A stretch of 64,000 nt of DNA from Lyngbya sp. CCAP 1446/10 (lineage in GTDB: Bacteria; Cyanobacteriota; Cyanobacteriia; Cyanobacteriales; Microcoleaceae), in contig NZ_JAIGNI010000041.1 in assembly GCF_026130175.1 (NCBI RefSeq), positions 1 to 64,000 on the forward strand. The letters are read 5' to 3'. The notes under the pieces are model-generated. The model saw only the letters and a program-made list of their open reading frames with translations, did not search any database and was not told the origin of the DNA. Shown piece after piece: positions 1 through 64,000 of this stretch. Made by a program: the position numbers and the translations under genes. Within the stretch, counting starts at the first letter, position 1. The number at the start of each line of letters is the position of its first letter.

Positions 1-126
1 TATCCATCATTACAACTATGTTTTGAGCCAATGAATATCTAATCACTACATATTTATCACTACCCAGAAAATTAGGGGATAGCTGCGCTCGCGCGTACTT
101 TATGGTGGCTGGAGGGTGGAAAGTGC

Positions 127-153
127 GATCCTCTTCGAGGGCTTCGCTAACGA
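127..153. repeat. Dispersed 27-bp repeat, copy 1
   Basis: A 27-nt segment beginning GATCCTCT and containing CGAGGGCTTCGC recurs at 47575-47601 with two or three differences. It lies upstream of the first gene and codes for nothing evident. The rest of the first 221 bases shows no gene. Confidence 0.6.
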
Positions 154-221
154 GCGATCTATACAATCTGTTAAAATAGTTGCAGGATAGTCTTAAAAAT
201 ATAGATAAATGAGAATCAACC

Positions 222-836
222 ATGACCATAACTCCTACCAAACTTAAGCAGAACCTCACTTTTGAGCAATTTGTCAAGCAACTTCCCGACGAAGAAGGCC
301 GCTATGAACTTGTTAATGGAGAGATTGTGAAAATATTACCGATAAGATTGCACGAGGATCTTGCCGATTTCCTTGTCAAACAGTTTGACAAAGAAATCGA
401 TCGCGTCCCCCTCAACTATAGGGTGTCTGGCAGATTTATGGTGAGGACTTTAACCTCAAGTGGTAGAGAACAAGGCCGTCATCCTGATGTTAGTGTAATA
501 GATAAAACTCTCTGGGAATCGAAGCCTTTCGCCCACTCAGCCATAACTGAACCGCTGCAATTAGTTGTAGAAGTTGTTTCGACAAATTGGGAAGATGATT
601 ATATCGACAAGCTGGATGAATATCAGCGGCTGGGAATTTCGGAATACTGGATTGTCGATTATTTGGCTTTGGGAAGTCGCGATTATTTAGGTAATCCCAA
701 AGTTCCTACAGTTTTTGTTTACCTGCTTGATGAAAATGGCGTTTATCAAATGACGGCTTTTCGAGGAAATGAGCGAATAGTTTCCCGAACTTTCCCAGAA
801 TTGGCGCTGACAGCAGAACAAGTTTTAGATGTGTAA
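222..836 (+). CDS. Uma2 family (DUF820) PD-(D/E)XK-fold protein
   Basis: This 204-residue protein belongs to the Uma2 family, a restriction-endonuclease-like fold hugely expanded in cyanobacteria; its substrate is unknown. Visible family motifs are the early VNGEIVKI strand, PDVSVID (about residues 88-94), VVEVVS (about 115-120) with the acidic active-site residue, a Lys near 130 and EYWIVD (141-146). The spacing D...E...K...EYW is the usual arrangement and nothing looks degraded. It starts at an ATG without a strong Shine-Dalgarno sequence. It stands alone, followed by palindromic repeats. Family assignment is secure, but DNase activity is only inferred from the fold. Confidence 0.9.
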   Translation: MTITPTKLKQNLTFEQFVKQLPDEEGRYELVNGEIVKILPIRLHEDLADFLVKQFDKEIDRVPLNYRVSGRFMVRTLTSSGREQGRHPDVSVIDKTLWESKPFAHSAITEPLQLVVEVVSTNWEDDYIDKLDEYQRLGISEYWIVDYLALGSRDYLGNPKVPTVFVYLLDENGVYQMTAFRGNERIVSRTFPELALTAEQVLDV

Positions 837-842
837 AAAAAG

Positions 843-907
843 CAACCCGGTTTCTCAGGAAAATCTGGTTGGGCGACAAGAAATCTGTGAAGAAACCGGG
901 TTTCTAT
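843..907. repeat. Dispersed AAACCGGGTTTCT palindromic repeat, copy 1
   Basis: An AACCCGGTTTCT arm and an AGAAACCGGGTTTCT arm are separated by about 40 nt, directly after the Uma2 gene. Related copies lie at 8153-8217, 14302-14367 and 59402-59430, so this is a dispersed intergenic family. It may also act as a transcript-end hairpin. Confidence 0.7.
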
Positions 908-927
908 CCCCGCGCGCGGTTCAGTCC

Positions 928-1042
928 GGCAGGGGTTAAAACCCCCGCCTCATAGCAGAAGTCCTCTAAAGAGGACTGATGAGTTTAACAGTCCTCTTTA
1001 GAGGACTTTCGCTATTAGCCAGGGGTTAAAACCCCTGGCGGT
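928..1042. repeat. Nested palindrome cluster
   Basis: Two copies of CAGGGGTTAAAACCCC (near 930-946 and 1020-1038) flank two 16-18 bp palindromes of the form AGTCCTCTAAAGAGGACT (959-976) and AGTCCTCTTTAGAGGACT (990-1007). The arrangement is A-B-B-A. It sits between a plus-strand and a minus-strand gene that converge, so a bidirectional terminator role is possible, but there is no clean T-tract. Confidence 0.7.
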
Positions 1043-1067
1043 TTTTCGGCTCACCAATTGGTATAAT

Positions 1068-2090
1068 TTAAGACCGCATCGCCTGTTTTTGTTCCGCCTT
1101 CAAATCGCGGTTGCTAGCAGCCGCCAACTCCGCATCCAACAAAGTTTTGCCCGTAGCAGCCAAATAAACATCATCCAAACTAGGCCGAGATTGAGCAATT
1201 CCAAAAGTAGGAAGTCCCGCATCTTTCAATGCTTGCTGAATGCTCACAAGCGCGTCACTTTGGGCACTCACTACCAAATTGAGAGAATTTCCTTGGGCGC
1301 TGTTGATAATTACTTCTTGTACAAAAGGCAGAGATTGCATTAAAGCTTGGGCTTTTTGGGCTTCTTCCAGTGGCGAAAACTCCCGAATTCGCAAAGTTAC
1401 CCGATCGCCCCCAACCCGATTTTTCAACTCCTGCGGCGTTCCCTCTGCAATTACTGTACCCTTGTCAATAATCGCCACGCGATCGGCCAAAGCATCCACT
1501 TCTTCGAGATAATGGCTGGTAATCAAAACCGTCGTACCTTCCTCCCGCAAGCGCCGCAGGAAATTCCACACCACCAACCGACTTTCAATATCGAGCCCCA
1601 CAGTCGGTTCGTCTAACACCAAAACATCCGGCTGGTGAAGCAACCCAGCAGCCAAGTCGAGACGCTTGCGAATCCCGCCGGAATAAGTGCCCGTCTTTTT
1701 ATTTTCCCACTCCTCCAAACCGAGGAGTTGCACCATTTTGTCAATCCGCCCTTTGATGGTATGGCGGGGTAAATGGTAAAGCGCCGCTTGCAATTGCAGG
1801 AGTTCGCGCCCAGTCAACACCTTATCGAGAGCGACTTCTTGGGCGACATAGCCGAGTTTCTGTCTCGCCATTCTCGGCTGGCTGACTGCTGAAATGCCTG
1901 AAACTTCAATCCGTCCGCTATCGGGCGCGCTCAATGTACAAAGTACCCGCAGGGTGGTAGTTTTGCCAGCACCGTTGGGGCCGAGCAAACCAAATATTTC
2001 CCCCGGTTCTACCTTGAAGGAAACATCTTTAACGGCTTCTACAGTGCCGTAGCGTTTCTGAAGATTTTCAATTAAAACGGCGGGAGCCAT
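1068..2090 (-). CDS. ABC transporter ATP-binding protein, DrrA/CcmA-like
   Basis: This 340-residue ABC ATPase resembles the DrrA family that energises drug or lipid exporters. It has Walker A GPNGAGKTT (about 36-44), signature YSGGIRKR, Walker B VLVLDEPTVGLD and a switch His in LITSHYLEEVD. A C-terminal extension of about 100 residues is typical of the DrrA group. The start was set at the ATG at 2090 because MAPAVLIENLQKRYG is the normal first strand; an upstream in-frame start at 2261 would add a non-conserved tail. No permease gene is adjacent on either side, so its membrane partner must be elsewhere. The substrate cannot be read from the sequence. Confidence 0.9.
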   Translation of the reverse strand: MAPAVLIENLQKRYGTVEAVKDVSFKVEPGEIFGLLGPNGAGKTTTLRVLCTLSAPDSGRIEVSGISAVSQPRMARQKLGYVAQEVALDKVLTGRELLQLQAALYHLPRHTIKGRIDKMVQLLGLEEWENKKTGTYSGGIRKRLDLAAGLLHQPDVLVLDEPTVGLDIESRLVVWNFLRRLREEGTTVLITSHYLEEVDALADRVAIIDKGTVIAEGTPQELKNRVGGDRVTLRIREFSPLEEAQKAQALMQSLPFVQEVIINSAQGNSLNLVVSAQSDALVSIQQALKDAGLPTFGIAQSRPSLDDVYLAATGKTLLDAELAAASNRDLKAEQKQAMRS

Positions 2091-2334
2091 ATATTTTAAG
2101 CATGAACTGGTTGTTAATATTTTGACACTTCTGGGCTGAATTTGCCGGAATGGACGATCGACCATTCCGACTTCCTGTGCTTGTGGCGATCGCACATTCC
2201 TCCTGAACCGGAAACTGCTGATAGTTTTAATTTTTGATATCCGTTGAAAAAATATCAACACAGATAGCGGTTCCCAACCCGGTCGCCCTCAGTCTTTCTC
2301 AATCTCTAATTTCATATTTCAACTTCCCAAAAAT

Positions 2335-2383
2335 ATGAGTTTTGAGTTAATTCTAACTTGGAAGTTAGCAACTCAAAACTCAT
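2335..2383 (-). terminator. Long hairpin, probable (bi)directional terminator
   Basis: A perfect 14-bp inverted repeat (2335-2348 with 2370-2383) encloses a second 7-bp stem (2353-2359 with 2362-2368). On the minus strand it is followed by ATTTTTGGG, and on the plus strand by AATTTTTTAA. It lies about 200 nt downstream of the minus-strand gene at 2586-2774 and is the only clear signal in the 2091-2585 spacer. Confidence 0.6.
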
Positions 2384-2585
2384 AATTTTTTAACAAGTAC
2401 AGATGCACCCGAAACCTGTTATTTTATAATTATCTCTACCTCTAGGCTGATGTCGATCGCGATTTTCATCATTAATACCGCTTTCAAAGATATCAAATTG
2501 TCTATCCCAGTATTAAATACTAAAAACTTTCGGAGGTGGCAAGTTCTACTTTTGACTTCCCTAAAGGGAGTTGGCTGCCGCGTCT

Positions 2586-2774
2586 TTAATCGACAATTTT
2601 TACCCAACCGCGACGCACGTTGTACAGCAGTCGGTTGATGATGGCATACTCATCTTCATTCAGGGTTCTTTCTAGGAGTGCGGATCTGAGCTGTCTTCGG
2701 TCGTGGCGAGTCACGATACTGGAAAACATGACTTGACCAAATAATTCTTCGAGTGTCATTTGGGAAACTGACAT
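2586..2774 (-). CDS. Small conserved-looking protein, unknown function
   Basis: This is a 62-residue protein starting MSVSQMTLEELFGQ and rich in Arg, Leu and acidic residues. It has no membrane segment or Cys motif. The start is well supported: GGAGG stands 6-7 nt upstream of the ATG. The C-terminal half (about residues 35-62) reads like a short helical domain ending RRGWVKIVD. It resembles small proteins I associate with filamentous cyanobacteria, but I cannot name a family. It is monocistronic, with the hairpin at 2335-2383 downstream. Reality as a gene rests on the ribosome binding site and composition. Confidence 0.7.
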   Translation of the reverse strand: MSVSQMTLEELFGQVMFSSIVTRHDRRQLRSALLERTLNEDEYAIINRLLYNVRRGWVKIVD

Positions 2775-2961
2775 GATAAACCTCCTAGTTGATTGAGACA
2801 GATAAAATTTACACAGGCTTGTTATAGATCTATTATGCTCTGTGCGATCGCCGATTTATGCGATCGAAAACATTGACACGGTGTGATTTTTACGCTACAA
2901 ATTTGTGACCTAGACTTTGATGCCAAGTGATTCGGATCTTGGAAATTTGTGATGCTTGTCA

Positions 2962-3097
2962 CAGAAGGAAGGAAGAAGGAAGAAGGAAGAAGGAAGAGGG
3001 AAGAGGGAAGAGGGAAGAAGGAAGAGGGAAGAAGCAAGAGGTGAGAGGGAAGGAGGGAAGGAGGGAAGGAGGGAAGGAGGGAAGGAGGGAAGAAGGG
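2962..3097. repeat. Purine-only low-complexity tract (GAAGGAA / GGAAGGAGG)
   Basis: About 135 nt on the plus strand are almost entirely purine, built from GAAGGAA-type heptamers that change into GGGAAGGA octamers. Open frames across it encode only Lys/Glu/Gly/Arg or, antisense, Pro/Ser/Leu low complexity and are not genes. A shorter relative lies at 58960-59006. It is the main content of the 2775-3199 spacer. Confidence 0.85.
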
Positions 3098-3199
3098 CAG
3101 AAGACCGATCGCCCGATCGGCAAATCTCAACTTTCGCGATCGGCCTCAAAAGCTCTCAATCCCGCCCTAACCCCTTCTCAACGTCTGCCAAATTTCCAG

Positions 3200-4123
3200 C
3201 TAATTGAGGCATCGATCAATAGTCGTCACCACCGACTCGGCCAACTCTTTCAGCGCGTAACCGCCCTCCAAACCAAAGGCGATGCGGCGAGTGATTTGTA
3301 GACAATATCCGGTGAAAGTACCGAAATCTGACGGCGCCAGATTCATACTCGCCAGCGGATCGGACGCAATAGCGTCGTAACCGGCGCTGACAATCAACAA
3401 ATCAGGTTTGAAATTTGACAAAAACGGTACGACAAGAGATTCAAAGGCACTGCGGTATTCAGCTATCCCGCCGCCCGGATACAGCGGAATGTTCAGCACG
3501 TTGTTGTAGGCGCCGCGCTCGTCTGAGTCTCCCGTTCCCGGATAGCACGGAGATTGGTGCAGGGAACAGTAGGCAATTTGGCGGCAGTTTTCCACCAACG
3601 ATTGAGTGCCGTTACCGTGGTGCACGTCCCAGTCAAGGACGGCGACGCGGTTGATTCCCGGCTGTTCCAGGGCGTAGTGAGCGGCGATCGCAGCATTGGA
3701 AAACAAGCAAAATCCCATCGCGCGCGCACTCTCAGCGTGGTGTCCCGGCGGCCTGGCCAGTACGAAAGCCGGTTCGTTACTTGCTAAAACTCGATCGACT
3801 CCATCGAGCCAAGCACTCGCCGCCAGCAGCGCTACATCGTAACTTTCAGCAGAAATTGGCGTGTCACCGTCGAGGTAGCCACCTCCCCGCTTTGCCAAAT
3901 GTTCGACTTCTTTGATGTATCTTGGCGCGTGAACTTGTTTGATCGCTGACAACAGTTCTGGTTCGCGGACTGCAACAGGGGTGGGCAGTTGCCACTCAAG
4001 GCGATCGGCCCAGGGAGCAGCTTTCAGAGCATTGACGATCGCCGTCAAACGTTCTGGTCGCTCTGGGTGAAGCATTCCAGTCTTGTGCAGCAAGAAATCT
4101 TCGGAGTAGATGATGGGTAGCAT
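3200..4123 (-). CDS. Histone-deacetylase-family Zn hydrolase (AcuC/HDAC-like)
   Basis: This 307-residue protein is of the arginase/deacetylase fold. It should remove acetyl groups from lysine or a small amine in the cytoplasm; the substrate is unknown. Landmarks are HPERPERL (19-26), RPPGHHAESARAMGFC with the His pair at 128-129, LDWDVHHGNGT with D164, D166, H168 and H169, and SAGYDAIASDPL with D250. D166, H168 and D250 match the Zn ligands of the family. Length is typical of bacterial and cyanobacterial members. The start at the 4123 ATG places the family's first strand at the N terminus. It is a single gene, and the GAAGGAA tract follows its 3' end. Confidence 0.93.
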   Translation of the reverse strand: MLPIIYSEDFLLHKTGMLHPERPERLTAIVNALKAAPWADRLEWQLPTPVAVREPELLSAIKQVHAPRYIKEVEHLAKRGGGYLDGDTPISAESYDVALLAASAWLDGVDRVLASNEPAFVLARPPGHHAESARAMGFCLFSNAAIAAHYALEQPGINRVAVLDWDVHHGNGTQSLVENCRQIAYCSLHQSPCYPGTGDSDERGAYNNVLNIPLYPGGGIAEYRSAFESLVVPFLSNFKPDLLIVSAGYDAIASDPLASMNLAPSDFGTFTGYCLQITRRIAFGLEGGYALKELAESVVTTIDRCLN

Positions 4124-4504
4124 CAGGAGATTTTAGATTTTAGATTTTCAGTTTGCTTTAAGAAGGCATTCGGCTTTATGAAATTTTAATTGCGATCGGG
4201 CAACCATTTATTTTTTTTAGATGGCTGTCAAAAAAACTCACCAAAGCATGAAAGCCGATCGCCTAAAAAAACCTTTCTAGCTTTTGTCAATTGATGACTA
4301 AATCACCAACTGTCAAATTATCAATTGTCCTGGTTTCGTCCCTTAATTTTTCTGGCAACTTTCCCATAAAATCCAAGGCAAATTGTGATATAATTTTAGG
4401 AGTAATTTGCAATATTTGGCAACTCTACTGAATCCAAATCGATTTTATCGCATTTTGGCATTTATAGCGGTCAAATCTAAAGTTTTAACGGAGTTTTTCA
4501 ACCT
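4124..4504. other. Spacer between divergent HDAC-like and gyrA genes
   Basis: The 381-nt AT-rich region must hold both promoters, but I see no convincing -35/-10 pair or operator. TTTTAGATTTTAGATTT next to the HDAC-like start is a short heptamer repeat of a kind seen again at about 51145-51170. Confidence 0.5.
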
Positions 4505-7210
4505 ATGAGTATCTCTGAGTCGCGGATAATCCCGACGGATCTGGGTGGTGAGATGTCCCGATCGTACTTGGAATACGCCATGAGCGTAATTGTCGGTCGG
4601 GCGCTACCAGATGCGAGGGACGGTCTCAAGCCCGTTCACCGACGCATTCTTTACGCCATGAACGAATTGGGCTTGACTCCCGATCGACCATTCCGCAAAT
4701 GCGCCCGCGTCGTCGGGGAGGTGCTCGGTAAGTATCACCCCCACGGAGATACAGCGGTTTACGATGCGCTGGTGCGGATGGCTCAAGATTTCTCCATGCG
4801 GGAACGCCTAATCAACGGCCACGGCAACTTCGGCTCCGTTGACAACGACCCCCCCGCTGCCATGCGGTACACCGAATGTCGCCTCACAGCCCTGACTAGC
4901 GACTCCATGCTGCGCGACATCGACTCCGAAACAGTAGATTTCGGCGACAACTTCGACGGTTCCCAACAAGAACCCCTCGTACTCCCTGCACGCATCCCCC
5001 AAATTTTGCTCAACGGTTCCTCCGGGATTGCCGTAGGGATGGCCACCAATATTCCGCCGCACAACTTGGGCGAAATAATTGACGGTTTCTTAGCGCTAAT
5101 CCACAATCCAGGCATTACCGACCTGGAATTGATGGAGTACATTCCCGGCCCGGACTTTCCCACCGGAGGGCAAATTCTCGGCAGAGGCGGCATTCGCGAT
5201 GCTTACACCACCGGGCGCGGTTCGATTACCATGCGCGGAGTCGCTGGCATTGAAACCATCGAACACGTCGGCCGCCCCGACAAAGAAGCAATTATTATCA
5301 CCGAATTGCCTTACCAAACAAACAAGGCTGCGCTAATTGAGAAAATTGCCGAACTTGTCAACGACAAAAGATTAGATGGGATTTCCGACATTCGCGACGA
5401 AAGCGATAGAGACGGAATGCGCATCGTGATCGAACTCAAGCGCGATGCCTATCCCCGCGTCGTCCTCAACAACCTCTATAAACAAACACCACTCCAATCA
5501 AATTTTGGAGCCAATATGTTAGCGCTAGTAAATGGGGAACCCCAACTACTGACGCTCTCACAATTCCTCAATGTCTTCCTCGACTTCCGCATTGAGACAA
5601 TTACTCGCCGGACTCAATACGAACTCCGCAAAGCAGAAGAACGCGACCATCTCCTGCAAGGCTTATTAATTGCGCTAGATAACTTAGATGCAATTATTCA
5701 CCTAATTCGTGCCGCTGCCGACTCCGCAGCAGCGAAACAGGAACTGATTGATAATTACGGTCTTTCCGAACAACAATCAGACGCAATTTTGCAAATGCAG
5801 CTTCGGCGTTTGACAGCATTAGAAGCGCAAAAAATTCAGCAAGAACACGAAGAACTGCGGACAAAAATCGCCGATTTGGAAGATATTTTAGCGCGCCGGG
5901 AACGCATTCTAGAAATCGCCGAATTTGAAGCTGTCGAAATCAAAAATAAAATCGCAACTCCTAGACGCAGCGTCATCGAACACGCCGAAGGAGAAATCGA
6001 TGAAAGAGATTTAATTGCCAACGAACAAGCAATTATTCTGATCACAGAGCAAGGCTACATCAAGCGGATGCCTGTCAGCACTTTCGAGGCCCAAAGTCGC
6101 GCTACTCGCGGCAAAGCAGGCGCGAAAATGAAGGAAGATGATGGAGTCGAACATTTCCTTTCTTGCTGCGATCATGACAGCGTTTTGTTCTTCAGTGACA
6201 GGGGCGTAGTTTACTCTGTCAAAGCTTATCAAATCCCCATTTGTTCGCGGACTGCCCGTGGTACTCCCGTGGTGCAACTGCTGCCGATTCCGATAGAAGA
6301 AAAAATCACTTCTATGGTGTCAGTGACAGAATTTACCAGTGAAGAATACTTGGTGATGTTGACTCGCGGCGGCTACATCAAGAAAACCGCACTTTCAGCT
6401 TTTGCTAACATCCGCACTAATGGCTTAATCGCGATTTCTCTGGAAGAAGGCGACCAATTGCGCTGGGTACGGAGAGCAAAAGTTGGTGATAGCATCATCA
6501 TCGGCACGCGCCAAGGCATGGCGATTCATTTCCGCACCAATCATGAACAGTTGCGCCCTGTTGGCCGCGCGACGCGGGGTGTGAAATCGATGAAATTGCG
6601 ATCGGGCGATGAGTTGATCAGCATGGACATTCTGCCGAGTTCCATTGTTGCCGAAATTGCTGATACTGAAGATTCGGAATTGGAAGGAACAGATATTGCT
6701 TTGTTAGAAACAGAAGATTCGGAATTGGAAGGGGCAGAAATTGCTGAATTGGAAGCAGAAGATGTGGAATTGGAAGACGAAGAATTAGACACGCAAGCTG
6801 AGGAAATTGAAGGCGAAGATGCCGAAGAAATTCCCACAGTTAGCAGCGAAATTCCTTCGGTGTTGGTAATCACAACTAACGGCTACGGTAAGCGGGTTCC
6901 AGTTTCTCAATTCCGCCTCCAAAGACGTGCAGGTAAGGGATTGACGGCTACTAAATTCAAGTCTAAAAAAGGCAAGGATCAGGTAGCCGCGCTGCGAATT
7001 GTCAACGAAAGCGATGAGTTGATGATTATTACCAACCGAGGGATTATTATCCGTCAGGCTGTGAGTGCAATTTCTACGCAATCGCGCACTGCAACAGGCG
7101 TGCGGGTGCAGCGCTTGGATGAGGATGATTCGATCGTAGCTGTGGCTTTGGTGCCGCCTGCGGGTGAAGAATCGGCCGAAGAAGCGGCATCCGAGGAAGT
7201 GGCAGAATAG
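4505..7210 (+). CDS. gyrA: DNA gyrase subunit A
   Basis: GyrA is the breakage-reunion subunit that introduces negative supercoils together with GyrB. At 901 residues it is longer than most. The N-terminal topoisomerase core carries catalytic Tyr122 in [10 protein letters not shown] and the quinolone-region helix [12 protein letters not shown], with Thr at the position of E. coli Ser83 and Asp87 kept. A coiled-coil/tower segment follows, and then the six-bladed C-terminal domain with QRRAGKG, a near-match of the GyrA box, at about 806-812. Between blades, about residues 715-780 form a highly acidic insert with a repeated EDSELEG motif. The ATG start gives the standard N terminus. It is monocistronic and followed by a GGTGC/GCACC hairpin and a palindromic repeat. 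Confidence 0.97.
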
Positions 7211-7305
7211 TCATAGGTTAATGGTTTGTAGGGTGCGCTTCGGTGCACCATTGGTGTCAACTTAAGGTCTGATGTAGTACCAGTCTGCTGTCTGACGATT
7301 GGTGC

Positions 7306-7386
7306 CAGATCCCCCCTAGCCCCCCTTAAAAAGGGGGGGACAGAGTATTCTCAAAGTCCCCCTTCTTAAGGGGGATTTAGGGGGAT
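7306..7386. repeat. CCCCCT/AGGGGG palindromic repeat (intergenic copy)
   Basis: CCCCCCTAGCCCCCCTT is followed by AAAAAGGGGGGG, then a spacer, and then TCCCCCTTCTTAAGGGGGATTTAGGGGG. The same stem grammar occurs inside coding regions at 34339-34381, 39101-39141 and 39901-39975, which shows that the family can insert into genes. Confidence 0.8.
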
Positions 7387-7468
7387 AGAGACTACGCTAA
7401 AAGCAAAATTTTCAAGTGTTCTAGGCTTAGGTTGACACCAATGATCAAAGATTGTTCTCGGTGAGGTA

Positions 7469-8119
7469 ATGATGACTCAACTCCAAGCCAAACTACTAAC
7501 TGATACCTGGGTTACGGCGACTTGGGATGAATATATAGAAATCATTAAACAGCCGGAGTACGATCGCGCAAAATGCTACTACTATAACGGACAGTTGAGG
7601 ATTGAAATGGCAGCAGTCGGGCCAGATCATGCTGATGACAACGGAATTATCCTCATCTTAATCAATTTATTTGGCATTGCTAAAAGCATCAAAATGAGAC
7701 TGTTAGTTAACTGTAGCTACGCCAAAACGGGTGTCCGAGGCGCTCAACCTGATGCTTCTTACTACATCGGAGAACGGGTACAAACAGCACCTCGCGGTAG
7801 TTCTGTAGTGAATTTGGATAACGCAGTGGCCCCAGATTTGGCGATCGAAATTGCTGACAGTTCTCTGGTTGACGATTTGGGTACAAAAAGAATGATCTAT
7901 GAAGAATTAGGAGTGTCTGAATATTGGGTAGTAGACGTACAAAAAGCGCAAGTTATTGCTTTTAAAATAATTGCTAACCGGGGAAGCGAACGTCTGACGG
8001 AATCTCAAGTTTTGCCGGGGTTAAAAGTTGCTTTGTTAGAAGAAGCTTTGCGCCGCAGTCGCCAGACGGATAATACAGAAGTAGGTAACTGGTTTTTAGA
8101 GGAAGTTCGTAGTTTGTAG
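7469..8119 (+). CDS. Uma2 family (DUF820) PD-(D/E)XK-fold protein
   Basis: This second Uma2 protein (216 residues) belongs to a different subfamily from the one at 222. Motifs are YYYNGQLRIEM (38-48), QPDASYYIG (93-101), LAIEIADSS (124-132), Lys140 and SEYWVVD (150-156). All putative active-site acids and the Lys are present. Two ATGs are adjacent, at 7469 and 7472. A TGAGGT sequence just upstream fits 7472 slightly better, a one-residue difference. It stands alone downstream of gyrA and is followed by the AAACCGGG repeat. Its function in the cell is unknown. Confidence 0.88.
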   Translation: MMTQLQAKLLTDTWVTATWDEYIEIIKQPEYDRAKCYYYNGQLRIEMAAVGPDHADDNGIILILINLFGIAKSIKMRLLVNCSYAKTGVRGAQPDASYYIGERVQTAPRGSSVVNLDNAVAPDLAIEIADSSLVDDLGTKRMIYEELGVSEYWVVDVQKAQVIAFKIIANRGSERLTESQVLPGLKVALLEEALRRSRQTDNTEVGNWFLEEVRSL

Positions 8120-8152
8120 GGTGTGTACTGTGCACAGGCTGACGCCAGGGGC

Positions 8153-8217
8153 GAGAAACCCGGTTTCTACGAGTTTTATGTTTAGTAACGAGAAATCACG
8201 CAAGAAACCGGGTTTCT
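8153..8217. repeat. Dispersed AAACCGGGTTTCT palindromic repeat, copy 2
   Basis: GAGAAACCCGGTTTCT and AGAAACCGGGTTTCT arms are separated by about 35 nt, between the Uma2 gene and the RNase D-like gene. It is the same family as 843-907. Confidence 0.75.
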
Positions 8218-8315
8218 GATGTCTGCGTGTATCCGGCGCTGGAATCATTGACAATTGACACGATAATTGCTATAGCATAATATAAGCCTAAATTTAATAG
8301 CAAAAGTCTGTAAAA

Positions 8316-9611
8316 ATGCCTTATTTAACAGCAGCAAACGACATCAAAGCACTCATCGCTAAATTTTCCCAAGCTAAAATTCTGTGGGTTGACACAGAAA
8401 TAGCAGACTATAAATCCAATCCGAGATTATCTCTAATTCAAGTGTTAGCAGACTCCACTGATGCGACAGGAGATGCTACTTTTCTACTAGATGTCTTGGA
8501 TAAACCGGAATTGGCAAAAGATTTCATCAGCCAAATCATGGTAAATCCAAATATTGAAAAAGTCTTGCACAACGCCAGCTATGACATCAGATTTCTCGGC
8601 AATGACGACGCGCAAAATGTCACTTGCACATTGCAAATGGCTAGAAAGATTCCAGCTTACATTCTGCCCTTACCTAATCGACAACTCAAAACTTTAATCG
8701 AAACACTTTGCGGCATTGCTTATGTAGATAAAACAGAACAAAGCGGCGATTGGGCAAAGCGTCCTCTGACGGAGAAGCAGCTAGAATATGCCAAGATGGA
8801 CGCGGTTTATTTAGCCAAAGTGCATCAGCGACTGCTAGAAATCCTTGCCCAATGTTACCCCGAACCGGCAACGGAAAACTTGATATCATTGGGGGAAAAA
8901 TATCAGGAAATAGAATCTCATTGGAAGCCACTAGATTCAGAAATTGCTGAAGTTAAAGAACGATTTAAAGCGGGGATGATGGCGCAAAAGCTCAAAGATA
9001 GTGCTTATTTTCAGCTTGCAAGTTCGATAACGATGAAAGTTGATTTTATGACGCTGGCGAAACTAACGCAAACTGAGGGAATTGAGTTAAATTTTCCGGT
9101 GACGCTGACAAAAGAAATTCAAAAACAGTTAGGAGAAGTCATCGCTCATCCATCTTTGCAAGTTGAAGATATTGCTAGTTGGCGGTTGAATTCTACGATC
9201 AAGCAGGGTCGAAAATCAACTACTAAGAAAATTGTGCCGGAACCGGAGACTGAGGATTTAACAGGGTTGGGGAAAAGGTATCAAGAAATTTTGCCTGAAT
9301 GGAAGTTGCTGGATTCGGAAGTTGAGCATCTGAAAGAGCGGATTAAAAAAGCAATGTTGGTGCAAAATAAGGGCAATACTCCTCATTTTAAGTTATCAAG
9401 TTCCTCGATTTTGAAGGTAGATTTTGCTAGCTTGGCTAAACTTGCGCTATCTGTGGGAGTTGAGTTGGATTTTATGGTGACGCTGACTCAATACATTCAA
9501 AGGCAGTTAGGGGATGCAATTAACAAAATTGACGTGCAAATTGAGTATATTACCAGTTGGCGGATGACTGCTAAGACTGTGGAAGATGAAGATGAGGAAA
9601 TTCCGTTTTAA
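8316..9611 (+). CDS. RNase D-like 3'-5' exonuclease with duplicated C-terminal module
   Basis: The 431-residue protein has an N-terminal DEDDy exonuclease domain: Exo I VDTE (Asp26, Glu28), Exo II LHNASYD (Asp90) and Exo III YAKMDAVY (Tyr158, Asp162). It should trim RNA 3' ends in the cytoplasm. Instead of the HRDC domains of classical RNase D, residues about 190-300 and 306-420 are two diverged copies of one module. Each begins LG(E/K)(K/R)YQEI, then W, LDSE, a KERF/KERI helix, KVDF, LAKL, a LT..IQ(K/R)QLG helix and SWR. The stop is followed by a perfect GGCGGTT/AACCGCC hairpin shared with a convergent gene. The exonuclease call is firm; the role of the repeated module is unknown. Confidence 0.9.
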   Translation: MPYLTAANDIKALIAKFSQAKILWVDTEIADYKSNPRLSLIQVLADSTDATGDATFLLDVLDKPELAKDFISQIMVNPNIEKVLHNASYDIRFLGNDDAQNVTCTLQMARKIPAYILPLPNRQLKTLIETLCGIAYVDKTEQSGDWAKRPLTEKQLEYAKMDAVYLAKVHQRLLEILAQCYPEPATENLISLGEKYQEIESHWKPLDSEIAEVKERFKAGMMAQKLKDSAYFQLASSITMKVDFMTLAKLTQTEGIELNFPVTLTKEIQKQLGEVIAHPSLQVEDIASWRLNSTIKQGRKSTTKKIVPEPETEDLTGLGKRYQEILPEWKLLDSEVEHLKERIKKAMLVQNKGNTPHFKLSSSSILKVDFASLAKLALSVGVELDFMVTLTQYIQRQLGDAINKIDVQIEYITSWRMTAKTVEDEDEEIPF

Positions 9612-9617
9612 GTGGAG

Positions 9618-9633
9618 GGCGGTTTCAACCGCC
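9618..9633. terminator. GGCGGTT-TC-AACCGCC hairpin between convergent genes
   Basis: A perfect 7-bp stem with a 2-nt loop lies in the 36-nt gap between the exonuclease stop and the stop of the opposing PIN-like gene. No T-run follows, so terminator function is only likely from position. A related sequence is found near 50891. Confidence 0.45.
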
Positions 9634-9647
9634 GTCCTATCTTAAAT

Positions 9648-10313
9648 CTAATTGTAAGGATTTAGTAGATTGCCTGCCTCCTCTCGAAGCTTCTCAATAG
9701 AATCTTTTAAAGTAGGTAAGGAGTTGTCACTTGTTGATTGTGATCCTGAACCAAAAACAGCCTTAATTTGTGTATCACATTCTCGAACTGGAACAATCAA
9801 ATCTCGAATAGTCTCAAATCCGTAGTCTTCAATATTTTTGAGAACAAGCTGTTCTAAACACCATAATCGATTACTTAGAGATTGTTGAATGATAGGTAAG
9901 TTAACCTTGGCTAAGGCTTTGATGAATCTTTTATCTCCAGTAAAAATCTGAGCAGATTTATCGTTTTGAATAAGTTTGATAGCATGAGTTGTGATAATCG
10001 CCTCACCTTCATCGATATTTTCAATATTAGATAACTGGATAAAAATTTCTCGATCAATATCAGCTTCAGATATGTTTGCTAAATTTTTAGTAAGGTAAAG
10101 AACTTGTTTATACTTAATAACACGATCTTCTGTTTTTCGACTTTTCCCTCCTTCAAATTTTTCCCAATCTTTTTGAAATTTATATTTTGCAGTTTCTAGG
10201 ATTTTAACTTGCTCATAACTAGCATCAAATAATTTAAGAGTATTATCGAATAGCTGGAATGTAGCAAGCTTTTTGATGATGTCATTATCGATGCAATAGA
10301 TACAAGCAGACAA
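9648..10313 (-). CDS. PIN-like (DUF4411-type) putative RNase toxin
   Basis: The 221-residue protein has the acidic pattern of a PIN nuclease. An N-terminal strand YCIDNDII carries Asp9 and Asp11, DEGEA (101-105) supplies the middle acids, and FTGDKRFIKAL (124-134) supplies the C-terminal Asp127. It probably cleaves RNA. The start is TTG at 10313, supported by AGGAG seven bases upstream; that site lies inside the last codons of the upstream peptidase gene, 2 nt away, so translation is probably coupled. PIN-like DUF4411 genes next to ImmA/IrrE peptidases have been proposed as toxin-antitoxin pairs. The fold call is good; DUF4411 membership and toxicity are inferred. Confidence 0.75.
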   Translation of the reverse strand: MSACIYCIDNDIIKKLATFQLFDNTLKLFDASYEQVKILETAKYKFQKDWEKFEGGKSRKTEDRVIKYKQVLYLTKNLANISEADIDREIFIQLSNIENIDEGEAIITTHAIKLIQNDKSAQIFTGDKRFIKALAKVNLPIIQQSLSNRLWCLEQLVLKNIEDYGFETIRDLIVPVRECDTQIKAVFGSGSQSTSDNSLPTLKDSIEKLREEAGNLLNPYN

Positions 10314-10315
10314 AG

Positions 10316-11311
10316 CTATTCTCCTAAAATCTGGTCTAAGTAATCAGCATTGTCGTCACTTAATTCATCCCAATTTAGGTGCTGCTCTAAAAATTTGTTA
10401 ATAGTCTTGTGTCCTTCTTTAGCAGGATTGATTAAATTTACACATCCCATAGACAATGCAAAATAATCTTTATTATACCAGCCATAATTTAAAGCTAATG
10501 CAGAAGGATCAATAGTTGAGTCACTTTGAATAAGTTGAATGATTTTATTCTTTAGATCTTTTGCATTGTTAAATCTTTTCTTGCCGACGGAGTTGTCAAA
10601 ACTGTTGACTAGCAGTTTAACTGCAAATCGATTGCTATCTATTTCTTCTCGATCATCAGAGTCTCGCTTAATATCATCATCAATCAAAATACCTTCTTGA
10701 ATATGACCAAGGGCGAGATGACCTAGTTCATGGGCAAGATCGAATGCTAGACATACGGGTTGTGTCTTACCACTACTCAAGACAATCACGGGATGCTCGG
10801 CTTGCCATTGGATCATACCTCTAATTTTGCGGGTATTTTTAGGGTAATTCTTAAAATAGACAACAGCGATACCATGTTCCCAACAGTAATCGAGCAAGCT
10901 GTATAAAGTGACTTGAGGATGTTTGGCAACTATCTCTGAACGAACTTGATGAGGGTCGGATGGGATGGGCTGAAATTCGAGCTTTATAGTATCAGCTACG
11001 ACTTCCGCAACCCGTGAGGCAAGTTGATGGGCAACATCAGGTACGTCTGCTTTATCCTGTTGATGGTACTTGAACTTGGTATGGAGTAAGGGCTTAAACT
11101 GAGGCTTCTGATTATCCTCGGCTAAGAGACTCTTGAGGTCTAGATGCAGGCGTTGGGCAATATGACCAGCGCCCTCTAGGACGGCGACCGGTTTGTTGTC
11201 TAGTTCTTCATTCCACCAACTGGGCAAACCTTTCTCTCGAACGAAGTTTTTGGGAAAACCGATCGCCGAGAGTTTTTTATAGAGAACAGACATTGATAAT
11301 GTTTGTGTCAT
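10316..11311 (-). CDS. ImmA/IrrE-type metallopeptidase, probable antitoxin/regulator
   Basis: This 331-residue protein has a Zn-peptidase core: AFDLAHELGHLALGH gives HExxH with His194, Glu195 and His198, followed by an EEIDSNRFAVKLL helix (about 222-234) that usually carries the third ligand. The N-terminal about 65 residues are helical and might bind DNA, but I do not see a clear XRE motif. ImmA and IrrE relatives cleave repressors in mobile elements or stress regulons. The ATG at 11311 has a strong GGAGG site 8 nt upstream. It is the first gene of a two-gene operon with the PIN-like gene. A perfect GTTATA/TATAAC palindrome overlaps a TATAAT-like -10, which suggests autoregulation. Confidence 0.85.
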   Translation of the reverse strand: MTQTLSMSVLYKKLSAIGFPKNFVREKGLPSWWNEELDNKPVAVLEGAGHIAQRLHLDLKSLLAEDNQKPQFKPLLHTKFKYHQQDKADVPDVAHQLASRVAEVVADTIKLEFQPIPSDPHQVRSEIVAKHPQVTLYSLLDYCWEHGIAVVYFKNYPKNTRKIRGMIQWQAEHPVIVLSSGKTQPVCLAFDLAHELGHLALGHIQEGILIDDDIKRDSDDREEIDSNRFAVKLLVNSFDNSVGKKRFNNAKDLKNKIIQLIQSDSTIDPSALALNYGWYNKDYFALSMGCVNLINPAKEGHKTINKFLEQHLNWDELSDDNADYLDQILGE

Positions 11312-11341
11312 TGGCTTGCCCTCCGTATGAGAATTCGCGTT

Positions 11342-11357
11342 GTTATATCATTATAAC
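11342..11357 (-). promoter_or_regulatory. Putative operator/-10 palindrome of the peptidase-PIN operon
   Basis: GTTATATCATTATAAC is a perfect 6-bp inverted repeat with a 4-nt spacer. Read on the minus strand it contains TATAAT about 40 nt upstream of the ATG. The overlap of a palindrome with a -10 box is typical of autoregulated toxin-antitoxin operons. No -35 box is obvious. Confidence 0.45.
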
Positions 11358-11406
11358 CTAATTGCAGAGAATTTGGCTACTAGATTTTTTAGAGAGCGTT
11401 AATCTC

Positions 11407-11423
11407 TATCCTATGATAGGATA
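11407..11423. promoter_or_regulatory. Second upstream palindrome TATCCTA-TGA-TAGGATA
   Basis: A perfect 7-bp inverted repeat with a 3-nt spacer sits about 100 nt upstream of the peptidase gene, inside the 311-nt spacer 11312-11622. It may be an upstream operator or just a small hairpin. Nothing else stands out in that spacer. Confidence 0.35.
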
Positions 11424-11622
11424 AACTTTCGCAAAAGTAATACCAAAGGAAAGTTACAAACTCGAAAGATTCCCATCATAGAAGATTTGCTATCGCTCCT
11501 TTCGTCTTGGCAACCTAAGACTAACCCTAATCTACCTATTTCCTAGTCGCCACCGCTGCACCTTTGCATTTCATTTCAATCAGCCATATTTAATCAAGGT
11601 GGGCATTTGCCCACCCTAATTC

Positions 11623-14154
11623 CTACCTGTCTACTGTGAAATACTCATTTTTAGCATACACGCTAATAATGCAGTCGCCGACTTCAAAAAACATCCCTTC
11701 TTGCTCATCTTTAGAAAATTGCAAGTTGCCGTATTTAGAATTGATTTCCTCAGCAGTCGCCGCTTTTGCCTCCATTTCATCCGGGATAAGTCCGGTAGAA
11801 CCGATGTAGAAAACCAGCGGTGAAACTTTCTCGCTGTACACTTTTTCAGCGTAGGTTTCGAGTTGCTCGTTTGCACTAGCTAAAGCAGCGACAAACTCGT
11901 CTCGATTGACATCTTCTTCCTGCCATTTCGCTTGCAGAAGCCGCAGCAAGCTGTCTGCACCAACTTTTGCTAAAGTAGCAGCAACAATTCCGTTATTCTC
12001 TAACCCCAGAAACTCATCGAAAATCAGTTTCATTAAATCGTCAACTTTGGTGATTTTGGTGCGGGCTGACAGCGTTTTGTGGGCGAAGACGACTGGCTCG
12101 TTTAAGGTGATCTCGAAGGTTGGTTTTGCTAGCTTTTCGCCCGTGTTTTTGTGGTAAACTTCATAAAGGCGATCGAGAAATTTGTTGGCTGAGTGCAATT
12201 TGCCGAAGTTGAGGATGTTTTTGCTGCCGATGTCGATTTTGTAGCTGACTCGCGAATCTACTGCGCCGTTGGCGATCGCACTTTTCAATTCCGTATATTC
12301 CGTAGTCGTCGGAAAGTTGATGTACAAGCTTTTCGACAGATAGTGCTGTTTCAATTCTTCCAATTGTTGCGCCGTATAAGCCTCGGATGCTTCCTTCAAA
12401 TGAGCCGAGAGGATGCTGGAGATGATTTTAATGTTGGCGAGCTCCTCAAAAACTCCGTCAAGGCTACCGTAACGCCCGTCAAAAGGCACTAGCGGCAAAC
12501 TATCTAATTTAATATCGTACTCTGCATGGAAGTCAAATTCTGCCACAGGTGAGCCGTCTTTTTCCAGTACACCGCTTTTGTTGAGCAAATCAAACACTAC
12601 TTTGCTGCTGATTTTGGTTCGCAGTGACTTGATATTAACTTCGCCGTCGCTGACAATGGTATAATTGTTGAACGTATTGAGATCTGTTACCAGAATTCCC
12701 GCCACTTCAGTTATTGAACTTGCATCCTCAACTTTTACCAGCTTAACTTTTCTGGCAATCAGCATATTGATGGTAGCGGTATTTTGATTGATCGCAAATG
12801 AACCCATTTGCACATATCCGCCGCCATCTAAAAATTCTGTCTTCAGCCAAGGCTTGACAAGGTTGCCGTTTTCGTCTCGCTTTCCTTCAATTCGCTTCAA
12901 ACCTTTGCGCTGATAGTTTTCTTGCAAGTGTTTCAAGTTGATGATGATGCTGTTTTTGTTTTCTTCCAATATCTCGATTAACTCCAGCAGGGAAATTTTA
13001 TCGCTGACTTTTACCCGATCGCCAATTTCATGATTTTGCAACACATCAGGCGCAAACACAGCCCCTTCCAAATCCTCCGTAAACCCCGCTATTTGGGCAT
13101 TTGTCAAAGCTTTAGCGTGTTTTTCAGTCAAAGTAGCATCGAAGGTGCTCGCCAGCGCATACTTCGCCGTATTCAAATTGCCGTCAGCGAGATTAGCTTT
13201 CGCAAAAGCAAACACCGACTCATCAGTTTGAGCAACCGGCACCTCTAGTTTGTCATACTCTTCTTTGGTGACTTGCTGATATTTGTAAAACAGTCCCTGA
13301 TCGTCTGCTTTCAGCCCGCAGATTTTCAGAGTGCTCGATGAACCGTTTATTTTCTTGCCAGTTTTGGAAACAAAAACTTGATAATCGTATTCCTTAATTA
13401 ACGGTTCTTCCAGCGGCGGTGCCACGGAACCGCCTAACAGTTTAGTGCTGTCGTAAAGAGCATCATAAACCATTTTGACTTCGCCAGCGCGGATGCAATT
13501 TCCCGATAAGGTGTTGGCGATTTTCGAGAGAAGTTTGAAGTCAGCACAGCCATAGGATATGGTGTTGGCAAACACATCCATGTCTTTTAGTTCGTCGCAA
13601 ATTTCCGTTAGTTTTGCAGATTCGGAATTAGCACTGGGATCATTTGCATAACCGTCTGTGTGCAAATTTATCGCTGTCACTTCTCCTGCTTTTACCAGAG
13701 ATTTAGCAAGCTGCATCGACTGCGAGATGCAGGTACAGCCAGCGGTGTGAATCTTTTGAATTGCTTTGATGTATTGAGAGTCCATTTTCATCACTTCTTG
13801 AATCGGAATTCGCTGGAAGTGACAAATTACGTCTCCATTATCAGCGTAGGAAATCAGGCTGACTATTAGCTGGTAATTGTTGTATTCGTCTAAGGTTAAA
13901 AGCTTGATCAGGGTTTCTTTCAGCGGTTTTAAGTCATAATACATTGAGCCGGAGCGATCGATAATGATGATGCTGTGGGCGACTGATTTTTCTGGGATAT
14001 CGCCTGGTGTTCTTTCGAGATTTGTGCGATCGACTAAATAGAATGCCTTTTCGTTTCCGGCAAAATTGTAGAGGGTAAATTTGGTGCGAGTATTGGAGGC
14101 TGCTTGGCTGCTGGAACTTTTGACCTGAGATGATTGTTTTGCTTGCCGTGCCAT
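11623..14154 (-). CDS. Large von Willebrand factor A domain protein
   Basis: The 843-residue protein has one recognisable domain, a vWA at about 58-250 with the metal-binding site DRSGS (66-70), the later Thr of the AGCTCIS loop, and HTDGY. The remaining about 590 residues are mixed alpha/beta with no motif I recognise. There is no signal peptide or membrane segment, so it is probably cytosolic. The N-terminal about 25 residues are Ser/Gln/Lys rich. The ATG at 14154 with AGGTG upstream was preferred to a TTG at 14217. It is not beside MoxR, TerD or chelatase genes that would suggest a role. Function unknown. Confidence 0.85.
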   Translation of the reverse strand: MARQAKQSSQVKSSSSQAASNTRTKFTLYNFAGNEKAFYLVDRTNLERTPGDIPEKSVAHSIIIIDRSGSMYYDLKPLKETLIKLLTLDEYNNYQLIVSLISYADNGDVICHFQRIPIQEVMKMDSQYIKAIQKIHTAGCTCISQSMQLAKSLVKAGEVTAINLHTDGYANDPSANSESAKLTEICDELKDMDVFANTISYGCADFKLLSKIANTLSGNCIRAGEVKMVYDALYDSTKLLGGSVAPPLEEPLIKEYDYQVFVSKTGKKINGSSSTLKICGLKADDQGLFYKYQQVTKEEYDKLEVPVAQTDESVFAFAKANLADGNLNTAKYALASTFDATLTEKHAKALTNAQIAGFTEDLEGAVFAPDVLQNHEIGDRVKVSDKISLLELIEILEENKNSIIINLKHLQENYQRKGLKRIEGKRDENGNLVKPWLKTEFLDGGGYVQMGSFAINQNTATINMLIARKVKLVKVEDASSITEVAGILVTDLNTFNNYTIVSDGEVNIKSLRTKISSKVVFDLLNKSGVLEKDGSPVAEFDFHAEYDIKLDSLPLVPFDGRYGSLDGVFEELANIKIISSILSAHLKEASEAYTAQQLEELKQHYLSKSLYINFPTTTEYTELKSAIANGAVDSRVSYKIDIGSKNILNFGKLHSANKFLDRLYEVYHKNTGEKLAKPTFEITLNEPVVFAHKTLSARTKITKVDDLMKLIFDEFLGLENNGIVAATLAKVGADSLLRLLQAKWQEEDVNRDEFVAALASANEQLETYAEKVYSEKVSPLVFYIGSTGLIPDEMEAKAATAEEINSKYGNLQFSKDEQEGMFFEVGDCIISVYAKNEYFTVDR

Positions 14155-14301
14155 CGTTTTCACCTGTGTTGATTTATTCCTCAACACAATTTTGACACGC
14201 GCTTTTGTCGGTGTCAAGGCCTGAATGGAAAATTATCTGCTAGGCTAAATAAGCATTAATACTTAGCAACGGTTGCCAAAAGTAGTGTGCATCTAGGCCA
14301 C

Positions 14302-14367
14302 AGAAACCGGATTTTTTACCGAATCTGCGGGTAACAACGAAATATTTTGGTAAAAACCTGGTTTCTG
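14302..14367. repeat. Dispersed AAACCGG repeat, copy 3 (degenerate)
   Basis: AGAAACCGGATTTTTTACC and GGTAAAAACCTGGTTTCT form an imperfect inverted repeat between divergent genes, a diverged member of the family at 843 and 8153. Confidence 0.6.
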
Positions 14368-14402
14368 ACCGCCCGCGCCAGTCCTGAAGTATTTAATTAA
14401 TC

Positions 14403-15386
14403 ATGCTTTATTTAGAAAATCCGCTGCTCAAACTTTATCTAAATCTAGTCGGATGGGTGGCGTTGGGATTCATTCTCGGTCGCCTGCTACCGAGACGCTA
14501 TTCTACATATTTAGCCAAGTTTCTGTTCTTTTTTGGCACGCCGTTGAGCATTGTTGCTTTCATCCGCCGCGCCAATTTGTCTGGCGCTATTTTGATTGCG
14601 CCGCTGACAGCTTGGGTGGCAATTATAGTAGGTGGGGGACTGGCTTGGATTTTGATAAAGTTTGTCAGCGTGGAACATTTTAAGACTCTTAATCGACTCG
14701 CCCAAAATACCCCAAAACACAAAACTGCTTGGAGTTTGCCCACTCAAGGCAGTTTCTTATTAGCGGCGATGTTTGGCAATACAGGTTTTTTAGGCATTCC
14801 CGTCAGCTTGTCCTTATTGGGGCCAGAACACTTTGCCTGGGCGTTGTTTTACGACTTGCTAGGTACTGGTACGGCAATCAATTTACTCGGAATTGCGATC
14901 GCTTCTCACTGCGGTAAAAGTCGGCAGCATCAGGATTGGTTAACTCCCCTGCGGGCAATTTTTCAGAATCCGGCACTGTGGGCTCTCTGTCTGGGATTTG
15001 TCTCGCGCAGCTTGCCACTGTCGGCAAAAATCGAAGAATTGTTAACAACAGGTGCTTGGACTGTAATTACTTTATCTTTAATTACGATCGGGATGCAGTT
15101 GAGCAATTTGAATTCTTTGCATAATCTCCAACAAGTTTTGAGTTGTCTGGTGATTAAAATGCTGTTGATTCCTTTGGTATTTGGCGCGGGTTTAACGTTT
15201 GTTGGTATCGTGGGCGCGCCGCGACTTTCGCTGGTGCTACAGATGGCCATGCCTCCGGCTTTTGGTACTACTTTGTTGGCAGAAGTTTTTAATCTCGATC
15301 GCGAATTAGCAGTAACTGCGATCGGCATGGGCTGCCTTAGTTTATTATTCACTCTTCCAATATGGATGAGGCTATTTAATTTTTAA
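14403..15386 (+). CDS. AEC (auxin efflux carrier) family transporter
   Basis: This 327-residue polytopic inner-membrane protein of the AEC/Mem_trans family has about ten hydrophobic segments, beginning with LNLVGWVALGFILGRLLP. Family features are the early FGTPLSIVAFIRRA loop, an F-G-N-T-G-F-L-G-I-P-V crossover near 122-132, and a closing VTAIGMGCLSLLFTLP helix. Members export auxin, malonate/malate or other anions; the substrate here is unknown. The ATG at 14403 gives the expected N-terminal membrane helix. It is monocistronic and lies about 170 nt ahead of the kinase cluster. Confidence 0.9.
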   Translation: MLYLENPLLKLYLNLVGWVALGFILGRLLPRRYSTYLAKFLFFFGTPLSIVAFIRRANLSGAILIAPLTAWVAIIVGGGLAWILIKFVSVEHFKTLNRLAQNTPKHKTAWSLPTQGSFLLAAMFGNTGFLGIPVSLSLLGPEHFAWALFYDLLGTGTAINLLGIAIASHCGKSRQHQDWLTPLRAIFQNPALWALCLGFVSRSLPLSAKIEELLTTGAWTVITLSLITIGMQLSNLNSLHNLQQVLSCLVIKMLLIPLVFGAGLTFVGIVGAPRLSLVLQMAMPPAFGTTLLAEVFNLDRELAVTAIGMGCLSLLFTLPIWMRLFNF

Positions 15387-15555
15387 ATAAAATTGGATTG
15401 GTTTATTTTAAAAAATGCAGTTTCTAGTGATATAAATCACAAATCTTAGCGATTTCAGTCATATTCATTATACTTAACTATCACAGGAGTTGGAAACTAT
15501 CTTCCCTTCTGTTAAGCTACAAACAGCCCCCCCCCATGAGGCAGATAATAAAAAT

Positions 15556-18500
15556 ATGAAAACTCAAAATTTTACATTGATAGGTTATCAAACGCTCGAT
15601 CGCATTTACTCAGGAACTCGCACCCTAGTTTATCGCGGAACTCGCCAATGCGACAAACAGCCCGTTGCCATCAAAGTCTTGCGGACTGAGTATCCCAACT
15701 TCAGCGAGCTCGTGCAATTTCGCAATCAGTACACGATCGCCAAAAACCTCAATTTACCCGGAATCATCGAAACCTACAGCTTGGAAGCCTACCAAAACAG
15801 CTATGCGCTGGTAATGGAAGACTTCGGTGGAATCTCTCTCCATGCCTGGACGGAACAAGGGGAAACTCCGCCCGATTTAAGCGATTTTTTGCAAGTGGCG
15901 ATCGACATCAGCAATACATTAGATATACTCTCCCGCCACCGGATCATTCACAAAGACATTAAACCCGCCAATATTTTAATTAATCCCGAAACAAAACAAG
16001 TCAAACTGATTGACTTTAGCATCGCATCTTTGCTGCCGAGGGAAACTCAAACCCTGATGAATCCTAACGTACTCGAAGGCACATTAGGCTATTTGTCTCC
16101 CGAACAAACTGGCCGGATGAATCGCGGCATTGACTACCGAACTGATTTTTATTCTTTGGGCGTGACTTTTTACGAATTGCTGGCGGGACAATTGCCGTTT
16201 CAATCCCACGATCCGATGGAATTGGTACACTCTCATATTGCCAAGCAACCGCCATCACTGCATGAAATCAATCCGCAAATCCCGCCGGTACTCTCGGAGA
16301 TTGTCAGCAAATTGATGGCGAAAAATGCTGAAGACCGCTATCAGAGCGCTTTGGGGCTAAAATTTGACTTAGAATTGTGTTTGCGTCAACTAGAAGAAAA
16401 TGGGAAAATAGAGAGTTTTGAAATAGGTCAGAGAGATTTGTGCGATCGGTTTATCATACCAGAGAAACTCTACGGTCGCGAAACCGAAGTAGAAACCCTA
16501 CTCGAAGCCTTTGAGCGCGTCAGTAGCGGCACAACTGAAATGATGCTAGTAGCTGGTTTTTCCGGCATTGGAAAAACTGCAATTGTGAATGAAGTTCATA
16601 AACCAATTGTGCGGCAAAATGGCTACTTTATCAAAGGCAAGTTTGACCAATTCAATCGCAATATTCCCTTTAGTGCCTTTGTCCAAGCATTTCGCGGTTT
16701 AATGGCGCAATTGTTGAGTGAAAGCGATGCACACTTGCAACTCTGGAAAAGTCAGATTCTTGCAGCCGTGGGGGATAGTGGTCAAGTCATCATTGAGGTG
16801 ATTCCAGAACTCGAACGGGTGATTGGTTCGCAACCTCCGGCTACTGAATTGTCGGGAGCCGCCGCCCAGAATCGATTTAATCTCCTATTCCAAAAGTTTA
16901 TTCAAGTCTTCACCACCCCAGAGCATCCCTTGGTGATGTTTCTGGATGATTTGCAGTGGGCGGATTCGGCTTCGCTGAAATTGATCCAAGTCTTGATGGC
17001 AGAATCGACTATGGGTTATCTGCTGTTGATGGGAGCCTATCGAGATAATGAAGTGTTTGCGGCGCATCCGTTGATGTTGACCCTAGGTACGGTCAGCAAA
17101 GCGGGGGCAACGGTGAATACGATCGCCCTGCAACCCCTAAGCCAGATTAGTTTGAATCAGTTGCTCGCCGATACCCTCCACTGTACGGAGCGGTTGGCAC
17201 AGCCTTTGACTGACCTGCTGATGCAGAAAACTCAGGGCAATCCGTTCTTTGCCACCCAGTTTCTCAAAGCCTTGCATCAAGAAAAGCTGATTGCCTTTGA
17301 TGCTGATGCGGGGTATTGGCAGTGCGATATTGTCCGAGTTCAAGCTGCGGCTTTGACGGATGATGTGGTCGAATTTATGGCGTTGCAGTTGCAAAAACTG
17401 CCGGACACCACGCAAACCATCTTGAAATTAGCAGCTTGTATTGGGGCACAGTTTGATTTACAAACGTTGGCGATCGTCTCGGAGCAGTCCCAAACTGAAG
17501 TGGCAACTGCTCTCTGGAAAGCGTTGCAAGAAGGATTAATTCTGCCCCAAAGTGAAATTTACAAGTTCTATTTAGAAAAAATGGAGCTAGATGAGGCTGT
17601 AAACCATGAACTATTGAATTATAAATTCCTGCACGATCGTGTTCAACAAGCTGCTTATTCTTTAATTCCCCATGACGAAAAACAGACGGCTCATTACCAA
17701 ATCGGTCAACTGCTGCTGCAACAGGTTTCCTTAGAAGCCAGAGAAGAACGCATTTTTGAAATCGTCAATCAATTAAACTATGGCACTGCTTTAATTACTC
17801 AACAAACAGAACGAGAAGAATTAGCTCAACTCAACCTAATCACCTGTCGCAAAGCCAAAAGTGCCACCGCCTATCAAGCAGGGCGTGAATATGCCAGCAT
17901 TGGATTATCACTGCTTGGCAAAAATGCTTGGCAGCAACAATATGAAATGACTCTATCATTCCATAATGATGCAGCGGAACTGGCAATGCTCTGCGGTGAT
18001 TTTGAGGCAATGGAAAAGTTGATTGAGACAGTTATTGCTCAGACTCACTCTTTACTAGAAAAAATTAATGTTTACCGCATTAAAATTCAAGCAAATGTGA
18101 CCCAAATTAAACTGAGTGAAGCTATTGTCTTCGGACTCCAAATCCTGCAACAGTTGGGCGTAAAAATAACCGAATCACCCACACTAAGCGATATTCAACA
18201 GTCAATGCAAGAGATTAGTGATTTGATTGGCGACAGAGAAATTGCAGATTTTGTGAATCTACCAGTGATGAGCGATCCAAACAAACTTGCAATTATCGAG
18301 ATTGCCACCAGCCTTCTGACTCCAGCTTACATCTCTGGCTCTCTCTTGTTCCCATTATTGAATTGTTTCTCAGTCAAATTATCCTTGCAGTATGGAAACA
18401 TATCTGTTTCAGCTCATAACTATGGTTCCTATAGCATGGTTCTCTGTAATCTCTTACAAGATGTAGATTCAGCAGTGAAATTTGGTCAGTTGGCCTTGAA

Positions 18501-20973
18501 TGTTGTCTCAAAACATAGTTATAAAACGACTAGACCTTTAGTATTAATGTTGCTGGGATCGTTTATCCTCCACCGCAAGTCTCATATCAAAGAAACATTA
18601 CCACTCTTGAGAGAAGGCTACACAACTGGACTAGAAGTCGGAATCTTGGAACACGTCGGAAATAGTGGAAATAGTTTCTGTCTGAATGCTTTTTGGTGCG
18701 GTCAGCCCCTTGCTAATGTTGAGCAGGATACGCACACCTACTACGATGGTTTGGTGCAAGTTAATGAATTGAGAACAGCCAATTATTGCCGGATCTATTG
18801 GCAATCTGTTTTAAATTTACTGGGAGTTGGGTCGCATCCCACCATTTTGTCTGGGTCAGCCCTCCAAGAGACGGAATTTCTGCCCCTGCTGGAGTCTGCC
18901 AATGACCTATATGGGTTGTATCACTTCTATTTGTATAAGCTGACTCTTGGCTTTTTGTTTGGAGAAATTGAACTAGCAAACAATAATGCTCTTGAGTGCC
19001 GAAATTATTTAATGGGTGCTGGGTCAGCAGTCAGCGAACCAGCCTTTTATTTCTATGATTCTTTGATTACTCTGGCACAGTTAATTCAACCTTCAGGTGA
19101 GGTTGCACCAGTATTAGAGCGGGTGGCACAAAACCAAACCCAGTTACGAGATAATTGGGCGCACCATGCTCCCATGAATCACCAGCATAAGGTTGATTTA
19201 GTAGAAGCTGAAAAATGCCGGGTTTTAGGACAGAAAGCAGAAGCAATTGAGTTATACGACAAGGCTATTTCCGGAGCCAAAGCCAACGAATACATCCAAG
19301 AAGAAGCTCTGGCTAACGAACTAGCAGCTAAATTCTACCGAACTTGGGGCAAAGAAAAAATAGCTCAGGTTTATATGCAGGATGCCTATTACTGCTATGC
19401 CCGATGGGGGGCAAAAGCCAAAGTTGCAGACCTAGAAACCCGCTATCCCGACTTGCTGCGCCCCATATTGCAGACCCAACAAAATCGTTATGCACTCAGC
19501 GAAACCCGCCTCCAAACTATCAATAAATCCTCAGTCTTATATCAAACCATCCAAACAACTCAATCTAGCAGTAGCAGTATTTCCGAAGCCCTCGATTTCG
19601 AGACTATTCTCAAAGCCTCCCAAGCTTTATCAAGTGAAATAGAATTAAAAAAATTGTTGGCGGCACTGATGTCTGTGGCGATCGAAAATGCTGGGGCAAC
19701 AAAAGCAGCTCTGCTGTTGCTTAAGGATGGGAATCTCGCAATTGAAGCTGTAGCCTCCCTCAAGGAAAATGTCATCTTAATGTCTGTACCGCTGTCAGCC
19801 AGCGCAGAGGTTCCTACTGCTGTGGTTAATTATGTTAAGCGCACTTTGAAAACTGTTGTTTTGGATAATGCAGCAGCACAAAACGATTTTATTGCAGATC
19901 CGTATTTGATGGAAAAAAAGCCCAAAAGTGTGCTGTGCGCCCCGATTTTGAATCAGGGTAAATTCATCGGGTTACTATATCTAGAAAATAACTTGACAAT
20001 TGGTGCATTTACTGAAGATCGCACTGAAGTCATCCAACTGTTGTGCGCCCAAGCGGCGATCTCGCTAGAAAATGCCCGCTTGTACCAACAATCCCAAGCT
20101 TACGCCCAAGAATTAGAGCGATCGCTCTTGGACTTACAACAAGCCCAGTTACAAATAGTGCAAAGTGAAAAAATGTCGGCTTTGGGCAATCTAGTCGCGG
20201 GTGTCGCCCACGAAATCAACAATCCTGTCGGCTTTATTGCGGGTAATTTGACAGAAGCAAATGCTGGCTTTAACGATTTAATTAGCCACTTAAAATTATA
20301 TCAAGAAAAATTTCCCAATCCCGGCGCAGAAATTGAACGAGATGCTGAGGATATTGATTTGGAGTATGCCTTAGAAGATTTGCCCAAGATGCTGTCGTCG
20401 ATGAAAGTGGGGTGCGATCGCATTCGCGGCATTAGCACCAGCCTCCGCACCTTCTCCAGAGCCGATAAAGACTACAAAGTTCCCTTTAATATTCATGAAG
20501 GGATTGAGAGTACGATCTTAATTTTGAAACATCGGCTGAAAGCTAACGAACATCGTCCTGCGATCGAAGTCGTCACAGACTACGGGAATCTCCCCAAAAT
20601 CGAATGCTTTCCCGGTCAACTGAACCAAGTATTTATGAATTTGCTGGCAAATGCGATCGATGCCCTAGATGAGTCAAGTCAAGGCCGCAGTTTCGAGGAA
20701 ATTGAAGCGAATCCCAACTTTATCACGGTGCGGATCGGTTTGGAGGGCGATCGCCACATCAAAATTACAATTGCCGATAACGGTGCGGGGATGAGTGACT
20801 CTGTGAAACAGCGGATTTTTGACCATTTATTTACTACAAAAGCTGTGGGTAAAGGTACTGGGTTGGGATTAGCGATCGTCCGCCAGATTGTAGTCGAAAC
20901 CCACGGCGGTTCAATTCACGTCAATTCAACACCGGGAGCGGGAACAGAATTTATCATCAGCTTACCAACTTAA
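15556..20973 (+). CDS. Tandem hybrid kinase 1: STPK-ATPase-GAF-histidine kinase
   Basis: The 1805-residue HstK-type protein combines several modules. They are a Ser/Thr kinase (1-270; VAIK Lys, HKDIKPANIL catalytic loop, DFS for DFG); a STAND/AAA-like ATPase opening LYGRE, with Walker A GFSGIGKTA (about 334) and Walker B LVMFLDDLQWAD (about 458); a long helical region (about 700-1330); a GAF domain (about 1370-1520); and a histidine kinase with His1552 in GVAHEINNP, the N-box QLNQVFMNLLANAIDAL and GKGTGLGLA. It has no PAS and no receiver. The ATG at 15556 matches its paralogs; the in-frame TTG at 15490 adds an unconserved leader. It is first of five, 80 nt before the next. Probably cytosolic; signal and partner unknown. 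Confidence 0.95.
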   Translation: MKTQNFTLIGYQTLDRIYSGTRTLVYRGTRQCDKQPVAIKVLRTEYPNFSELVQFRNQYTIAKNLNLPGIIETYSLEAYQNSYALVMEDFGGISLHAWTEQGETPPDLSDFLQVAIDISNTLDILSRHRIIHKDIKPANILINPETKQVKLIDFSIASLLPRETQTLMNPNVLEGTLGYLSPEQTGRMNRGIDYRTDFYSLGVTFYELLAGQLPFQSHDPMELVHSHIAKQPPSLHEINPQIPPVLSEIVSKLMAKNAEDRYQSALGLKFDLELCLRQLEENGKIESFEIGQRDLCDRFIIPEKLYGRETEVETLLEAFERVSSGTTEMMLVAGFSGIGKTAIVNEVHKPIVRQNGYFIKGKFDQFNRNIPFSAFVQAFRGLMAQLLSESDAHLQLWKSQILAAVGDSGQVIIEVIPELERVIGSQPPATELSGAAAQNRFNLLFQKFIQVFTTPEHPLVMFLDDLQWADSASLKLIQVLMAESTMGYLLLMGAYRDNEVFAAHPLMLTLGTVSKAGATVNTIALQPLSQISLNQLLADTLHCTERLAQPLTDLLMQKTQGNPFFATQFLKALHQEKLIAFDADAGYWQCDIVRVQAAALTDDVVEFMALQLQKLPDTTQTILKLAACIGAQFDLQTLAIVSEQSQTEVATALWKALQEGLILPQSEIYKFYLEKMELDEAVNHELLNYKFLHDRVQQAAYSLIPHDEKQTAHYQIGQLLLQQVSLEAREERIFEIVNQLNYGTALITQQTEREELAQLNLITCRKAKSATAYQAGREYASIGLSLLGKNAWQQQYEMTLSFHNDAAELAMLCGDFEAMEKLIETVIAQTHSLLEKINVYRIKIQANVTQIKLSEAIVFGLQILQQLGVKITESPTLSDIQQSMQEISDLIGDREIADFVNLPVMSDPNKLAIIEIATSLLTPAYISGSLLFPLLNCFSVKLSLQYGNISVSAHNYGSYSMVLCNLLQDVDSAVKFGQLALNVVSKHSYKTTRPLVLMLLGSFILHRKSHIKETLPLLREGYTTGLEVGILEHVGNSGNSFCLNAFWCGQPLANVEQDTHTYYDGLVQVNELRTANYCRIYWQSVLNLLGVGSHPTILSGSALQETEFLPLLESANDLYGLYHFYLYKLTLGFLFGEIELANNNALECRNYLMGAGSAVSEPAFYFYDSLITLAQLIQPSGEVAPVLERVAQNQTQLRDNWAHHAPMNHQHKVDLVEAEKCRVLGQKAEAIELYDKAISGAKANEYIQEEALANELAAKFYRTWGKEKIAQVYMQDAYYCYARWGAKAKVADLETRYPDLLRPILQTQQNRYALSETRLQTINKSSVLYQTIQTTQSSSSSISEALDFETILKASQALSSEIELKKLLAALMSVAIENAGATKAALLLLKDGNLAIEAVASLKENVILMSVPLSASAEVPTAVVNYVKRTLKTVVLDNAAAQNDFIADPYLMEKKPKSVLCAPILNQGKFIGLLYLENNLTIGAFTEDRTEVIQLLCAQAAISLENARLYQQSQAYAQELERSLLDLQQAQLQIVQSEKMSALGNLVAGVAHEINNPVGFIAGNLTEANAGFNDLISHLKLYQEKFPNPGAEIERDAEDIDLEYALEDLPKMLSSMKVGCDRIRGISTSLRTFSRADKDYKVPFNIHEGIESTILILKHRLKANEHRPAIEVVTDYGNLPKIECFPGQLNQVFMNLLANAIDALDESSQGRSFEEIEANPNFITVRIGLEGDRHIKITIADNGAGMSDSVKQRIFDHLFTTKAVGKGTGLGLAIVRQIVVETHGGSIHVNSTPGAGTEFIISLPT

Positions 20974-21053
20974 GTAGAGCGAAACAGTTAATTTTTTTCC
21001 TGACTTTCATACTCATTAACAAACCACTCACTAATTTTATGGAAAGAATAGCC

Positions 21054-24000
21054 ATGAATAACTCCCACCAAAATCAGAACCAAAGCACAAACAGTCAAAT
21101 TTTCAACTATCAAATTATTCAAACAATTTATGACGGGACTCGCACCTTAGTTTATCAAGCCATCCGTACCGATGACCAACTACCGGTTATTATCAAACTA
21201 CTGAAAAACGAGTATCCCACCTTCAGCGAACTCGTGCAATTTCGCAATCAATATACCATTGCCAAACACCTCAACTTCCCCGGAATTATCCAAACCTACA
21301 GCTTGGAAGCCTACCAAAACAGCTATGCGCTAGTAATGGAAGACTTCGGTGGAATCTCTCTAAAACAATGGGTCGAACAAGGGGAAACTCCGCCCGATTT
21401 AAGCGATTTTTTGCAAGTGGCGATCGACATCAGCAACATCTTAGATATACTCGGACGCCACCGGATAATTCACAAAGACATTAAACCAGCCAATATTTTA
21501 ATCAATCCCGAAACCAAACAAGTTAAACTAATCGACTTTAGTATTGCATCACTATTATCAAAAGAAACCCAAACTCTGCTCAATTTCCATGTGTTAGAAG
21601 GAACACTTGCTTACATTTCTCCCGAACAAACCGGAAGAATGAACAGAGGAATTGACTACAGGACTGACTTTTATTCTTTAGGTATTACCTTCTACGAATT
21701 ACTGACAAACGGGTTACCATTTCAATCAAACGATCCGATGGAGTTAGTGCATTGCCATATCGCCAAAGCAGCACCATTAGTAAATGCTATTAACCCACAA
21801 ATTCCATCTGTACTCTCAGAAATTGTCAGCAAATTGATGGCAAAAAATGCGGAAGACCGCTATCAGAGTGCGTTAGGGCTGAAAACCGATCTAGAAAAAT
21901 GTTTAGATCGGCTTAAAGAAACTGGGGAAATTCAGAGTTTTGAAATTGCACAAAGGGATCTGTGCGATCGCTTCCTAATTCCCGAAAAACTTTACGGACG
22001 AGAAGCTGAAGTATCAACACTGCTGCAAGCATTCGATCGAGTCAGTCTTGGCGCAACAGAAATGATGCTGGTAGCTGGTTTTTCTGGGATTGGTAAAACA
22101 GCAGTAGTCAACGAAGTGCATAAACCGATCGTGCGCCAACGCGGTTATTTTATCAAAGGCAAATATGACCAATTTCAGCGTAACATTCCCTTTAGTGCCT
22201 TCGTGCAAGCCTTTCGGGATTTAATGGGGCAATTGCTGAGTGAAAGCGATGCCCAAATCAAACAATGGAAAACTAAGATTTTAGAAGCCCTCGGTGACAG
22301 CGGACAAGTCATTATTGAAGTCGTTCCCGAAGTAGAAATAATTATCGGTCAACAGCCACCTGCTCCAGAATTAGCAGGAACAGCAGCAAAAAATAGATTT
22401 AATTTATTGTTTCAAAAATTCACCCAAGTCTTTACCAGCGTAGAACATCCCTTAGTGATATTTTTAGATGATTTGCAATGGGCAGATTTGGCATCACTGA
22501 ACTTAATGCAGCTTTTAATGGCTGATACAAGTCATCTTTTATTAATTGGTGCGTACCGTGATAATGAAGTCAACCCAGTACATCCATTAATCTTGGCTTT
22601 GAGCGAAATCAAAAAAACACAATCGACTATTAATACGATTGTTTTAGCACCCTTGACTCAAGTAATAGTAAATCAATTAGTTAGTGAAACGCTGAAATGT
22701 ACAAGAATTTTTGCAGGTACTCTTTCACAATTAATATATCAAAAAACTAAAGGAAATCCGTTTTTTGCAACTCAACTTCTCAAAGCATTACATCAAGAAA
22801 ATTTCATTAAATTTGATTTTGATGCGGGCTGCTGGCAATGCGACCTTGCTCAAGTGAATCAGCAACTGCTTACAGATGATGTTGTAACTTTTATGGCATT
22901 GCAGTTACAAAAATTGCCACCATCGACTCAAAATGTATTAAAGTTAGCTGCTTGTATTGGTAATCAGTTTGATTTAGCTATTTTGGCAATTGTTTCGGAA
23001 CATTCAGAAATAGAAACTGCTGCTGAGTTGTGGAAAGCATTAGAAGAAGGATTGATTTTACCGAGTAGTGATGTTTATAAATTTTATCAACAAGAGTCAT
23101 TAGTCAATAGTCATCTTGCCCTGAACGAAGTCGAAGGAGGGTCATCTGTAGACAAACAACAACAAATGACCAATGACGGAGTACAAATGACAGCTACCTA
23201 CAAATTTTTACATGACCGAGTACAACAAGCGGCTTATTCTTTGATTCCCGACTATCAAAAACAAGCAACTCATCTCAAAATTGGACAGTTACTTAGGCAA
23301 AACTTATCAGAAATAGAACAAGAGGAAAAACTGTTTGATATTGTCGAGCATTTGAACAAAGGAATTAAGTTAATTACTGAACCGAGAGAACAAGAAATAT
23401 TAGCTCAACTAAATTTTAAAGCTGGAGGTAAGGCGATAAATTCTACAGCATACGCAGCAGCAAGGACATATTTCCAAATAGGAATCGAGCTACTACAAAC
23501 AAACTGTTGGCACAGCCAGTATGAATTGACTTTGAACCTCCATATTGCGGCGGCTGAAGCTAGTTATTTGAATAGTGATTTTGAGGGCATGGAACAGATA
23601 ACAACAGTCGTGTTGCGATCGGCTAAAACGATTTTAGATAAAATAAAAATTTATCAAATTCAAATTGCAGCGCAAGTTTTACAAAGTAATGTGGTGGAGG
23701 CGATCGCTATTGGCAGACAAGCTTTAGAGCAATTGGGGGTTGAACTGCCTACAGAACCCGATCAATCCAAGACTAGCAGAATGCTACAAAGCCTTGCCAC
23801 CCAACTCGAAGGTAGACAAATTGAAGACTTGAGCGATCTGCCATTAATGACTGATCCTAACGCTCAGGCTGCAATGGAATTGATGGCAATGTTGTTTTCA
23901 CCAATTATTCAAGGAATGCCCGGTTTATTGCCATTGCTAAGTTCGATGATGGTGAATTTATCTCTTCGATCGGGCAATACCGTGTCATCAATAACTGGGT

Positions 24001-26981
24001 ATGGTATTCACGGCATGGTATTGTGTGCTTTCTTGGAAGATCCTTCCGCAGGCTATGCTTTTGGTAAATTGGCTCTAAGTTTACTGGAAAAATTTAATAT
24101 ACAAAAGATTAAATCCGCTGTGATGTCTCTATTTGGTTGCTTTATTCAACATTACCGAGAGCGGTTAGATGCCACGATTCCGACTCTGAAAGCAGCTTAC
24201 CAGACTGGCATAGAAACTGGAGATTTTTTACACGCTGGTTTTGCTCTCGGTGGTCACAGTAATGGCAGGTTTTTTAGCGGTGAAGAACTGAATAGTTTTA
24301 TTCAAGACATGGCTGATTATAGTGTAGCCTTGGCTCAAGTGAAACAAGAATCTGCTCGAGTATATGTAAATTTAGGAAAACAAGCAGCAGAAAACTTGAT
24401 TGAATTAGTCAGTCAACCATATTGCTTGATCGGCAATGCCTATAATGAAACGTTGATGCTAACTAAGCACCAGCAGGATAACGATTTAACAGCGATCGCG
24501 CAAGCCTATATCTACAAACTGCTGCTTGCTTACTATTTTGGTAATTATACAGATGCACGCAACTATATTACCCAAGCCAAGCTGTGTTTAATGGCCGTAT
24601 CGGGCTCGATTTTTGTTCCTATTTTCCATTTTTATGCCGCGCTAACTCATCTAGCACTCTTCCCTACCCAACCAGAACCGGAGCAAGCCGAACTGCTTGC
24701 TGTTGCTGCCACCCATCAAACGATTCTGCACCAGTGGGCGCACCATGCCCCGATGAACCACTTGCATAAATGGTATCTAGTGGAGGCTGAGCGTTATCGA
24801 GTTTTGGGTGAAAAAAATGCAGCCAGCGAGTGTTATGACCGAGCCATAAATCTGGCTCAAGAACATCAATTTATCAACGAAGAAGCTCTCGCAAATGAAT
24901 TGGCCACCAAGTTTTATTTGCAATGGAATAAACCGCGCATCGCCCAAGAATACGCGATTGAAGCTTACTATGGCTATGCTCGCTGGGGTGCTAAAGCCAA
25001 AGTCGCCGACTTGGAAAGACGCTATCGGCAATTACTTGCTCCCGTATTACAGCAAACTCGTTCTGCTCTTTGCACTAAGGAAACTATCTTCGCCTTGGGA
25101 ACTTTGACATCTACCAATTCCGCCAGTTCTAGCAGTGCTTATGTGGCTTTAGATTTAGCTGCGATTCTCAAAGCTTCCCATACTATCTCAGGTGAAATTG
25201 AACTCGAAAAACTCCTTTCATCGTTGCTTTCCATTGTCATCGAAAATGCGGGAGCCGATAAATGCGTGTTAATGCTGTTGCGAGACGATCGCCTGTTAAT
25301 TAAAGGCTTGATTACCCTGGGGACAGAGGCTGTCGTGTTGCAGCGCCTTCCCATTGAAGAGAGTCAAGATATTCCCCTGAAGTTGATTTACAAAGTCTTG
25401 CACAACAGGCAGACTGCCGTAATAGTTGATGCGAGTGCCGATCTGACTTTAGCAAATGACCCTTATATCATGCGCCAGCAGCCGAAGAGTATTTTGTGCA
25501 GCCCGATTTTGCATCAAGGGAAGTTGATGGGCATTTTATATCTAGAAAATAATTTAGCAAAGGGTGCTTTCACGAGCGATCGCGTGGAACTGCTCAATTT
25601 GCTATGCGCTCAAGCTGCTATTTCTCTAGAAAATGCCCAACTTTATGAGCGATCGCAGCATTATGCTCAACAACTAGAGCGATCGCTCGATCGGTTGAGT
25701 GCAGAACAATCTCGGTTGCAAGCATCCCAGCAACGACTCCAGCTATTGGTTAAGCAAACTCCAGTAGCCGTCATAGAGTGGGATATCAATTTTCTGGCTA
25801 CTGACTGGAACCCAGCAGCAGAAAGAATCTTTGGCTATACCAAGCAGGAGGCTTTGGGTCGTCACTTCACATTTATCGTTCCTGAAGTGATTCAAGCACA
25901 ACTAAAGGGAGTCAGCGTCGATATTATATCGCAGCAGGGTGGTAATTACAGTATTAATGAAAATCTTACAAAGGATGGCAAAACGATTATTTGTGTTTGG
26001 TATAACAATGTACTTATGAATGCAGATGGCGAGTTAATAGGAGTTGCTTCGCTGGCAGATGATATTACCGATCGTCAAGAAGCAGAACTTGCCTTAGAGC
26101 AGAAATCCCTTGCCTTAGAAAATGCCTTAAACTCATTACAGCAAGCCCAAATTCAAATTGTCCAAAGTGAAAAAATGTCGGCCCTAGGTAACTTGGTCGC
26201 CGGAGTTGCCCACGAAATCAACAATCCCGTCGGCTGCATTATTGGCAACGTTGGTGCTGTCCAAGATTCCATCAACGACCTATTTGGGCTGATTGACCTC
26301 TACAACGATAAATTCCCTCAACCAGGGACTGAAATTGAAGAGGAATTAGAGACAATTGACCTAGAATATTTACGCTCTGATTTACCCAAGTTAATCAGAG
26401 CAATGAAAGATGGAGGCGATCGCATCACCAGCATCAGCAAGAGTCTCCGCACTTTCTCCCGTGCCGATAGCGACCAAAAACAAAAGTTCAACCTCCACGA
26501 AGGGATTGATAGCACCATCTTGATTTTACGCCATCGCCTCAAGGCCAATGATACTCGTCCCGCGATTGAAGTTGTCACCAACTACGGGAATATTCCGGCG
26601 ATCGAATGCTTCCCCGGACAATTAAATCAGGTGTTTATGAATATTATAGCTAATGCTATTGATGCTTTAGAAGAATCAAATATCGGTCTAAGTTTTGCAG
26701 AAATCAAAGCGAATCCTAACTGTATAACCATTCAAACATCGGTCGGAAATAAACAGGTAAAAATTGCCATCACTGATAATGCTAAGGGGATGAGTGAGGA
26801 GGTAAAATCAAAGATTTTTGACCATTTATTTACTACGAAAACTGTCGGAAAAGGTACGGGATTAGGACTGGCGATCGCGCGGCAAATTGTCGTAGAAAAA
26901 CATGGCGGTTCCCTGAACGTTAATTCTATACTGGGATCGGGAACAAAATTTATCATCACTTTACCCCTTCAGGAAAAATAA
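21054..26981 (+). CDS. Tandem hybrid kinase 2: STPK-ATPase-GAF-PAS-histidine kinase
   Basis: This 1975-residue paralog of the upstream gene has the HKDIKPANIL loop at about 140, DFS motif, Walker A GFSGIGKTA at about 342, Walker B LVIFLDDLQWAD, GAF at about 1380-1530, a PAS domain at about 1562-1677 (TPVAVIEWDINF to DDITDRQEAE) and His1720 in GVAHEINNP. Between KFY and YKFLHDR it carries a repeat-derived segment absent from its paralogs (about nt 23092-23190), in frame. The ATG at 21054 is preferred to 21039: a GGAAAG site precedes it, and in the fifth gene the codon equivalent to 21039 is ACG. It ends SGTKFIITLPLQEK, like the third gene. Spacer to the next gene is 71 nt. Confidence 0.95.
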   Translation: MNNSHQNQNQSTNSQIFNYQIIQTIYDGTRTLVYQAIRTDDQLPVIIKLLKNEYPTFSELVQFRNQYTIAKHLNFPGIIQTYSLEAYQNSYALVMEDFGGISLKQWVEQGETPPDLSDFLQVAIDISNILDILGRHRIIHKDIKPANILINPETKQVKLIDFSIASLLSKETQTLLNFHVLEGTLAYISPEQTGRMNRGIDYRTDFYSLGITFYELLTNGLPFQSNDPMELVHCHIAKAAPLVNAINPQIPSVLSEIVSKLMAKNAEDRYQSALGLKTDLEKCLDRLKETGEIQSFEIAQRDLCDRFLIPEKLYGREAEVSTLLQAFDRVSLGATEMMLVAGFSGIGKTAVVNEVHKPIVRQRGYFIKGKYDQFQRNIPFSAFVQAFRDLMGQLLSESDAQIKQWKTKILEALGDSGQVIIEVVPEVEIIIGQQPPAPELAGTAAKNRFNLLFQKFTQVFTSVEHPLVIFLDDLQWADLASLNLMQLLMADTSHLLLIGAYRDNEVNPVHPLILALSEIKKTQSTINTIVLAPLTQVIVNQLVSETLKCTRIFAGTLSQLIYQKTKGNPFFATQLLKALHQENFIKFDFDAGCWQCDLAQVNQQLLTDDVVTFMALQLQKLPPSTQNVLKLAACIGNQFDLAILAIVSEHSEIETAAELWKALEEGLILPSSDVYKFYQQESLVNSHLALNEVEGGSSVDKQQQMTNDGVQMTATYKFLHDRVQQAAYSLIPDYQKQATHLKIGQLLRQNLSEIEQEEKLFDIVEHLNKGIKLITEPREQEILAQLNFKAGGKAINSTAYAAARTYFQIGIELLQTNCWHSQYELTLNLHIAAAEASYLNSDFEGMEQITTVVLRSAKTILDKIKIYQIQIAAQVLQSNVVEAIAIGRQALEQLGVELPTEPDQSKTSRMLQSLATQLEGRQIEDLSDLPLMTDPNAQAAMELMAMLFSPIIQGMPGLLPLLSSMMVNLSLRSGNTVSSITGYGIHGMVLCAFLEDPSAGYAFGKLALSLLEKFNIQKIKSAVMSLFGCFIQHYRERLDATIPTLKAAYQTGIETGDFLHAGFALGGHSNGRFFSGEELNSFIQDMADYSVALAQVKQESARVYVNLGKQAAENLIELVSQPYCLIGNAYNETLMLTKHQQDNDLTAIAQAYIYKLLLAYYFGNYTDARNYITQAKLCLMAVSGSIFVPIFHFYAALTHLALFPTQPEPEQAELLAVAATHQTILHQWAHHAPMNHLHKWYLVEAERYRVLGEKNAASECYDRAINLAQEHQFINEEALANELATKFYLQWNKPRIAQEYAIEAYYGYARWGAKAKVADLERRYRQLLAPVLQQTRSALCTKETIFALGTLTSTNSASSSSAYVALDLAAILKASHTISGEIELEKLLSSLLSIVIENAGADKCVLMLLRDDRLLIKGLITLGTEAVVLQRLPIEESQDIPLKLIYKVLHNRQTAVIVDASADLTLANDPYIMRQQPKSILCSPILHQGKLMGILYLENNLAKGAFTSDRVELLNLLCAQAAISLENAQLYERSQHYAQQLERSLDRLSAEQSRLQASQQRLQLLVKQTPVAVIEWDINFLATDWNPAAERIFGYTKQEALGRHFTFIVPEVIQAQLKGVSVDIISQQGGNYSINENLTKDGKTIICVWYNNVLMNADGELIGVASLADDITDRQEAELALEQKSLALENALNSLQQAQIQIVQSEKMSALGNLVAGVAHEINNPVGCIIGNVGAVQDSINDLFGLIDLYNDKFPQPGTEIEEELETIDLEYLRSDLPKLIRAMKDGGDRITSISKSLRTFSRADSDQKQKFNLHEGIDSTILILRHRLKANDTRPAIEVVTNYGNIPAIECFPGQLNQVFMNIIANAIDALEESNIGLSFAEIKANPNCITIQTSVGNKQVKIAITDNAKGMSEEVKSKIFDHLFTTKTVGKGTGLGLAIARQIVVEKHGGSLNVNSILGSGTKFIITLPLQEK
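23092..23190. repeat. Repeat-derived in-frame insertion in kinase 2
   Basis: The segment contains TCATTAGTCAATAGTCAT, the near-palindrome CCCTGAACGAAGTCGAAGG and ATGACCAATGACGGAG. These motifs match the cattagtca-type repeats at about 48770-48935 and a palindrome I recognise as common in cyanobacterial spacers. It adds about 30 residues relative to paralogs without breaking the frame. Confidence 0.7.
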
Positions 26982-27052
26982 ACAGATTAACTTTTCCCTG
27001 ACATTCAGACTCATTCAACAAACCCATCATTAACTTTCCGCCAATAATAACA

Positions 27053-30000
27053 ATGAATAACTCCTCCACAAACTACAACCTAACGACAACCCATCAAATT
27101 CCCCACTATCAAATTGTTGAAACTGTTTATTCAGGAAGTCGAACCGTAGTATACCGAGCCCTTCGTACCAAAGATCGACTACCTGTCGTCATCAAACTGC
27201 TGAAAAATGAGTATCCTAGCTTCAGCGAACTGGTGCAGTTTCGCAACCAGTATACCATTTCCAAAAACCTTCATCAACCTGGAATTATCCAGACCTATAG
27301 CCTGGAGCCCTATCAAAATGGCTATGCCTTAGTCATGGAAGACTTTGGGGGGATTTCTCTGAAAGAATGGGCAATGAGCGGAAATCTACAATCTTTACAC
27401 GAGTTTTTAACTTTAGCGATCGCACTGTGCAACACCTTAGATATATTGTACCGGGAGCGGATTATACATAAAGACATCAAACCCGCCAATATTCTTATTA
27501 ATCCAGAAACCAAACAAGTCAAATTAATTGACTTCAGTATTGCATCTTTACTACCACGAGAAACCCAAACCCTGATTAATCCCAATGTCTTAGAAGGAAC
27601 CCTAGCTTATATTTCTCCCGAACAAACAGGAAGAATGAATCGGGGAATTGACTACCGCACAGATTTTTATTCCTTGGGTGTAACTTTCTACGAATTACTC
27701 ACGGGAGAATTACCATTTCAATCAAATGACCCGATGGAATTAGTACATTCTCATATTGCCAAACAATCACCAAATATGAATCAACCTCACCCCAACAGGT
27801 TGCCGTTGGCGGGTGAGGTTGATTTTCCTATTCCCCAAGTCCTTTGTGATATCGTCATGAAACTGATGACCAAAAATGCTGAAGATAGATATCAAAGTGC
27901 TTTAGGATTAAAATATGATTTAGAAAAATGTTTAACTCAACTTCAAGAAACTGGTGAAATTCAGAGTTTTGAAATAGCTCAGAGGGATCTGTGCGATCGC
28001 TTCCTCATCCCCGACAAACTCTATGGAAGAGAAGCCGAAGTATCAACCCTACTCCAAGCGTTTGAACGTGTTAGCCAATGTGCAACAGAAATGATGCTGG
28101 TAGCTGGGTTTTCGGGAATTGGTAAAACTGCGGTTGTCAACGAAGTGCATAAACCAATTGTTAGACAACGGGGTTATTTTATCAAAGGCAAATATGACCA
28201 ATTTAATCGGAATATCCCCTTCTCAGCCTTTGTGCAAGTATTCCGTGATTTAATGGGGCAGTTGCTTAGTGAAAGCGACACCGAACTACATATCTGGAAA
28301 ACTCAGATTCTTCAGGCTCTAGGGGACAATGGGCAGGTAATTATCGAAGTCATTCCCGAATTAGAACGCATTATTGGTAAGCAAGCACCTGCGACAGAAT
28401 TATCAGGAACGGCGGCACAAAATAGATTTAATTTACTATTTCAAAAGTTCATTCAAGTCTTCACAACTAAAGAACATCCCTTAGTGATATTTTTGGATGA
28501 TTTACAGTGGGCTGATTCTGCCTCACTCAATTTGATGCAAATTTTGATGAACGAGTTGGAAAGCCACTATTTATTGATGATCGGGGCTTACCGAGATAAT
28601 GAAGTTTCACCGGCGCATCCCTTAATGTTGACCTTAGATGCTGTAGCCAAAGCCAACGCCACCATCAATACCATTACTTTGGGTTCCCTCAGTCAGGGTA
28701 GCTTAAACCAGCTAGTCGCTGACACGCTCAACTGCCATATTTTGAGCGCGGAAGCCTTAGCAGAACTGATTGCTGTCAAAACAAAAGGTAATCCCTTTTT
28801 TGCTACTCAGTTTCTCAAAGCATTGTATGAAGATGGATTGATTCAGTTCGATCGCAACCTGGGACATTGGCAGTGTGATCTAGCAGAGATTCGCTCTGTT
28901 GCCATGTCCGATGATGTTGTGGAATTTATGGCATCACAGTTACAAAAACTGCCCTCTGATACGCAATATATTCTGAAATTAGCCGCTTGTATTGGCGCAC
29001 AGTTCGATTTGAATACTCTGGCGATCGTCTCTGAGCAATCTGAATCTGATGTCGCCGTCGCCCTTTGGAAAGCCTTGCAGGAAGGGTTAATCATCCCCCA
29101 AAGTGAAATTTATAAGTTCTACGTGGGCGAACTAGATACAACCCAAAACACACAAACTGAAACGCTCAATTATAAGTTTTTGCACGATCGCGTCCAACAA
29201 GCTGCCTATTCCCTCATTCCTGACGATCGGAAACAAATTACCCATCTGCAAATAGGTCAACTTTTGCTGCAAGATGCGTCACCGAGTACAAAGGAAGAGA
29301 AACTGTTTGATATTGTCAATCATCTTAATATTGGCAGATATCTGATAATTCAACCGTCGGAACGGACAGAATTAGCACAACTGAATTTGAACGCTGGAGG
29401 TAAGGCGAAAAATTCCACAGCCTACGCCGCCGCAATGGATTATCTAAAAATAGGGATTGAGCTATTACAAGCAGACTGCTGGAAAACAGAGTACGAATTA
29501 GCATTGAACCTCCATGTGGCAGCAACGGAAGCCAGTTATTTGAATGGTGATTTTGAGGATATGGAACATCTTGCTGTATTAGTATTGCAGCAGGCGCAGA
29601 CAATTTTCGACAAAGTGAAAATCTACGAAATTCAAATTGCGGCGCAAACAGCCCAAAGCCAGATGTTAGCAGCGATCGCAGTGGGAAGAAACGCCCTAGC
29701 CCAATTGGGAGTAGAACTCGGCACGGAAGTAGACGAAGCCAAGATTGGTAAAGTCTTACAATATCTTGACAACCAACTTCAGGGAAGAGAAATTAGCGAG
29801 TTGATTGATTTGCCTGTGATGAGCGATCCCGTTACTCTTGCTGCGATGCAACTGTTAGGCACCTTGTTTGCCCCCGTACTCCAAAGAATGCCTGGATTAT
29901 TGCCTCTGTTGAGTGCGACGATGGTGAGGTTGTCCATCCAGTTTGGTAATGCACCCACTTCGACAGTTGGTTACGCGATTCATGGCATGGTACTGTGTGC

Positions 30001-32503
30001 TTTTTTGGGCGAAGTTCAAACAGGCTATAAGTTTGGCTCCTTAGCGCTCTCATTGCTGGAGCGATTTAATGTTCAGGCAATGAAGTCCATCACCCTCAGT
30101 CTGTTTGGGATTTTCATCCAACATCACCAGCAAGCACTCAGGGCAACGATACCGATGCTAAAAGAAAGCTACAGCACAGGCATGGAGACAGGTGATTTTC
30201 TCTTTGCTGGTTATGGGATCGCGTGTTATGGCAATATTGCGCTTTACTCAGGTGTAGACCTAGACACATTGGGCTATGAATTGATTGCTTACAGTGCTAA
30301 CTTCGCCCAGGTGAAACAGAATTCAGCACAGATTTATTTAGACATTACACGTCAAGCGATACAGCATTTGAGAGAAACGGTGAACCAACCCGATCGCTTA
30401 ATTGGGACTAGCTACGATGAAACAGTGATGCTGCCAAAGCACCACCAGAATAACAATTTCTCGATAATCGCCATGACCTACCTCTACAAACTGATAGTTG
30501 CCTACTACTTTGGCAATTATCCGGCTGCCCTCGACTACATCGCCCAAATCAAGCCCTGTTTGATGGCACTATCGGGAGCGGCTCACGTTCCCATTTTCCA
30601 TTTTCATGCCGCCCTAACTCACTTGGCACTCTGCCCCACCCAGCCAGAACCCCAGCAAGCCGAAATACTTGAGCAAGCAGCAAGCCATGAAATAATTCTG
30701 CGCCGAGCGATGCAGAATGCTCCGATGAATTATCAGCATAAGGTGGATTTGGTAGAAGCAGAAAAATGTCGAGTGTTAGGAAAGAACTATGAAGCAGGGG
30801 ATTGTTACGATCGCGCCATTTTTGGAGCAAAAGCCAACGAATATATTAACGAAGAAGCTTTAGCAAACGAACTAGCAGCCAAATTCTATCTCAATTGGGG
30901 TAAAGAGAAAGTTGCCGCAGGTTATATGCAAGAAGCCTATTACTGCTATTCCCGTTGGGGAGCTAAGGGCAAAACTGATGATTTGGAAAACCGCTATCCC
31001 GAATTGCTCCGCCCAATTTTACAGCAGCCAGACTCCTCGGTGACAATGTTAAGCACACTATCAACGATCGCATCTCCCGGCTATTCCCTTCACTCCAACA
31101 CCCGCAAAAGTTCTAGCAGTTCTAGCATCAATACAACCCTTGATTTTGCTGCCATTCTCAAAGCCTCCCAAGCACTTGCGAGGACGATTCAGTTAGAGGA
31201 TCTGCTCTACCAACTCACCCAAATTATTCTGCAAAATTCCGGTGGCGATCGCTGTGCGTTAATCTTACCTTCGGAGAATCAAGTTTGGGAAGTACGGGCG
31301 ATCGCCACACCCACCGCCACCGAACTGTACACCGAACCCCTGGAAAATAACCCCAATCTCCCCGTTAAACTGATTCAATATGTCAAAAACACTCACAAAG
31401 TCGTGGTGATTGACGATCTAGAAACCGATTTACCCGTAATTGATAATTATTTGACACTACAGCAGCCGAAAAGTGTCCTGTGTTTACCCGTTCTCAATCA
31501 AGGAAATTTGGTTGGTATTTTGTATCTCAACAATCGCTTAACCAGTGGTGTGTTTACCAGCGATCGCATCATTATTCTCGACTTCCTCTGCACCCAAGTG
31601 GCTATTTCTCTAGAAAATGCGCGGCTTTACAATCAAGTCCAGCAGACTCTCACCGACTTGCAAAATGCTCAATTACAAATAGTCCAAAGTGAAAAAATGT
31701 CGGCGCTAGGTAACTTAGTTGCCGGTGTCGCTCACGAAATCAACAATCCCGTCGGCTGTATTATTGGCAACGTTGGTGCTGTCCAAGATTCCATCAATGA
31801 CCTATTTGGACTGATTGACCTCTACAACGATAAATTCCCCCAACCTGGGACGGAAATTGAAGAAGAATTAGAGACAATCGACCTGGAATATTTACGAGAT
31901 GATTTACCCAAGTTAATCAGAGCGATGAAAGATGGGGGCGATCGCATCACCAGCATCAGCAAGAGTCTCCGCACTTTCTCCCGTGCTGATAGCGACCAAA
32001 AACAAAAGTTCAACCTCCACGAAGGGATTGATAGTACCATCTTGATTTTACGCCATCGCCTCAAAGCTAATGAGACTCGTCCGGCGATTGAAGTTGTCAC
32101 AAACTACGGGAAAATTCCGGCGATCAATTGCTTTCCCGGTCAATTAAATCAGGTGTTTATGAATATTCTTGCCAATGCGATAGATGCGTTGGATGAATCA
32201 AATATAGGTCGGACTTTTGCCGATATTCAGGCGAATTTTAACTGCATTTCCATTACAACCTCCGTCGAAAATAATCTGGTTAAAATCACTATTACTGATA
32301 ATGGAAAGGGGATGAATTCAGAGGTAAAACAAAAAATATTTGACCATTTATTTACTACAAAAGCCGTTGGCAAAGGAACAGGATTGGGATTGGCGATCGC
32401 AAAGTCTATTGTGGTCGAAAAACATGGCGGTTCCCTGAACGTTAATTCTATACTGGGATCGGGAACAGAATTTATCATCACCTTACCCCTTCAGGGAAAA
32501 TAA
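27053..32503 (+). CDS. Tandem hybrid kinase 3: STPK-ATPase-GAF-histidine kinase
   Basis: This 1816-residue member has HKDIKPANIL at about 139, DFS, Walker A at about 352, Walker B LVIFLDDLQWAD at about 476, a Ser-rich linker (KSSSSSS) before GAF (about 1370-1525) and His1561. It has no PAS. Its N-terminal sequence, linker and GAF are almost identical to those of the fourth gene. Its phosphotransfer domain is almost identical to that of genes two and four but clearly different from genes one and five. A perfect 14-bp inverted repeat inside the kinase domain adds about 17 residues. It ends GSGTEFIITLPLQGK like gene two. The ATG follows a 71-nt spacer and no strong Shine-Dalgarno is visible. It may be cotranscribed with its neighbours. 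Confidence 0.95.
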   Translation: MNNSSTNYNLTTTHQIPHYQIVETVYSGSRTVVYRALRTKDRLPVVIKLLKNEYPSFSELVQFRNQYTISKNLHQPGIIQTYSLEPYQNGYALVMEDFGGISLKEWAMSGNLQSLHEFLTLAIALCNTLDILYRERIIHKDIKPANILINPETKQVKLIDFSIASLLPRETQTLINPNVLEGTLAYISPEQTGRMNRGIDYRTDFYSLGVTFYELLTGELPFQSNDPMELVHSHIAKQSPNMNQPHPNRLPLAGEVDFPIPQVLCDIVMKLMTKNAEDRYQSALGLKYDLEKCLTQLQETGEIQSFEIAQRDLCDRFLIPDKLYGREAEVSTLLQAFERVSQCATEMMLVAGFSGIGKTAVVNEVHKPIVRQRGYFIKGKYDQFNRNIPFSAFVQVFRDLMGQLLSESDTELHIWKTQILQALGDNGQVIIEVIPELERIIGKQAPATELSGTAAQNRFNLLFQKFIQVFTTKEHPLVIFLDDLQWADSASLNLMQILMNELESHYLLMIGAYRDNEVSPAHPLMLTLDAVAKANATINTITLGSLSQGSLNQLVADTLNCHILSAEALAELIAVKTKGNPFFATQFLKALYEDGLIQFDRNLGHWQCDLAEIRSVAMSDDVVEFMASQLQKLPSDTQYILKLAACIGAQFDLNTLAIVSEQSESDVAVALWKALQEGLIIPQSEIYKFYVGELDTTQNTQTETLNYKFLHDRVQQAAYSLIPDDRKQITHLQIGQLLLQDASPSTKEEKLFDIVNHLNIGRYLIIQPSERTELAQLNLNAGGKAKNSTAYAAAMDYLKIGIELLQADCWKTEYELALNLHVAATEASYLNGDFEDMEHLAVLVLQQAQTIFDKVKIYEIQIAAQTAQSQMLAAIAVGRNALAQLGVELGTEVDEAKIGKVLQYLDNQLQGREISELIDLPVMSDPVTLAAMQLLGTLFAPVLQRMPGLLPLLSATMVRLSIQFGNAPTSTVGYAIHGMVLCAFLGEVQTGYKFGSLALSLLERFNVQAMKSITLSLFGIFIQHHQQALRATIPMLKESYSTGMETGDFLFAGYGIACYGNIALYSGVDLDTLGYELIAYSANFAQVKQNSAQIYLDITRQAIQHLRETVNQPDRLIGTSYDETVMLPKHHQNNNFSIIAMTYLYKLIVAYYFGNYPAALDYIAQIKPCLMALSGAAHVPIFHFHAALTHLALCPTQPEPQQAEILEQAASHEIILRRAMQNAPMNYQHKVDLVEAEKCRVLGKNYEAGDCYDRAIFGAKANEYINEEALANELAAKFYLNWGKEKVAAGYMQEAYYCYSRWGAKGKTDDLENRYPELLRPILQQPDSSVTMLSTLSTIASPGYSLHSNTRKSSSSSSINTTLDFAAILKASQALARTIQLEDLLYQLTQIILQNSGGDRCALILPSENQVWEVRAIATPTATELYTEPLENNPNLPVKLIQYVKNTHKVVVIDDLETDLPVIDNYLTLQQPKSVLCLPVLNQGNLVGILYLNNRLTSGVFTSDRIIILDFLCTQVAISLENARLYNQVQQTLTDLQNAQLQIVQSEKMSALGNLVAGVAHEINNPVGCIIGNVGAVQDSINDLFGLIDLYNDKFPQPGTEIEEELETIDLEYLRDDLPKLIRAMKDGGDRITSISKSLRTFSRADSDQKQKFNLHEGIDSTILILRHRLKANETRPAIEVVTNYGKIPAINCFPGQLNQVFMNILANAIDALDESNIGRTFADIQANFNCISITTSVENNLVKITITDNGKGMNSEVKQKIFDHLFTTKAVGKGTGLGLAIAKSIVVEKHGGSLNVNSILGSGTEFIITLPLQGK
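27779..27824. repeat. Perfect inverted repeat inserted in kinase 3 coding sequence
   Basis: AATCAACCTCACCC (27779-27792) pairs exactly with GGGTGAGGTTGATT (27811-27824) around an 18-nt loop. It encodes a proline-rich peptide (NQPHPNRLPLAGEVDF) absent from the other four paralogs and lies between the kinase subdomain ending SHIAKQSP and the helix IPQVLCDIVMKLM. The reading frame is kept. Confidence 0.85.
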
Positions 32504-32574
32504 ACAGATTAACTTTTCCCTGACATTCAGACTCATTCAACAAACCCATCATTAACTTTCCGCCAATAATAACA

Positions 32575-35500
32575 ATGAATAACTCCTCCACAAACCACAA
32601 CCTAACGACAACCTATCAAATTCCCAACTATCAAATTGTCGAAACCGTTTATTCAGGGAGTCGAACCGTAGTATATCGGGCCATCCGTACAAAAGATCGA
32701 CTACCTGTCGTCATTAAACTCCTGAAAAATGAGTATCCAACTTTCAGCGAACTGGTGCAGTTTCGCAACCAGTATACCATTTCCAAAAACCTTCATCAAC
32801 CTGGAATTATCCAGACCTATAGCCTGGAGCCCTATCAAAATGGCTATGCCTTAGTCATGGAAGACTTTGGGGGGATTTCTCTGAAAGAATGGGCAATGAG
32901 CGGTAATCTACAATCTTTACACGAGTTTTTAACTTTAGCGATCGCACTGTGCAACACCTTAGATCTATTGTACCGGGAGCGGATTATACATAAAGACATC
33001 AAACCCGCCAATATTCTTATTAATCCAGAAACCAAACAAGTCAAATTAATTGACTTTAGTATAGCATCTTTACTCCCACGAGAAACACAGACACTTGTCA
33101 ATCCTAATGTTTTAGAAGGGACACTAGCTTATATTTCTCCAGAACAAACAGGGAGAATGAACCGGGGAATCGACTACCGCACAGATTTCTATTCTTTGGG
33201 TGTAACTTTCTACGAGTTACTCACTGGAGTTTTACCATTTCCATCAAATGAACCGATGGAATTGGTGCATTGTCATCTTGCCAAAGCAGCGCCTTTAGTA
33301 CATGAAATTAACCCAGAAATCCCGCCTGTATTCTCAGAAATAGTCAGCAAATTGATGGCAAAAAATGCCGAAGATAGATATCAGAGTGCATTGGGACTAA
33401 AGTTTGATTTAGAAAATTGTTTAACTCAAATTCAAGAAACTGGTTCGATTGATAGCTTTGATGTTGGGACGAGGGATCTGTGCGATCGCTTCCTCATCCC
33501 CGACAAACTCTATGGAAGAGAAGCCGAAGTATCAACCATACTGCAAGCATTTGAGCGTGTTAGCGAAGGTGCAACAGAAATGATGCTGGTAGCTGGGTTT
33601 TCCGGTATTGGAAAAACCGCAGTTATCAACGAAGTTCATAAACCCATTGTCCGGCAACGCGGTTATTTTATCAAAGGCAAATTTGACCAATTCAACCGCA
33701 ATATTCCCTTCTCTGCCTTTGTGCAAGTATTCCGCGATTTAATGTGGCAGTTGCTTAGTGAAAGCGATCGCGAATTACACATCTGGAAAACTCAGATTCT
33801 TCAGGCGCTAGGGGACAATGGGCAGGTAATGATTGAGGTGATTCCCGAATTAGAACGCATCATCGGTAAGCAAGCACCCGCTACAGAACTATCAGGAACT
33901 GCGGCACAAAATAGATTTAATTTACTGTTCCAAAAGTTCATTCAAGTCTTCACAACTAAAGAACATCCATTGGTGATGTTTTTGGATGATTTACAGTGGG
34001 CTGATTCTGCCTCACTCAATTTGATACAACTTTTGATGAATGAGTCGGAAAGTCGCTATTTATTAACGATCGGGGCTTACCGAGATAATGAAGTTTCACC
34101 AGCGCATCCCTTAATGTTGACCTTAGATGCGATCGCTAAAGCCAACGCCACCATCAATACTATTACTTTGGGTTCTCTCAGCCAGGGTAGCTTAAACCAG
34201 CTAGTCGCTGACACCCTCAACTGCCATATTTTGAGCGCGCAAGCCTTGACAGAACTGATTGCCCTCAAAACAAAAGGCAATCCCTTTTTTGCCACCCAGT
34301 TTCTCAAAGCATTGTATCAAGATGGATTGATTCAGTTCACCCCCCCAACCCCCCCTTACCAAGGGGGGGCTACGGGGGGGTGGCAGTGCGATCTGGCAGA
34401 GATTCGCACTGTTGCCATATCCGATGATGTCGTGGAATTTATGGCATCACAGTTACAAAAACTGCCCTCTGACACCCAAGATATTCTCAAATTAGCCGCT
34501 TGTATTGGCGCACAGTTCGATTTGAATACTCTGGCGATCGTCTCCCAACAATCGGAATCTGATGCCGCCGTCGCCCTTTGGAAAGCCTTACAGGAAGGGC
34601 TGATTATTCCCCAAAGTGAAATTTATAAGTTCTATATGGGCGAATTGGATACAACCCAAAACACACAAACTGAAACGCTCAATTATAAGTTCCTCCACGA
34701 TCGCGTTCAACAAGCTGCTTATTCCCTGATTCCCGATGACCAAAAACAAATTACTCATCTGCAAATCGGGCAACTTTTGCTACAAGATGCGTCACCGAGT
34801 ACAAAGGAAGAGAGACTGTTTGATATTGTCAATCATCTGAATGTTGGCAAATATCTGATGATTCAACCGTCGGAACGGACAGAATTAGCACAGATGAATT
34901 TGAACGCTGGAGGTAAGGCGAAAAATTCCACAGCCTATGCCGCCGCAAGGGGTTATTTCAAAACAGGGATTGAGCTATTACAACCAGACTGCTGGAAAAC
35001 AGAGTACGAATTAGCCTTCAACCTCCATGTGGCAGCAACGGAAGCCAGCTATTTGAATGGTGATTTTGACGGCATGGAACATCTTGCTGCATTAGTATTG
35101 CAGCAGGCGCAGACAATTTTTGACAAAGTGAAAATTTACGAAATTCAAATCGCTGCACAAACATCCCAAAACCAAATATTAGAAGCGATCGCAGTCGGAA
35201 GAAACGCCCTAGCCCAATTAGGAGTAGAACTCGCCACGGAAGTAGACGAAGCCAAGATTGGTAAAGCCTTACAATATCTTAGCAACCAACTCCAGGGTAG
35301 AGAAATTGGCGAGTTGATTGATTTACCTGTGATGAGCGATCCCGTTGCTCTTGCTGCGATGCAACTGTTAGGTACCTTATTTCCCCCTATAATCCAAGGA
35401 ATGCCCGGATTATTGCCTCTGTTGAGTGCGGCGATGGTGAGGTTGTCTATCCAGTTTGGTAATGCACCCACTTCGACAGTTGGTTATGTGCTTCATGGAC

Positions 35501-38007
35501 TGGTACTGTGCGCTTTTTTGGGCGAAATTGAAACAGGCTATGAGTTTGGCTCCTTAGCGCTCTCATTGGTAGAGCAATTTAATGTTCAGGCAACAAAGTC
35601 CATCACCCTCAATCTGTTTGCGTCTTTCATCCAACATCACCAGCAAGCGCTCAGGGCAACGATACCGATGCTAAAAGAAAGCTACAGCACAGGTATGGAG
35701 ACAGGTAGTTTTCTCTATGCTGGTTATGGGATCTCCTGCTATGCCTTTACTGCATTTTACTCAGGTGTAGACCTAGAGACGTTGGGCTATGAATTAATTG
35801 CTTACAGTGCTAACCTCGCCCAAGTGAAACAGAATTCATCGCAGATTTTTGTAGACTTGGTGCGGCAAACGGTGGAGCATTTGAGGGAAACGGTGAACCA
35901 ACCCGATCGCTTAATTGGGACTAGCTACGATGAAGCGGTGATGCTGCCGAAGCACCACCAGAATAATGATTTTATGGGCATCGCCCTTGCCTACAGCTAC
36001 AAACTGCTGCTTGCCTACTACTTTGGCAATTATCAGGCTGCCCTGGAGTACATCGCCGCAATCAAGCCCTGTTTGATAGCAATATCGGGATTGGCTCACG
36101 TTCCTATTTTCCATTTTTATGCCGCCCTAACGTACGTAGCACTCTGCCCCACCCAGCCAGAACCCCAGCAAGCCGAAATACTTGAGCGAGCAGCAAGCCA
36201 TGAAACAATCCTACATCGCTGGGCGCAGAATGCCCCGATGAATTACCAACATAAGGTTGATTTGGTAGCAGCCGAAAAATGTCGGGTGTTAGGCAAAAAT
36301 TATGAAGCAGGGGATTGCTACGATCGCGCCATTTTTGGAGCAAAAGCCAACGAATATATTAACGAAGAAGCTTTAGCAAACGAACTAGCAGCCAAATTCT
36401 ATCTCAACTGGGGTAAAGAGAAAGTTGCCGCAGGTTATATGCAGGAAGCCTATTACTGCTATGTTCGCTGGGGAGCTAAGGGCAAAACTAATGACCTGGA
36501 AACTCGGTATCCAGACTTGCTCCGCCCAATTTTACAGCAGCCAGACTCCTCGGTGACAATGTTAAGCACACTATCAACGATCGCATCTCCCGGCTATTCC
36601 CTTCACTCCAACACCCGCAAAAGTTCTAGCAGTTCTAGCATCAATACAACCCTTGATTTTGCTGCCATTCTCAAAGCCTCCCAAGCACTTGCGAGGACGA
36701 TTCAGTTAGAGGATCTGCTCTACCAACTCACCCAAATTATTCTGCAAAATTCCGGTGGCGATCGCTGTGCGTTAATCTTACCTTCGGAGAATCAAGTTTG
36801 GGAAGTACGGGCGATCGCCACACCCACCGAAACTCTACTCTACTCCGAACCCCTGGAAAACAACCCCAATCTCCCCGTCAAACTGATTCAATATGTCAAA
36901 AACACTCACAAAGTCGTGGTGATTGACGATCTAGAAACCGATTTACCCGTAATTGATAATTATTTGACACTACAGCAGCCTAAAAGTGTGCTGTGTTTAC
37001 CCGTTCTCAATCAAGGAAATTTGGTCGGTATTTTGTATCTCAACAATCGCTTAACCAGTGGTGTGTTTACCAGCGATCGCATCATTATTCTCGACTTTCT
37101 CTGCTCCCAAGTGGCTATTTCTCTAGAAAATGCCCGGCTTTACAATCAAGTCAAGCAGACCCTCACCGACCTGCAAAATGCTCAATTACAAATAGTCCAA
37201 AGTGAAAAAATGTCAGCCTTGGGGAACTTAGTTGCCGGTGTCGCTCACGAAATCAACAATCCCGTCGGCTGTATTATTGGCAACGTTGGTGCTGTCCAAG
37301 ATTCCATCAATGATCTATTTGGGCTGATTGACCTCTATCAAGAGGAACTCCCGCAACCTAGCCCCACCATTGAAGAAGAATTAGAGACAATTGACCTAGA
37401 ATATTTACGCTCTGATTTACCCAAGTTAATCAGAGCGATGAAAGATGGGGGCGATCGCATCACCAGCATCAGCAAGAGTCTCCGCACTTTCTCCCGTGCC
37501 GATAGCGACCAAAAACAAAAGTTCAACATCCATGAAGGGATTGATAGCACCATCTTGATTTTACGCCATCGCCTCAAGGCCAATGATACTCGTCCCGCGA
37601 TTGAAGTTGTCACCAACTACGGGAATATTCCGGCTATCGAATGCTTCCCCGGACAATTAAATCAGGTGTTTATGAATATTATAGCTAATGCGATCGATGC
37701 GTTAGATGAATCAAATATAGGTCGGACTTTTGCCGAAATCCAGGCTAATCATAACTGCATTTTTATTACAAGCTTCGTAGAAAATAATCTCGTTAAAATC
37801 ACTATTGTTGACAATGGAAAAGGAATGAATGAAGAGGTAAAACAAAAAATTTTCGAGCATTTGTTTACGACTAAAGCTGTTGGTAAAGGAACAGGATTAG
37901 GATTGGCGATCGCGCGTCAAATTGTGCTGGATAAACACGGCGGTTCAATTCGCGTCAATTCAACACCGGGAGCGGGAACAGAATTTATCATCACTTTACC
38001 AACTTAA
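32575..38007 (+). CDS. Tandem hybrid kinase 4: STPK-ATPase-GAF-histidine kinase
   Basis: The 1810-residue mosaic paralog has HKDIKPANIL at about 139, DFS, Walker A GFSGIGKTA at about 341, Walker B LVMFLDDLQWAD at about 466, GAF at about 1370-1520 and His1558. It follows gene three closely from the start through GAF and the phosphotransfer helix. Its last about 40 residues (GSIRVNSTPGAGTEFIITLPT) and its 3' spacer instead match gene one. A CCCCCCC/GGGGGGG palindrome just before WQCD adds a Pro/Gly-rich peptide. The upstream 71-nt spacer is a near-copy of the one before gene three, and the downstream 80-nt spacer a near-copy of the one after gene one. Confidence 0.95.
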   Translation: MNNSSTNHNLTTTYQIPNYQIVETVYSGSRTVVYRAIRTKDRLPVVIKLLKNEYPTFSELVQFRNQYTISKNLHQPGIIQTYSLEPYQNGYALVMEDFGGISLKEWAMSGNLQSLHEFLTLAIALCNTLDLLYRERIIHKDIKPANILINPETKQVKLIDFSIASLLPRETQTLVNPNVLEGTLAYISPEQTGRMNRGIDYRTDFYSLGVTFYELLTGVLPFPSNEPMELVHCHLAKAAPLVHEINPEIPPVFSEIVSKLMAKNAEDRYQSALGLKFDLENCLTQIQETGSIDSFDVGTRDLCDRFLIPDKLYGREAEVSTILQAFERVSEGATEMMLVAGFSGIGKTAVINEVHKPIVRQRGYFIKGKFDQFNRNIPFSAFVQVFRDLMWQLLSESDRELHIWKTQILQALGDNGQVMIEVIPELERIIGKQAPATELSGTAAQNRFNLLFQKFIQVFTTKEHPLVMFLDDLQWADSASLNLIQLLMNESESRYLLTIGAYRDNEVSPAHPLMLTLDAIAKANATINTITLGSLSQGSLNQLVADTLNCHILSAQALTELIALKTKGNPFFATQFLKALYQDGLIQFTPPTPPYQGGATGGWQCDLAEIRTVAISDDVVEFMASQLQKLPSDTQDILKLAACIGAQFDLNTLAIVSQQSESDAAVALWKALQEGLIIPQSEIYKFYMGELDTTQNTQTETLNYKFLHDRVQQAAYSLIPDDQKQITHLQIGQLLLQDASPSTKEERLFDIVNHLNVGKYLMIQPSERTELAQMNLNAGGKAKNSTAYAAARGYFKTGIELLQPDCWKTEYELAFNLHVAATEASYLNGDFDGMEHLAALVLQQAQTIFDKVKIYEIQIAAQTSQNQILEAIAVGRNALAQLGVELATEVDEAKIGKALQYLSNQLQGREIGELIDLPVMSDPVALAAMQLLGTLFPPIIQGMPGLLPLLSAAMVRLSIQFGNAPTSTVGYVLHGLVLCAFLGEIETGYEFGSLALSLVEQFNVQATKSITLNLFASFIQHHQQALRATIPMLKESYSTGMETGSFLYAGYGISCYAFTAFYSGVDLETLGYELIAYSANLAQVKQNSSQIFVDLVRQTVEHLRETVNQPDRLIGTSYDEAVMLPKHHQNNDFMGIALAYSYKLLLAYYFGNYQAALEYIAAIKPCLIAISGLAHVPIFHFYAALTYVALCPTQPEPQQAEILERAASHETILHRWAQNAPMNYQHKVDLVAAEKCRVLGKNYEAGDCYDRAIFGAKANEYINEEALANELAAKFYLNWGKEKVAAGYMQEAYYCYVRWGAKGKTNDLETRYPDLLRPILQQPDSSVTMLSTLSTIASPGYSLHSNTRKSSSSSSINTTLDFAAILKASQALARTIQLEDLLYQLTQIILQNSGGDRCALILPSENQVWEVRAIATPTETLLYSEPLENNPNLPVKLIQYVKNTHKVVVIDDLETDLPVIDNYLTLQQPKSVLCLPVLNQGNLVGILYLNNRLTSGVFTSDRIIILDFLCSQVAISLENARLYNQVKQTLTDLQNAQLQIVQSEKMSALGNLVAGVAHEINNPVGCIIGNVGAVQDSINDLFGLIDLYQEELPQPSPTIEEELETIDLEYLRSDLPKLIRAMKDGGDRITSISKSLRTFSRADSDQKQKFNIHEGIDSTILILRHRLKANDTRPAIEVVTNYGNIPAIECFPGQLNQVFMNIIANAIDALDESNIGRTFAEIQANHNCIFITSFVENNLVKITIVDNGKGMNEEVKQKIFEHLFTTKAVGKGTGLGLAIARQIVLDKHGGSIRVNSTPGAGTEFIITLPT
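34339..34381. repeat. CCCCC/GGGGG palindromic repeat inside kinase 4
   Basis: CCCCCCC (34340-34346), CCCCCCCTT, ACC, AAGGGGGGG and GGGGGGG (34374-34380) form nested arms. The encoded peptide TPPTPPYQGGATG replaces the DRNLGH-type linker of gene three directly before the conserved WQCD. It is the same family as 7306-7386. Confidence 0.88.
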
Positions 38008-38087
38008 GTAGAGCGAAACAGTTAATTTTTTTCCTCACCTTCAGACTTATTAACAAACCACTCACTAATTTTACGGAAAGAATAGCC

Positions 38088-41000
38088 ATGAATAACTCCC
38101 ACCCAAACCACAACCAAAGCACAAACAGTCAAATTTTCAACTATCAAATTATCCAAACAATTTATGACGGAACTCGCACCTTAGTTTATCAAGCCATCCG
38201 TACCGATGACCAACTACCTGTGGTTATTAAACTACTGAAAAACGAGTATCCCACTTTTAGCGAACTGGTGCAGTTTCGCAATCAATACACTATTGCTAAA
38301 AACCTTAACTCACCCGGAATTATCCAAACCTGTAGCCTAGAACCATATCAAAATGGCTATGCCTTAGTGATGGAAGATTTTGGCGGAATTTCTCTATCTG
38401 CTTATCTCCAAGTAGCAACCGATCAAAACCAACTTGCTAAATCTTTATCTTTAGCAGAATTTCTCAACCTGGGTATACAACTGACAGATATTCTAAACTA
38501 TCTCTCTCAAAATCGAGTCATTCACAAAGATATTAAACCCGCTAATATTCTGATTAATCCCGACACCAAACAAATTAAACTAATTGACTTTAGTATTTCT
38601 TCCCTGCTGCCACGAGAAACCCAAGAAATCCAGAATCTTAATGTCTTAGAAGGAACATTAGCCTATCTCTCTCCAGAACAAACCGGACGGATGAATCGAG
38701 GTATTGACTATCGTAGCGACTTTTATGCCCTTGGTGTCACCTTTTATCAATTATTAACAGGACAGTTACCATTTATCTCTGACGATGCAATGGAATTGGT
38801 GCATTGTCATCTAGCAAAACAGTCAATACCCATCCATAAAATTAATAGCAAAATTCCCATAATTTTGTCACAAATGATAAGTAAATTGATGGCAAAAAAT
38901 GCGGAACACCGCTATCAGAGTGCATTAGGATTAAAACATGATTTAGAGATTTGTCTAGCTCAACTAGAAAAAACTGGTAACATTGACACCTTTAAATTAG
39001 GACTGGGAGATATTACAGACCGATTCCTCATACCAGAAAAACTCTACGGTAGAAAAATTGAAGTTGATAATCTATTAGCTGCGTTTGAACGAGTCGCTAA
39101 CCCCCCTGAGTCGCCCCTTAATAAGGGGGGACATAGGGGGGTAGAAATGATGCTAGTGGCAGGGTTTTCTGGGATTGGTAAAACGGCGGTAGTAAATGAA
39201 GTTCACAAGCCAATTGTCAGACAACGGGGCTATTTCATCAAAGGCAAATATGACCAATTTCAGCGTAATATTCCCTTTTCAGCCTTTCTGCAAGCCTTCC
39301 GCGATTTGATGGGGCAATTGTTATCAGAATCAGATACTCAGTTACAAATATGGAAAAGCAAGATTTTGACAGCAGTTGGCGATAACGGACAAGTCTTGAT
39401 TGATGTAATTCCTGAGTTAGAACGCATCATTGGTAAACAGCAAATAGCACCAGAACTATCGGGAAATGCAGCCCAAAATCGCTTCAATATGCTGATGCAA
39501 AAATTTGTGCAAGTATTTACACAAGCCGAACATCCTTTAGTAATGTTTTTAGATGATTTGCAGTGGGTTGATTCGGCCTCATTGAAATTGTTGCAACTGT
39601 TGATGGAAGATACGGGACATTTATTGGTGTTAGGTGCTTATCGGGATAACGAAGTTTCTCCTACTCATCCATTTATTTTGACGGTGGATGATATTCAAAA
39701 AACGGGGGCAACAGTGAATATAATTACCTTAGCTCCCTTGCAAAAAGATGACATTAATCAATTAATTTCAGATACTCTTAGTTGCGAACCAGAGATTTCC
39801 AAACCTCTGAAAAAACTGATATATCAAAAAACTCAAGGTAATCCATTTTTTGCTACGCAATTCCTCAAGGCGTTACATGACGATGGGCTGATTACTTTTG
39901 ACCCCCCTCAGTCCCCCACCCCCTCCGGCTTCCCCTTGTCAAGGGGGAGGATCAAAGAGGGAAGACAAGGGGGGTGGCAGTGTGATATTGCACAAATCAA
40001 AGCCTTAGCACTCACCGATGATGTAGTAGAGTTTATGGCGTTGCAATTGCAGAAATTGCCGATAGAAACTCAGGATATTCTTAAATTAGCCGCTTGTATT
40101 GGAGCGCAGTTTGATTTAGCTACTTTGGCAATTGTCAGTGAAAAGTCGCCAGAAGTTGCTGCTACTGCTTTATGGAAATCTTTGCAAGAGGGCTTGATTA
40201 TTCCGACTACAGAAGCTTATAAGTTTTTTACTCAATCTGATAATGAGTTGGTTTATGGTGCAGCGGCTAATCCGACTTATCGGTTTTTGCATGATCGCGT
40301 CCAACAAGCTGCTTATTCGCTAATTCCTGAAGATCAAAAACAAGCAACTCATCTCAAAATCGGACAATTACTCCTACAAAATTCCTCAGAGATAGATCCA
40401 GAGGGAAAACTGTTTGATATTGTCGGGCATTTGAATTTAGGAATTGAGTCGATCGAGAAACCGAGTGAACGAGAAGCATTAGCTCAACTAAACTTAAAAG
40501 CTGGACGTAAAGCCAGAAGTTCTACCGCATACACAGCAGCAAGGATATATCTGCAAATAGGGATTGATTTACTCACAATCAATTGCTGGGTTGATCAGTA
40601 TGAATTAACTCTAAATCTCTATGTTGCATCTGCCGAAGCTGCCTATTTGAATGCTGACTTTGATGGCATGGAAAAGATGGCAGAACAGGTGTTACAAAAA
40701 GCTCAGACGATTTTAGATAAAGTTAAAATTTACGAAATTTCACTCGGCGCCCAGACAGCCCAAAGCCAGATGTTAGAAGCGATCGCAATAGGAAGAGATG
40801 CACTGGAGCAATTGGGTGTTAAACTCCCCACCGAAACTGATGAAACCAAAATTGGCAAAGCACTACAAAACCTTGCCAGCCAACTCCAGGGTAGACGGAT
40901 TGAAGAATTGGTTGACCTACCAATGATGAGTGATGCGACAACTCAGGCAGCAATACAACTATTGGGAACTTTATTTCCCCCCGTTTTTCTGGGAATGCCG

Positions 41001-44000
41001 GGATTGCTACCCGTGCTTAGCTCCAGGATGGTGAGTTTATCGATCGAATTTGGGAATGCACCCGCATCGACTGTGGGATACGCAATTCACGGAATGGTAT
41101 TGTGTGCCTTTTTGGGAGATGTGGAAACGGGCTATAGCTTTGGTAAATTGGCGATGAATGTGCTCAATCGATTCAATGTACGCGAACTAAATGCCACAAT
41201 TCCCGCTTTTTTTGGGAGCTTTATTCAGCATCACCAAGAACCTATAAGGGCAACGATACCGACGCTGAAAGGTAGCTATACGGCTGCTATAGAAACAGGA
41301 AATTTTTTACAATCTGGCTATAGCATACTCAATTACCTAGAATCCAACCTTTTCGGAGGGGTGGAACTGGAGAATTGGGAGACCGAAATAACAACTTATA
41401 GTGCTGTTATGGCACAGGCGAAACAATATTCGGCTCAGGCTTATTTTGATATGATGCAGCAGACTGTTAATAACTTGAGGAAAGTCTGTATTCTATCGGA
41501 TTGCTTAATCGGCCCGACCTACGATGAAACGGTGATGCTTCCTAAGCATCATCAGAATAATGAACTCACGGCGATCGCTAAAGCCTATGTTTATAAACTA
41601 TTACTTGCCTATTCTTTTGGCAACAATACGTCTGCCTTAGACTACATTGCCAAAACGCAGCCATATTTGATGGCAATATCCGGATTGATTCAAGTTCCAA
41701 TTTTTCATTTCTATGCAGCCTTGACGCACCTAGCAATTTTCCCCACAAAGCCAGAGCAAGAGCCATCCGAAATACTCGCCCTGGTGGAAACTCATCAAAC
41801 TACTCTGCACCAGTGGGCGAAAAATGCTCCTATGAATTATTTGCATAAATGGTATTTAGTTGAAGCAGAAAAATATCGGATTTTGGGTAATAAAGCCGAT
41901 GCAATAGAGTTGTACGATCACGCCATATCCCTAGCTCAAGAAAATCAGTTTCTCAACGAAGAAGGACTGGCCAATGAACTGACCGCTAAGTTTTATCTGA
42001 ATTGGGGTAAAGAAAAGGTCGCTCAAGCCTACATGATTGAGGCGTATTACTGTTATGCCCGATGGGGAGCTAAAGCCAAAGTTATTTATTTAGAAAAACG
42101 TTATCCCCAACTCCTCGATCCTCTCCTTCAGCAATCCCGATTCTCTACCTCTTTCAAGGAAAATATTACGCGAGGAACGATCGCTTCCAGTAACACTTCT
42201 AGCAGTGCCTATGAAGTTCTAGATTTGGCAACTATGTTCAAGGCTTCTCAAGTCATTTCTGGGGAGATGGAACTTGATAAACTATTGACTACTCTATTAC
42301 AAATAGTGGTCACAAATGCTGGAGCAAGTAAGTGCGTCTTACTGCTAAAACAAGATACTGAGTTACAGGTAGCAGCCTTTATGGAAGAGGGACAAGAACC
42401 GCAGATCTTACCACCGATGCCGCTAGAATCAAGTCAGGATGTGGCGATCGCTTTGGTGAATACTGTTAAGCGGAGTTTGAAACCTCTGGTACTGGTTGAT
42501 GCGAGGGTAAATGCTGAGTTTTGTGGCGATCGATATATTGCACAGCACCAGCCTAAAAGTGTCCTTTGCAGTCCAATTCTCAATCAAGGTAAGTTGATTG
42601 GAATTTTATACTTGGAAAATAACCTAACGGTTGGGGCATTTACAAGCGATCGCGTGGAACTGCTCAATTTGCTATGCGCTCAAGCTGGTATTTCCCTAGA
42701 AAATGCGCGACTCTATGAAAATTCTCAAAAATATACACAACAGTTAGCACAATCTCTAGCAAAATTGCAGGCGAGTGAAATCCGTTTCCAAAATTTGGCA
42801 AATAATATTCCTGGTACGGTGTACCAATTACGTCTGGGGGCTGACGGTTCAATTTCAACACCTTATGTCAGCTCTGGCTGTTTCGACTTATATGAGTTAG
42901 CACCAGAGTTAGTGATGGCAGGTGTACATAGCCTTAACGCTATGCATCATCCTGATGATGACCTAACTATTACACAAGTAATGATCGCCTCTGGCCAAAA
43001 TCTAACACCATTTGAGCAAGAATGGCGTATTATTGTGCCTTCAGGAATCGTAAAATGGGTTTGCTGTGCTGCTAGGCCAGCGCGTCAAGCAGATGGTGCA
43101 ATCTTATGGGATGGAGTGGTAATTGATATTAGCGATCGCAAGCGAGCAGAACTTGCTGTGCAGCAAAAAACGGAAGATTTAGCACAAGCCTTAACCGAGT
43201 TACAAAACGCCCAATTACAAATAGTCCAAAGTGAAAAAATGTCTGCACTGGGTAATCTGATGGCTGGGGTAGCTCACGAAATGAATAATCCTTTGGGTTT
43301 TATTTCTGCTAGTCTCCACCAAGCTAAACCGACCTTTAATGACATTGTTGAACACTTAGAACTCTACCAAGAAACGCTGACAAATCCACCTGAAAACATT
43401 ATCGCTCATGCCGAAGAAATTGACTTGAATTATAGCTTGGAAGACTTCCCAAAAGTCATTGATGCCATGTCTATCGCGTGCGACAGGTTAAGTAAGATCA
43501 GCACTTCACTCCGAACATTCTCTCGTGCAGATCGCGATCATAAAGTTCTTTTCAACATTCATGAAGGCATTGATAGCACGATTTTGATTCTCAAACATCG
43601 TCTGAAAGCCAATGATCAACGTCCCGCTATTGAAGTGATTACCAACTATGGCAATTTACCTCAAATCGAGTGTTTCCCGGGACAACTAAATCAGGTGTTT
43701 ATGAATATCTTGGCTAATGCCATTGACGCATTAGATGAGTCAAATGTTGGACGAAGTTTTCAGTCAATTAAAGCCAATCTCAACCGAATTACTGTTACCA
43801 CTTCAACTGCCGACAATTTCGTGAAAATTACCATTTCTGATAATGGTAATGGAATGAGTGAAGAGCTAAAACAAAAGATATTTGACCATTTATTTACCAC
43901 GAAGGCGGTAGGAAAAGGTACTGGGTTGGGGTTGGCGATCGCCCGCCAGATTGTAGTCGAAACCCACGGCGGCACAATTGAGGTGAATTCCGATCGGGGA

Positions 44001-44048
44001 AGTGGCACTGAATTTGCGATATTTTTACCTGTTAGCGAACAAAATTAG
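38088..44048 (+). CDS. Tandem hybrid kinase 5: STPK-ATPase-GAF-PAS-histidine kinase
   Basis: This 1986-residue protein is the most diverged of the set. Its kinase domain has a longer hinge (LQVATDQNQLAKSLSLAEF), HKDIKPANIL at about 146 and DFS. Walker A lies at about 359, and Walker B reads LVMFLDDLQWVD. GAF is at about 1385-1540 and a PAS at about 1560-1688 (NNIPGTVYQLRLG to DISDRKRAE), unlike the PAS of gene two. His1730 sits in the variant GVAHEMNNPLGF. Two palindromic repeats are inserted in frame, before EMMLVAGFSG and before WQCD. The first 60 residues and the leader match gene two. The ATG has GGAAAG upstream. Last of the cluster; no receiver-domain gene follows. Confidence 0.95.
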   Translation: MNNSHPNHNQSTNSQIFNYQIIQTIYDGTRTLVYQAIRTDDQLPVVIKLLKNEYPTFSELVQFRNQYTIAKNLNSPGIIQTCSLEPYQNGYALVMEDFGGISLSAYLQVATDQNQLAKSLSLAEFLNLGIQLTDILNYLSQNRVIHKDIKPANILINPDTKQIKLIDFSISSLLPRETQEIQNLNVLEGTLAYLSPEQTGRMNRGIDYRSDFYALGVTFYQLLTGQLPFISDDAMELVHCHLAKQSIPIHKINSKIPIILSQMISKLMAKNAEHRYQSALGLKHDLEICLAQLEKTGNIDTFKLGLGDITDRFLIPEKLYGRKIEVDNLLAAFERVANPPESPLNKGGHRGVEMMLVAGFSGIGKTAVVNEVHKPIVRQRGYFIKGKYDQFQRNIPFSAFLQAFRDLMGQLLSESDTQLQIWKSKILTAVGDNGQVLIDVIPELERIIGKQQIAPELSGNAAQNRFNMLMQKFVQVFTQAEHPLVMFLDDLQWVDSASLKLLQLLMEDTGHLLVLGAYRDNEVSPTHPFILTVDDIQKTGATVNIITLAPLQKDDINQLISDTLSCEPEISKPLKKLIYQKTQGNPFFATQFLKALHDDGLITFDPPQSPTPSGFPLSRGRIKEGRQGGWQCDIAQIKALALTDDVVEFMALQLQKLPIETQDILKLAACIGAQFDLATLAIVSEKSPEVAATALWKSLQEGLIIPTTEAYKFFTQSDNELVYGAAANPTYRFLHDRVQQAAYSLIPEDQKQATHLKIGQLLLQNSSEIDPEGKLFDIVGHLNLGIESIEKPSEREALAQLNLKAGRKARSSTAYTAARIYLQIGIDLLTINCWVDQYELTLNLYVASAEAAYLNADFDGMEKMAEQVLQKAQTILDKVKIYEISLGAQTAQSQMLEAIAIGRDALEQLGVKLPTETDETKIGKALQNLASQLQGRRIEELVDLPMMSDATTQAAIQLLGTLFPPVFLGMPGLLPVLSSRMVSLSIEFGNAPASTVGYAIHGMVLCAFLGDVETGYSFGKLAMNVLNRFNVRELNATIPAFFGSFIQHHQEPIRATIPTLKGSYTAAIETGNFLQSGYSILNYLESNLFGGVELENWETEITTYSAVMAQAKQYSAQAYFDMMQQTVNNLRKVCILSDCLIGPTYDETVMLPKHHQNNELTAIAKAYVYKLLLAYSFGNNTSALDYIAKTQPYLMAISGLIQVPIFHFYAALTHLAIFPTKPEQEPSEILALVETHQTTLHQWAKNAPMNYLHKWYLVEAEKYRILGNKADAIELYDHAISLAQENQFLNEEGLANELTAKFYLNWGKEKVAQAYMIEAYYCYARWGAKAKVIYLEKRYPQLLDPLLQQSRFSTSFKENITRGTIASSNTSSSAYEVLDLATMFKASQVISGEMELDKLLTTLLQIVVTNAGASKCVLLLKQDTELQVAAFMEEGQEPQILPPMPLESSQDVAIALVNTVKRSLKPLVLVDARVNAEFCGDRYIAQHQPKSVLCSPILNQGKLIGILYLENNLTVGAFTSDRVELLNLLCAQAGISLENARLYENSQKYTQQLAQSLAKLQASEIRFQNLANNIPGTVYQLRLGADGSISTPYVSSGCFDLYELAPELVMAGVHSLNAMHHPDDDLTITQVMIASGQNLTPFEQEWRIIVPSGIVKWVCCAARPARQADGAILWDGVVIDISDRKRAELAVQQKTEDLAQALTELQNAQLQIVQSEKMSALGNLMAGVAHEMNNPLGFISASLHQAKPTFNDIVEHLELYQETLTNPPENIIAHAEEIDLNYSLEDFPKVIDAMSIACDRLSKISTSLRTFSRADRDHKVLFNIHEGIDSTILILKHRLKANDQRPAIEVITNYGNLPQIECFPGQLNQVFMNILANAIDALDESNVGRSFQSIKANLNRITVTTSTADNFVKITISDNGNGMSEELKQKIFDHLFTTKAVGKGTGLGLAIARQIVVETHGGTIEVNSDRGSGTEFAIFLPVSEQN
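39101..39141. repeat. CCCCC/GGGGG palindromic repeat inside kinase 5 (first)
   Basis: CCCCCCT (39101-39107) pairs with AGGGGGG (39135-39141), and CCCCTT (39114-39119) with AAGGGG (39123-39128). It encodes NPPESPLNKGGHRG directly before the EMMLVAGFSGIGKT strand of the ATPase, a position where the other paralogs have a few residues such as SEGAT. Confidence 0.88.
39901..39975. repeat. Palindromic repeat inside kinase 5 (second)
   Basis: A CCCCCCTCAGTCCCCCACCCCC arm (only partly conserved) and TCCCCTTGTCAAGGGGGA are followed by GACAAGGGGGGT. The encoded Pro/Gly/Arg-rich segment of about 24 residues lies at the same protein position, just before WQCD, as the insertion in kinase 4. Confidence 0.8.
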
Positions 44049-44299
44049 AAGCCATTCGTCATTTAATAAAATAGGTTCGTAGCGCGGACTTTAGGCCGCT
44101 GAAATTGATGCGGACTCGCATTCCGCACTACAAACCTATTGATTGATCGCCCATCAAGACACTCGCACCAATCTCCCCCGCTGCTTCGCGACTATTGCCA
44201 AAATCTCAACTATGCTAACGTAGGCAAGCAGTAATGCCCTGCTACCAAGGCTATTAACCTAATTTAAAGAATTCTTTTATTGAGGAGCGGTGTATCCCT

Positions 44300-45859
44300 A
44301 TGGCAAATCTGATCGGCACAGACAGCAACGACTTTATTCTAGGAACTCCGCAGGGCGATCGAATTCGCGCTTTAGATGGCGATGACACGCTCCTGGGCGC
44401 CAGTGGAGATGACACCCTAGAGGGGGACGCGGGCAACGACCAACTGCTCGGAGGCGACGGAGCAGATTCGCTGTTTGGGGGCGAAGGAAATGACGAACTC
44501 ATTGGCAACCAAGGCCGCGATTTTGCTTTAGGCGGAAACGGCGACGACTCAATTTTCGGCGGTTTAGGCAACGACATCATCGAAGGCAACGATGGGTTAG
44601 ACACCTTATTCGGAGATGCCGGCGACGACGTGATTCGCGGCAACGCGGGCTTTGATGTGATTGCCGGCGGTACTGGCAATGACAGCCTGGTGGGGGGTGA
44701 CGGAGACGATTCGGTGTTTGGGAATGGTGATAACGACTATCTCTACGGAGATATCGGGAACGATTCTCTCAACGGCGGTAGCGGCGGAGATCAACTGTTT
44801 GGGGGTGACGGCAACGACTATTTGGCCGGCAGCGACGGCGACGACACTTTGTACGGTAATGCTGACGCCGATTCGCTGTTGGGAGAATCCGGCAACGATC
44901 AACTATTCGGCGGCAAGGCTGACGATACACTTTCTGGTGGCAGCGGTTTGGATACCATTCGTGGCGATCAAGGCGACGACTGTCTGATGGGAGATGAAGG
45001 TAATGACTTCCTGTTTGGGGGCAAAGGTAATGATGTTCTCGACGGCGGTTTTGCCGATGATTCCTTGGTCGGAGGTCTGGGCGACGATACAATTTTGGGC
45101 AGTTTCGGTAATGATAATTTATTTGGGGCTGAGGGTAATGATTCTCTGGTTGGAGGTGAGGGTTCGGATACTCTGACTGGCGGTAGCGGCAGCGATGTCT
45201 TTGGATTGGGAGCGGGCCCGGGAAGTTTGGTTTTAATTACTGATTACAATGAGGCTGAGGATTTCTTTGGACTGCCGAGCACTTTATCTTTCAGTCAACT
45301 GCAAGTCAGCCAAGGTAACGGCGCTAATCTCAGAGATACGGTAATTACGATCGACGGCAAGCTGTTAGCAATTTTGGTCAACACTCCGTCGGCGCTGATC
45401 GATGCTACTGATTTTATCAGTGTGAGTGGGACGTTTGCCCCCAGGCCGACGACAACGACAACTACTACGACAACTATTACGACTACTACGGGAACGGAAA
45501 CGACTCCGACTCCGACGACTACGACTCCAACTCCGACGACTACGACTCCGACTCCGACGACTACGACTCCAACTCCGACGACTACGACTCCAACTCCGAC
45601 GACTACGACTCCAACTCCGACGACTACGACTCCAACTCCGACGACTACGACTCCAACTCCGACGACTACGACTCCAACTCCGACGGCTTCGAGGATTCCG
45701 ACTGCGCCGACTGTTACCGCGCCTGATTCAATGGTGTCAATTAGTTCGATCGCCCAGACGCCTACTCCCGGACTCTTGCCGATGCCCGGCCAGATGCCGG
45801 TATTTCCTGCGATGCTGCCGAGTCCGATACCTGTACCTCCTACACCTTTCGGGTTCTAG
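44300..45859 (+). CDS. RTX (hemolysin-type Ca-binding) repeat protein with Thr/Pro linker
   Basis: The 519-residue protein is very probably secreted. Residues 1-295 are nonapeptide RTX repeats of the GGxGxDxLx type (for example GDGADSLFGGEGNDELIG) that bind Ca and form a parallel beta roll. A short globular part follows (about 295-375), then a Thr-rich run and about eight copies of a PTPTTTT heptapeptide (about 395-460), and a Pro-rich tail ending PPTPFGF. There is no cleavable signal peptide, as expected for type I secretion. GAGGAG lies 12 nt upstream of the ATG. No type I exporter genes adjoin. A 11-bp hairpin follows at 45887-45915. No enzymatic domain is recognised, so the role is open. 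Confidence 0.88.
   Translation: MANLIGTDSNDFILGTPQGDRIRALDGDDTLLGASGDDTLEGDAGNDQLLGGDGADSLFGGEGNDELIGNQGRDFALGGNGDDSIFGGLGNDIIEGNDGLDTLFGDAGDDVIRGNAGFDVIAGGTGNDSLVGGDGDDSVFGNGDNDYLYGDIGNDSLNGGSGGDQLFGGDGNDYLAGSDGDDTLYGNADADSLLGESGNDQLFGGKADDTLSGGSGLDTIRGDQGDDCLMGDEGNDFLFGGKGNDVLDGGFADDSLVGGLGDDTILGSFGNDNLFGAEGNDSLVGGEGSDTLTGGSGSDVFGLGAGPGSLVLITDYNEAEDFFGLPSTLSFSQLQVSQGNGANLRDTVITIDGKLLAILVNTPSALIDATDFISVSGTFAPRPTTTTTTTTTITTTTGTETTPTPTTTTPTPTTTTPTPTTTTPTPTTTTPTPTTTTPTPTTTTPTPTTTTPTPTTTTPTPTASRIPTAPTVTAPDSMVSISSIAQTPTPGLLPMPGQMPVFPAMLPSPIPVPPTPFGF
45495..45690. repeat. 21-bp coding minisatellite (PTPTTTT)
   Basis: About eight or nine near-identical 21-bp units of ACTCC(A/G)ACTCCGACGACTACG type encode the Thr/Pro linker of the RTX protein. 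The near-identity points to slippage or recent expansion, so copy number should vary between strains. Confidence 0.9.
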
Positions 45860-45886
45860 GTGTGATTCGCTTTTGTTACCAGGTGC

Positions 45887-45915
45887 CAGTTGCGAGTGAT
45901 TTAAACTCGCAACTG
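45887..45915 (+). terminator. Hairpin downstream of the RTX gene
   Basis: CAGTTGCGAGT pairs perfectly with ACTCGCAACTG around a 7-nt loop, 27 nt after the stop codon. GAAAACTCAC follows rather than a T-run, so termination is possible but not certain. Confidence 0.45.
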
Positions 45916-45956
45916 AAAACTCACGCACTCAGCCACTCACAACTCACAACTCATAA

Positions 45957-46319
45957 CTATTTAAGGTCTTGCTCAGTCCCGGCCGAGTCATGCTCAGACT
46001 TGGCCGGATCATCTTCTAGGGGAGATAATTGTTGGGCGTACCCCAAGAGCGATCGAAGTTTCATACGCTGGATGTAAGGCCAGCCGCCATTGGCTTCAAT
46101 ATTCCTGAGCAGTTTGTAAACTGCTTGGCGGTTGTCGGGAAAAGATGCTTGGAACAAACCGTCCCGAATTTCCTGGTGCGAAGCTTCCAGCGCCCGCAGC
46201 AGGGTCAAAAGCAGCACACTGTCTCCCTGACAACTTTCGGCTAAAGTCCGAATCGCCTCAGTCAGCGATTGCAGTTGAGACTGCAACTTTTCTGACTCTA
46301 AATTTTTGCCGTTGTCCAT
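45957..46319 (-). CDS. Conserved-looking hypothetical protein, helical
   Basis: This 120-residue protein is mostly helical: a charged N-terminal helix LESEKLQSQLQSLTEAIRTLAES, a hydrophobic stretch SVLLLTLLRALEASHQEIRDGLF, then RQAVYKLLRNIEANGGWPYIQRMKLRSLL, and an acidic tail. It has no signal peptide and no motif that names a function. The start is the ATG at 46319. It converges on the RTX gene and diverges from psbO. Composition and frame are like those of a real gene; I recognise no family. Confidence 0.72.
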   Translation of the reverse strand: MDNGKNLESEKLQSQLQSLTEAIRTLAESCQGDSVLLLTLLRALEASHQEIRDGLFQASFPDNRQAVYKLLRNIEANGGWPYIQRMKLRSLLGYAQQLSPLEDDPAKSEHDSAGTEQDLK

Positions 46320-46714
46320 ACCGCTGCTTCCTTTGAAATCTACAAGGCCTTTGTGCCGGGCCGCTGGTGTCAGCTAATCGAGCTAGTGGCGATCGGCATT
46401 CGGGGCCAATAAGCAACGTAACTTAAGTGGGTTGACTTAAGCAATATTAATTTGCAGTCCAAGTCAGGAAAAGAGCACAACCCGTCGTACCATGTGTATT
46501 GGGCTGCGATCCGAACATTTTGAGAAATCATCAGTTCTTGCTTATTTTCACTGCACTAGCTCAATTTTTTGAGTAAAAGCCGGTGTCGGTGAAGCGAGCG
46601 ATCTGGATCTAAATGCTGCTATGGCGCTGGCCTAGCCCGCCGGCGGGCAATTATATTTTGCTCGAATTAGGGCTTTTTCTTAATATAATCCGATGTTGGA
46701 GATTGATGTTGGCA
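46320..46714. other. Spacer upstream of psbO
   Basis: The roughly 395-nt region between the divergent hypothetical gene and psbO must contain the psbO promoter. I find no confident -35/-10 pair. The in-frame extension of psbO back to 46613 is not conserved-looking and is treated as leader. Confidence 0.45.
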
Positions 46715-47557
46715 ATGAAATATCGTGCTTTAATTGTTGCACTTTTAGCATTTTGCATGAGTGCACTGGTTGCTTGTTCTTCGGCTCCTGATACAACGGT
46801 GGCGACTACCGAGTTACTCACCTACGACCAGATCAGAGGTACTGGATTGGCAAATAACTGCCCTAGTTTGGCAGAAACTTCTCGTGGCTCGATCCCTATT
46901 GAAGCGGGCGCAACCTATAAACTGACTGGTATGTGTTTGCAGCCCACAACTTATTTTGTGAAGGAAGAACCAGCAAACAAACGCCAAGAGGCAGAATTTG
47001 TGCCTGGTAAAGTGCTGACTCGGTTCACGTCGAGCATTGACCAAGTTCAAGGTAAGCTTGAGGTTGGTAATGATGGGACTCTGACTTTTACAGAAGAGGA
47101 TGGCTTGGACTTTCAAGCAATTACGATTCTGTTACCGGGCGGAGAGCAAGTACCTTTCTTGTTCACTATTAAAGAGCTGGTAGCCAGTTCCGAGCCTGGA
47201 GTGGTTGCTATCAATACTTCCACCGATTTGCGAGGAGAATTTAACGTTCCTTCTTACCGCAGCGCTAGCTTTTTAGACCCTAAAGCTCGCGGGGTAGCCA
47301 CGGGCTACGACCATGCTGTAGCGCTTCCGGCTACAGACAATTCCAAACTCAAACGCTCTAATGTGAAGCTGGCTGACACCAGCACCAAGGCGGGCAAAAT
47401 TTCTTTGCAAGTTGCTAAAGTCAACAGCGCCACTGGCGAAATAGGCGGGATTTTTGAAAGCAGACAGACTTCTGATACTGATTTGGGAGCTAGACCTGCT
47501 TTGGATGTGAAAATTCGCGGTTTGTTTTACGCTCGCATTGAGCCTTCTGTGTCGTAA
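46715..47557 (+). CDS. psbO: Photosystem II manganese-stabilizing protein PsbO
   Basis: PsbO is the 33-kDa extrinsic lumenal protein that stabilises the Mn4CaO5 cluster of photosystem II. The 280-residue precursor begins MKYRALIVALLAF, a signal peptide ending in LVAC, which reads as a lipobox with Cys21. The mature part shows the family landmarks LTYDQIRGTGLANNCP, LCLQPTTYFVKEEP-type (here MCLQPTTYFVKEEP), NKRQEAEFVPGK, EEDGLDFQAIT, STDLRGEFNVPSYR, FLDPKARGVATGYD and the C-terminal GLFYARIEP. The two disulfide Cys (NNC and GMC) are present. The start at 46715 gives a proper signal peptide; an ATG at 46706 is nearer GGAG and is an alternative three residues longer. It is followed by a long palindrome. 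Confidence 0.97.
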   Translation: MKYRALIVALLAFCMSALVACSSAPDTTVATTELLTYDQIRGTGLANNCPSLAETSRGSIPIEAGATYKLTGMCLQPTTYFVKEEPANKRQEAEFVPGKVLTRFTSSIDQVQGKLEVGNDGTLTFTEEDGLDFQAITILLPGGEQVPFLFTIKELVASSEPGVVAINTSTDLRGEFNVPSYRSASFLDPKARGVATGYDHAVALPATDNSKLKRSNVKLADTSTKAGKISLQVAKVNSATGEIGGIFESRQTSDTDLGARPALDVKIRGLFYARIEPSVS

Positions 47558-47574
47558 AATTGGCTTTCTGGATC

Positions 47575-47601
47575 GATCCTCTGCGAGGGCTTCGCCAACG
47601 A
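47575..47601. repeat. Dispersed 27-bp repeat, copy 2
   Basis: It matches 127-153 with two or three differences, 17 nt after the psbO stop codon. Confidence 0.6.
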
Positions 47602-47640
47602 ACTTGAGCAGTTTTTTGCCCTAAAGCTACTGCTCGCCCT

Positions 47641-47690
47641 TCATTAGCCAACAGTCTTTGGCAAGATAACTTAAGACTGTTGACTAATGA
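47641..47690 (+). repeat. Long imperfect palindrome after psbO
   Basis: TCATTAG-C-CAACAGTCTT pairs with AAGACTGTTG-A-CTAATGA: 17 of 18 positions match, with a 14-nt loop. It uses the cattagtca motif seen in other spacer repeats here. It could end the psbO transcript although no T-run follows. The rest of the 47558-47995 spacer shows no gene. Confidence 0.6.
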
Positions 47691-47995
47691 CTAAATTTAT
47701 GATTTAAGGCGTTATGAGTTATAAGATTTTTAATTAATAAGAGTATTGCGTTTAAACAGATTTTAGATTATAATGTGGTGTCAAAAAAGAATGTCCGTAA
47801 ATTTAATGATTTTGCTAAATATTTTTGGATGAATTCGCCAAATCGCTTAGCAGTAAAAAGATTCAACTGCTGTGTCCGCGATCACGGCTATTCAATGCTA
47901 GGATTACACCACATCAAGATATATTTTTTTAGACTAGATTGGAAACTAGATATAAAGCAACATCAGTCCTCTGCTCTACCAACCCTTATGCCACC

Positions 47996-48769
47996 ATGTC
48001 TACCACAATCCCCAACGAGCTAAAAAGCGAAAATTTGCAATTGTTGCGCGAGTACCAAGATTCTGGCTCGAATGAAGTCCGCAATCAGTTAGTTCAACTG
48101 AATATTGGACTGGTGAGAAAAGAAGTTTACCACTGGATGAACCAGTGCGGTGAAAGCTACGACGATTTGCAGCAAGTTGGGTGTATTGGGTTGATTAGGG
48201 CGATCGAGCGATTCGAGCTGTCGAGGGGACACGCTTTTAGTTCCTTTGCAATTCCCTACATTCGGGGCGAAATTCAACACTACTTGCGAGACAAAAGCCC
48301 TTCGGTGCGAGTTCCGCGCCACTGGCTGGCCCTGGAACGTAAGTCTGTCGCAGCAATCAAGGATTTGCAGGTGCAGTTCAACCGCAAACCTACGGATGCA
48401 GAAGTAGCAGCAGTGCTTGAGGTTTCTGTTGAAGAATGGCGAGAAATTAAGTTGGCCCACCTCAACCGATCGCCTTTGAGTTTGGACGCGCCGGTGCAAG
48501 ATGAAGATGAGGGGGCGACTTGTCTGGGAGAATTGGTGCCCGATAGCAAGTATCGGAGTTTTCAGTTGGCGCAAGAGGATCAAATTCGGGTACAGCAAGC
48601 TTTGGCGATGTTGGAAAAACGGACTCGCGAGATATTGGAGTTTGTTTTTCTCTACGATTTGACGCAGAAAGAAACAGCCGAACGCTTGGGTATCAGCGCG
48701 GTGACTGTTTCTCGGCGAGTTAAGAAGGGGCTGGATTTGCTGAAGGAAATTATGACGAAACAGCTTTAG
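47996..48769 (+). CDS. sigF: RNA polymerase sigma factor, SigF-type (group 3)
   Basis: The 257-residue alternative sigma factor of the SigB/SigF/SigG type lacks regions 1.1 and 1.2. Region 2 includes NQLVQLNIGLVRKEVYHW and DDLQQVGCIGLIRAIERFE (core binding and -10 melting), followed by FSSFAIPYIRGEIQHYLRD (2.3-2.4). Region 3 holds KPTDAEVAAVLEVSVEEW, and region 4 the helix-turn-helix TQKETAERLGISAVTVSRRVKKG. In Synechocystis SigF controls pilus and motility genes; that role here is inferred from orthology. The ATG at 47996 was preferred to the TTG at 47939, which adds an unconserved 19-residue tail. It is monocistronic, 440 nt after psbO. No anti-sigma gene is adjacent. Confidence 0.9.
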   Translation: MSTTIPNELKSENLQLLREYQDSGSNEVRNQLVQLNIGLVRKEVYHWMNQCGESYDDLQQVGCIGLIRAIERFELSRGHAFSSFAIPYIRGEIQHYLRDKSPSVRVPRHWLALERKSVAAIKDLQVQFNRKPTDAEVAAVLEVSVEEWREIKLAHLNRSPLSLDAPVQDEDEGATCLGELVPDSKYRSFQLAQEDQIRVQQALAMLEKRTREILEFVFLYDLTQKETAERLGISAVTVSRRVKKGLDLLKEIMTKQL

Positions 48770-48939
48770 TCAGCAGTCATTAGTCATTAGTCATTAGTCA
48801 GCAGTCATTAGTCATTAGCGAGTTGCTACCAATGATCAATGCCCAATCCCTCCGCTTCGCTTCGCCCAATCCCTCCGCTTCGCTTCGCCCAATCCCTCCG
48901 CTTCGCTTCGCCCAATGACCAATGACTAATGACTAATTT
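48770..48939. repeat. Compound tandem repeat cluster between sigF and aspartate aminotransferase
   Basis: GTCATTA heptamers (about 48774-48820) precede three perfect 23-bp copies of a CCCAATCCCTCCGCTTCGCT-type unit at 48842-48864, 48865-48887 and 48888-48910. The cluster closes with CCAATGACTAATGACTAA, the complement of the opening heptamers. Together they form one large inverted structure between convergent genes. Confidence 0.85.
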
Positions 48940-50106
48940 TTAGATGCTGCGGACAAATTTATCGAGCCTTTCTACGGCTTTTTTAATTGTGCCTAAATCG
49001 GTGGCGTAAGACAAGCGAATGTGGTCGTCTGCGCCAAAAGCAATGCCGGGAATGACTGCTACTTGCTGCTGTTCTAAGAAAGCATCGGAAAATTCCAGAG
49101 AATTCATTCCTGTTTTGCTGATGTTGACAAACATATAGAAAGCGCCGTCTGGTTTGATGCAGCTAATGCCGGGGATAGCATCGAGTAATTCAAATATTAC
49201 TTCACGCCGATCGGCAAAAGCTAGTCGCATGGTTTCGACAGACTCTTGGCTGCTTTCCAAAGCTGCGATCGCGCCGTACTGTGCAAAAGTACACACGTTT
49301 GAGGTACTGTGACCTTGAATGGTGCTGGTGGCTTTAATTATTTCGAGCGGCCCGGCTAAATAGCCAATGCGCCAGCCTGTCATGGAATAACCTTTGGCAA
49401 AACCGCTGCTGATCAGGGTGCGATCGAAGATTTCCTTACCCAGGGAACCGATGCTGACGTGTTGCGCGCCGTCATATATGATTTTTTCGTAAATCTCGTC
49501 CGAAACGACTAAAATATCTCGATCAACTATCACCTCGGCCAGCGCTTTGATTTCCGCTGGAGTGTAAACCATTCCCGTCGGGTTAGAAGGCGAATTCAGC
49601 ACAAATAACTTGGTTTTGGGAGTAATCGCTCGATTCAGTTGATCCGGTGTAATTTTATATCCTGTAGAAGCATCTGTCCGTACAATTACGGGCTTACCGC
49701 TGGCGAGTTTGACCATTTCTGGGTAGCTCACCCAGTAGGGAGCCGGAATAATTACTTCATCTCCAGGCTCGATCAGAGCCATCATCAGATTGTAAAGCGA
49801 ATGCTTGCCGCCGTTGGTGACAATGATATTTTCCGGTTGATAGTTAAGATTGTTGTCGTCGCGGAGTTTGCGGGCGATCGCAGCCTTTAACAGCGGTTCC
49901 CCAGCCACAGGGCCATACTTAGTCTTCCCCGCATCCAAAGCTTGCTTTGCCGCCGCTTTAATGTGTTCGGGGGTATCAAAGTCGGGTTCTCCCGTACTCA
50001 AACTACAGACATCAATCCCTTCTGCCCTCATGGCTTTAGCCTTAGCTGCGATCGCCAAGGTTATGGAAGGAGGAACCTCGCCCACTCGTGCTGCCAACTT
50101 GATCAT
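48940..50106 (-). CDS. aspC: Aspartate (possibly also prephenate) aminotransferase, PLP-dependent
   Basis: The 388-residue fold-type I class I aminotransferase interconverts aspartate/2-oxoglutarate and oxaloacetate/glutamate in the cytosol. Visible sites are NSPSNPTG with Asn175, VSDEIYEK with Asp203 and Tyr206, the PLP Schiff-base lysine Lys238 in [17 protein letters not shown], and Arg246. The N terminus [17 protein letters not shown] fits the AspC Ib subgroup, some of which also aminate prephenate; that dual activity is not provable here. Length is typical. The ATG at 50106 is the natural start. It diverges from apt, sharing a 236-nt AT-rich spacer. Confidence 0.94.
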
Positions 50107-50342
50107 TGGATTTTAGATATTATATTTTTGACTTTAGATCATAGGTTGACAAATGGTGATATTCAACCCTGTTGTTAAGGAATTATGACATTTGTTTACA
50201 TAGTACGTAAAGCATTAAGCAATTAAAGAATAAAAATTTAAGAAGCTCTTAGTTTGAATTTTAGTTTTAAATTGAAAAATTTGAGGTTATCATTGTACCA
50301 TTTTTGATGCCTGATTACCCTCAACTCCGATCTGCAAGCTTT

Positions 50343-50855
50343 ATGGATCTCAAATCTCTGATTCGCGACATTCCTGATTTCCCCAAACCGGGAATTATGT
50401 TTCGAGACATTACAACCTTGCTCCGCAACCCCCAAGGGCTGAGGTATACCATTGACAGTTTAGCTGAAAAATGCTCTGCAATGTCTGCTGACTATGTGGT
50501 GGGCATGGAATCCCGCGGCTTCATCTTTGGCGCGCCTTTGGCTTATAAAATGGGAGTGGGCTTTATTCCTGTCCGCAAGCCGGGGAAACTGCCTGGAGAA
50601 GTTTATTCTGCTGAGTACGAGTTGGAGTATGGTGTCGATCGACTGGAGATGCACAAAGATGCGATGACAACCGGCAGCCGGGTGCTGATTGTGGACGATT
50701 TAATCGCCACTGGCGGAACAGCGGCGGCGACGGCTCAGTTGTTGCAGCAAGCGGGCTGCGAGCTTGTCGGTTTTGCTTTTGTGATCGAATTGCAGGCTTT
50801 GGGCGGCAGGCAGAAATTGCCGGATGTGCCGATCGTCACGCTAGTGGAGTATTAG
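50343..50855 (+). CDS. apt: Adenine phosphoribosyltransferase
   Basis: This 170-residue purine-salvage enzyme makes AMP from adenine and PRPP in the cytosol. The N terminus [18 protein letters not shown] is the standard Apt start. [18 protein letters not shown] and the flexible RKPGKLPGE loop follow, and the PRPP-binding motif [16 protein letters not shown] is intact. The start at 50343 was chosen from this homology; upstream TTG (50304) and ATG (50307) codons are in frame but add a non-conserved stretch, and no Shine-Dalgarno helps. It is monocistronic; repeats follow. Confidence 0.96.
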
Positions 50856-51172
50856 TTATACCAAATCCGGGTTAAATATCCCCTTGATCACTCGGCGGTT
50901 GAAACCGCGTCTATACAAACAAAGTCGGCCTACGCCGACTTAAAGAATAAAGGGGGTATGATACTCGGTTTTGATATTTGTTGACTGTTGACTGTTAACT
51001 GTTGACTGCTGAATAAAAACTACTGACAAATAATATCCTTGACCTTTGCATCGGAATTATTCATCTCTCTCTTCTCTTTCTCTGCGATCTCTGCGTTCTC
51101 TGTGGTTAAATCATTCCGATGCAATCGGCATTAATATCATGCACAAATCTAAAATCTAAAATCTAAAAGAGT
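50856..51172. repeat. Spacer with palindromes and heptamer repeats
   Basis: The 317-nt spacer holds GGCGGTTGAAACCGC, a GTCGGC/GCCGAC hairpin (about 50923-50939), and four TTGACTG-type heptamers (50981-51008, one degenerate). Just before the next gene are three AAATCTA heptamers (about 51146-51168). No gene is seen. Confidence 0.7.
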
Positions 51173-52213
51173 ATGACTTCTATTAAATCTAATCGAAATT
51201 GGCGAATGTTAAATTCTCTGTTTGGTGGCGAGACATTTACCTATGTTGTCAAGCGACTGTTGCAAGCACTTTTAACCCTATTTTTAGCATCGGCTCTTTG
51301 TTTTGCAATTATTGAGTTGGCACCGGGAAATTACTTAGATACCTTGAGCCAAAATCCGAAAATTTCCCCGGAGACACTCAAGCAACTCGAACAGCAGTTC
51401 GGCTTAGATAAACCAGCGATTGTGCAGTACGGGCTGTGGTTGCAACAAATTGTGACGCGGGGAAATTTTGGCACGAGTTTTGTGTATCAGCGATCGGTAG
51501 CGTCGCTGCTGTGGGAACGGGTGCCGGCGACGTTGTTGATGGCAGGAGCCTCTTTGATTGTAACTTGGGCGATCGCGCTTCCTTTGGGAATTGTCGCGGC
51601 CGTTAATCAGAATAAAACTGTCGATCGAGTTTTGCAAGTAGTCAGCTACACCGCACAGGGATTTCCCAGCTTTATCACAGCCTTGCTGCTGCTATTTTTG
51701 GCTCAAAATACTTCCCCTCTTTTCCCAGTCGGAGGAATGACCAGCATCGATCATGCAGACTTACCTTGGTGGGGACAAATCCTCGATTACTGCTGGCACT
51801 TAATCTTGCCAACAATCGCCCTCAGCGTTACTGGTTTTGCAGGCTTGCAAAGATTGATGCGCGGACAATTATTGGACGTGCTGCGTCAAGATTACATCCG
51901 CACCGCCAAGGCCAAAGGTTTACCGGACAATCGAGTAATTTACGTTCACGCTTTGCGGAATGCGATTAATCCGTTGATTACGCTATTGGGTTTTGAGTTT
52001 GCTAGTTTGTTAAGCGGTGCGTTTATTGCTGAATTTTTCTTTAATTGGCCTGGTTTGGGAAAGCTGACTTTGGAAGCTGTGACTAATCAAGATTTGTACT
52101 TAGTGATGGCAAGTTTGATGATGGGTGCGACGATGTTGATTGTGGGGAATTTGTTGGCGGATTTGCTGCTGAAGGCGATCGATCCTCGGATTAAGCTGGA
52201 AGATTTGAAATAG
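51173..52213 (+). CDS. ABC transporter permease, DppB/OppB-type
   Basis: The 346-residue inner-membrane permease of the dipeptide/oligopeptide/nickel importer class has an N-terminal TM near 30-48 (LLQALLTLFLASALCFAIIE), a periplasmic loop, and about five further TMs. The cytoplasmic EAA-like loop lies in LRQDYIRTAKAKGLPDNRVIYVHALRNAINP. The end GNLLADLLLKAIDPRIKL is characteristic of DppB proteins. No ATPase, second permease or binding-protein gene is adjacent; in cyanobacteria these genes are often scattered. The ATG at 51173 follows heptamer repeats without a clear ribosome binding site. Substrate unknown. Confidence 0.92.
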   Translation: MTSIKSNRNWRMLNSLFGGETFTYVVKRLLQALLTLFLASALCFAIIELAPGNYLDTLSQNPKISPETLKQLEQQFGLDKPAIVQYGLWLQQIVTRGNFGTSFVYQRSVASLLWERVPATLLMAGASLIVTWAIALPLGIVAAVNQNKTVDRVLQVVSYTAQGFPSFITALLLLFLAQNTSPLFPVGGMTSIDHADLPWWGQILDYCWHLILPTIALSVTGFAGLQRLMRGQLLDVLRQDYIRTAKAKGLPDNRVIYVHALRNAINPLITLLGFEFASLLSGAFIAEFFFNWPGLGKLTLEAVTNQDLYLVMASLMMGATMLIVGNLLADLLLKAIDPRIKLEDLK

Positions 52214-52307
52214 TAGAATTATTCCTGGACGCACGCGGGGTGAAAAACCCTAGCTTATAACTTGTGTTATAATTTGATAGTACCTCGATTGAACATGATA
52301 AATTGCT

Positions 52308-52607
52308 TTGGATTATAATTTTGATTGGAATCCAGCCAAATAAAAGCAAAATATTCGCAAACATCAATTAAATTTTCGTTTGGCATCAACTGTTTTCCGC
52401 GATCGTTCTCAATTAACAATCTATGATGAAGAACACAGTCAAGATGAAGATAGATGGATTACCATAGGCTTAGATGAAACAGGAATTTTAAGGGTTGTTG
52501 TCCATACCTTTGAACAAACCGATCGCACCTCCTGTATAATTCGGATTATTTCAGCCCGCAAAGCTAATTTCACAGAAACCCAACCTTATCAAGAGAGGAA
52601 ATTATGA
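52308..52607 (+). pseudogene. brnT: BrnT-family toxin gene with early nonsense codon
   Basis: The frame from 52308 (TTG) reads LDYNFDWNPAK, then TAA at 52341-52343, then KQNIRKHQLNFRLASTVFRDRS and on to the natural end. FDW.P.K..N..KH...F..A..VF is the BrnT N-terminal signature, so a single stop codon interrupts an otherwise intact toxin gene of about 99 codons. The rest (DEEHSQDEDRWITIGLDE, VVVHTFE, RIISARKA) is well conserved. A 75-residue product could still start at a TTG at 52380 but would lack the first strand and helix with catalytic residues. The end overlaps the next gene by ATGA. It could also be a sequencing error. Confidence 0.8.
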
Positions 52608-52804
52608 AATCAGAGTATGATTTTTCTTCATCAGAACAAGGCAAGTTTTACCATCCTGATGCTAGGTTTCATTATCCCATTTATCTCGAACCCGATGTCG
52701 AGGACTTTGTGACTAAAATTGCCGATCGTAAAAATATTGAGGTTCAAGCTTTGGTCAATGAATGGCTGAGAAATAATATTAAACTAATTCAAAGTGTTGA
52801 GTAG
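52604..52804 (+). CDS. BrnA-like / ribbon-helix-helix-type antitoxin
   Basis: The 66-residue protein overlaps the BrnT-like gene by 4 nt (ATGA), with GAGAGG upstream. It begins MKSEYDFSSSEQGKFYHPDARF and ends in IYLEPDVEDFVTKIADRKNIEVQALVNEWLRNNIKLI. The YLE strand followed by two helices is the pattern of ribbon-helix-helix antitoxins of BrnT systems. It would bind and neutralise the toxin and repress the operon. It is intact although its toxin is broken. It is assigned to the antitoxin role from position and pattern. Confidence 0.82.
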   Translation: MKSEYDFSSSEQGKFYHPDARFHYPIYLEPDVEDFVTKIADRKNIEVQALVNEWLRNNIKLIQSVE

Positions 52805-53513
52805 GTGAAAAACCTAGTTTTTTTTCTCAAGTGGTTTGGCTGATAGTACCGATCGCGATCGACCGCAAAAGGAGAAATGACATCGATTTGCAAGTAGCAG
52901 CAGGCGAAGTCAAAAGTTAACGATATTCTCATGCCCTGTTTGCCCGATGCCCCATTACCCATCTCGGAGTGTTTTGTGTCAGAAAAACAACCAAACGAGC
53001 CAATGAGTTTTAGCAGCTTTGCTGACTGGTGCAGGGATATTGACAGCCTTTCAGCAGAGGCAAGGCGCACAGTTAAAGTGTTGTTAAAAAAGGCTGGCAC
53101 TGATGACCCTGAAGCAGCGGAGCAGATACTTTCAAGCATGACAGAACTGGATCTCCGCAGCAATCGAATTACCGACATCAGCTCTCTCGGTTCGCTCACC
53201 AATTTGACAACACTCAATCTGGGCAGAAATAGAATTACCGACATTAGTTCCCTCGGCTCGCTCACCAAAAAACGAGCGAGAAGCCCCTGGCTTTAGACAT
53301 GGGGAGGAAAGCGGCAGCGACGACCGTCACCTAACATCTGTGTGCTCAATTAATTCCTTCATAGCAGAAGATAGGCTACGACAGATTTGACCCGTGCTGT
53401 AGATAGATCTAGAGTACGGGTCAAATCATGAATAAAAACAGAAGTATAATGTTTATTGTTGACAGAATGAAATCCTACTATTCTAGTATACTGTAACAAG
53501 GAGGAAAGAGAAT

Positions 53514-54764
53514 ATGTATGGATGTCAACAGAATTTAATCAGCCCAACTAAAGACTTAAAAGCAATTCTAGAATTCCTGTGCAACGAGTCATCAAAGTTG
53601 ACGAACTGCGGAATATATTATGCTCGTCAAATGTACTTTAAAACAGGCAAAATACCGAGTAGGGCCCAGTTGCACAAAGTGCTTGGCACAGAAAATCATA
53701 ACTTGCATTACAAAGCATTTTATTCCGATACCGCGCAACAGATTTTAACTACCGTCGCTGAGTCTTTTAAATCCTACATTGGACTACTGAAAGGAATTGG
53801 TAAAGGCACTGTAACCCAAAGACCTAGATTGCCAAATTATCGACAAGGCGGTCTAGCTTTAGTGACTTATACAGGTCGCTCTGTCCGGCTTAAGGATGGA
53901 TTACTGAGATTCCCATTGGGCAGCAAAGTTAAAACTTGGTTCGGCTTGGATGCTTTCTATCTCCCTATGCCTACCAACCTAGACTACAAAGCAATCAGAG
54001 AATATAGGATTATACCTCGAAACGGTTCCTTCTATTTAGAGTTGATTTACAAATCGAAAGATGTCCAAGTAGAGGTAGATCAATCCAATGCTTTGATGAT
54101 AGACCACGGGATGAACAATTGGTTGACTTGTATCAGCAATGTGGGGACTAGCTTGATAATTGACGGACTACATCTGAAGTCCATCAATCAAGGATATAAC
54201 AAGCGTGTTGCGTTTTTGATGAAAGGGAAAGCGAATGGTTACTGGTCAAAGCGATTGGAGTGTTTAACTGAGAATCGCAATCGCACCATGCGAGATGCTG
54301 TCAACAAAGCAGCTCGAAAAGTAATAAATCATTGCTTGCTAAATAAAATTGGCACTGTAGTATTCGGCTGGAATGCTGGAATGAAAAATGGTATTAATTT
54401 GGGATCTAAAACTAATCAAAATTTTGTTCAGATTCCAACTGGCAGGCTAAAATCTCGTATTTCTCAGTTATGCGAACAGTATGGGATTCGGTTTATCGAA
54501 ACGGAAGAATCGTATACGTCGAAGGCTTCCTTTGTCGATCTTGATTTGCTACCTAAATTCTGCGAAAAACCAGAAGGGTGGCAACCAAGCGGTCAAAGAG
54601 TTAAGCGCGGATTGTATCGCACTCTTGAAGGTTTGTTGATTAATGCAGATTGCAATGGGGCAGGCAATATCGGTAGAAAAGTAGCGGCAACTTTGGGGAT
54701 TTGTCTCAAAGAAGTCAGTAGAGGCACATTGATAACGCCTTTGAAAGTCCCTTTGTGGTCTTAG
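53514..54764 (+). CDS. tnpB: TnpB family RNA-guided nuclease
   Basis: The 416-residue OrfB/TnpB protein would cleave DNA guided by a right-end RNA and help keep the element after excision. RuvC-I Asp lies in LMIDHGMNN (about 199). At the usual RuvC-II Glu position the sequence is VVFGWNAGMKNG with no Glu; a Glu pair instead appears in FIETEESYTSK (about 325-331), the rearranged site described for some TnpB clades and Fanzor. RuvC-III Asp is in INADCNGAGNI. The CxxC zinc ribbon is lost: FVDLDLLPKFCEKPEGWQ has one Cys. GGAGG precedes the ATG by about 10 nt. The frame is intact and in the same direction as the broken host gene. Confidence 0.9.
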   Translation: MYGCQQNLISPTKDLKAILEFLCNESSKLTNCGIYYARQMYFKTGKIPSRAQLHKVLGTENHNLHYKAFYSDTAQQILTTVAESFKSYIGLLKGIGKGTVTQRPRLPNYRQGGLALVTYTGRSVRLKDGLLRFPLGSKVKTWFGLDAFYLPMPTNLDYKAIREYRIIPRNGSFYLELIYKSKDVQVEVDQSNALMIDHGMNNWLTCISNVGTSLIIDGLHLKSINQGYNKRVAFLMKGKANGYWSKRLECLTENRNRTMRDAVNKAARKVINHCLLNKIGTVVFGWNAGMKNGINLGSKTNQNFVQIPTGRLKSRISQLCEQYGIRFIETEESYTSKASFVDLDLLPKFCEKPEGWQPSGQRVKRGLYRTLEGLLINADCNGAGNIGRKVAATLGICLKEVSRGTLITPLKVPLWS

Positions 54765-54801
54765 TCAAGAATCCCCCTGATTCATCAGTGGGGAGTATCA
54801 A
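54600..54801 (+). ncRNA. Probable right-end (omega) guide RNA of the tnpB element
   Basis: TnpB nucleases use an RNA from the 3' end of their own gene and the right end, with the guide just outside the element. Here the right end folds into the bulged-T hairpin at 54773-54793 followed by AGTATCAA. The guide would begin with CAATCTGACAACACTC. The 5' limit shown is arbitrary. Existence is inferred from the family. Confidence 0.4.
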
Positions 54802-55866
54802 CAATCTGACAACACTCAATCTCAACGACAATCAAATTACCGATATCAGCGTGTTAGGCGAACTCGCACAGAAACGTCTTACTCTCTCAACTACGCCAAT
54901 TGATGGTAAAAAGCCACAGAAGCCATCAAATTTGCCTATGCCGCTATTGGCCTAGAAGAACCCGAAGTTATTTTTTGCAACAGTCTCCGCGACGCTTATC
55001 TCTAAATCTTCAACTTGCTCAAACGCTACCATAATAGATTGGGGATAAATCTAGACCGGAAATGGATGTTCCCTGTGGGAGAATTTGCAAGTCCGGGCCT
55101 GTGGAACTATGAGCTCTATAGCATGACTATCGAGTCCGAAGCAGATACCACACTGAGTTTGCTAATGTACCAATTGGTTGAAAGCTATGTGCGATCGGAA
55201 CGAACGAGGGGGAATGTTTTTCCCAATAATTTATTATCCCTTAAATCCCCTAAAACCCCCACGACTTTGTGTAAAGAAATCTATTTGACTGAACTTTATA
55301 TCTCTTCATTAGGCGTCAATATTTCCCAAAAGGCACAAGAAATACATCACTGCCAAAAGCTGCTTTTCGAGCATTGCGGTTGGATATTTCCCTTTGAAAA
55401 GATTTGCGCGGTGTGCGATCGCCCCCGCCACCTGCGCTTTGACAGCCAAAACCGCCTGCACGCGGAAGGAGAACCTGCGATCGAGTTTGCGGATGGATGG
55501 AATTTTTACTATTATCACGGAGTCAGATTGCCTGAAAATTATGGCAAAGTCCACCCAAATCAATGGCAATCACAATGGATTTTAACAGAAGACAATGCCG
55601 AACTGAGGCGAGTGTTAATTCAAGGAATTGGTTACGATCGCATTTGTCAAGAATTGTCAGCAAAACAAATAGATAGTTGGCAGGAATATGAACTATTACA
55701 AATAGATAAAGCCGATGTGGAGCCGATTTGTTTGTTAAAAATGACTTGTCCGAGTACGGGATTCATTCACGCTTTGAGAGTGCCGCCTAACCTGAGATCA
55801 GCTAGGGAGGCAATTCGCTGGGTAAATTGGGATATTGATGCAGAGGAATTTTCCGTGCAGACTTGA

Positions 55867-56791
55867 TCTAGTTGCGGCGGCAGTATATAATTAAATCAAA
55901 TTTGATTAGCAGTCGCAATGTATGCTTGCCTAAGTCCTGCGTAAGTCCTGAGCAAGAAGGAAGAAAGAAGAAGCGAAAAAACTGCTTTTTTGCGTTCCCA
56001 GGTAAAACTCATTGGTGTCAACTTAATGTGAAACCCCGATTCCGGTATGGGGTTTAAACCCTTGCAGGAAACCTTAACTCCTCTTCAGACGACTGTTCTA
56101 CTTATTATGCCAATTCCGCATTTATAATCCACTTTATATTGCAATACGGTTTACTTAAGACAGTTCACGGGGAAAAACGATGTGACAAATAGACGCTGCG
56201 ATTGCTTCGTTCCTCTCTTCGGACAATCTTAAGTGAACCGTATTGCTTTATATTGAGTGATGGTTGTCGCCACTACACACAAAAAGCCCGCCTTCGGAGG
56301 CTTTAAGATTAAAGTTGCAAAATAATTTCTGACTGTATATAGCAATCCTTGCAGGAGTCGTAAATTTTTGACCCCACCCCAACCCTCCCCTGATCAAGGG
56401 GAGGGAGTAAGAAATTCACAAATGATTTAGGATGGCTATAGATCCAAAATTAGAGATTCAGCGTATATTACTAATGAACGCAGTACAAAATTTCATAGGT
56501 TCGCATCGCTAAAAAGTTGAGCTTGCCTGTTTGCAGTTGAGCTGCGATCGCCATTGGCTACACAGCCAACTATAAAATACGGCTAAGTGATCTGTATTTA
56601 GGAGTGAGTTTATTTGAATCCGGGGGCGGGTTTATATATCATTTTAGCTGCGTGTAATACTTTTATCGCAACCCACCCCTACAGCCGAAAATAAGAAAAA
56701 CTATCCTAAAAGTGCGAATTTGTGATATTTTGACTGAGAATACCGTGGCCGTTAGGCAACAGAATTATCAAAATTAGAGGGTGATTAGAGC
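55867..56791. other. Gene-poor 925-nt spacer
   Basis: It holds a TAACCCC/GGGG-type motif near 56030-56060, the MITE at 56141-56246, an AAAGCC/GGCTTT element at 56283-56304, a CCCCACCCC repeat near 56370-56405 and AT-rich sequence. No open frame in it looks like a gene. The promoter of the RTX/DUF4394 gene should be at its right end. Confidence 0.6.
56141..56246. mobile_element. 106-bp MITE with 20-bp terminal inverted repeats and 8-bp direct repeats
   Basis: The left end GCAATACGGTTTACTTAAGA and the right end, whose complement is GCAATACGGTTCACTTAAGA, match at 19 of 20 positions. TTTATATT lies directly outside both ends (56133-56140 and 56247-56254) as an apparent target duplication. The 66-nt interior has no coding capacity. 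The mobilising transposase is not in the window. Confidence 0.8.
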
Positions 56792-58954
56792 ATGGCAGAA
56801 ATAAGAGACAACGCACAAGCAAACTTGCTAGCCGGAACTCCAGAAGATGACCTGATTTTTGGTTTAATGGGCAATGACACCATTGCCGGAAACTCTGGTA
56901 ATGACAGCATTTATGGAGGAAAGCAAAGCGATTTAATTGAGGGAAACTTAGGTCAAGATTCGATTTTTGGAGATTTAGATAACGACACTATTAACGGCGG
57001 AGAAGGTAACGATTTTTTAGTTGGCGGAAAAGGCAGCGATTCCATATCCGGTAACTCCGGGAATGATGTTTTGTCGGGCGATCGAGATACTGATGTCCTG
57101 ATAGGCGGAGACGGGGCAGACGTATTTGTTTTGAGGCGCTACGCTGAGGCTGAACCTTTCCGTACCAGCGGCGGTGTTAATTTGGGAAACGCGGACGCGA
57201 TCGCCGATTTTGTACCAGGTACAGATTTAATCGGTTTGGGCGAAGGTGTCAGTTTTAGCGACTTGAATATTTTGGAAGCTGGAAACGATACTGTTATTCA
57301 AGACCGGGTGACTGGAGAATTTTTCGCGACTCTCAAAGGGGTGAGACAAAGTTTGATCGGTCCGGCCAATTTCACTAATAATATTAACAGCATTGTTCCC
57401 AACCCCCCGCCTCCACCGCGGACAACGGCTTATGCTTTAACTCCTGCTAATCGGATTGTCGGTTTTAGTCTTTCCAATCCGGGAAGTGTGATCTCAGATT
57501 TTCCTGTGACTGGATTGCAAGCGGGAGAAAGTTTGCTGGGAATTGATTATCGCCCCGCTAACGGTGTGCTTTACGGTGTGGGTTCTAGCAATCGCTTGTA
57601 TACTGTCAATCCGATGACTGGGGAAGCAAGTCCAGTGGGTAACGGGCAGTTTGCTGTTCCTCTAACTCCGGGGGCTGCGGGTTTTGATTTCAATCCGACA
57701 GTCGATCGCATTCGGTTTGTCAATCAAGCCGGTCAAAACGCCCGCCTCAACCCAGATAACGGGGCAGTTGTGGATTTTGACACGCTGGCGGGGGGAGTTC
57801 AACTCGACGGGAATTTGGCTTACCGGGCGGGCGATCGCAATTTTGGGTCAAGTCCAGGGGCTGCGGCTGCTGCGTATACTAACAATTTTGCCGGGTCAAC
57901 TTCGACAACGCTGTTTGCAATTGACAGCGATTTGGATGTTTTGGTGCGACAAGATCCGCCGAATAATGGAGTGTTGAATACGATCGGATCTTTGGGAGTT
58001 GATGCTTCTAGCGTTCTCGGCTTTGATATTAGGAGTATTGGCGGCCGCGATGTCGCAGTGGCGGCACTGGAAGTTGGGGGCGTTTCGGGCTTGTACAATA
58101 TCAATTTAGGTAGCGGTCAAGCTTCCTTTGTCGGTCAAATTGCCGACGGGAGACAGATTAACGGTTTGGCTTTGCCTTTGCCTACAGCTTACGCCTTAAC
58201 TGTCAGAAATGGCGCCGAAACAATTGTCGGTTTTAATGAGGCGGCACCGCGGGCGATTCTCAGCGACGTGGCAGTTACAGGGTTGCAGCCGGGAGAAAGT
58301 TTGCTGGGAATTGATTTTCGCCCCGCTAACGGTTTGCTTTACGGTGTGGGTTCTAGCAATCGCTTGTACGCGATCGATCCCGTGACTGGGGCTGCAAGTC
58401 AAGTCGGTAGCGGGCAGTTTGCTGTTCCTCTAACTCCGGGGGCTGCGGGTTTTGATTTCAATCCGACAGTCGATCGCATTCGGTTTGTCAATCAAGCCGG
58501 TCAAAACGCCCGCCTCAACCCGGATACGGGGGCAGTTGTCGATTCTGACACGCTGACAGGGGGAATTCAACTTGACGGGAATTTGGCTTACCGGGCGGGC
58601 GATCGCAATTTTGGCAATCCCGGCGCGGCGGCTGGGGCGGCGTATGTGAATAACTTTGCAGGCGCAAATTCGACGACACTATTTGCAATTGACACCAATT
58701 TAGACGTTTTGGTGCGGCAAGATCCGCCGAATAATGGAGTGTTAAATACGATCGGATCTTTGGGAGTTGATGCTGGCACAGTTCTCGGCTTTGATGTCAG
58801 GAGTGTGGGCGGTAACGAGAGGGCTTTGGCTGCGATCGAGGTTGGCGGAGTTTCGAGCCTGTACAATATCAATTTGACGACCGGTCAAGCTTCGATTGTA
58901 GGTCAAATTGGCGATGGCAGGGGATTTAAAGGCTTAGCACTGACTTTGATTTAA
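56792..58954 (+). CDS. RTX / DUF4394 repeat protein
   Basis: The 720-residue, probably secreted protein has RTX Ca-binding nonapeptides at about 10-115 (GNDTIAGNSGNDSIYGG and so on). After a region with VFVLRRYAEAEPF and a Pro-rich linker (NPPPPPRTT), two tandem DUF4394 domains follow (about 210-462 and 465-719). Each has YAL, ESLLGIDxRPANGxLYGVGSSNRLY, TPGAAGFDFNPTVDRIRFVNQAGQNARLNPD and FAIDxxLDVLVRQDPPNNGVLNTIGSLG, and is predicted to form a beta-propeller-like fold. The copies are nearly identical in DNA with a 768-bp period. There is no signal peptide, consistent with type I export. The ATG has GAGGG upstream. Function unknown. Confidence 0.88.
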   Translation: MAEIRDNAQANLLAGTPEDDLIFGLMGNDTIAGNSGNDSIYGGKQSDLIEGNLGQDSIFGDLDNDTINGGEGNDFLVGGKGSDSISGNSGNDVLSGDRDTDVLIGGDGADVFVLRRYAEAEPFRTSGGVNLGNADAIADFVPGTDLIGLGEGVSFSDLNILEAGNDTVIQDRVTGEFFATLKGVRQSLIGPANFTNNINSIVPNPPPPPRTTAYALTPANRIVGFSLSNPGSVISDFPVTGLQAGESLLGIDYRPANGVLYGVGSSNRLYTVNPMTGEASPVGNGQFAVPLTPGAAGFDFNPTVDRIRFVNQAGQNARLNPDNGAVVDFDTLAGGVQLDGNLAYRAGDRNFGSSPGAAAAAYTNNFAGSTSTTLFAIDSDLDVLVRQDPPNNGVLNTIGSLGVDASSVLGFDIRSIGGRDVAVAALEVGGVSGLYNINLGSGQASFVGQIADGRQINGLALPLPTAYALTVRNGAETIVGFNEAAPRAILSDVAVTGLQPGESLLGIDFRPANGLLYGVGSSNRLYAIDPVTGAASQVGSGQFAVPLTPGAAGFDFNPTVDRIRFVNQAGQNARLNPDTGAVVDSDTLTGGIQLDGNLAYRAGDRNFGNPGAAAGAAYVNNFAGANSTTLFAIDTNLDVLVRQDPPNNGVLNTIGSLGVDAGTVLGFDVRSVGGNERALAAIEVGGVSSLYNINLTTGQASIVGQIGDGRGFKGLALTLI

Positions 58955-58959
58955 ATAGG

Positions 58960-59058
58960 GGAAGGAAGAAGGAAGAAGGAAGAAGGAAGAAGGAAGAAGG
59001 AAGAGAATTCCCGATTCCCAATTCCCGATTCCCGATTCCCAATTCCCAATTCCCAATT
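58960..59058. repeat. GAAGGAA tract followed by heptameric CCCAATT/CCCGATT repeats
   Basis: GAAGGAAGAAGGAAG runs to about 59006, the same type as 2962-3097. Seven to eight heptamers alternating ATTCCCG and ATTCCCA (about 59006-59058) follow. These are classic cyanobacterial short tandemly repeated repetitive sequences. Confidence 0.85.
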
Positions 59059-59092
59059 TGAGTTAATCTATTATTTTGACAACAAAGATAAG

Positions 59093-59380
59093 ATGTTATC
59101 TCAAGTTTTCTACTTGCTCCGCTCTCGTGCTGACGGCAAATATATCAGCGCTTGTCCCAATCCAGATTCGGCGGTGAGTTACCTGCTGATGTTTCGCGAA
59201 GACTATGACGCTTTGAGCTATCTGAATGCCCACGCAGCGGATGTTGCCGATCGATTCGGAGTAGAATCGATTTCTGGTTCTCAGGTCAAAAAGCTACTCG
59301 AACGTTGGGGATTTAACGGTGTGGGGGTTGTTCAAGACCCGCTGCTGCCGAATATTGAGTTTTTATTGACAAAGAATTGA
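59093..59380 (+). CDS. Conserved-looking hypothetical protein
   Basis: This 95-residue protein, MLSQVFYLLRSRADGKYISACP to PNIEFLLTKN, has a compact alpha/beta look with no membrane segment. Patterns such as SAVSYLLMFREDYDALSYLNAHAADVADRF and SQVKKLLERWGFNGVGVVQDP suggest a small folded domain that I have seen in cyanobacterial proteins but cannot name. It starts at the ATG at 59093. It precedes the ribonucleotide reductase gene by 205 nt, a spacer that contains a diverged AACCCGGTTTCT repeat. No function is assigned. Confidence 0.75.
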   Translation: MLSQVFYLLRSRADGKYISACPNPDSAVSYLLMFREDYDALSYLNAHAADVADRFGVESISGSQVKKLLERWGFNGVGVVQDPLLPNIEFLLTKN

Positions 59381-59401
59381 CAATTAACAACATTTGTGTT
59401 T

Positions 59402-59430
59402 AACCCGGTTTCTGGAAGGAATCGGGTTTT
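59402..59430 (+). terminator. AACCCGGTTTCT/AATCGGGTTTT hairpin, repeat copy 4
   Basis: AACCCGGTTTCTGG and GGAATCGGGTTTTTTGG form a hairpin followed by a short T-run, about 20 nt after the hypothetical gene. This copy of the dispersed family is positioned to act as its terminator. Confidence 0.5.
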
Positions 59431-59585
59431 TTGGTGAAGTTTTTGGGCGATCGCGCGATCGAGCTTGTCAACTTCCGTGCCCCATATCTAGTGCAAATTG
59501 TCAAATATATTAACCTTTTACCCTAAATCTGAATCCTGTTGTATATTCGTAGTTTGATATATTCCGACACGTCAGTACACAACCT

Positions 59586-62142
59586 ATGGTTCGAGAATTA
59601 GAGCGATCGAGTGCCCGCGAGAAACGCAACCTGTCCGATTTCCCCGAAACAGCACCCGCAGCCAATCCAGTATTTTTTAGGACGTACAGCCGCCGTACCG
59701 AGACAGGGCGGGAGACTTGGGCCGAAGTGTGCGATCGAACAGTCAAGGGGCTCCAAAAGCTCGGAAACCTCACCCCCGAAGAAACACAACTGCTGCACCG
59801 GATGCAAAACGAGCTCAAAACCCTCGCTTCAGGCCGCTGGCTGTGGGTAGGTGGCAGCAAATGGATCGAACAGCCAGAGAACTTTTCCGGCGCATATAAC
59901 TGTTCGTCAACAAATATTATCGACTGGCGGGCCTTTGGTTTATTGATGGATTTGGCAATGATGGGCTGCGGCACAGGTGCAGTCTTGGAACCACAATACA
60001 TCAACCAACTGCCACCGATCCGCAACCGCTTAACCGTGACAGTCCAAGGTGCGATCGGCTCTACACCCGCTCAATCCCGCCGCCAAGAAACCGAAGTAAA
60101 AATAGACGAAAAAACTGCCACAATTTATGTCGGAGATTCCCGCCAAGGTTGGGTAAAATCCTATCAAGCTTTGCTGGAATTATCCACAGATGAAAGATTT
60201 GCTGGATCAGTTCAAATCTTCATCGATTTGAGCGACGTTCGCCCGGTGGGAGAACCTTTAAAAGGCTTTGGCGGAGTAGCAAATCCCGTGAAATTGCCCG
60301 ACCTTTATCAGCGGTGCGCCGCAATTTTGAATAAGGCTCAAGGGCGGCAGTTAAATTCAGTAGAATGCTGCGTATTGATTGACGAAGCTGCGGTCACAAT
60401 CGTCGCTGGCAATATTAGAAGGAGCGCGGGAATTCGTCAGTTTGATTCTAGTGATCAACTGGGGGCAAATGCTAAAAACAATCTGTGGCAACAAGATGCA
60501 AACGGCAACTGGAAAATTGACCCAGATCGAGATGCTTTGAGAATGGCAAATCACTCTCGTGTTTTTCATCATAAACCAACGCGGGAAGAATGTATTGATG
60601 CCGTTCGCCAACAGTATTATAGCGGAGAAGGTGCGATTCAGTGGGCGGGCGAAGCTGTAGCTAGAGCTAACGTTGACTTACTTTCAACGCCGAGTCTTAA
60701 ACTTGAGTTTTTGAAAGCTTACGACGAAGGAAAATCTAAACAGTGGTTGCAAGAACGTCATCCTAATATGACGGATAAAGAACTAGATCATCGGTCAGTT
60801 CGTTTGGGTTTAAACCCGTGTGGTAAGTAATTTTGCCTCACGTTAAAAACCTCGCAAAATCGGAGAAGACTGAGATGTTAACTCCGAGGTAAGTAGGGGA
60901 ATTAAAAATCCTTTACCACCGTAGAGCGTACCAGGTGAACCTTCTTTATTGAAGAACATAATCCTGGCAAGAGTGCGGGGCATCTACAACTAAAGTAGAT
61001 GAAAAAGTACGCCGAGCTACAGGGAACATGGAATCTGTAGAACTAGAGGATAAAAAGCCTTTAGGGTAACATAACTGGAAATCATCGGCTCTAACTTCCA
61101 CTGTAATCTTTCTGAGGTTCACCTCAATCAAATTGACCCTTACAATTTCAAAGAACAAGAGGAAGCTTTCACCGCCGCAGCTATATCTGTCGCGGTACTT
61201 CTCAATCACAAATTTCTTGAACCGCGCTATCAATACAGCCGCGAATTAGACCCGATCGTCGGTGTATCTTTTACTGGATTGTTCGATTTCTTCGTTCATG
61301 CTTTCGGCGTTGAGTGGCTGCGCTGGTGGGTGGAAGGCCGCCCGCAAACTCCGCAAGGAATCGCGTTTAAACAGCGGGAAGAAGAGTATTTGACTGGTTG
61401 GCGGGAGATTGTGAATCGGGTAGTTTGGGATTATTGCGATCGCCATTCCTTAAAACGCCCCAATCGCTGCACAACCGTACAACCATCGGGTACTAAATCT
61501 CTGCTGACAGGCGCTTCTCCGGGGTGGCATCCGCCCAAAGCCCAGCGTTTTATTCGCCGAATCACTTTCGGCAAAAACGACCCTGTAGCCCTCGCCTGCA
61601 TTGACTACGGATACAACGTGATTCCGTCTCAATCTGACAAAGATGAAAACGGCAATTTGCTGAACAATCCCTTCGATGAACGCTGCACGGAATGGCTGGT
61701 AGAAATACCTGTTGCGGTAAGTTGGGCTGATTTACCCGGTGCTGATGAAATTGACATTAACAAGTTCTCGGCTGCCGCACAAATGGACTTTTATATGCAG
61801 GTACAAAAGTTCTATGTCAGACACAACACTTCGGCCACCATTGAGCTGCGGGAAAATGAAGTTGAAAGTTTGGGTACTCGGATTTACGAAGCGATTCGCG
61901 ATGATGAAGGCTACATTTCGGCAGCACTTTTGGCTCGGTTTGATGCTCTGGAAACTTTCCCGCGTTTGCCCTTTGAACCGATTGAAAAGGAGACTTACGA
62001 GACAATGTTGAAAGACGTTTTAGTGCGTCGTCAAATTGATATTTTCCAGGTGGCACTGAGTCGTTATGACTTGGGTGAAATGATGGATTCGGGGCCTGCG
62101 GGCTGCGATTCTGATAAGTGTTTGATGCCTGAGACTAAGTAG
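59586..62142 (+). CDS. nrdJ: Adenosylcobalamin-dependent (class II) ribonucleoside-triphosphate reductase, intron-split
   Basis: The enzyme reduces ribonucleotides to deoxyribonucleotides using coenzyme B12. Coding parts are 59586-60824 and 61078-62142; joined they give 767 residues, close to the family length. Redox Cys106 is in YNCSSTN. The thiyl-radical Cys412 is in LNPCG at the end of exon 1, and active-site Glu414 begins exon 2 (EIIGSNFHCNLSEVHLNQ). The C-terminal shuttle pair Cys756/Cys761 is in GCDSDKCLMPETK. Unspliced, translation stops two codons after LNPCG, so splicing is needed. The ATG at 59586 fits the family. It is followed by an intrinsic terminator. Monomeric RTPR type is inferred from length and motifs. 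Confidence 0.93.
60825..61077 (+). ncRNA. Candidate group I self-splicing intron (253 nt, no ORF)
   Basis: Removing 60825-61077 joins GGT to GAA in phase 0 and restores LNPCG-EIIGSNFH. The 5' exon ends in U and the intron in G, as group I requires. An internal guide GCCUCACG pairs with exon CGUGUGGU (P1) with one U-U mismatch and the diagnostic U-G wobble at the splice site. The adjoining AUUUU can pair with 3' exon GAAAU (P10). It has no intron protein and no group II GUGYG start. The rest of the fold (P3-P9) was not worked out by hand. Confidence 0.82.
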
Positions 62143-62165
62143 ATTTAGCTTTGGCTTAAATATGA

Positions 62166-62197
62166 GAAATCCCCTGGTTTTGGGGATTTCTTTTTTT
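62166..62197 (+). terminator. Rho-independent terminator of the ribonucleotide reductase gene
   Basis: GAAATCCCC (62166-62174) pairs perfectly with GGGGATTTC (62182-62190) and is followed by seven T residues. It lies 24 nt after the stop codon and is the clearest intrinsic terminator in the window. Confidence 0.92.
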
Positions 62198-62202
62198 GAG
62201 AA

Positions 62203-62421
62203 TTACCGATCTGATGTTATGTAGCAAGTGTCAGGTTGCTGGGACTCTAGAAGGTCGGGGTTAAATATCACCACGAATTTCGCACCAGGAACCAAGCGAC
62301 GGAGAATCTCCAGATGACCGTCCGCATCCGATCGAGTGCGAAACTGACCAACTGTCACACGCTGCATTTTGGGCAGCAAACGAACCATAATCCAAGGATA
62401 AAGTCGTTCTTTGTAAGGCAT
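62203..62421 (-). CDS. Small conserved-looking protein, unknown function
   Basis: This 72-residue basic protein, MPYKERLYPWIMVRLLPKMQRVTVGQFRTRSDADGHLEILRRLVPGAKFVVIFNPD at the core, has a beta-beta-alpha-beta look. R(F)RTRSDADGHLEILRRL resembles the helix of small SPOR- or RNA-binding-like folds. I recall similar short proteins in cyanobacteria but no named family. The ATG at 62421 is the start, with only a weak AGGT upstream. It converges on the reductase gene across the terminator. The overlapping antisense frame at 62261-62521 is less protein-like. Confidence 0.65.
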   Translation of the reverse strand: MPYKERLYPWIMVRLLPKMQRVTVGQFRTRSDADGHLEILRRLVPGAKFVVIFNPDLLESQQPDTCYITSDR

Positions 62422-62582
62422 AATTAACTTGTCGACCTACGTATGGGAGCCAGAGCCAGTGCTGATAGGTTGGTAGCCGGGATGCACTGGCTTTCTGACG
62501 AACGCGATGTTCTCCTCTCATACTACGGACAAATTTGGGTTAAGTCAAGTTAACCATAGAAATTCTGAAATCGGTACAGTGA

Positions 62583-62783
62583 ATGAGTAGTGTGGGTGAA
62601 AAACTCAAACAGCGACGGCAATCGCTGTCTTTGACACAGCAGCAAGTTGCCGATCGATTGGGCGTGACTGTAACCACTGTAAAAAATTGGGAAGCGGGCA
62701 GACATATTCCAAAGCTGTATCTAGAACAGACGAAAGCATTGTGCGACCTTCTGAAGCTTTCCTTAGATGAACTGGTAGATTAA
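62583..62783 (+). CDS. XRE-family helix-turn-helix regulator
   Basis: The 66-residue protein consists of one Cro/CI-type domain: GEKLKQRRQSLSLTQQQVADRLGVTVTTVKNWEAGRHIPKLYLEQTKALCDLLKLSLDELV. The helix-turn-helix TQQQVADRLGVTVTTVKNWE (about 18-37) is close to consensus. It binds DNA as a dimer in relatives; targets here are unknown. It starts at the ATG at 62583. It could regulate the following putative toxin/immunity pair, but an inverted-repeat element separates them, so this is only a positional hint. Confidence 0.9.
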   Translation: MSSVGEKLKQRRQSLSLTQQQVADRLGVTVTTVKNWEAGRHIPKLYLEQTKALCDLLKLSLDELVD

Positions 62784-62789
62784 GTATTT

Positions 62790-62853
62790 GTAGGGTGCGT
62801 CGCTGCGAAATTTTCAAGCCTATCGACAGATTATCGACAGCGACGCACCCTAC
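62790..62853. repeat. GTAGGGTGCGTCGCTG inverted-repeat element, copy 1
   Basis: GTAGGGTGCGTCGCTG (62790-62805) and CAGCGACGCACCCTAC (62838-62853) are perfect 16-bp arms with a 32-nt middle. A second copy lies at 63778-63843, so the two bracket the genes at 62928-63719. The family is common in cyanobacterial spacers. Confidence 0.85.
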
Positions 62854-62927
62854 GGTATTTGTTGCGTGCAATAGCGGTATTGTATAATTGGATTAGCCTT
62901 TTTTTAGAGTTTGTAACTAATATCAAC

Positions 62928-63236
62928 ATGATCAGAGGTGCAATTCCAGATGATATTCCCACCAATTTACAAGAACAAATACTGCTGCAAGACGCTAAGG
63001 CTCAACCTGCCATCATGATTCAAGGTGGCTCCAGGAGACCACTAGGAGATGCTCCCAGATTGGTTGCCCACTATGGCGGTCAGCCTGAAGATTGGTATAA
63101 AATGGCTAGTAACCAAACCGCTATTATCGAGGGATATGTCGTTGAAATTCATTGGTATAGAAATACCTCCACACTGCAAAATGTGGAGTACAAAATTAAA
63201 CGTACATACCCTAAAATAGCACCTAAAAACCAGTGA
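62928..63236 (+). CDS. Putative stand-alone toxin-tail-like protein
   Basis: This 102-residue protein begins MIRGAIPDDIPTNLQEQILLQDAKA, followed by GDAPRLVAHYGGQPEDWYKMAS and YVVEIHWYRNTSTLQNVEYKIK. A YGGxPxDW segment followed by a xxEIHWYxN strand and a final KIK is a pattern I associate with C-terminal domains of bacterial polymorphic toxins and with free-standing relatives. The ATG at 62928 was chosen because the upstream part of the frame (from 62859) is hydrophobic, unlike the rest, and overlaps the repeat region. The next gene starts 9 nt later. Toxin nature is inference. Confidence 0.65.
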   Translation: MIRGAIPDDIPTNLQEQILLQDAKAQPAIMIQGGSRRPLGDAPRLVAHYGGQPEDWYKMASNQTAIIEGYVVEIHWYRNTSTLQNVEYKIKRTYPKIAPKNQ

Positions 63237-63245
63237 GGTTAATAT

Positions 63246-63719
63246 ATGAAAATTCGCTGCATTGCCAACAAAGGAGCAGACCTGCCGGAAAATTACCTAA
63301 ATCCACCGCTAGATATCACCAAAGAAACTGAATTTAAATTGATAGTCGGTAAAGAGTATACTGTCTATGGTATCTCCCAATGGCAAGGAAATTTAGGGTA
63401 CTATATTTGCGATGAGCGCTATACTTATTATCCTATAGAGAATCCAGCCCCGTTATTTGAGATAATTGATGGCAGATATTCTAGATATTGGCAAGTGCAA
63501 TTAGCAACTAATGGTTTGTTAGAAATTACTTTTGAGCATTGGTTTTCGATACCTTATTTTTATGAAAAACTAACTGACGGAGAAGCAGAAGCAGTTTTGA
63601 TTTTTGAGAAAATAAGAGAACTCATGGACGCTGAAGCTGCAATTCCTCAACCTGAACCTTTCTCTATTGAAGAATTGCTGGCGTTGTCACCCCGTGAAAT
63701 AATTGCCTTGACGGGGTGA
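63246..63719 (+). CDS. Putative immunity-type protein paired with the upstream gene
   Basis: This 157-residue acidic protein reads MKIRCIANKGADLPENYL, KLIVGKEYTVYGISQWQGNLGYYICDE, YPIENPAPLFEIIDGRYSRYW, FEHWFSIPYFYEKLTDGEAEAVLIFEKIRELMD. The VGKEYxVYG..........YxI.DE.....PxxxPAPLFEI.DxRxSxxW pattern is one I associate with small proteins next to toxin-tail genes. The gene follows the upstream one by 9 nt (GAGG precedes the ATG), so they form an operon. Low pI and small size suit an inhibitor. Assignment as immunity protein is inference. Confidence 0.65.
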   Translation: MKIRCIANKGADLPENYLNPPLDITKETEFKLIVGKEYTVYGISQWQGNLGYYICDERYTYYPIENPAPLFEIIDGRYSRYWQVQLATNGLLEITFEHWFSIPYFYEKLTDGEAEAVLIFEKIRELMDAEAAIPQPEPFSIEELLALSPREIIALTG

Positions 63720-63777
63720 CAACCCTGTGAAGGAAACGCCTGTATCGACTCTAACGGTTTGTTTCCTCAACTATTTC

Positions 63778-63843
63778 GTAAGGTGCGTCGCTGTAAGATT
63801 GTCGATTTTTATGCAAGGGATTGTCGATGGCGACGCACCCTAC
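63778..63843. repeat. GTAGGGTGCGTCGCTG inverted-repeat element, copy 2
   Basis: GTAAGGTGCGTCGCTG (63778-63793) and TGGCGACGCACCCTAC (63828-63843) are near-perfect arms, matching the element at 62790-62853 with a different middle. It is between two converging genes. Confidence 0.8.
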
Positions 63844-63866
63844 AATTACTTCCCAGTATTATCTCT

Positions 63867-64000
63867 TCAACCGTTCACATAATAATCCCGCGTTCCCTTC
63901 GCATTCATCGCTTCTCCCAGTCGATTTAACCCGTACACATAAGCAGCAGTTCTCATGGAAACTGACAATTCCTGAGATTTTTTCCAAATTGCCTCAGTTT
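63867..64000 (-). CDS. C-terminal end of a glutamate dehydrogenase-like protein (partial)
   Basis: On the minus strand the frame entering at 64000 and stopping at 63867-63869 reads TEAIWKKSQELSVSMRTAAYVYGLNRLGEAMNAKGTRDYYVNG. The MRTAAYVYGLNRLGEA helix is the usual C-terminal helix of Glu/Leu/Phe/Val dehydrogenases that form NAD(P)H-dependent glutamate from 2-oxoglutarate. Only about 43 residues are in the window, so cofactor preference cannot be judged. Confidence 0.75.
   Translation of the reverse strand, partial: TEAIWKKSQELSVSMRTAAYVYGLNRLGEAMNAKGTRDYYVNG

Follow-up and report, generated by a model that had tools for sequence, protein, structure and literature searches.

Five HstK-type dual kinases in a row in Lyngbya sp. 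CCAP 1446/10, and evidence suggesting exchange of the sensor block between conserved ends

Five very large genes with kinase domains at both ends stand in a row in Lyngbya sp. CCAP 1446/10, and the locus raises the question of what these proteins are and how five of them came to lie where related genomes have one. The window analysed is a stretch of 64,000 nucleotides (positions 1 to 64,000 of contig NZ_JAIGNI010000041.1), in which the genes occupy 15556-44048 as five open frames on the + strand, all encoding HstK-type dual kinases: g1 (15556-20973, 1805 codons), g2 (21054-26981, 1975 codons, with PAS), g3 (27053-32503, 1816 codons), g4 (32575-38007, 1810 codons) and g5 (38088-44048, 1986 codons, with PAS). 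This agrees with the sequence-only reading, in which five intact paralogues, 1805-1986 codons long, were placed head to tail and separated by gaps of 71-80 nt. Alternative in-frame starts can be found for g1 (TTG at 15490) and g2 (ATG at 21039, giving 1980 codons).

The gaps measured 80, 71, 71 and 80 nt in gene order, all on the + strand. The spacers g2-g3 (26982-27052) and g3-g4 (32504-32574), of 71 nt each, are identical, and the spacers g1-g2 (20974-21053) and g4-g5 (38008-38087) resemble each other, the 80 nt of the former applying if g2 starts at 21054. Judged from these short spacers, co-expression of g1-g5 is plausible. A scan of positions 15000-34999 for promoter-like and terminator-like sites, a region ending before the fourth spacer, gave counts as in shuffled sequences, and spacers one to three held none on the + strand. 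At 15426-15441, upstream of g1, a CRP-like palindrome was considered and rejected, since the window holds two matches where 2.2 would be expected by chance, and scans of the whole window with Rfam (gathering cut-offs) and for tRNAs gave no matches.

All five proteins share one domain order: Ser/Thr kinase, STAND-type ATPase, TPR-like solenoid, GAF, PAS (g2 and g5 only) and histidine kinase. Pfam matches to Pkinase, AAA_16, GAF and HATPase_c in five of five proteins bear out the earlier claim of a shared plan with both Ser/Thr and His kinase modules, and the same searches support the claims that PAS domains are limited to copies 2 and 5 and that receivers are absent (no Pfam receiver match in any of the five). 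HisKA scored above the cut-off in g2, g3 and g4 and below it in g5 and was unlisted for g1, while the H-box GVAHE is present in all five. Every copy has a Ser/Thr kinase domain with its catalytic motifs at the N-terminus, at least one GAF between both kinases and a histidine kinase at the C-terminus, which places g1-g5 in the known HstK (cbSTKIII) family. A receiver is not a general neighbour of HstK genes at 80 named loci, where a receiver model built from four sequences matched the downstream gene in 7 of 77 cases and the upstream gene in 10 of 82; this counts against the explanation favoured below.

For the middle part, Pfam, the predicted structure and the best Foldseek match agree with the STAND-like switch proposed earlier for these HstK-type hybrids. 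AAA_16, the motifs, the model and Foldseek together show an AAA/NOD core that has Walker A and B and leads into a TPR sensor; the best match to the predicted structure is 6mfv, a STAND protein of solved structure that also has a TPR sensor. The TM-scores for 6mfv are however low (0.27/0.38), which likewise counts against the favoured explanation, and a profile of the middle part gave no matches among PDB sequences.

The catalytic motifs of the Ser/Thr kinase are conserved over a set of 153 proteins, with the lysine of VAIK kept in 152 (one gap), HKD in 152 and DF in all 153. DFS replaces DFG in 149 of them, so that Ser/Thr kinase activity is no more than putative, a point against the favoured explanation, and Ser stands in place of Ala ahead of PE in 141. 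Both replacements would suit a pseudokinase scaffold in a protein that works as a histidine kinase only, but the strong conservation of the catalytic residues argues against this, and we consider it rather unlikely. Before the GAF domain lies a Ser/Thr-rich tract (g1, 19555-19584; g2, 25110-25142; g3, 31109-31132; g4, 36622-36645; g5, 42186-42212; all on the + strand), which with at least five Ser/Thr per 14 residues was found in 141 of the 153 proteins. Among seven kinase-less homologues the tract is weak in five stable ones, and two retain 5-6 Ser/Thr. The tract is a candidate for linking the two kinases, and makes crosstalk between them directly testable. A Ser/Thr-rich linker may also exist without being phosphorylated, which likewise counts against the favoured explanation.

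When comparing the locus in related genomes, the gyrA-psbO site was found to carry a single HstK gene in nine of nine informative congeners. This lone gene is the positional orthologue of g1, and the four extra genes g2-g5 are peculiar to this genome at that site; the sequence directly behind g5 shows a 91% match to that behind the single HstK gene of congener G010. The cyd locus, where five examined congeners carry an HstK array adjoining cytochrome bd genes, holds no such array in this genome. A run of five tandem copies had been called striking in the sequence-only reading, but the row is less special than that, because five HstK genes in a row were also found in the chromosome of Calothrix brevissima NIES-22 and, at a different locus, in congener G005. 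The draft state of the genome (171 contigs) and the two identical 71-nt spacers could point to an assembly artefact and a lower true copy number, but the copies share only 58-68% protein identity (g3/g4 90%) and carry different inserts, and HstK arrays occur also in single-contig genomes, as does the row of five in Calothrix brevissima NIES-22. For this draft contig an artefact is therefore unlikely, to the point of being very improbable.

The similarity among the copies across 1800 residues is far above chance, and block-wise comparison indicates that only g3 and g4 are close duplicates, the remaining copies being mosaics. The head of g2 resembles g5 and its histidine kinase g3/g4, the TPR and GAF blocks of g5 have their nearest relatives in the arrays that congeners carry at the cyd locus, and for both g2 and g5 the nearest neighbours differ from domain to domain. 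An origin of the 3' end of g5 from the REC-HK gene of relatives was abandoned because it is closer to the HstK ends, with 73-76% identity in seven congeners, than to the REC-HK gene of G008 and G001 (70-72%). The earlier suggestion of a family diversifying by duplication accounts for part of the picture, the g3/g4 pair; the other copies are mosaics, and the sensor block would have been exchanged by recombination. Plain tandem duplication of g1 in place, followed by drift in a fast-evolving and least constrained sensor block, would explain the close g3/g4 pair with its identical spacer and also that the middle is the most divergent part of the family (26-46% mean identity, residues 801-1250 of g3). 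Between g3 and g4 dN/dS is 0.48 in the sensor against 0.13-0.19 elsewhere (Fisher p 7e-6, codon counts), in line with such drift, the value being raised yet below 1, and positive selection in this sensor was rejected.

In g1 itself the TPR sensor block (17629-19300, +, limits approximate) lies between the conserved stretches LHDRVQQAAYSL and EEALANEL. Among g1-locus orthologues from 13 genomes identity is 82-94% in the kinase and 79-98% in the histidine kinase, and in the TPR block it falls below 60% in 65 of 78 pairs. The kinase and histidine kinase blocks of the positional orthologues cluster together in trees, with middling clade support for the kinase block (SH-aLRT 95 with 13 rows and 94 with 12, from quick trees under LG+G4). 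A single clade for the TPR block was rejected both with all 13 rows (p-AU 2.5e-8) and without the least certain one (12 rows, p-AU 4.2e-16), in a tree for which the program warned of long branches, and the AAA block as one clade was also rejected, less strongly (p-AU 0.0025 and 0.014). The middling support, the long branches and the rejected AAA clade are further points against the favoured explanation. The sensor types of these orthologues are common to genes at other loci and in other genera. Duplication with drift is already disfavoured by these shared types, the rejected clade and the domain-wise neighbours of g2 and g5, and we hold it to be improbable. The tree tests show that at the g1 locus the sensor has had a history separate from that of the ends, and this suggests that the sensing middle is exchanged between genes under two fixed enzyme ends, with recombination as the presumed cause. 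These separate histories at a fixed locus, traced in 13 genomes, are the main new point of the study.

The reading we favour, with a probability of roughly 0.6, is that these proteins are STAND/NLR-like switches in which recombination exchanges the sensor cassette and leaves the outputs constant, and that four HstK genes were added behind a lone g1. These four would have come in through recombination between family members, resulting in a probable five-gene operon. The TPR superhelix would bind a ligand and the ATPase core, closed at first, would become able to oligomerise, so that several subunits gather their Ser/Thr kinases at the N-terminus and their histidine kinases at the C-terminus. 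The Ser/Thr kinase may then phosphorylate the tract before the GAF domain, in cis or in trans, or an outside substrate, and so tune the histidine kinase, which would hand its phosphate to a receiver from a gene at another place in the genome. Homologous recombination could use the conserved ends as anchors, and the cassette would therefore move between paralogues and species and the outputs stay unchanged.

A sensor exchange that is real may still be ordinary retuning to abiotic signals such as iron, nitrogen or redox and not serve recognition of other organisms, an alternative that we place only a little short of even odds. It would fit the adjacency of the congeners' array to cytochrome bd genes, the response of Anabaena alr0709/alr0710 to iron and NtcA (PMC2176072) and the binding of FurC and NtcA at alr0709 (PMC12282138), but such retuning would not obviously need one locus to vary among so many sensor types inside a single genus. 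More tentatively, and on balance doubtful, the HstK proteins of filamentous cyanobacteria could form a recombination-driven receptor system, in which conserved kinase frames receive TPR cassettes from a shuffled library. Arrays and fixed loci would then keep altering recognition, whether the target is a metabolite, a molecule from a neighbour or something made by a phage, with the double-kinase output constant.

Compared with known systems, the array proteins resemble STAND proteins having a TPR sensor, such as 6mfv and the well-studied MalT, in that a TPR superhelix comes after an AAA-type core, but in STAND proteins the output is a DNA-binding or other domain and here it is two kinase types; PMC6468293 and PMC4381067 deal with STAND proteins. 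The N-terminal Ser/Thr kinase, GAF and C-terminal histidine kinase are arranged as in HstK (cbSTKIII) of Anabaena/Nostoc (Alr2258; Alr0709/Alr0710), of which Alr0709/Alr0710 are described as an adjacent, co-transcribed pair (PMC2176072); set against these by description, the present locus has five in a row where congeners have one. Publications on HstK proteins go back to 2001, and a survey of 2007 reported domain shuffling, beyond which sensor exchange at a fixed locus would go. In the literature covered, no report was found of fixed-locus sensor exchange or of a ligand bound by HstK proteins. Fungal hybrids are known to carry a receiver, unlike the array proteins, and the fungal protein compared here is presumably of group X. 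It unites a domain related to Ser/Thr kinases with GAF and a histidine kinase in a single chain (PMC4965123), and is likened to the array proteins by this domain content. A variable recognition part in a conserved frame, found here among close relatives, is also the mark of NLR-like receptors and diversifying conflict systems (PMC7159879), whereas PADLOC gave 33-36 matches per array protein and, among the matches listed, hit only the kinase domain of defence kinases, which is generic. If the sensor is an exchangeable cassette and the output is fixed, the variants that nature provides at one locus would serve as matched pairs for ligand finding, and the HstK family would be a bacterial counterpart of diversifying NLR receptors in which kinases form the output.

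A row of five genes, here g1–g5, extends over 15556–44048 on the plus strand (g1, 15556–20973; g2, 21054–26981; g3, 27053–32503; g4, 32575–38007; g5, 38088–44048), each gene being 1805–1986 codons long, with intergenic spacers of 80, 71, 71 and 80 nt when the start of g2 is placed at 21054, a position preferred because its start context matches that of g5. Pfam assigned a Ser/Thr kinase, AAA_16, GAF and HATPase_c domain to all five proteins, PAS to g2 and g5 only and a receiver domain to none, and the coordinates and domains thereby bear out the sequence-only reading, which had described five tandem genes of a common plan with PAS confined to copies 2 and 5 and no receiver. At the protein level g3 and g4 are 90% identical and every other pair 58–68%. 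Under the definition in the 2007 survey (PMC2176072) they are cbSTKIII dual kinases of the HstK family.

In-frame inserts made up of G/C-rich palindromes were identified in g4 (34333–34386) and g5 (39090–39152 and 39894–39980), the g4 insert and the second one in g5 sharing an alignment position before WQCD. The palindrome core, CCCCCTYNNNAAGGGGG, has 205 copies in the genome and its reversed control 0. Both g2 (23088–23204) and g3 (27758–27838) also have an in-frame insert that the remaining copies lack. Elsewhere in the window there are tandem repeats at 45500–45692, 48841–48916, 2971–3093 and 58961–59058, with units of 21 bp inside the RTX-like gene, of 23 bp in exact copies and, in several arrays, of 7 bp, and an OrfB/IS605-type transposase-like gene at 53514–54764 (Pfam OrfB_IS605 and Cas12f1-like_TNB).

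The genome (6.75 Mb, 171 contigs) contains 17 stop-free HstK frames of at least 1785 codons, including g1–g5, as well as one frame with a stop and fragments, and HstK matches (E up to 1e-250) were obtained in 36 of the 39 genomes searched, this one counted, with no more than 12 matches taken from any genome. Consecutive kinase-plus-histidine kinase (HK) frames occur in Calothrix brevissima NIES-22 (five, on a single strand), Nostoc sp. KVJ20 (four) and Nostoc linckia z4 (three), and the congener G005 has an HstK row of five with spacers of 66–71 nt. The run of five, earlier considered striking, is real but not singular; it belongs to a known family with comparable rows in other genomes. Array spacers of Nostoc and Calothrix (loci L080, L081, L092, L116, L117, L119, L120 and L129) have in common a motif resembling GGGAATACTA, placed about equally far from the next start and possibly a shared control element.

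The gyrA–psbO locus, where g1 is located, was inspected in 12 congeners, and all nine informative ones harbour a single HstK gene. The order is HstK, RTX, psbO in G019, G020, G012, G004, G018 and G017, and HstK, RTX and then the contig end in G010; in G001 and G008 an HK-REC gene and a REC-HK gene follow HstK, then RTX and psbO. G021 has one HstK with both partner genes and a differing context beyond, the G005 contig stops just after HstK, and G014 shows a short upstream match alone, the window genes being absent after HstK. Upstream of g1 the flank agrees with that of the congeners, and the sequence immediately 3' of g5 is 91% identical over 256 columns to the one that follows the lone HstK gene in G010, so four genes were gained after the head of g1 and ahead of the former 3' flank. 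These may be either a relocated array from the cytochrome bd (cyd) locus or a separate gain. In the five congeners examined (G019, G005, G020, G012 and G013) the cyd locus carries an array of 2–5 HstK genes, flanked by cytochrome bd genes (subunit I assigned by Pfam) and an opposite-strand histidine kinase gene of about 740–770 codons; the corresponding site here (contig C158) has no full-length HstK and spans about 0.4 kb, against about 29 kb in G005, with whose array spacers the window spacers can be aligned.

Thirteen positional orthologues, g1 and those of 12 congeners, were defined by synteny, in genomes whose gyrA identity is 95–97% where measured. Their kinase blocks are 82–94% and their HK blocks 79–98% identical; the TPR block (g1 residues 700–1290) ranges over 31–96%, and 65 of the 78 pairs fall short of 60% (56 of 66 when G014 is omitted). 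In quick LG+G4 block trees with 33 other family members picked to include near neighbours, built when the identity matrix was already known and with long branches flagged by the program, the thirteen group as a single clade in the kinase tree (SH-aLRT 95) and in the HK tree (99.4), and a single clade was rejected for the TPR middle (800–1200; lnL 1387 lower, p-AU 2.5e-8), more weakly for AAA (p-AU 0.0025) and not for GAF (p-AU 0.116). Omitting G014 gave supports of 94.3 and 99.9 and p-AU values of 4.2e-16, 0.014 and 0.244, respectively. Sensor types are common to other loci and genera: that of G008 to Nostoc carneum and N. linckia, that of G001 to Tychonema and that of g1 to Nostoc sp. NMS4 and Argonema. 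Identity drops at about g1 residue 675 and recovers at about 1225–1250, both beside conserved stretches at which crossovers might be anchored.

The closest neighbour of a given copy shifts along the protein. The head of g2 is 92–95% like g5 and its histidine kinase 85–89% like g3/g4, and the GAF of g3 is 90% like a gene of Nostoc KVJ20, a genome with 77% gyrA identity to this one. Between g3 and g4 the dN/dS of the sensor middle is raised, 0.48 versus 0.13–0.19 elsewhere (Fisher p 7e-6), but stays below 1.

Catalytic motifs were counted in 153 distinct full-length proteins from fetched loci, a set skewed to close relatives as it was collected with a window protein as query. The VAIK lysine (one gap) and HKD are each retained in 152, DFS replaces DFG in 149, PEQTGRMNR and the Walker A GK are present in all 153, and 145 retain the histidine of the H-box (four gaps). 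The 14 residues ahead of an invariant Asp near the GAF start contain a median of 8 Ser/Thr (range 3–11) and at least 5 in 141/153, the whole-protein content being 11.4%; Ser/Thr runs of at least four lie within 25 residues at this tract in 119/153 and anywhere else in 30/153. This composition fits a candidate segment used by the Ser/Thr kinase, but a flexible linker would be expected to have a very similar appearance. Among seven kinase-less homologues, five from two lineages have 4 Ser/Thr and zero runs as aligned, and the two retaining 5–6 resemble truncated HstK genes.

In the favoured scheme the TPR region would bind a ligand and the STAND core would multimerise, bringing both kinase types together, whereupon the Ser/Thr kinase would act on the Ser/Thr tract or on a substrate and the histidine kinase would pass the signal to a separate receiver. 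The REC-HK protein is a candidate for this partner; its HK shares 69% identity with the g4 HK. On contig C94 of this genome (L207:5715–10738) the remnant of a decayed HstK head, 144 codons long and 75% to g1, precedes two genes, one encoding Cache-HAMP-HK-REC and the next REC-HK. The REC-HK gene also lies downstream of the g1 orthologues of G001 and G008 and occurs in loci L089 and L093. A receiver gene is found downstream of 7 of the 77 HstK genes having enough flank, so this pairing is not general.

Sensor exchange at a fixed locus was not found in the literature searched, most subscription journals lying outside that search, and it lends the HstK family a testable receptor-like reading. The 2007 survey (PMC2176072) already describes domain shuffling in the family as well as two neighbouring genes, alr0709 and alr0710, that are co-transcribed and respond to iron, and FurC and NtcA bind at alr0709 according to a 2025 study (PMC12282138). 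A sensor block exchanged between conserved ends at a single locus, across a genus, would go beyond the domain shuffling of 2007.
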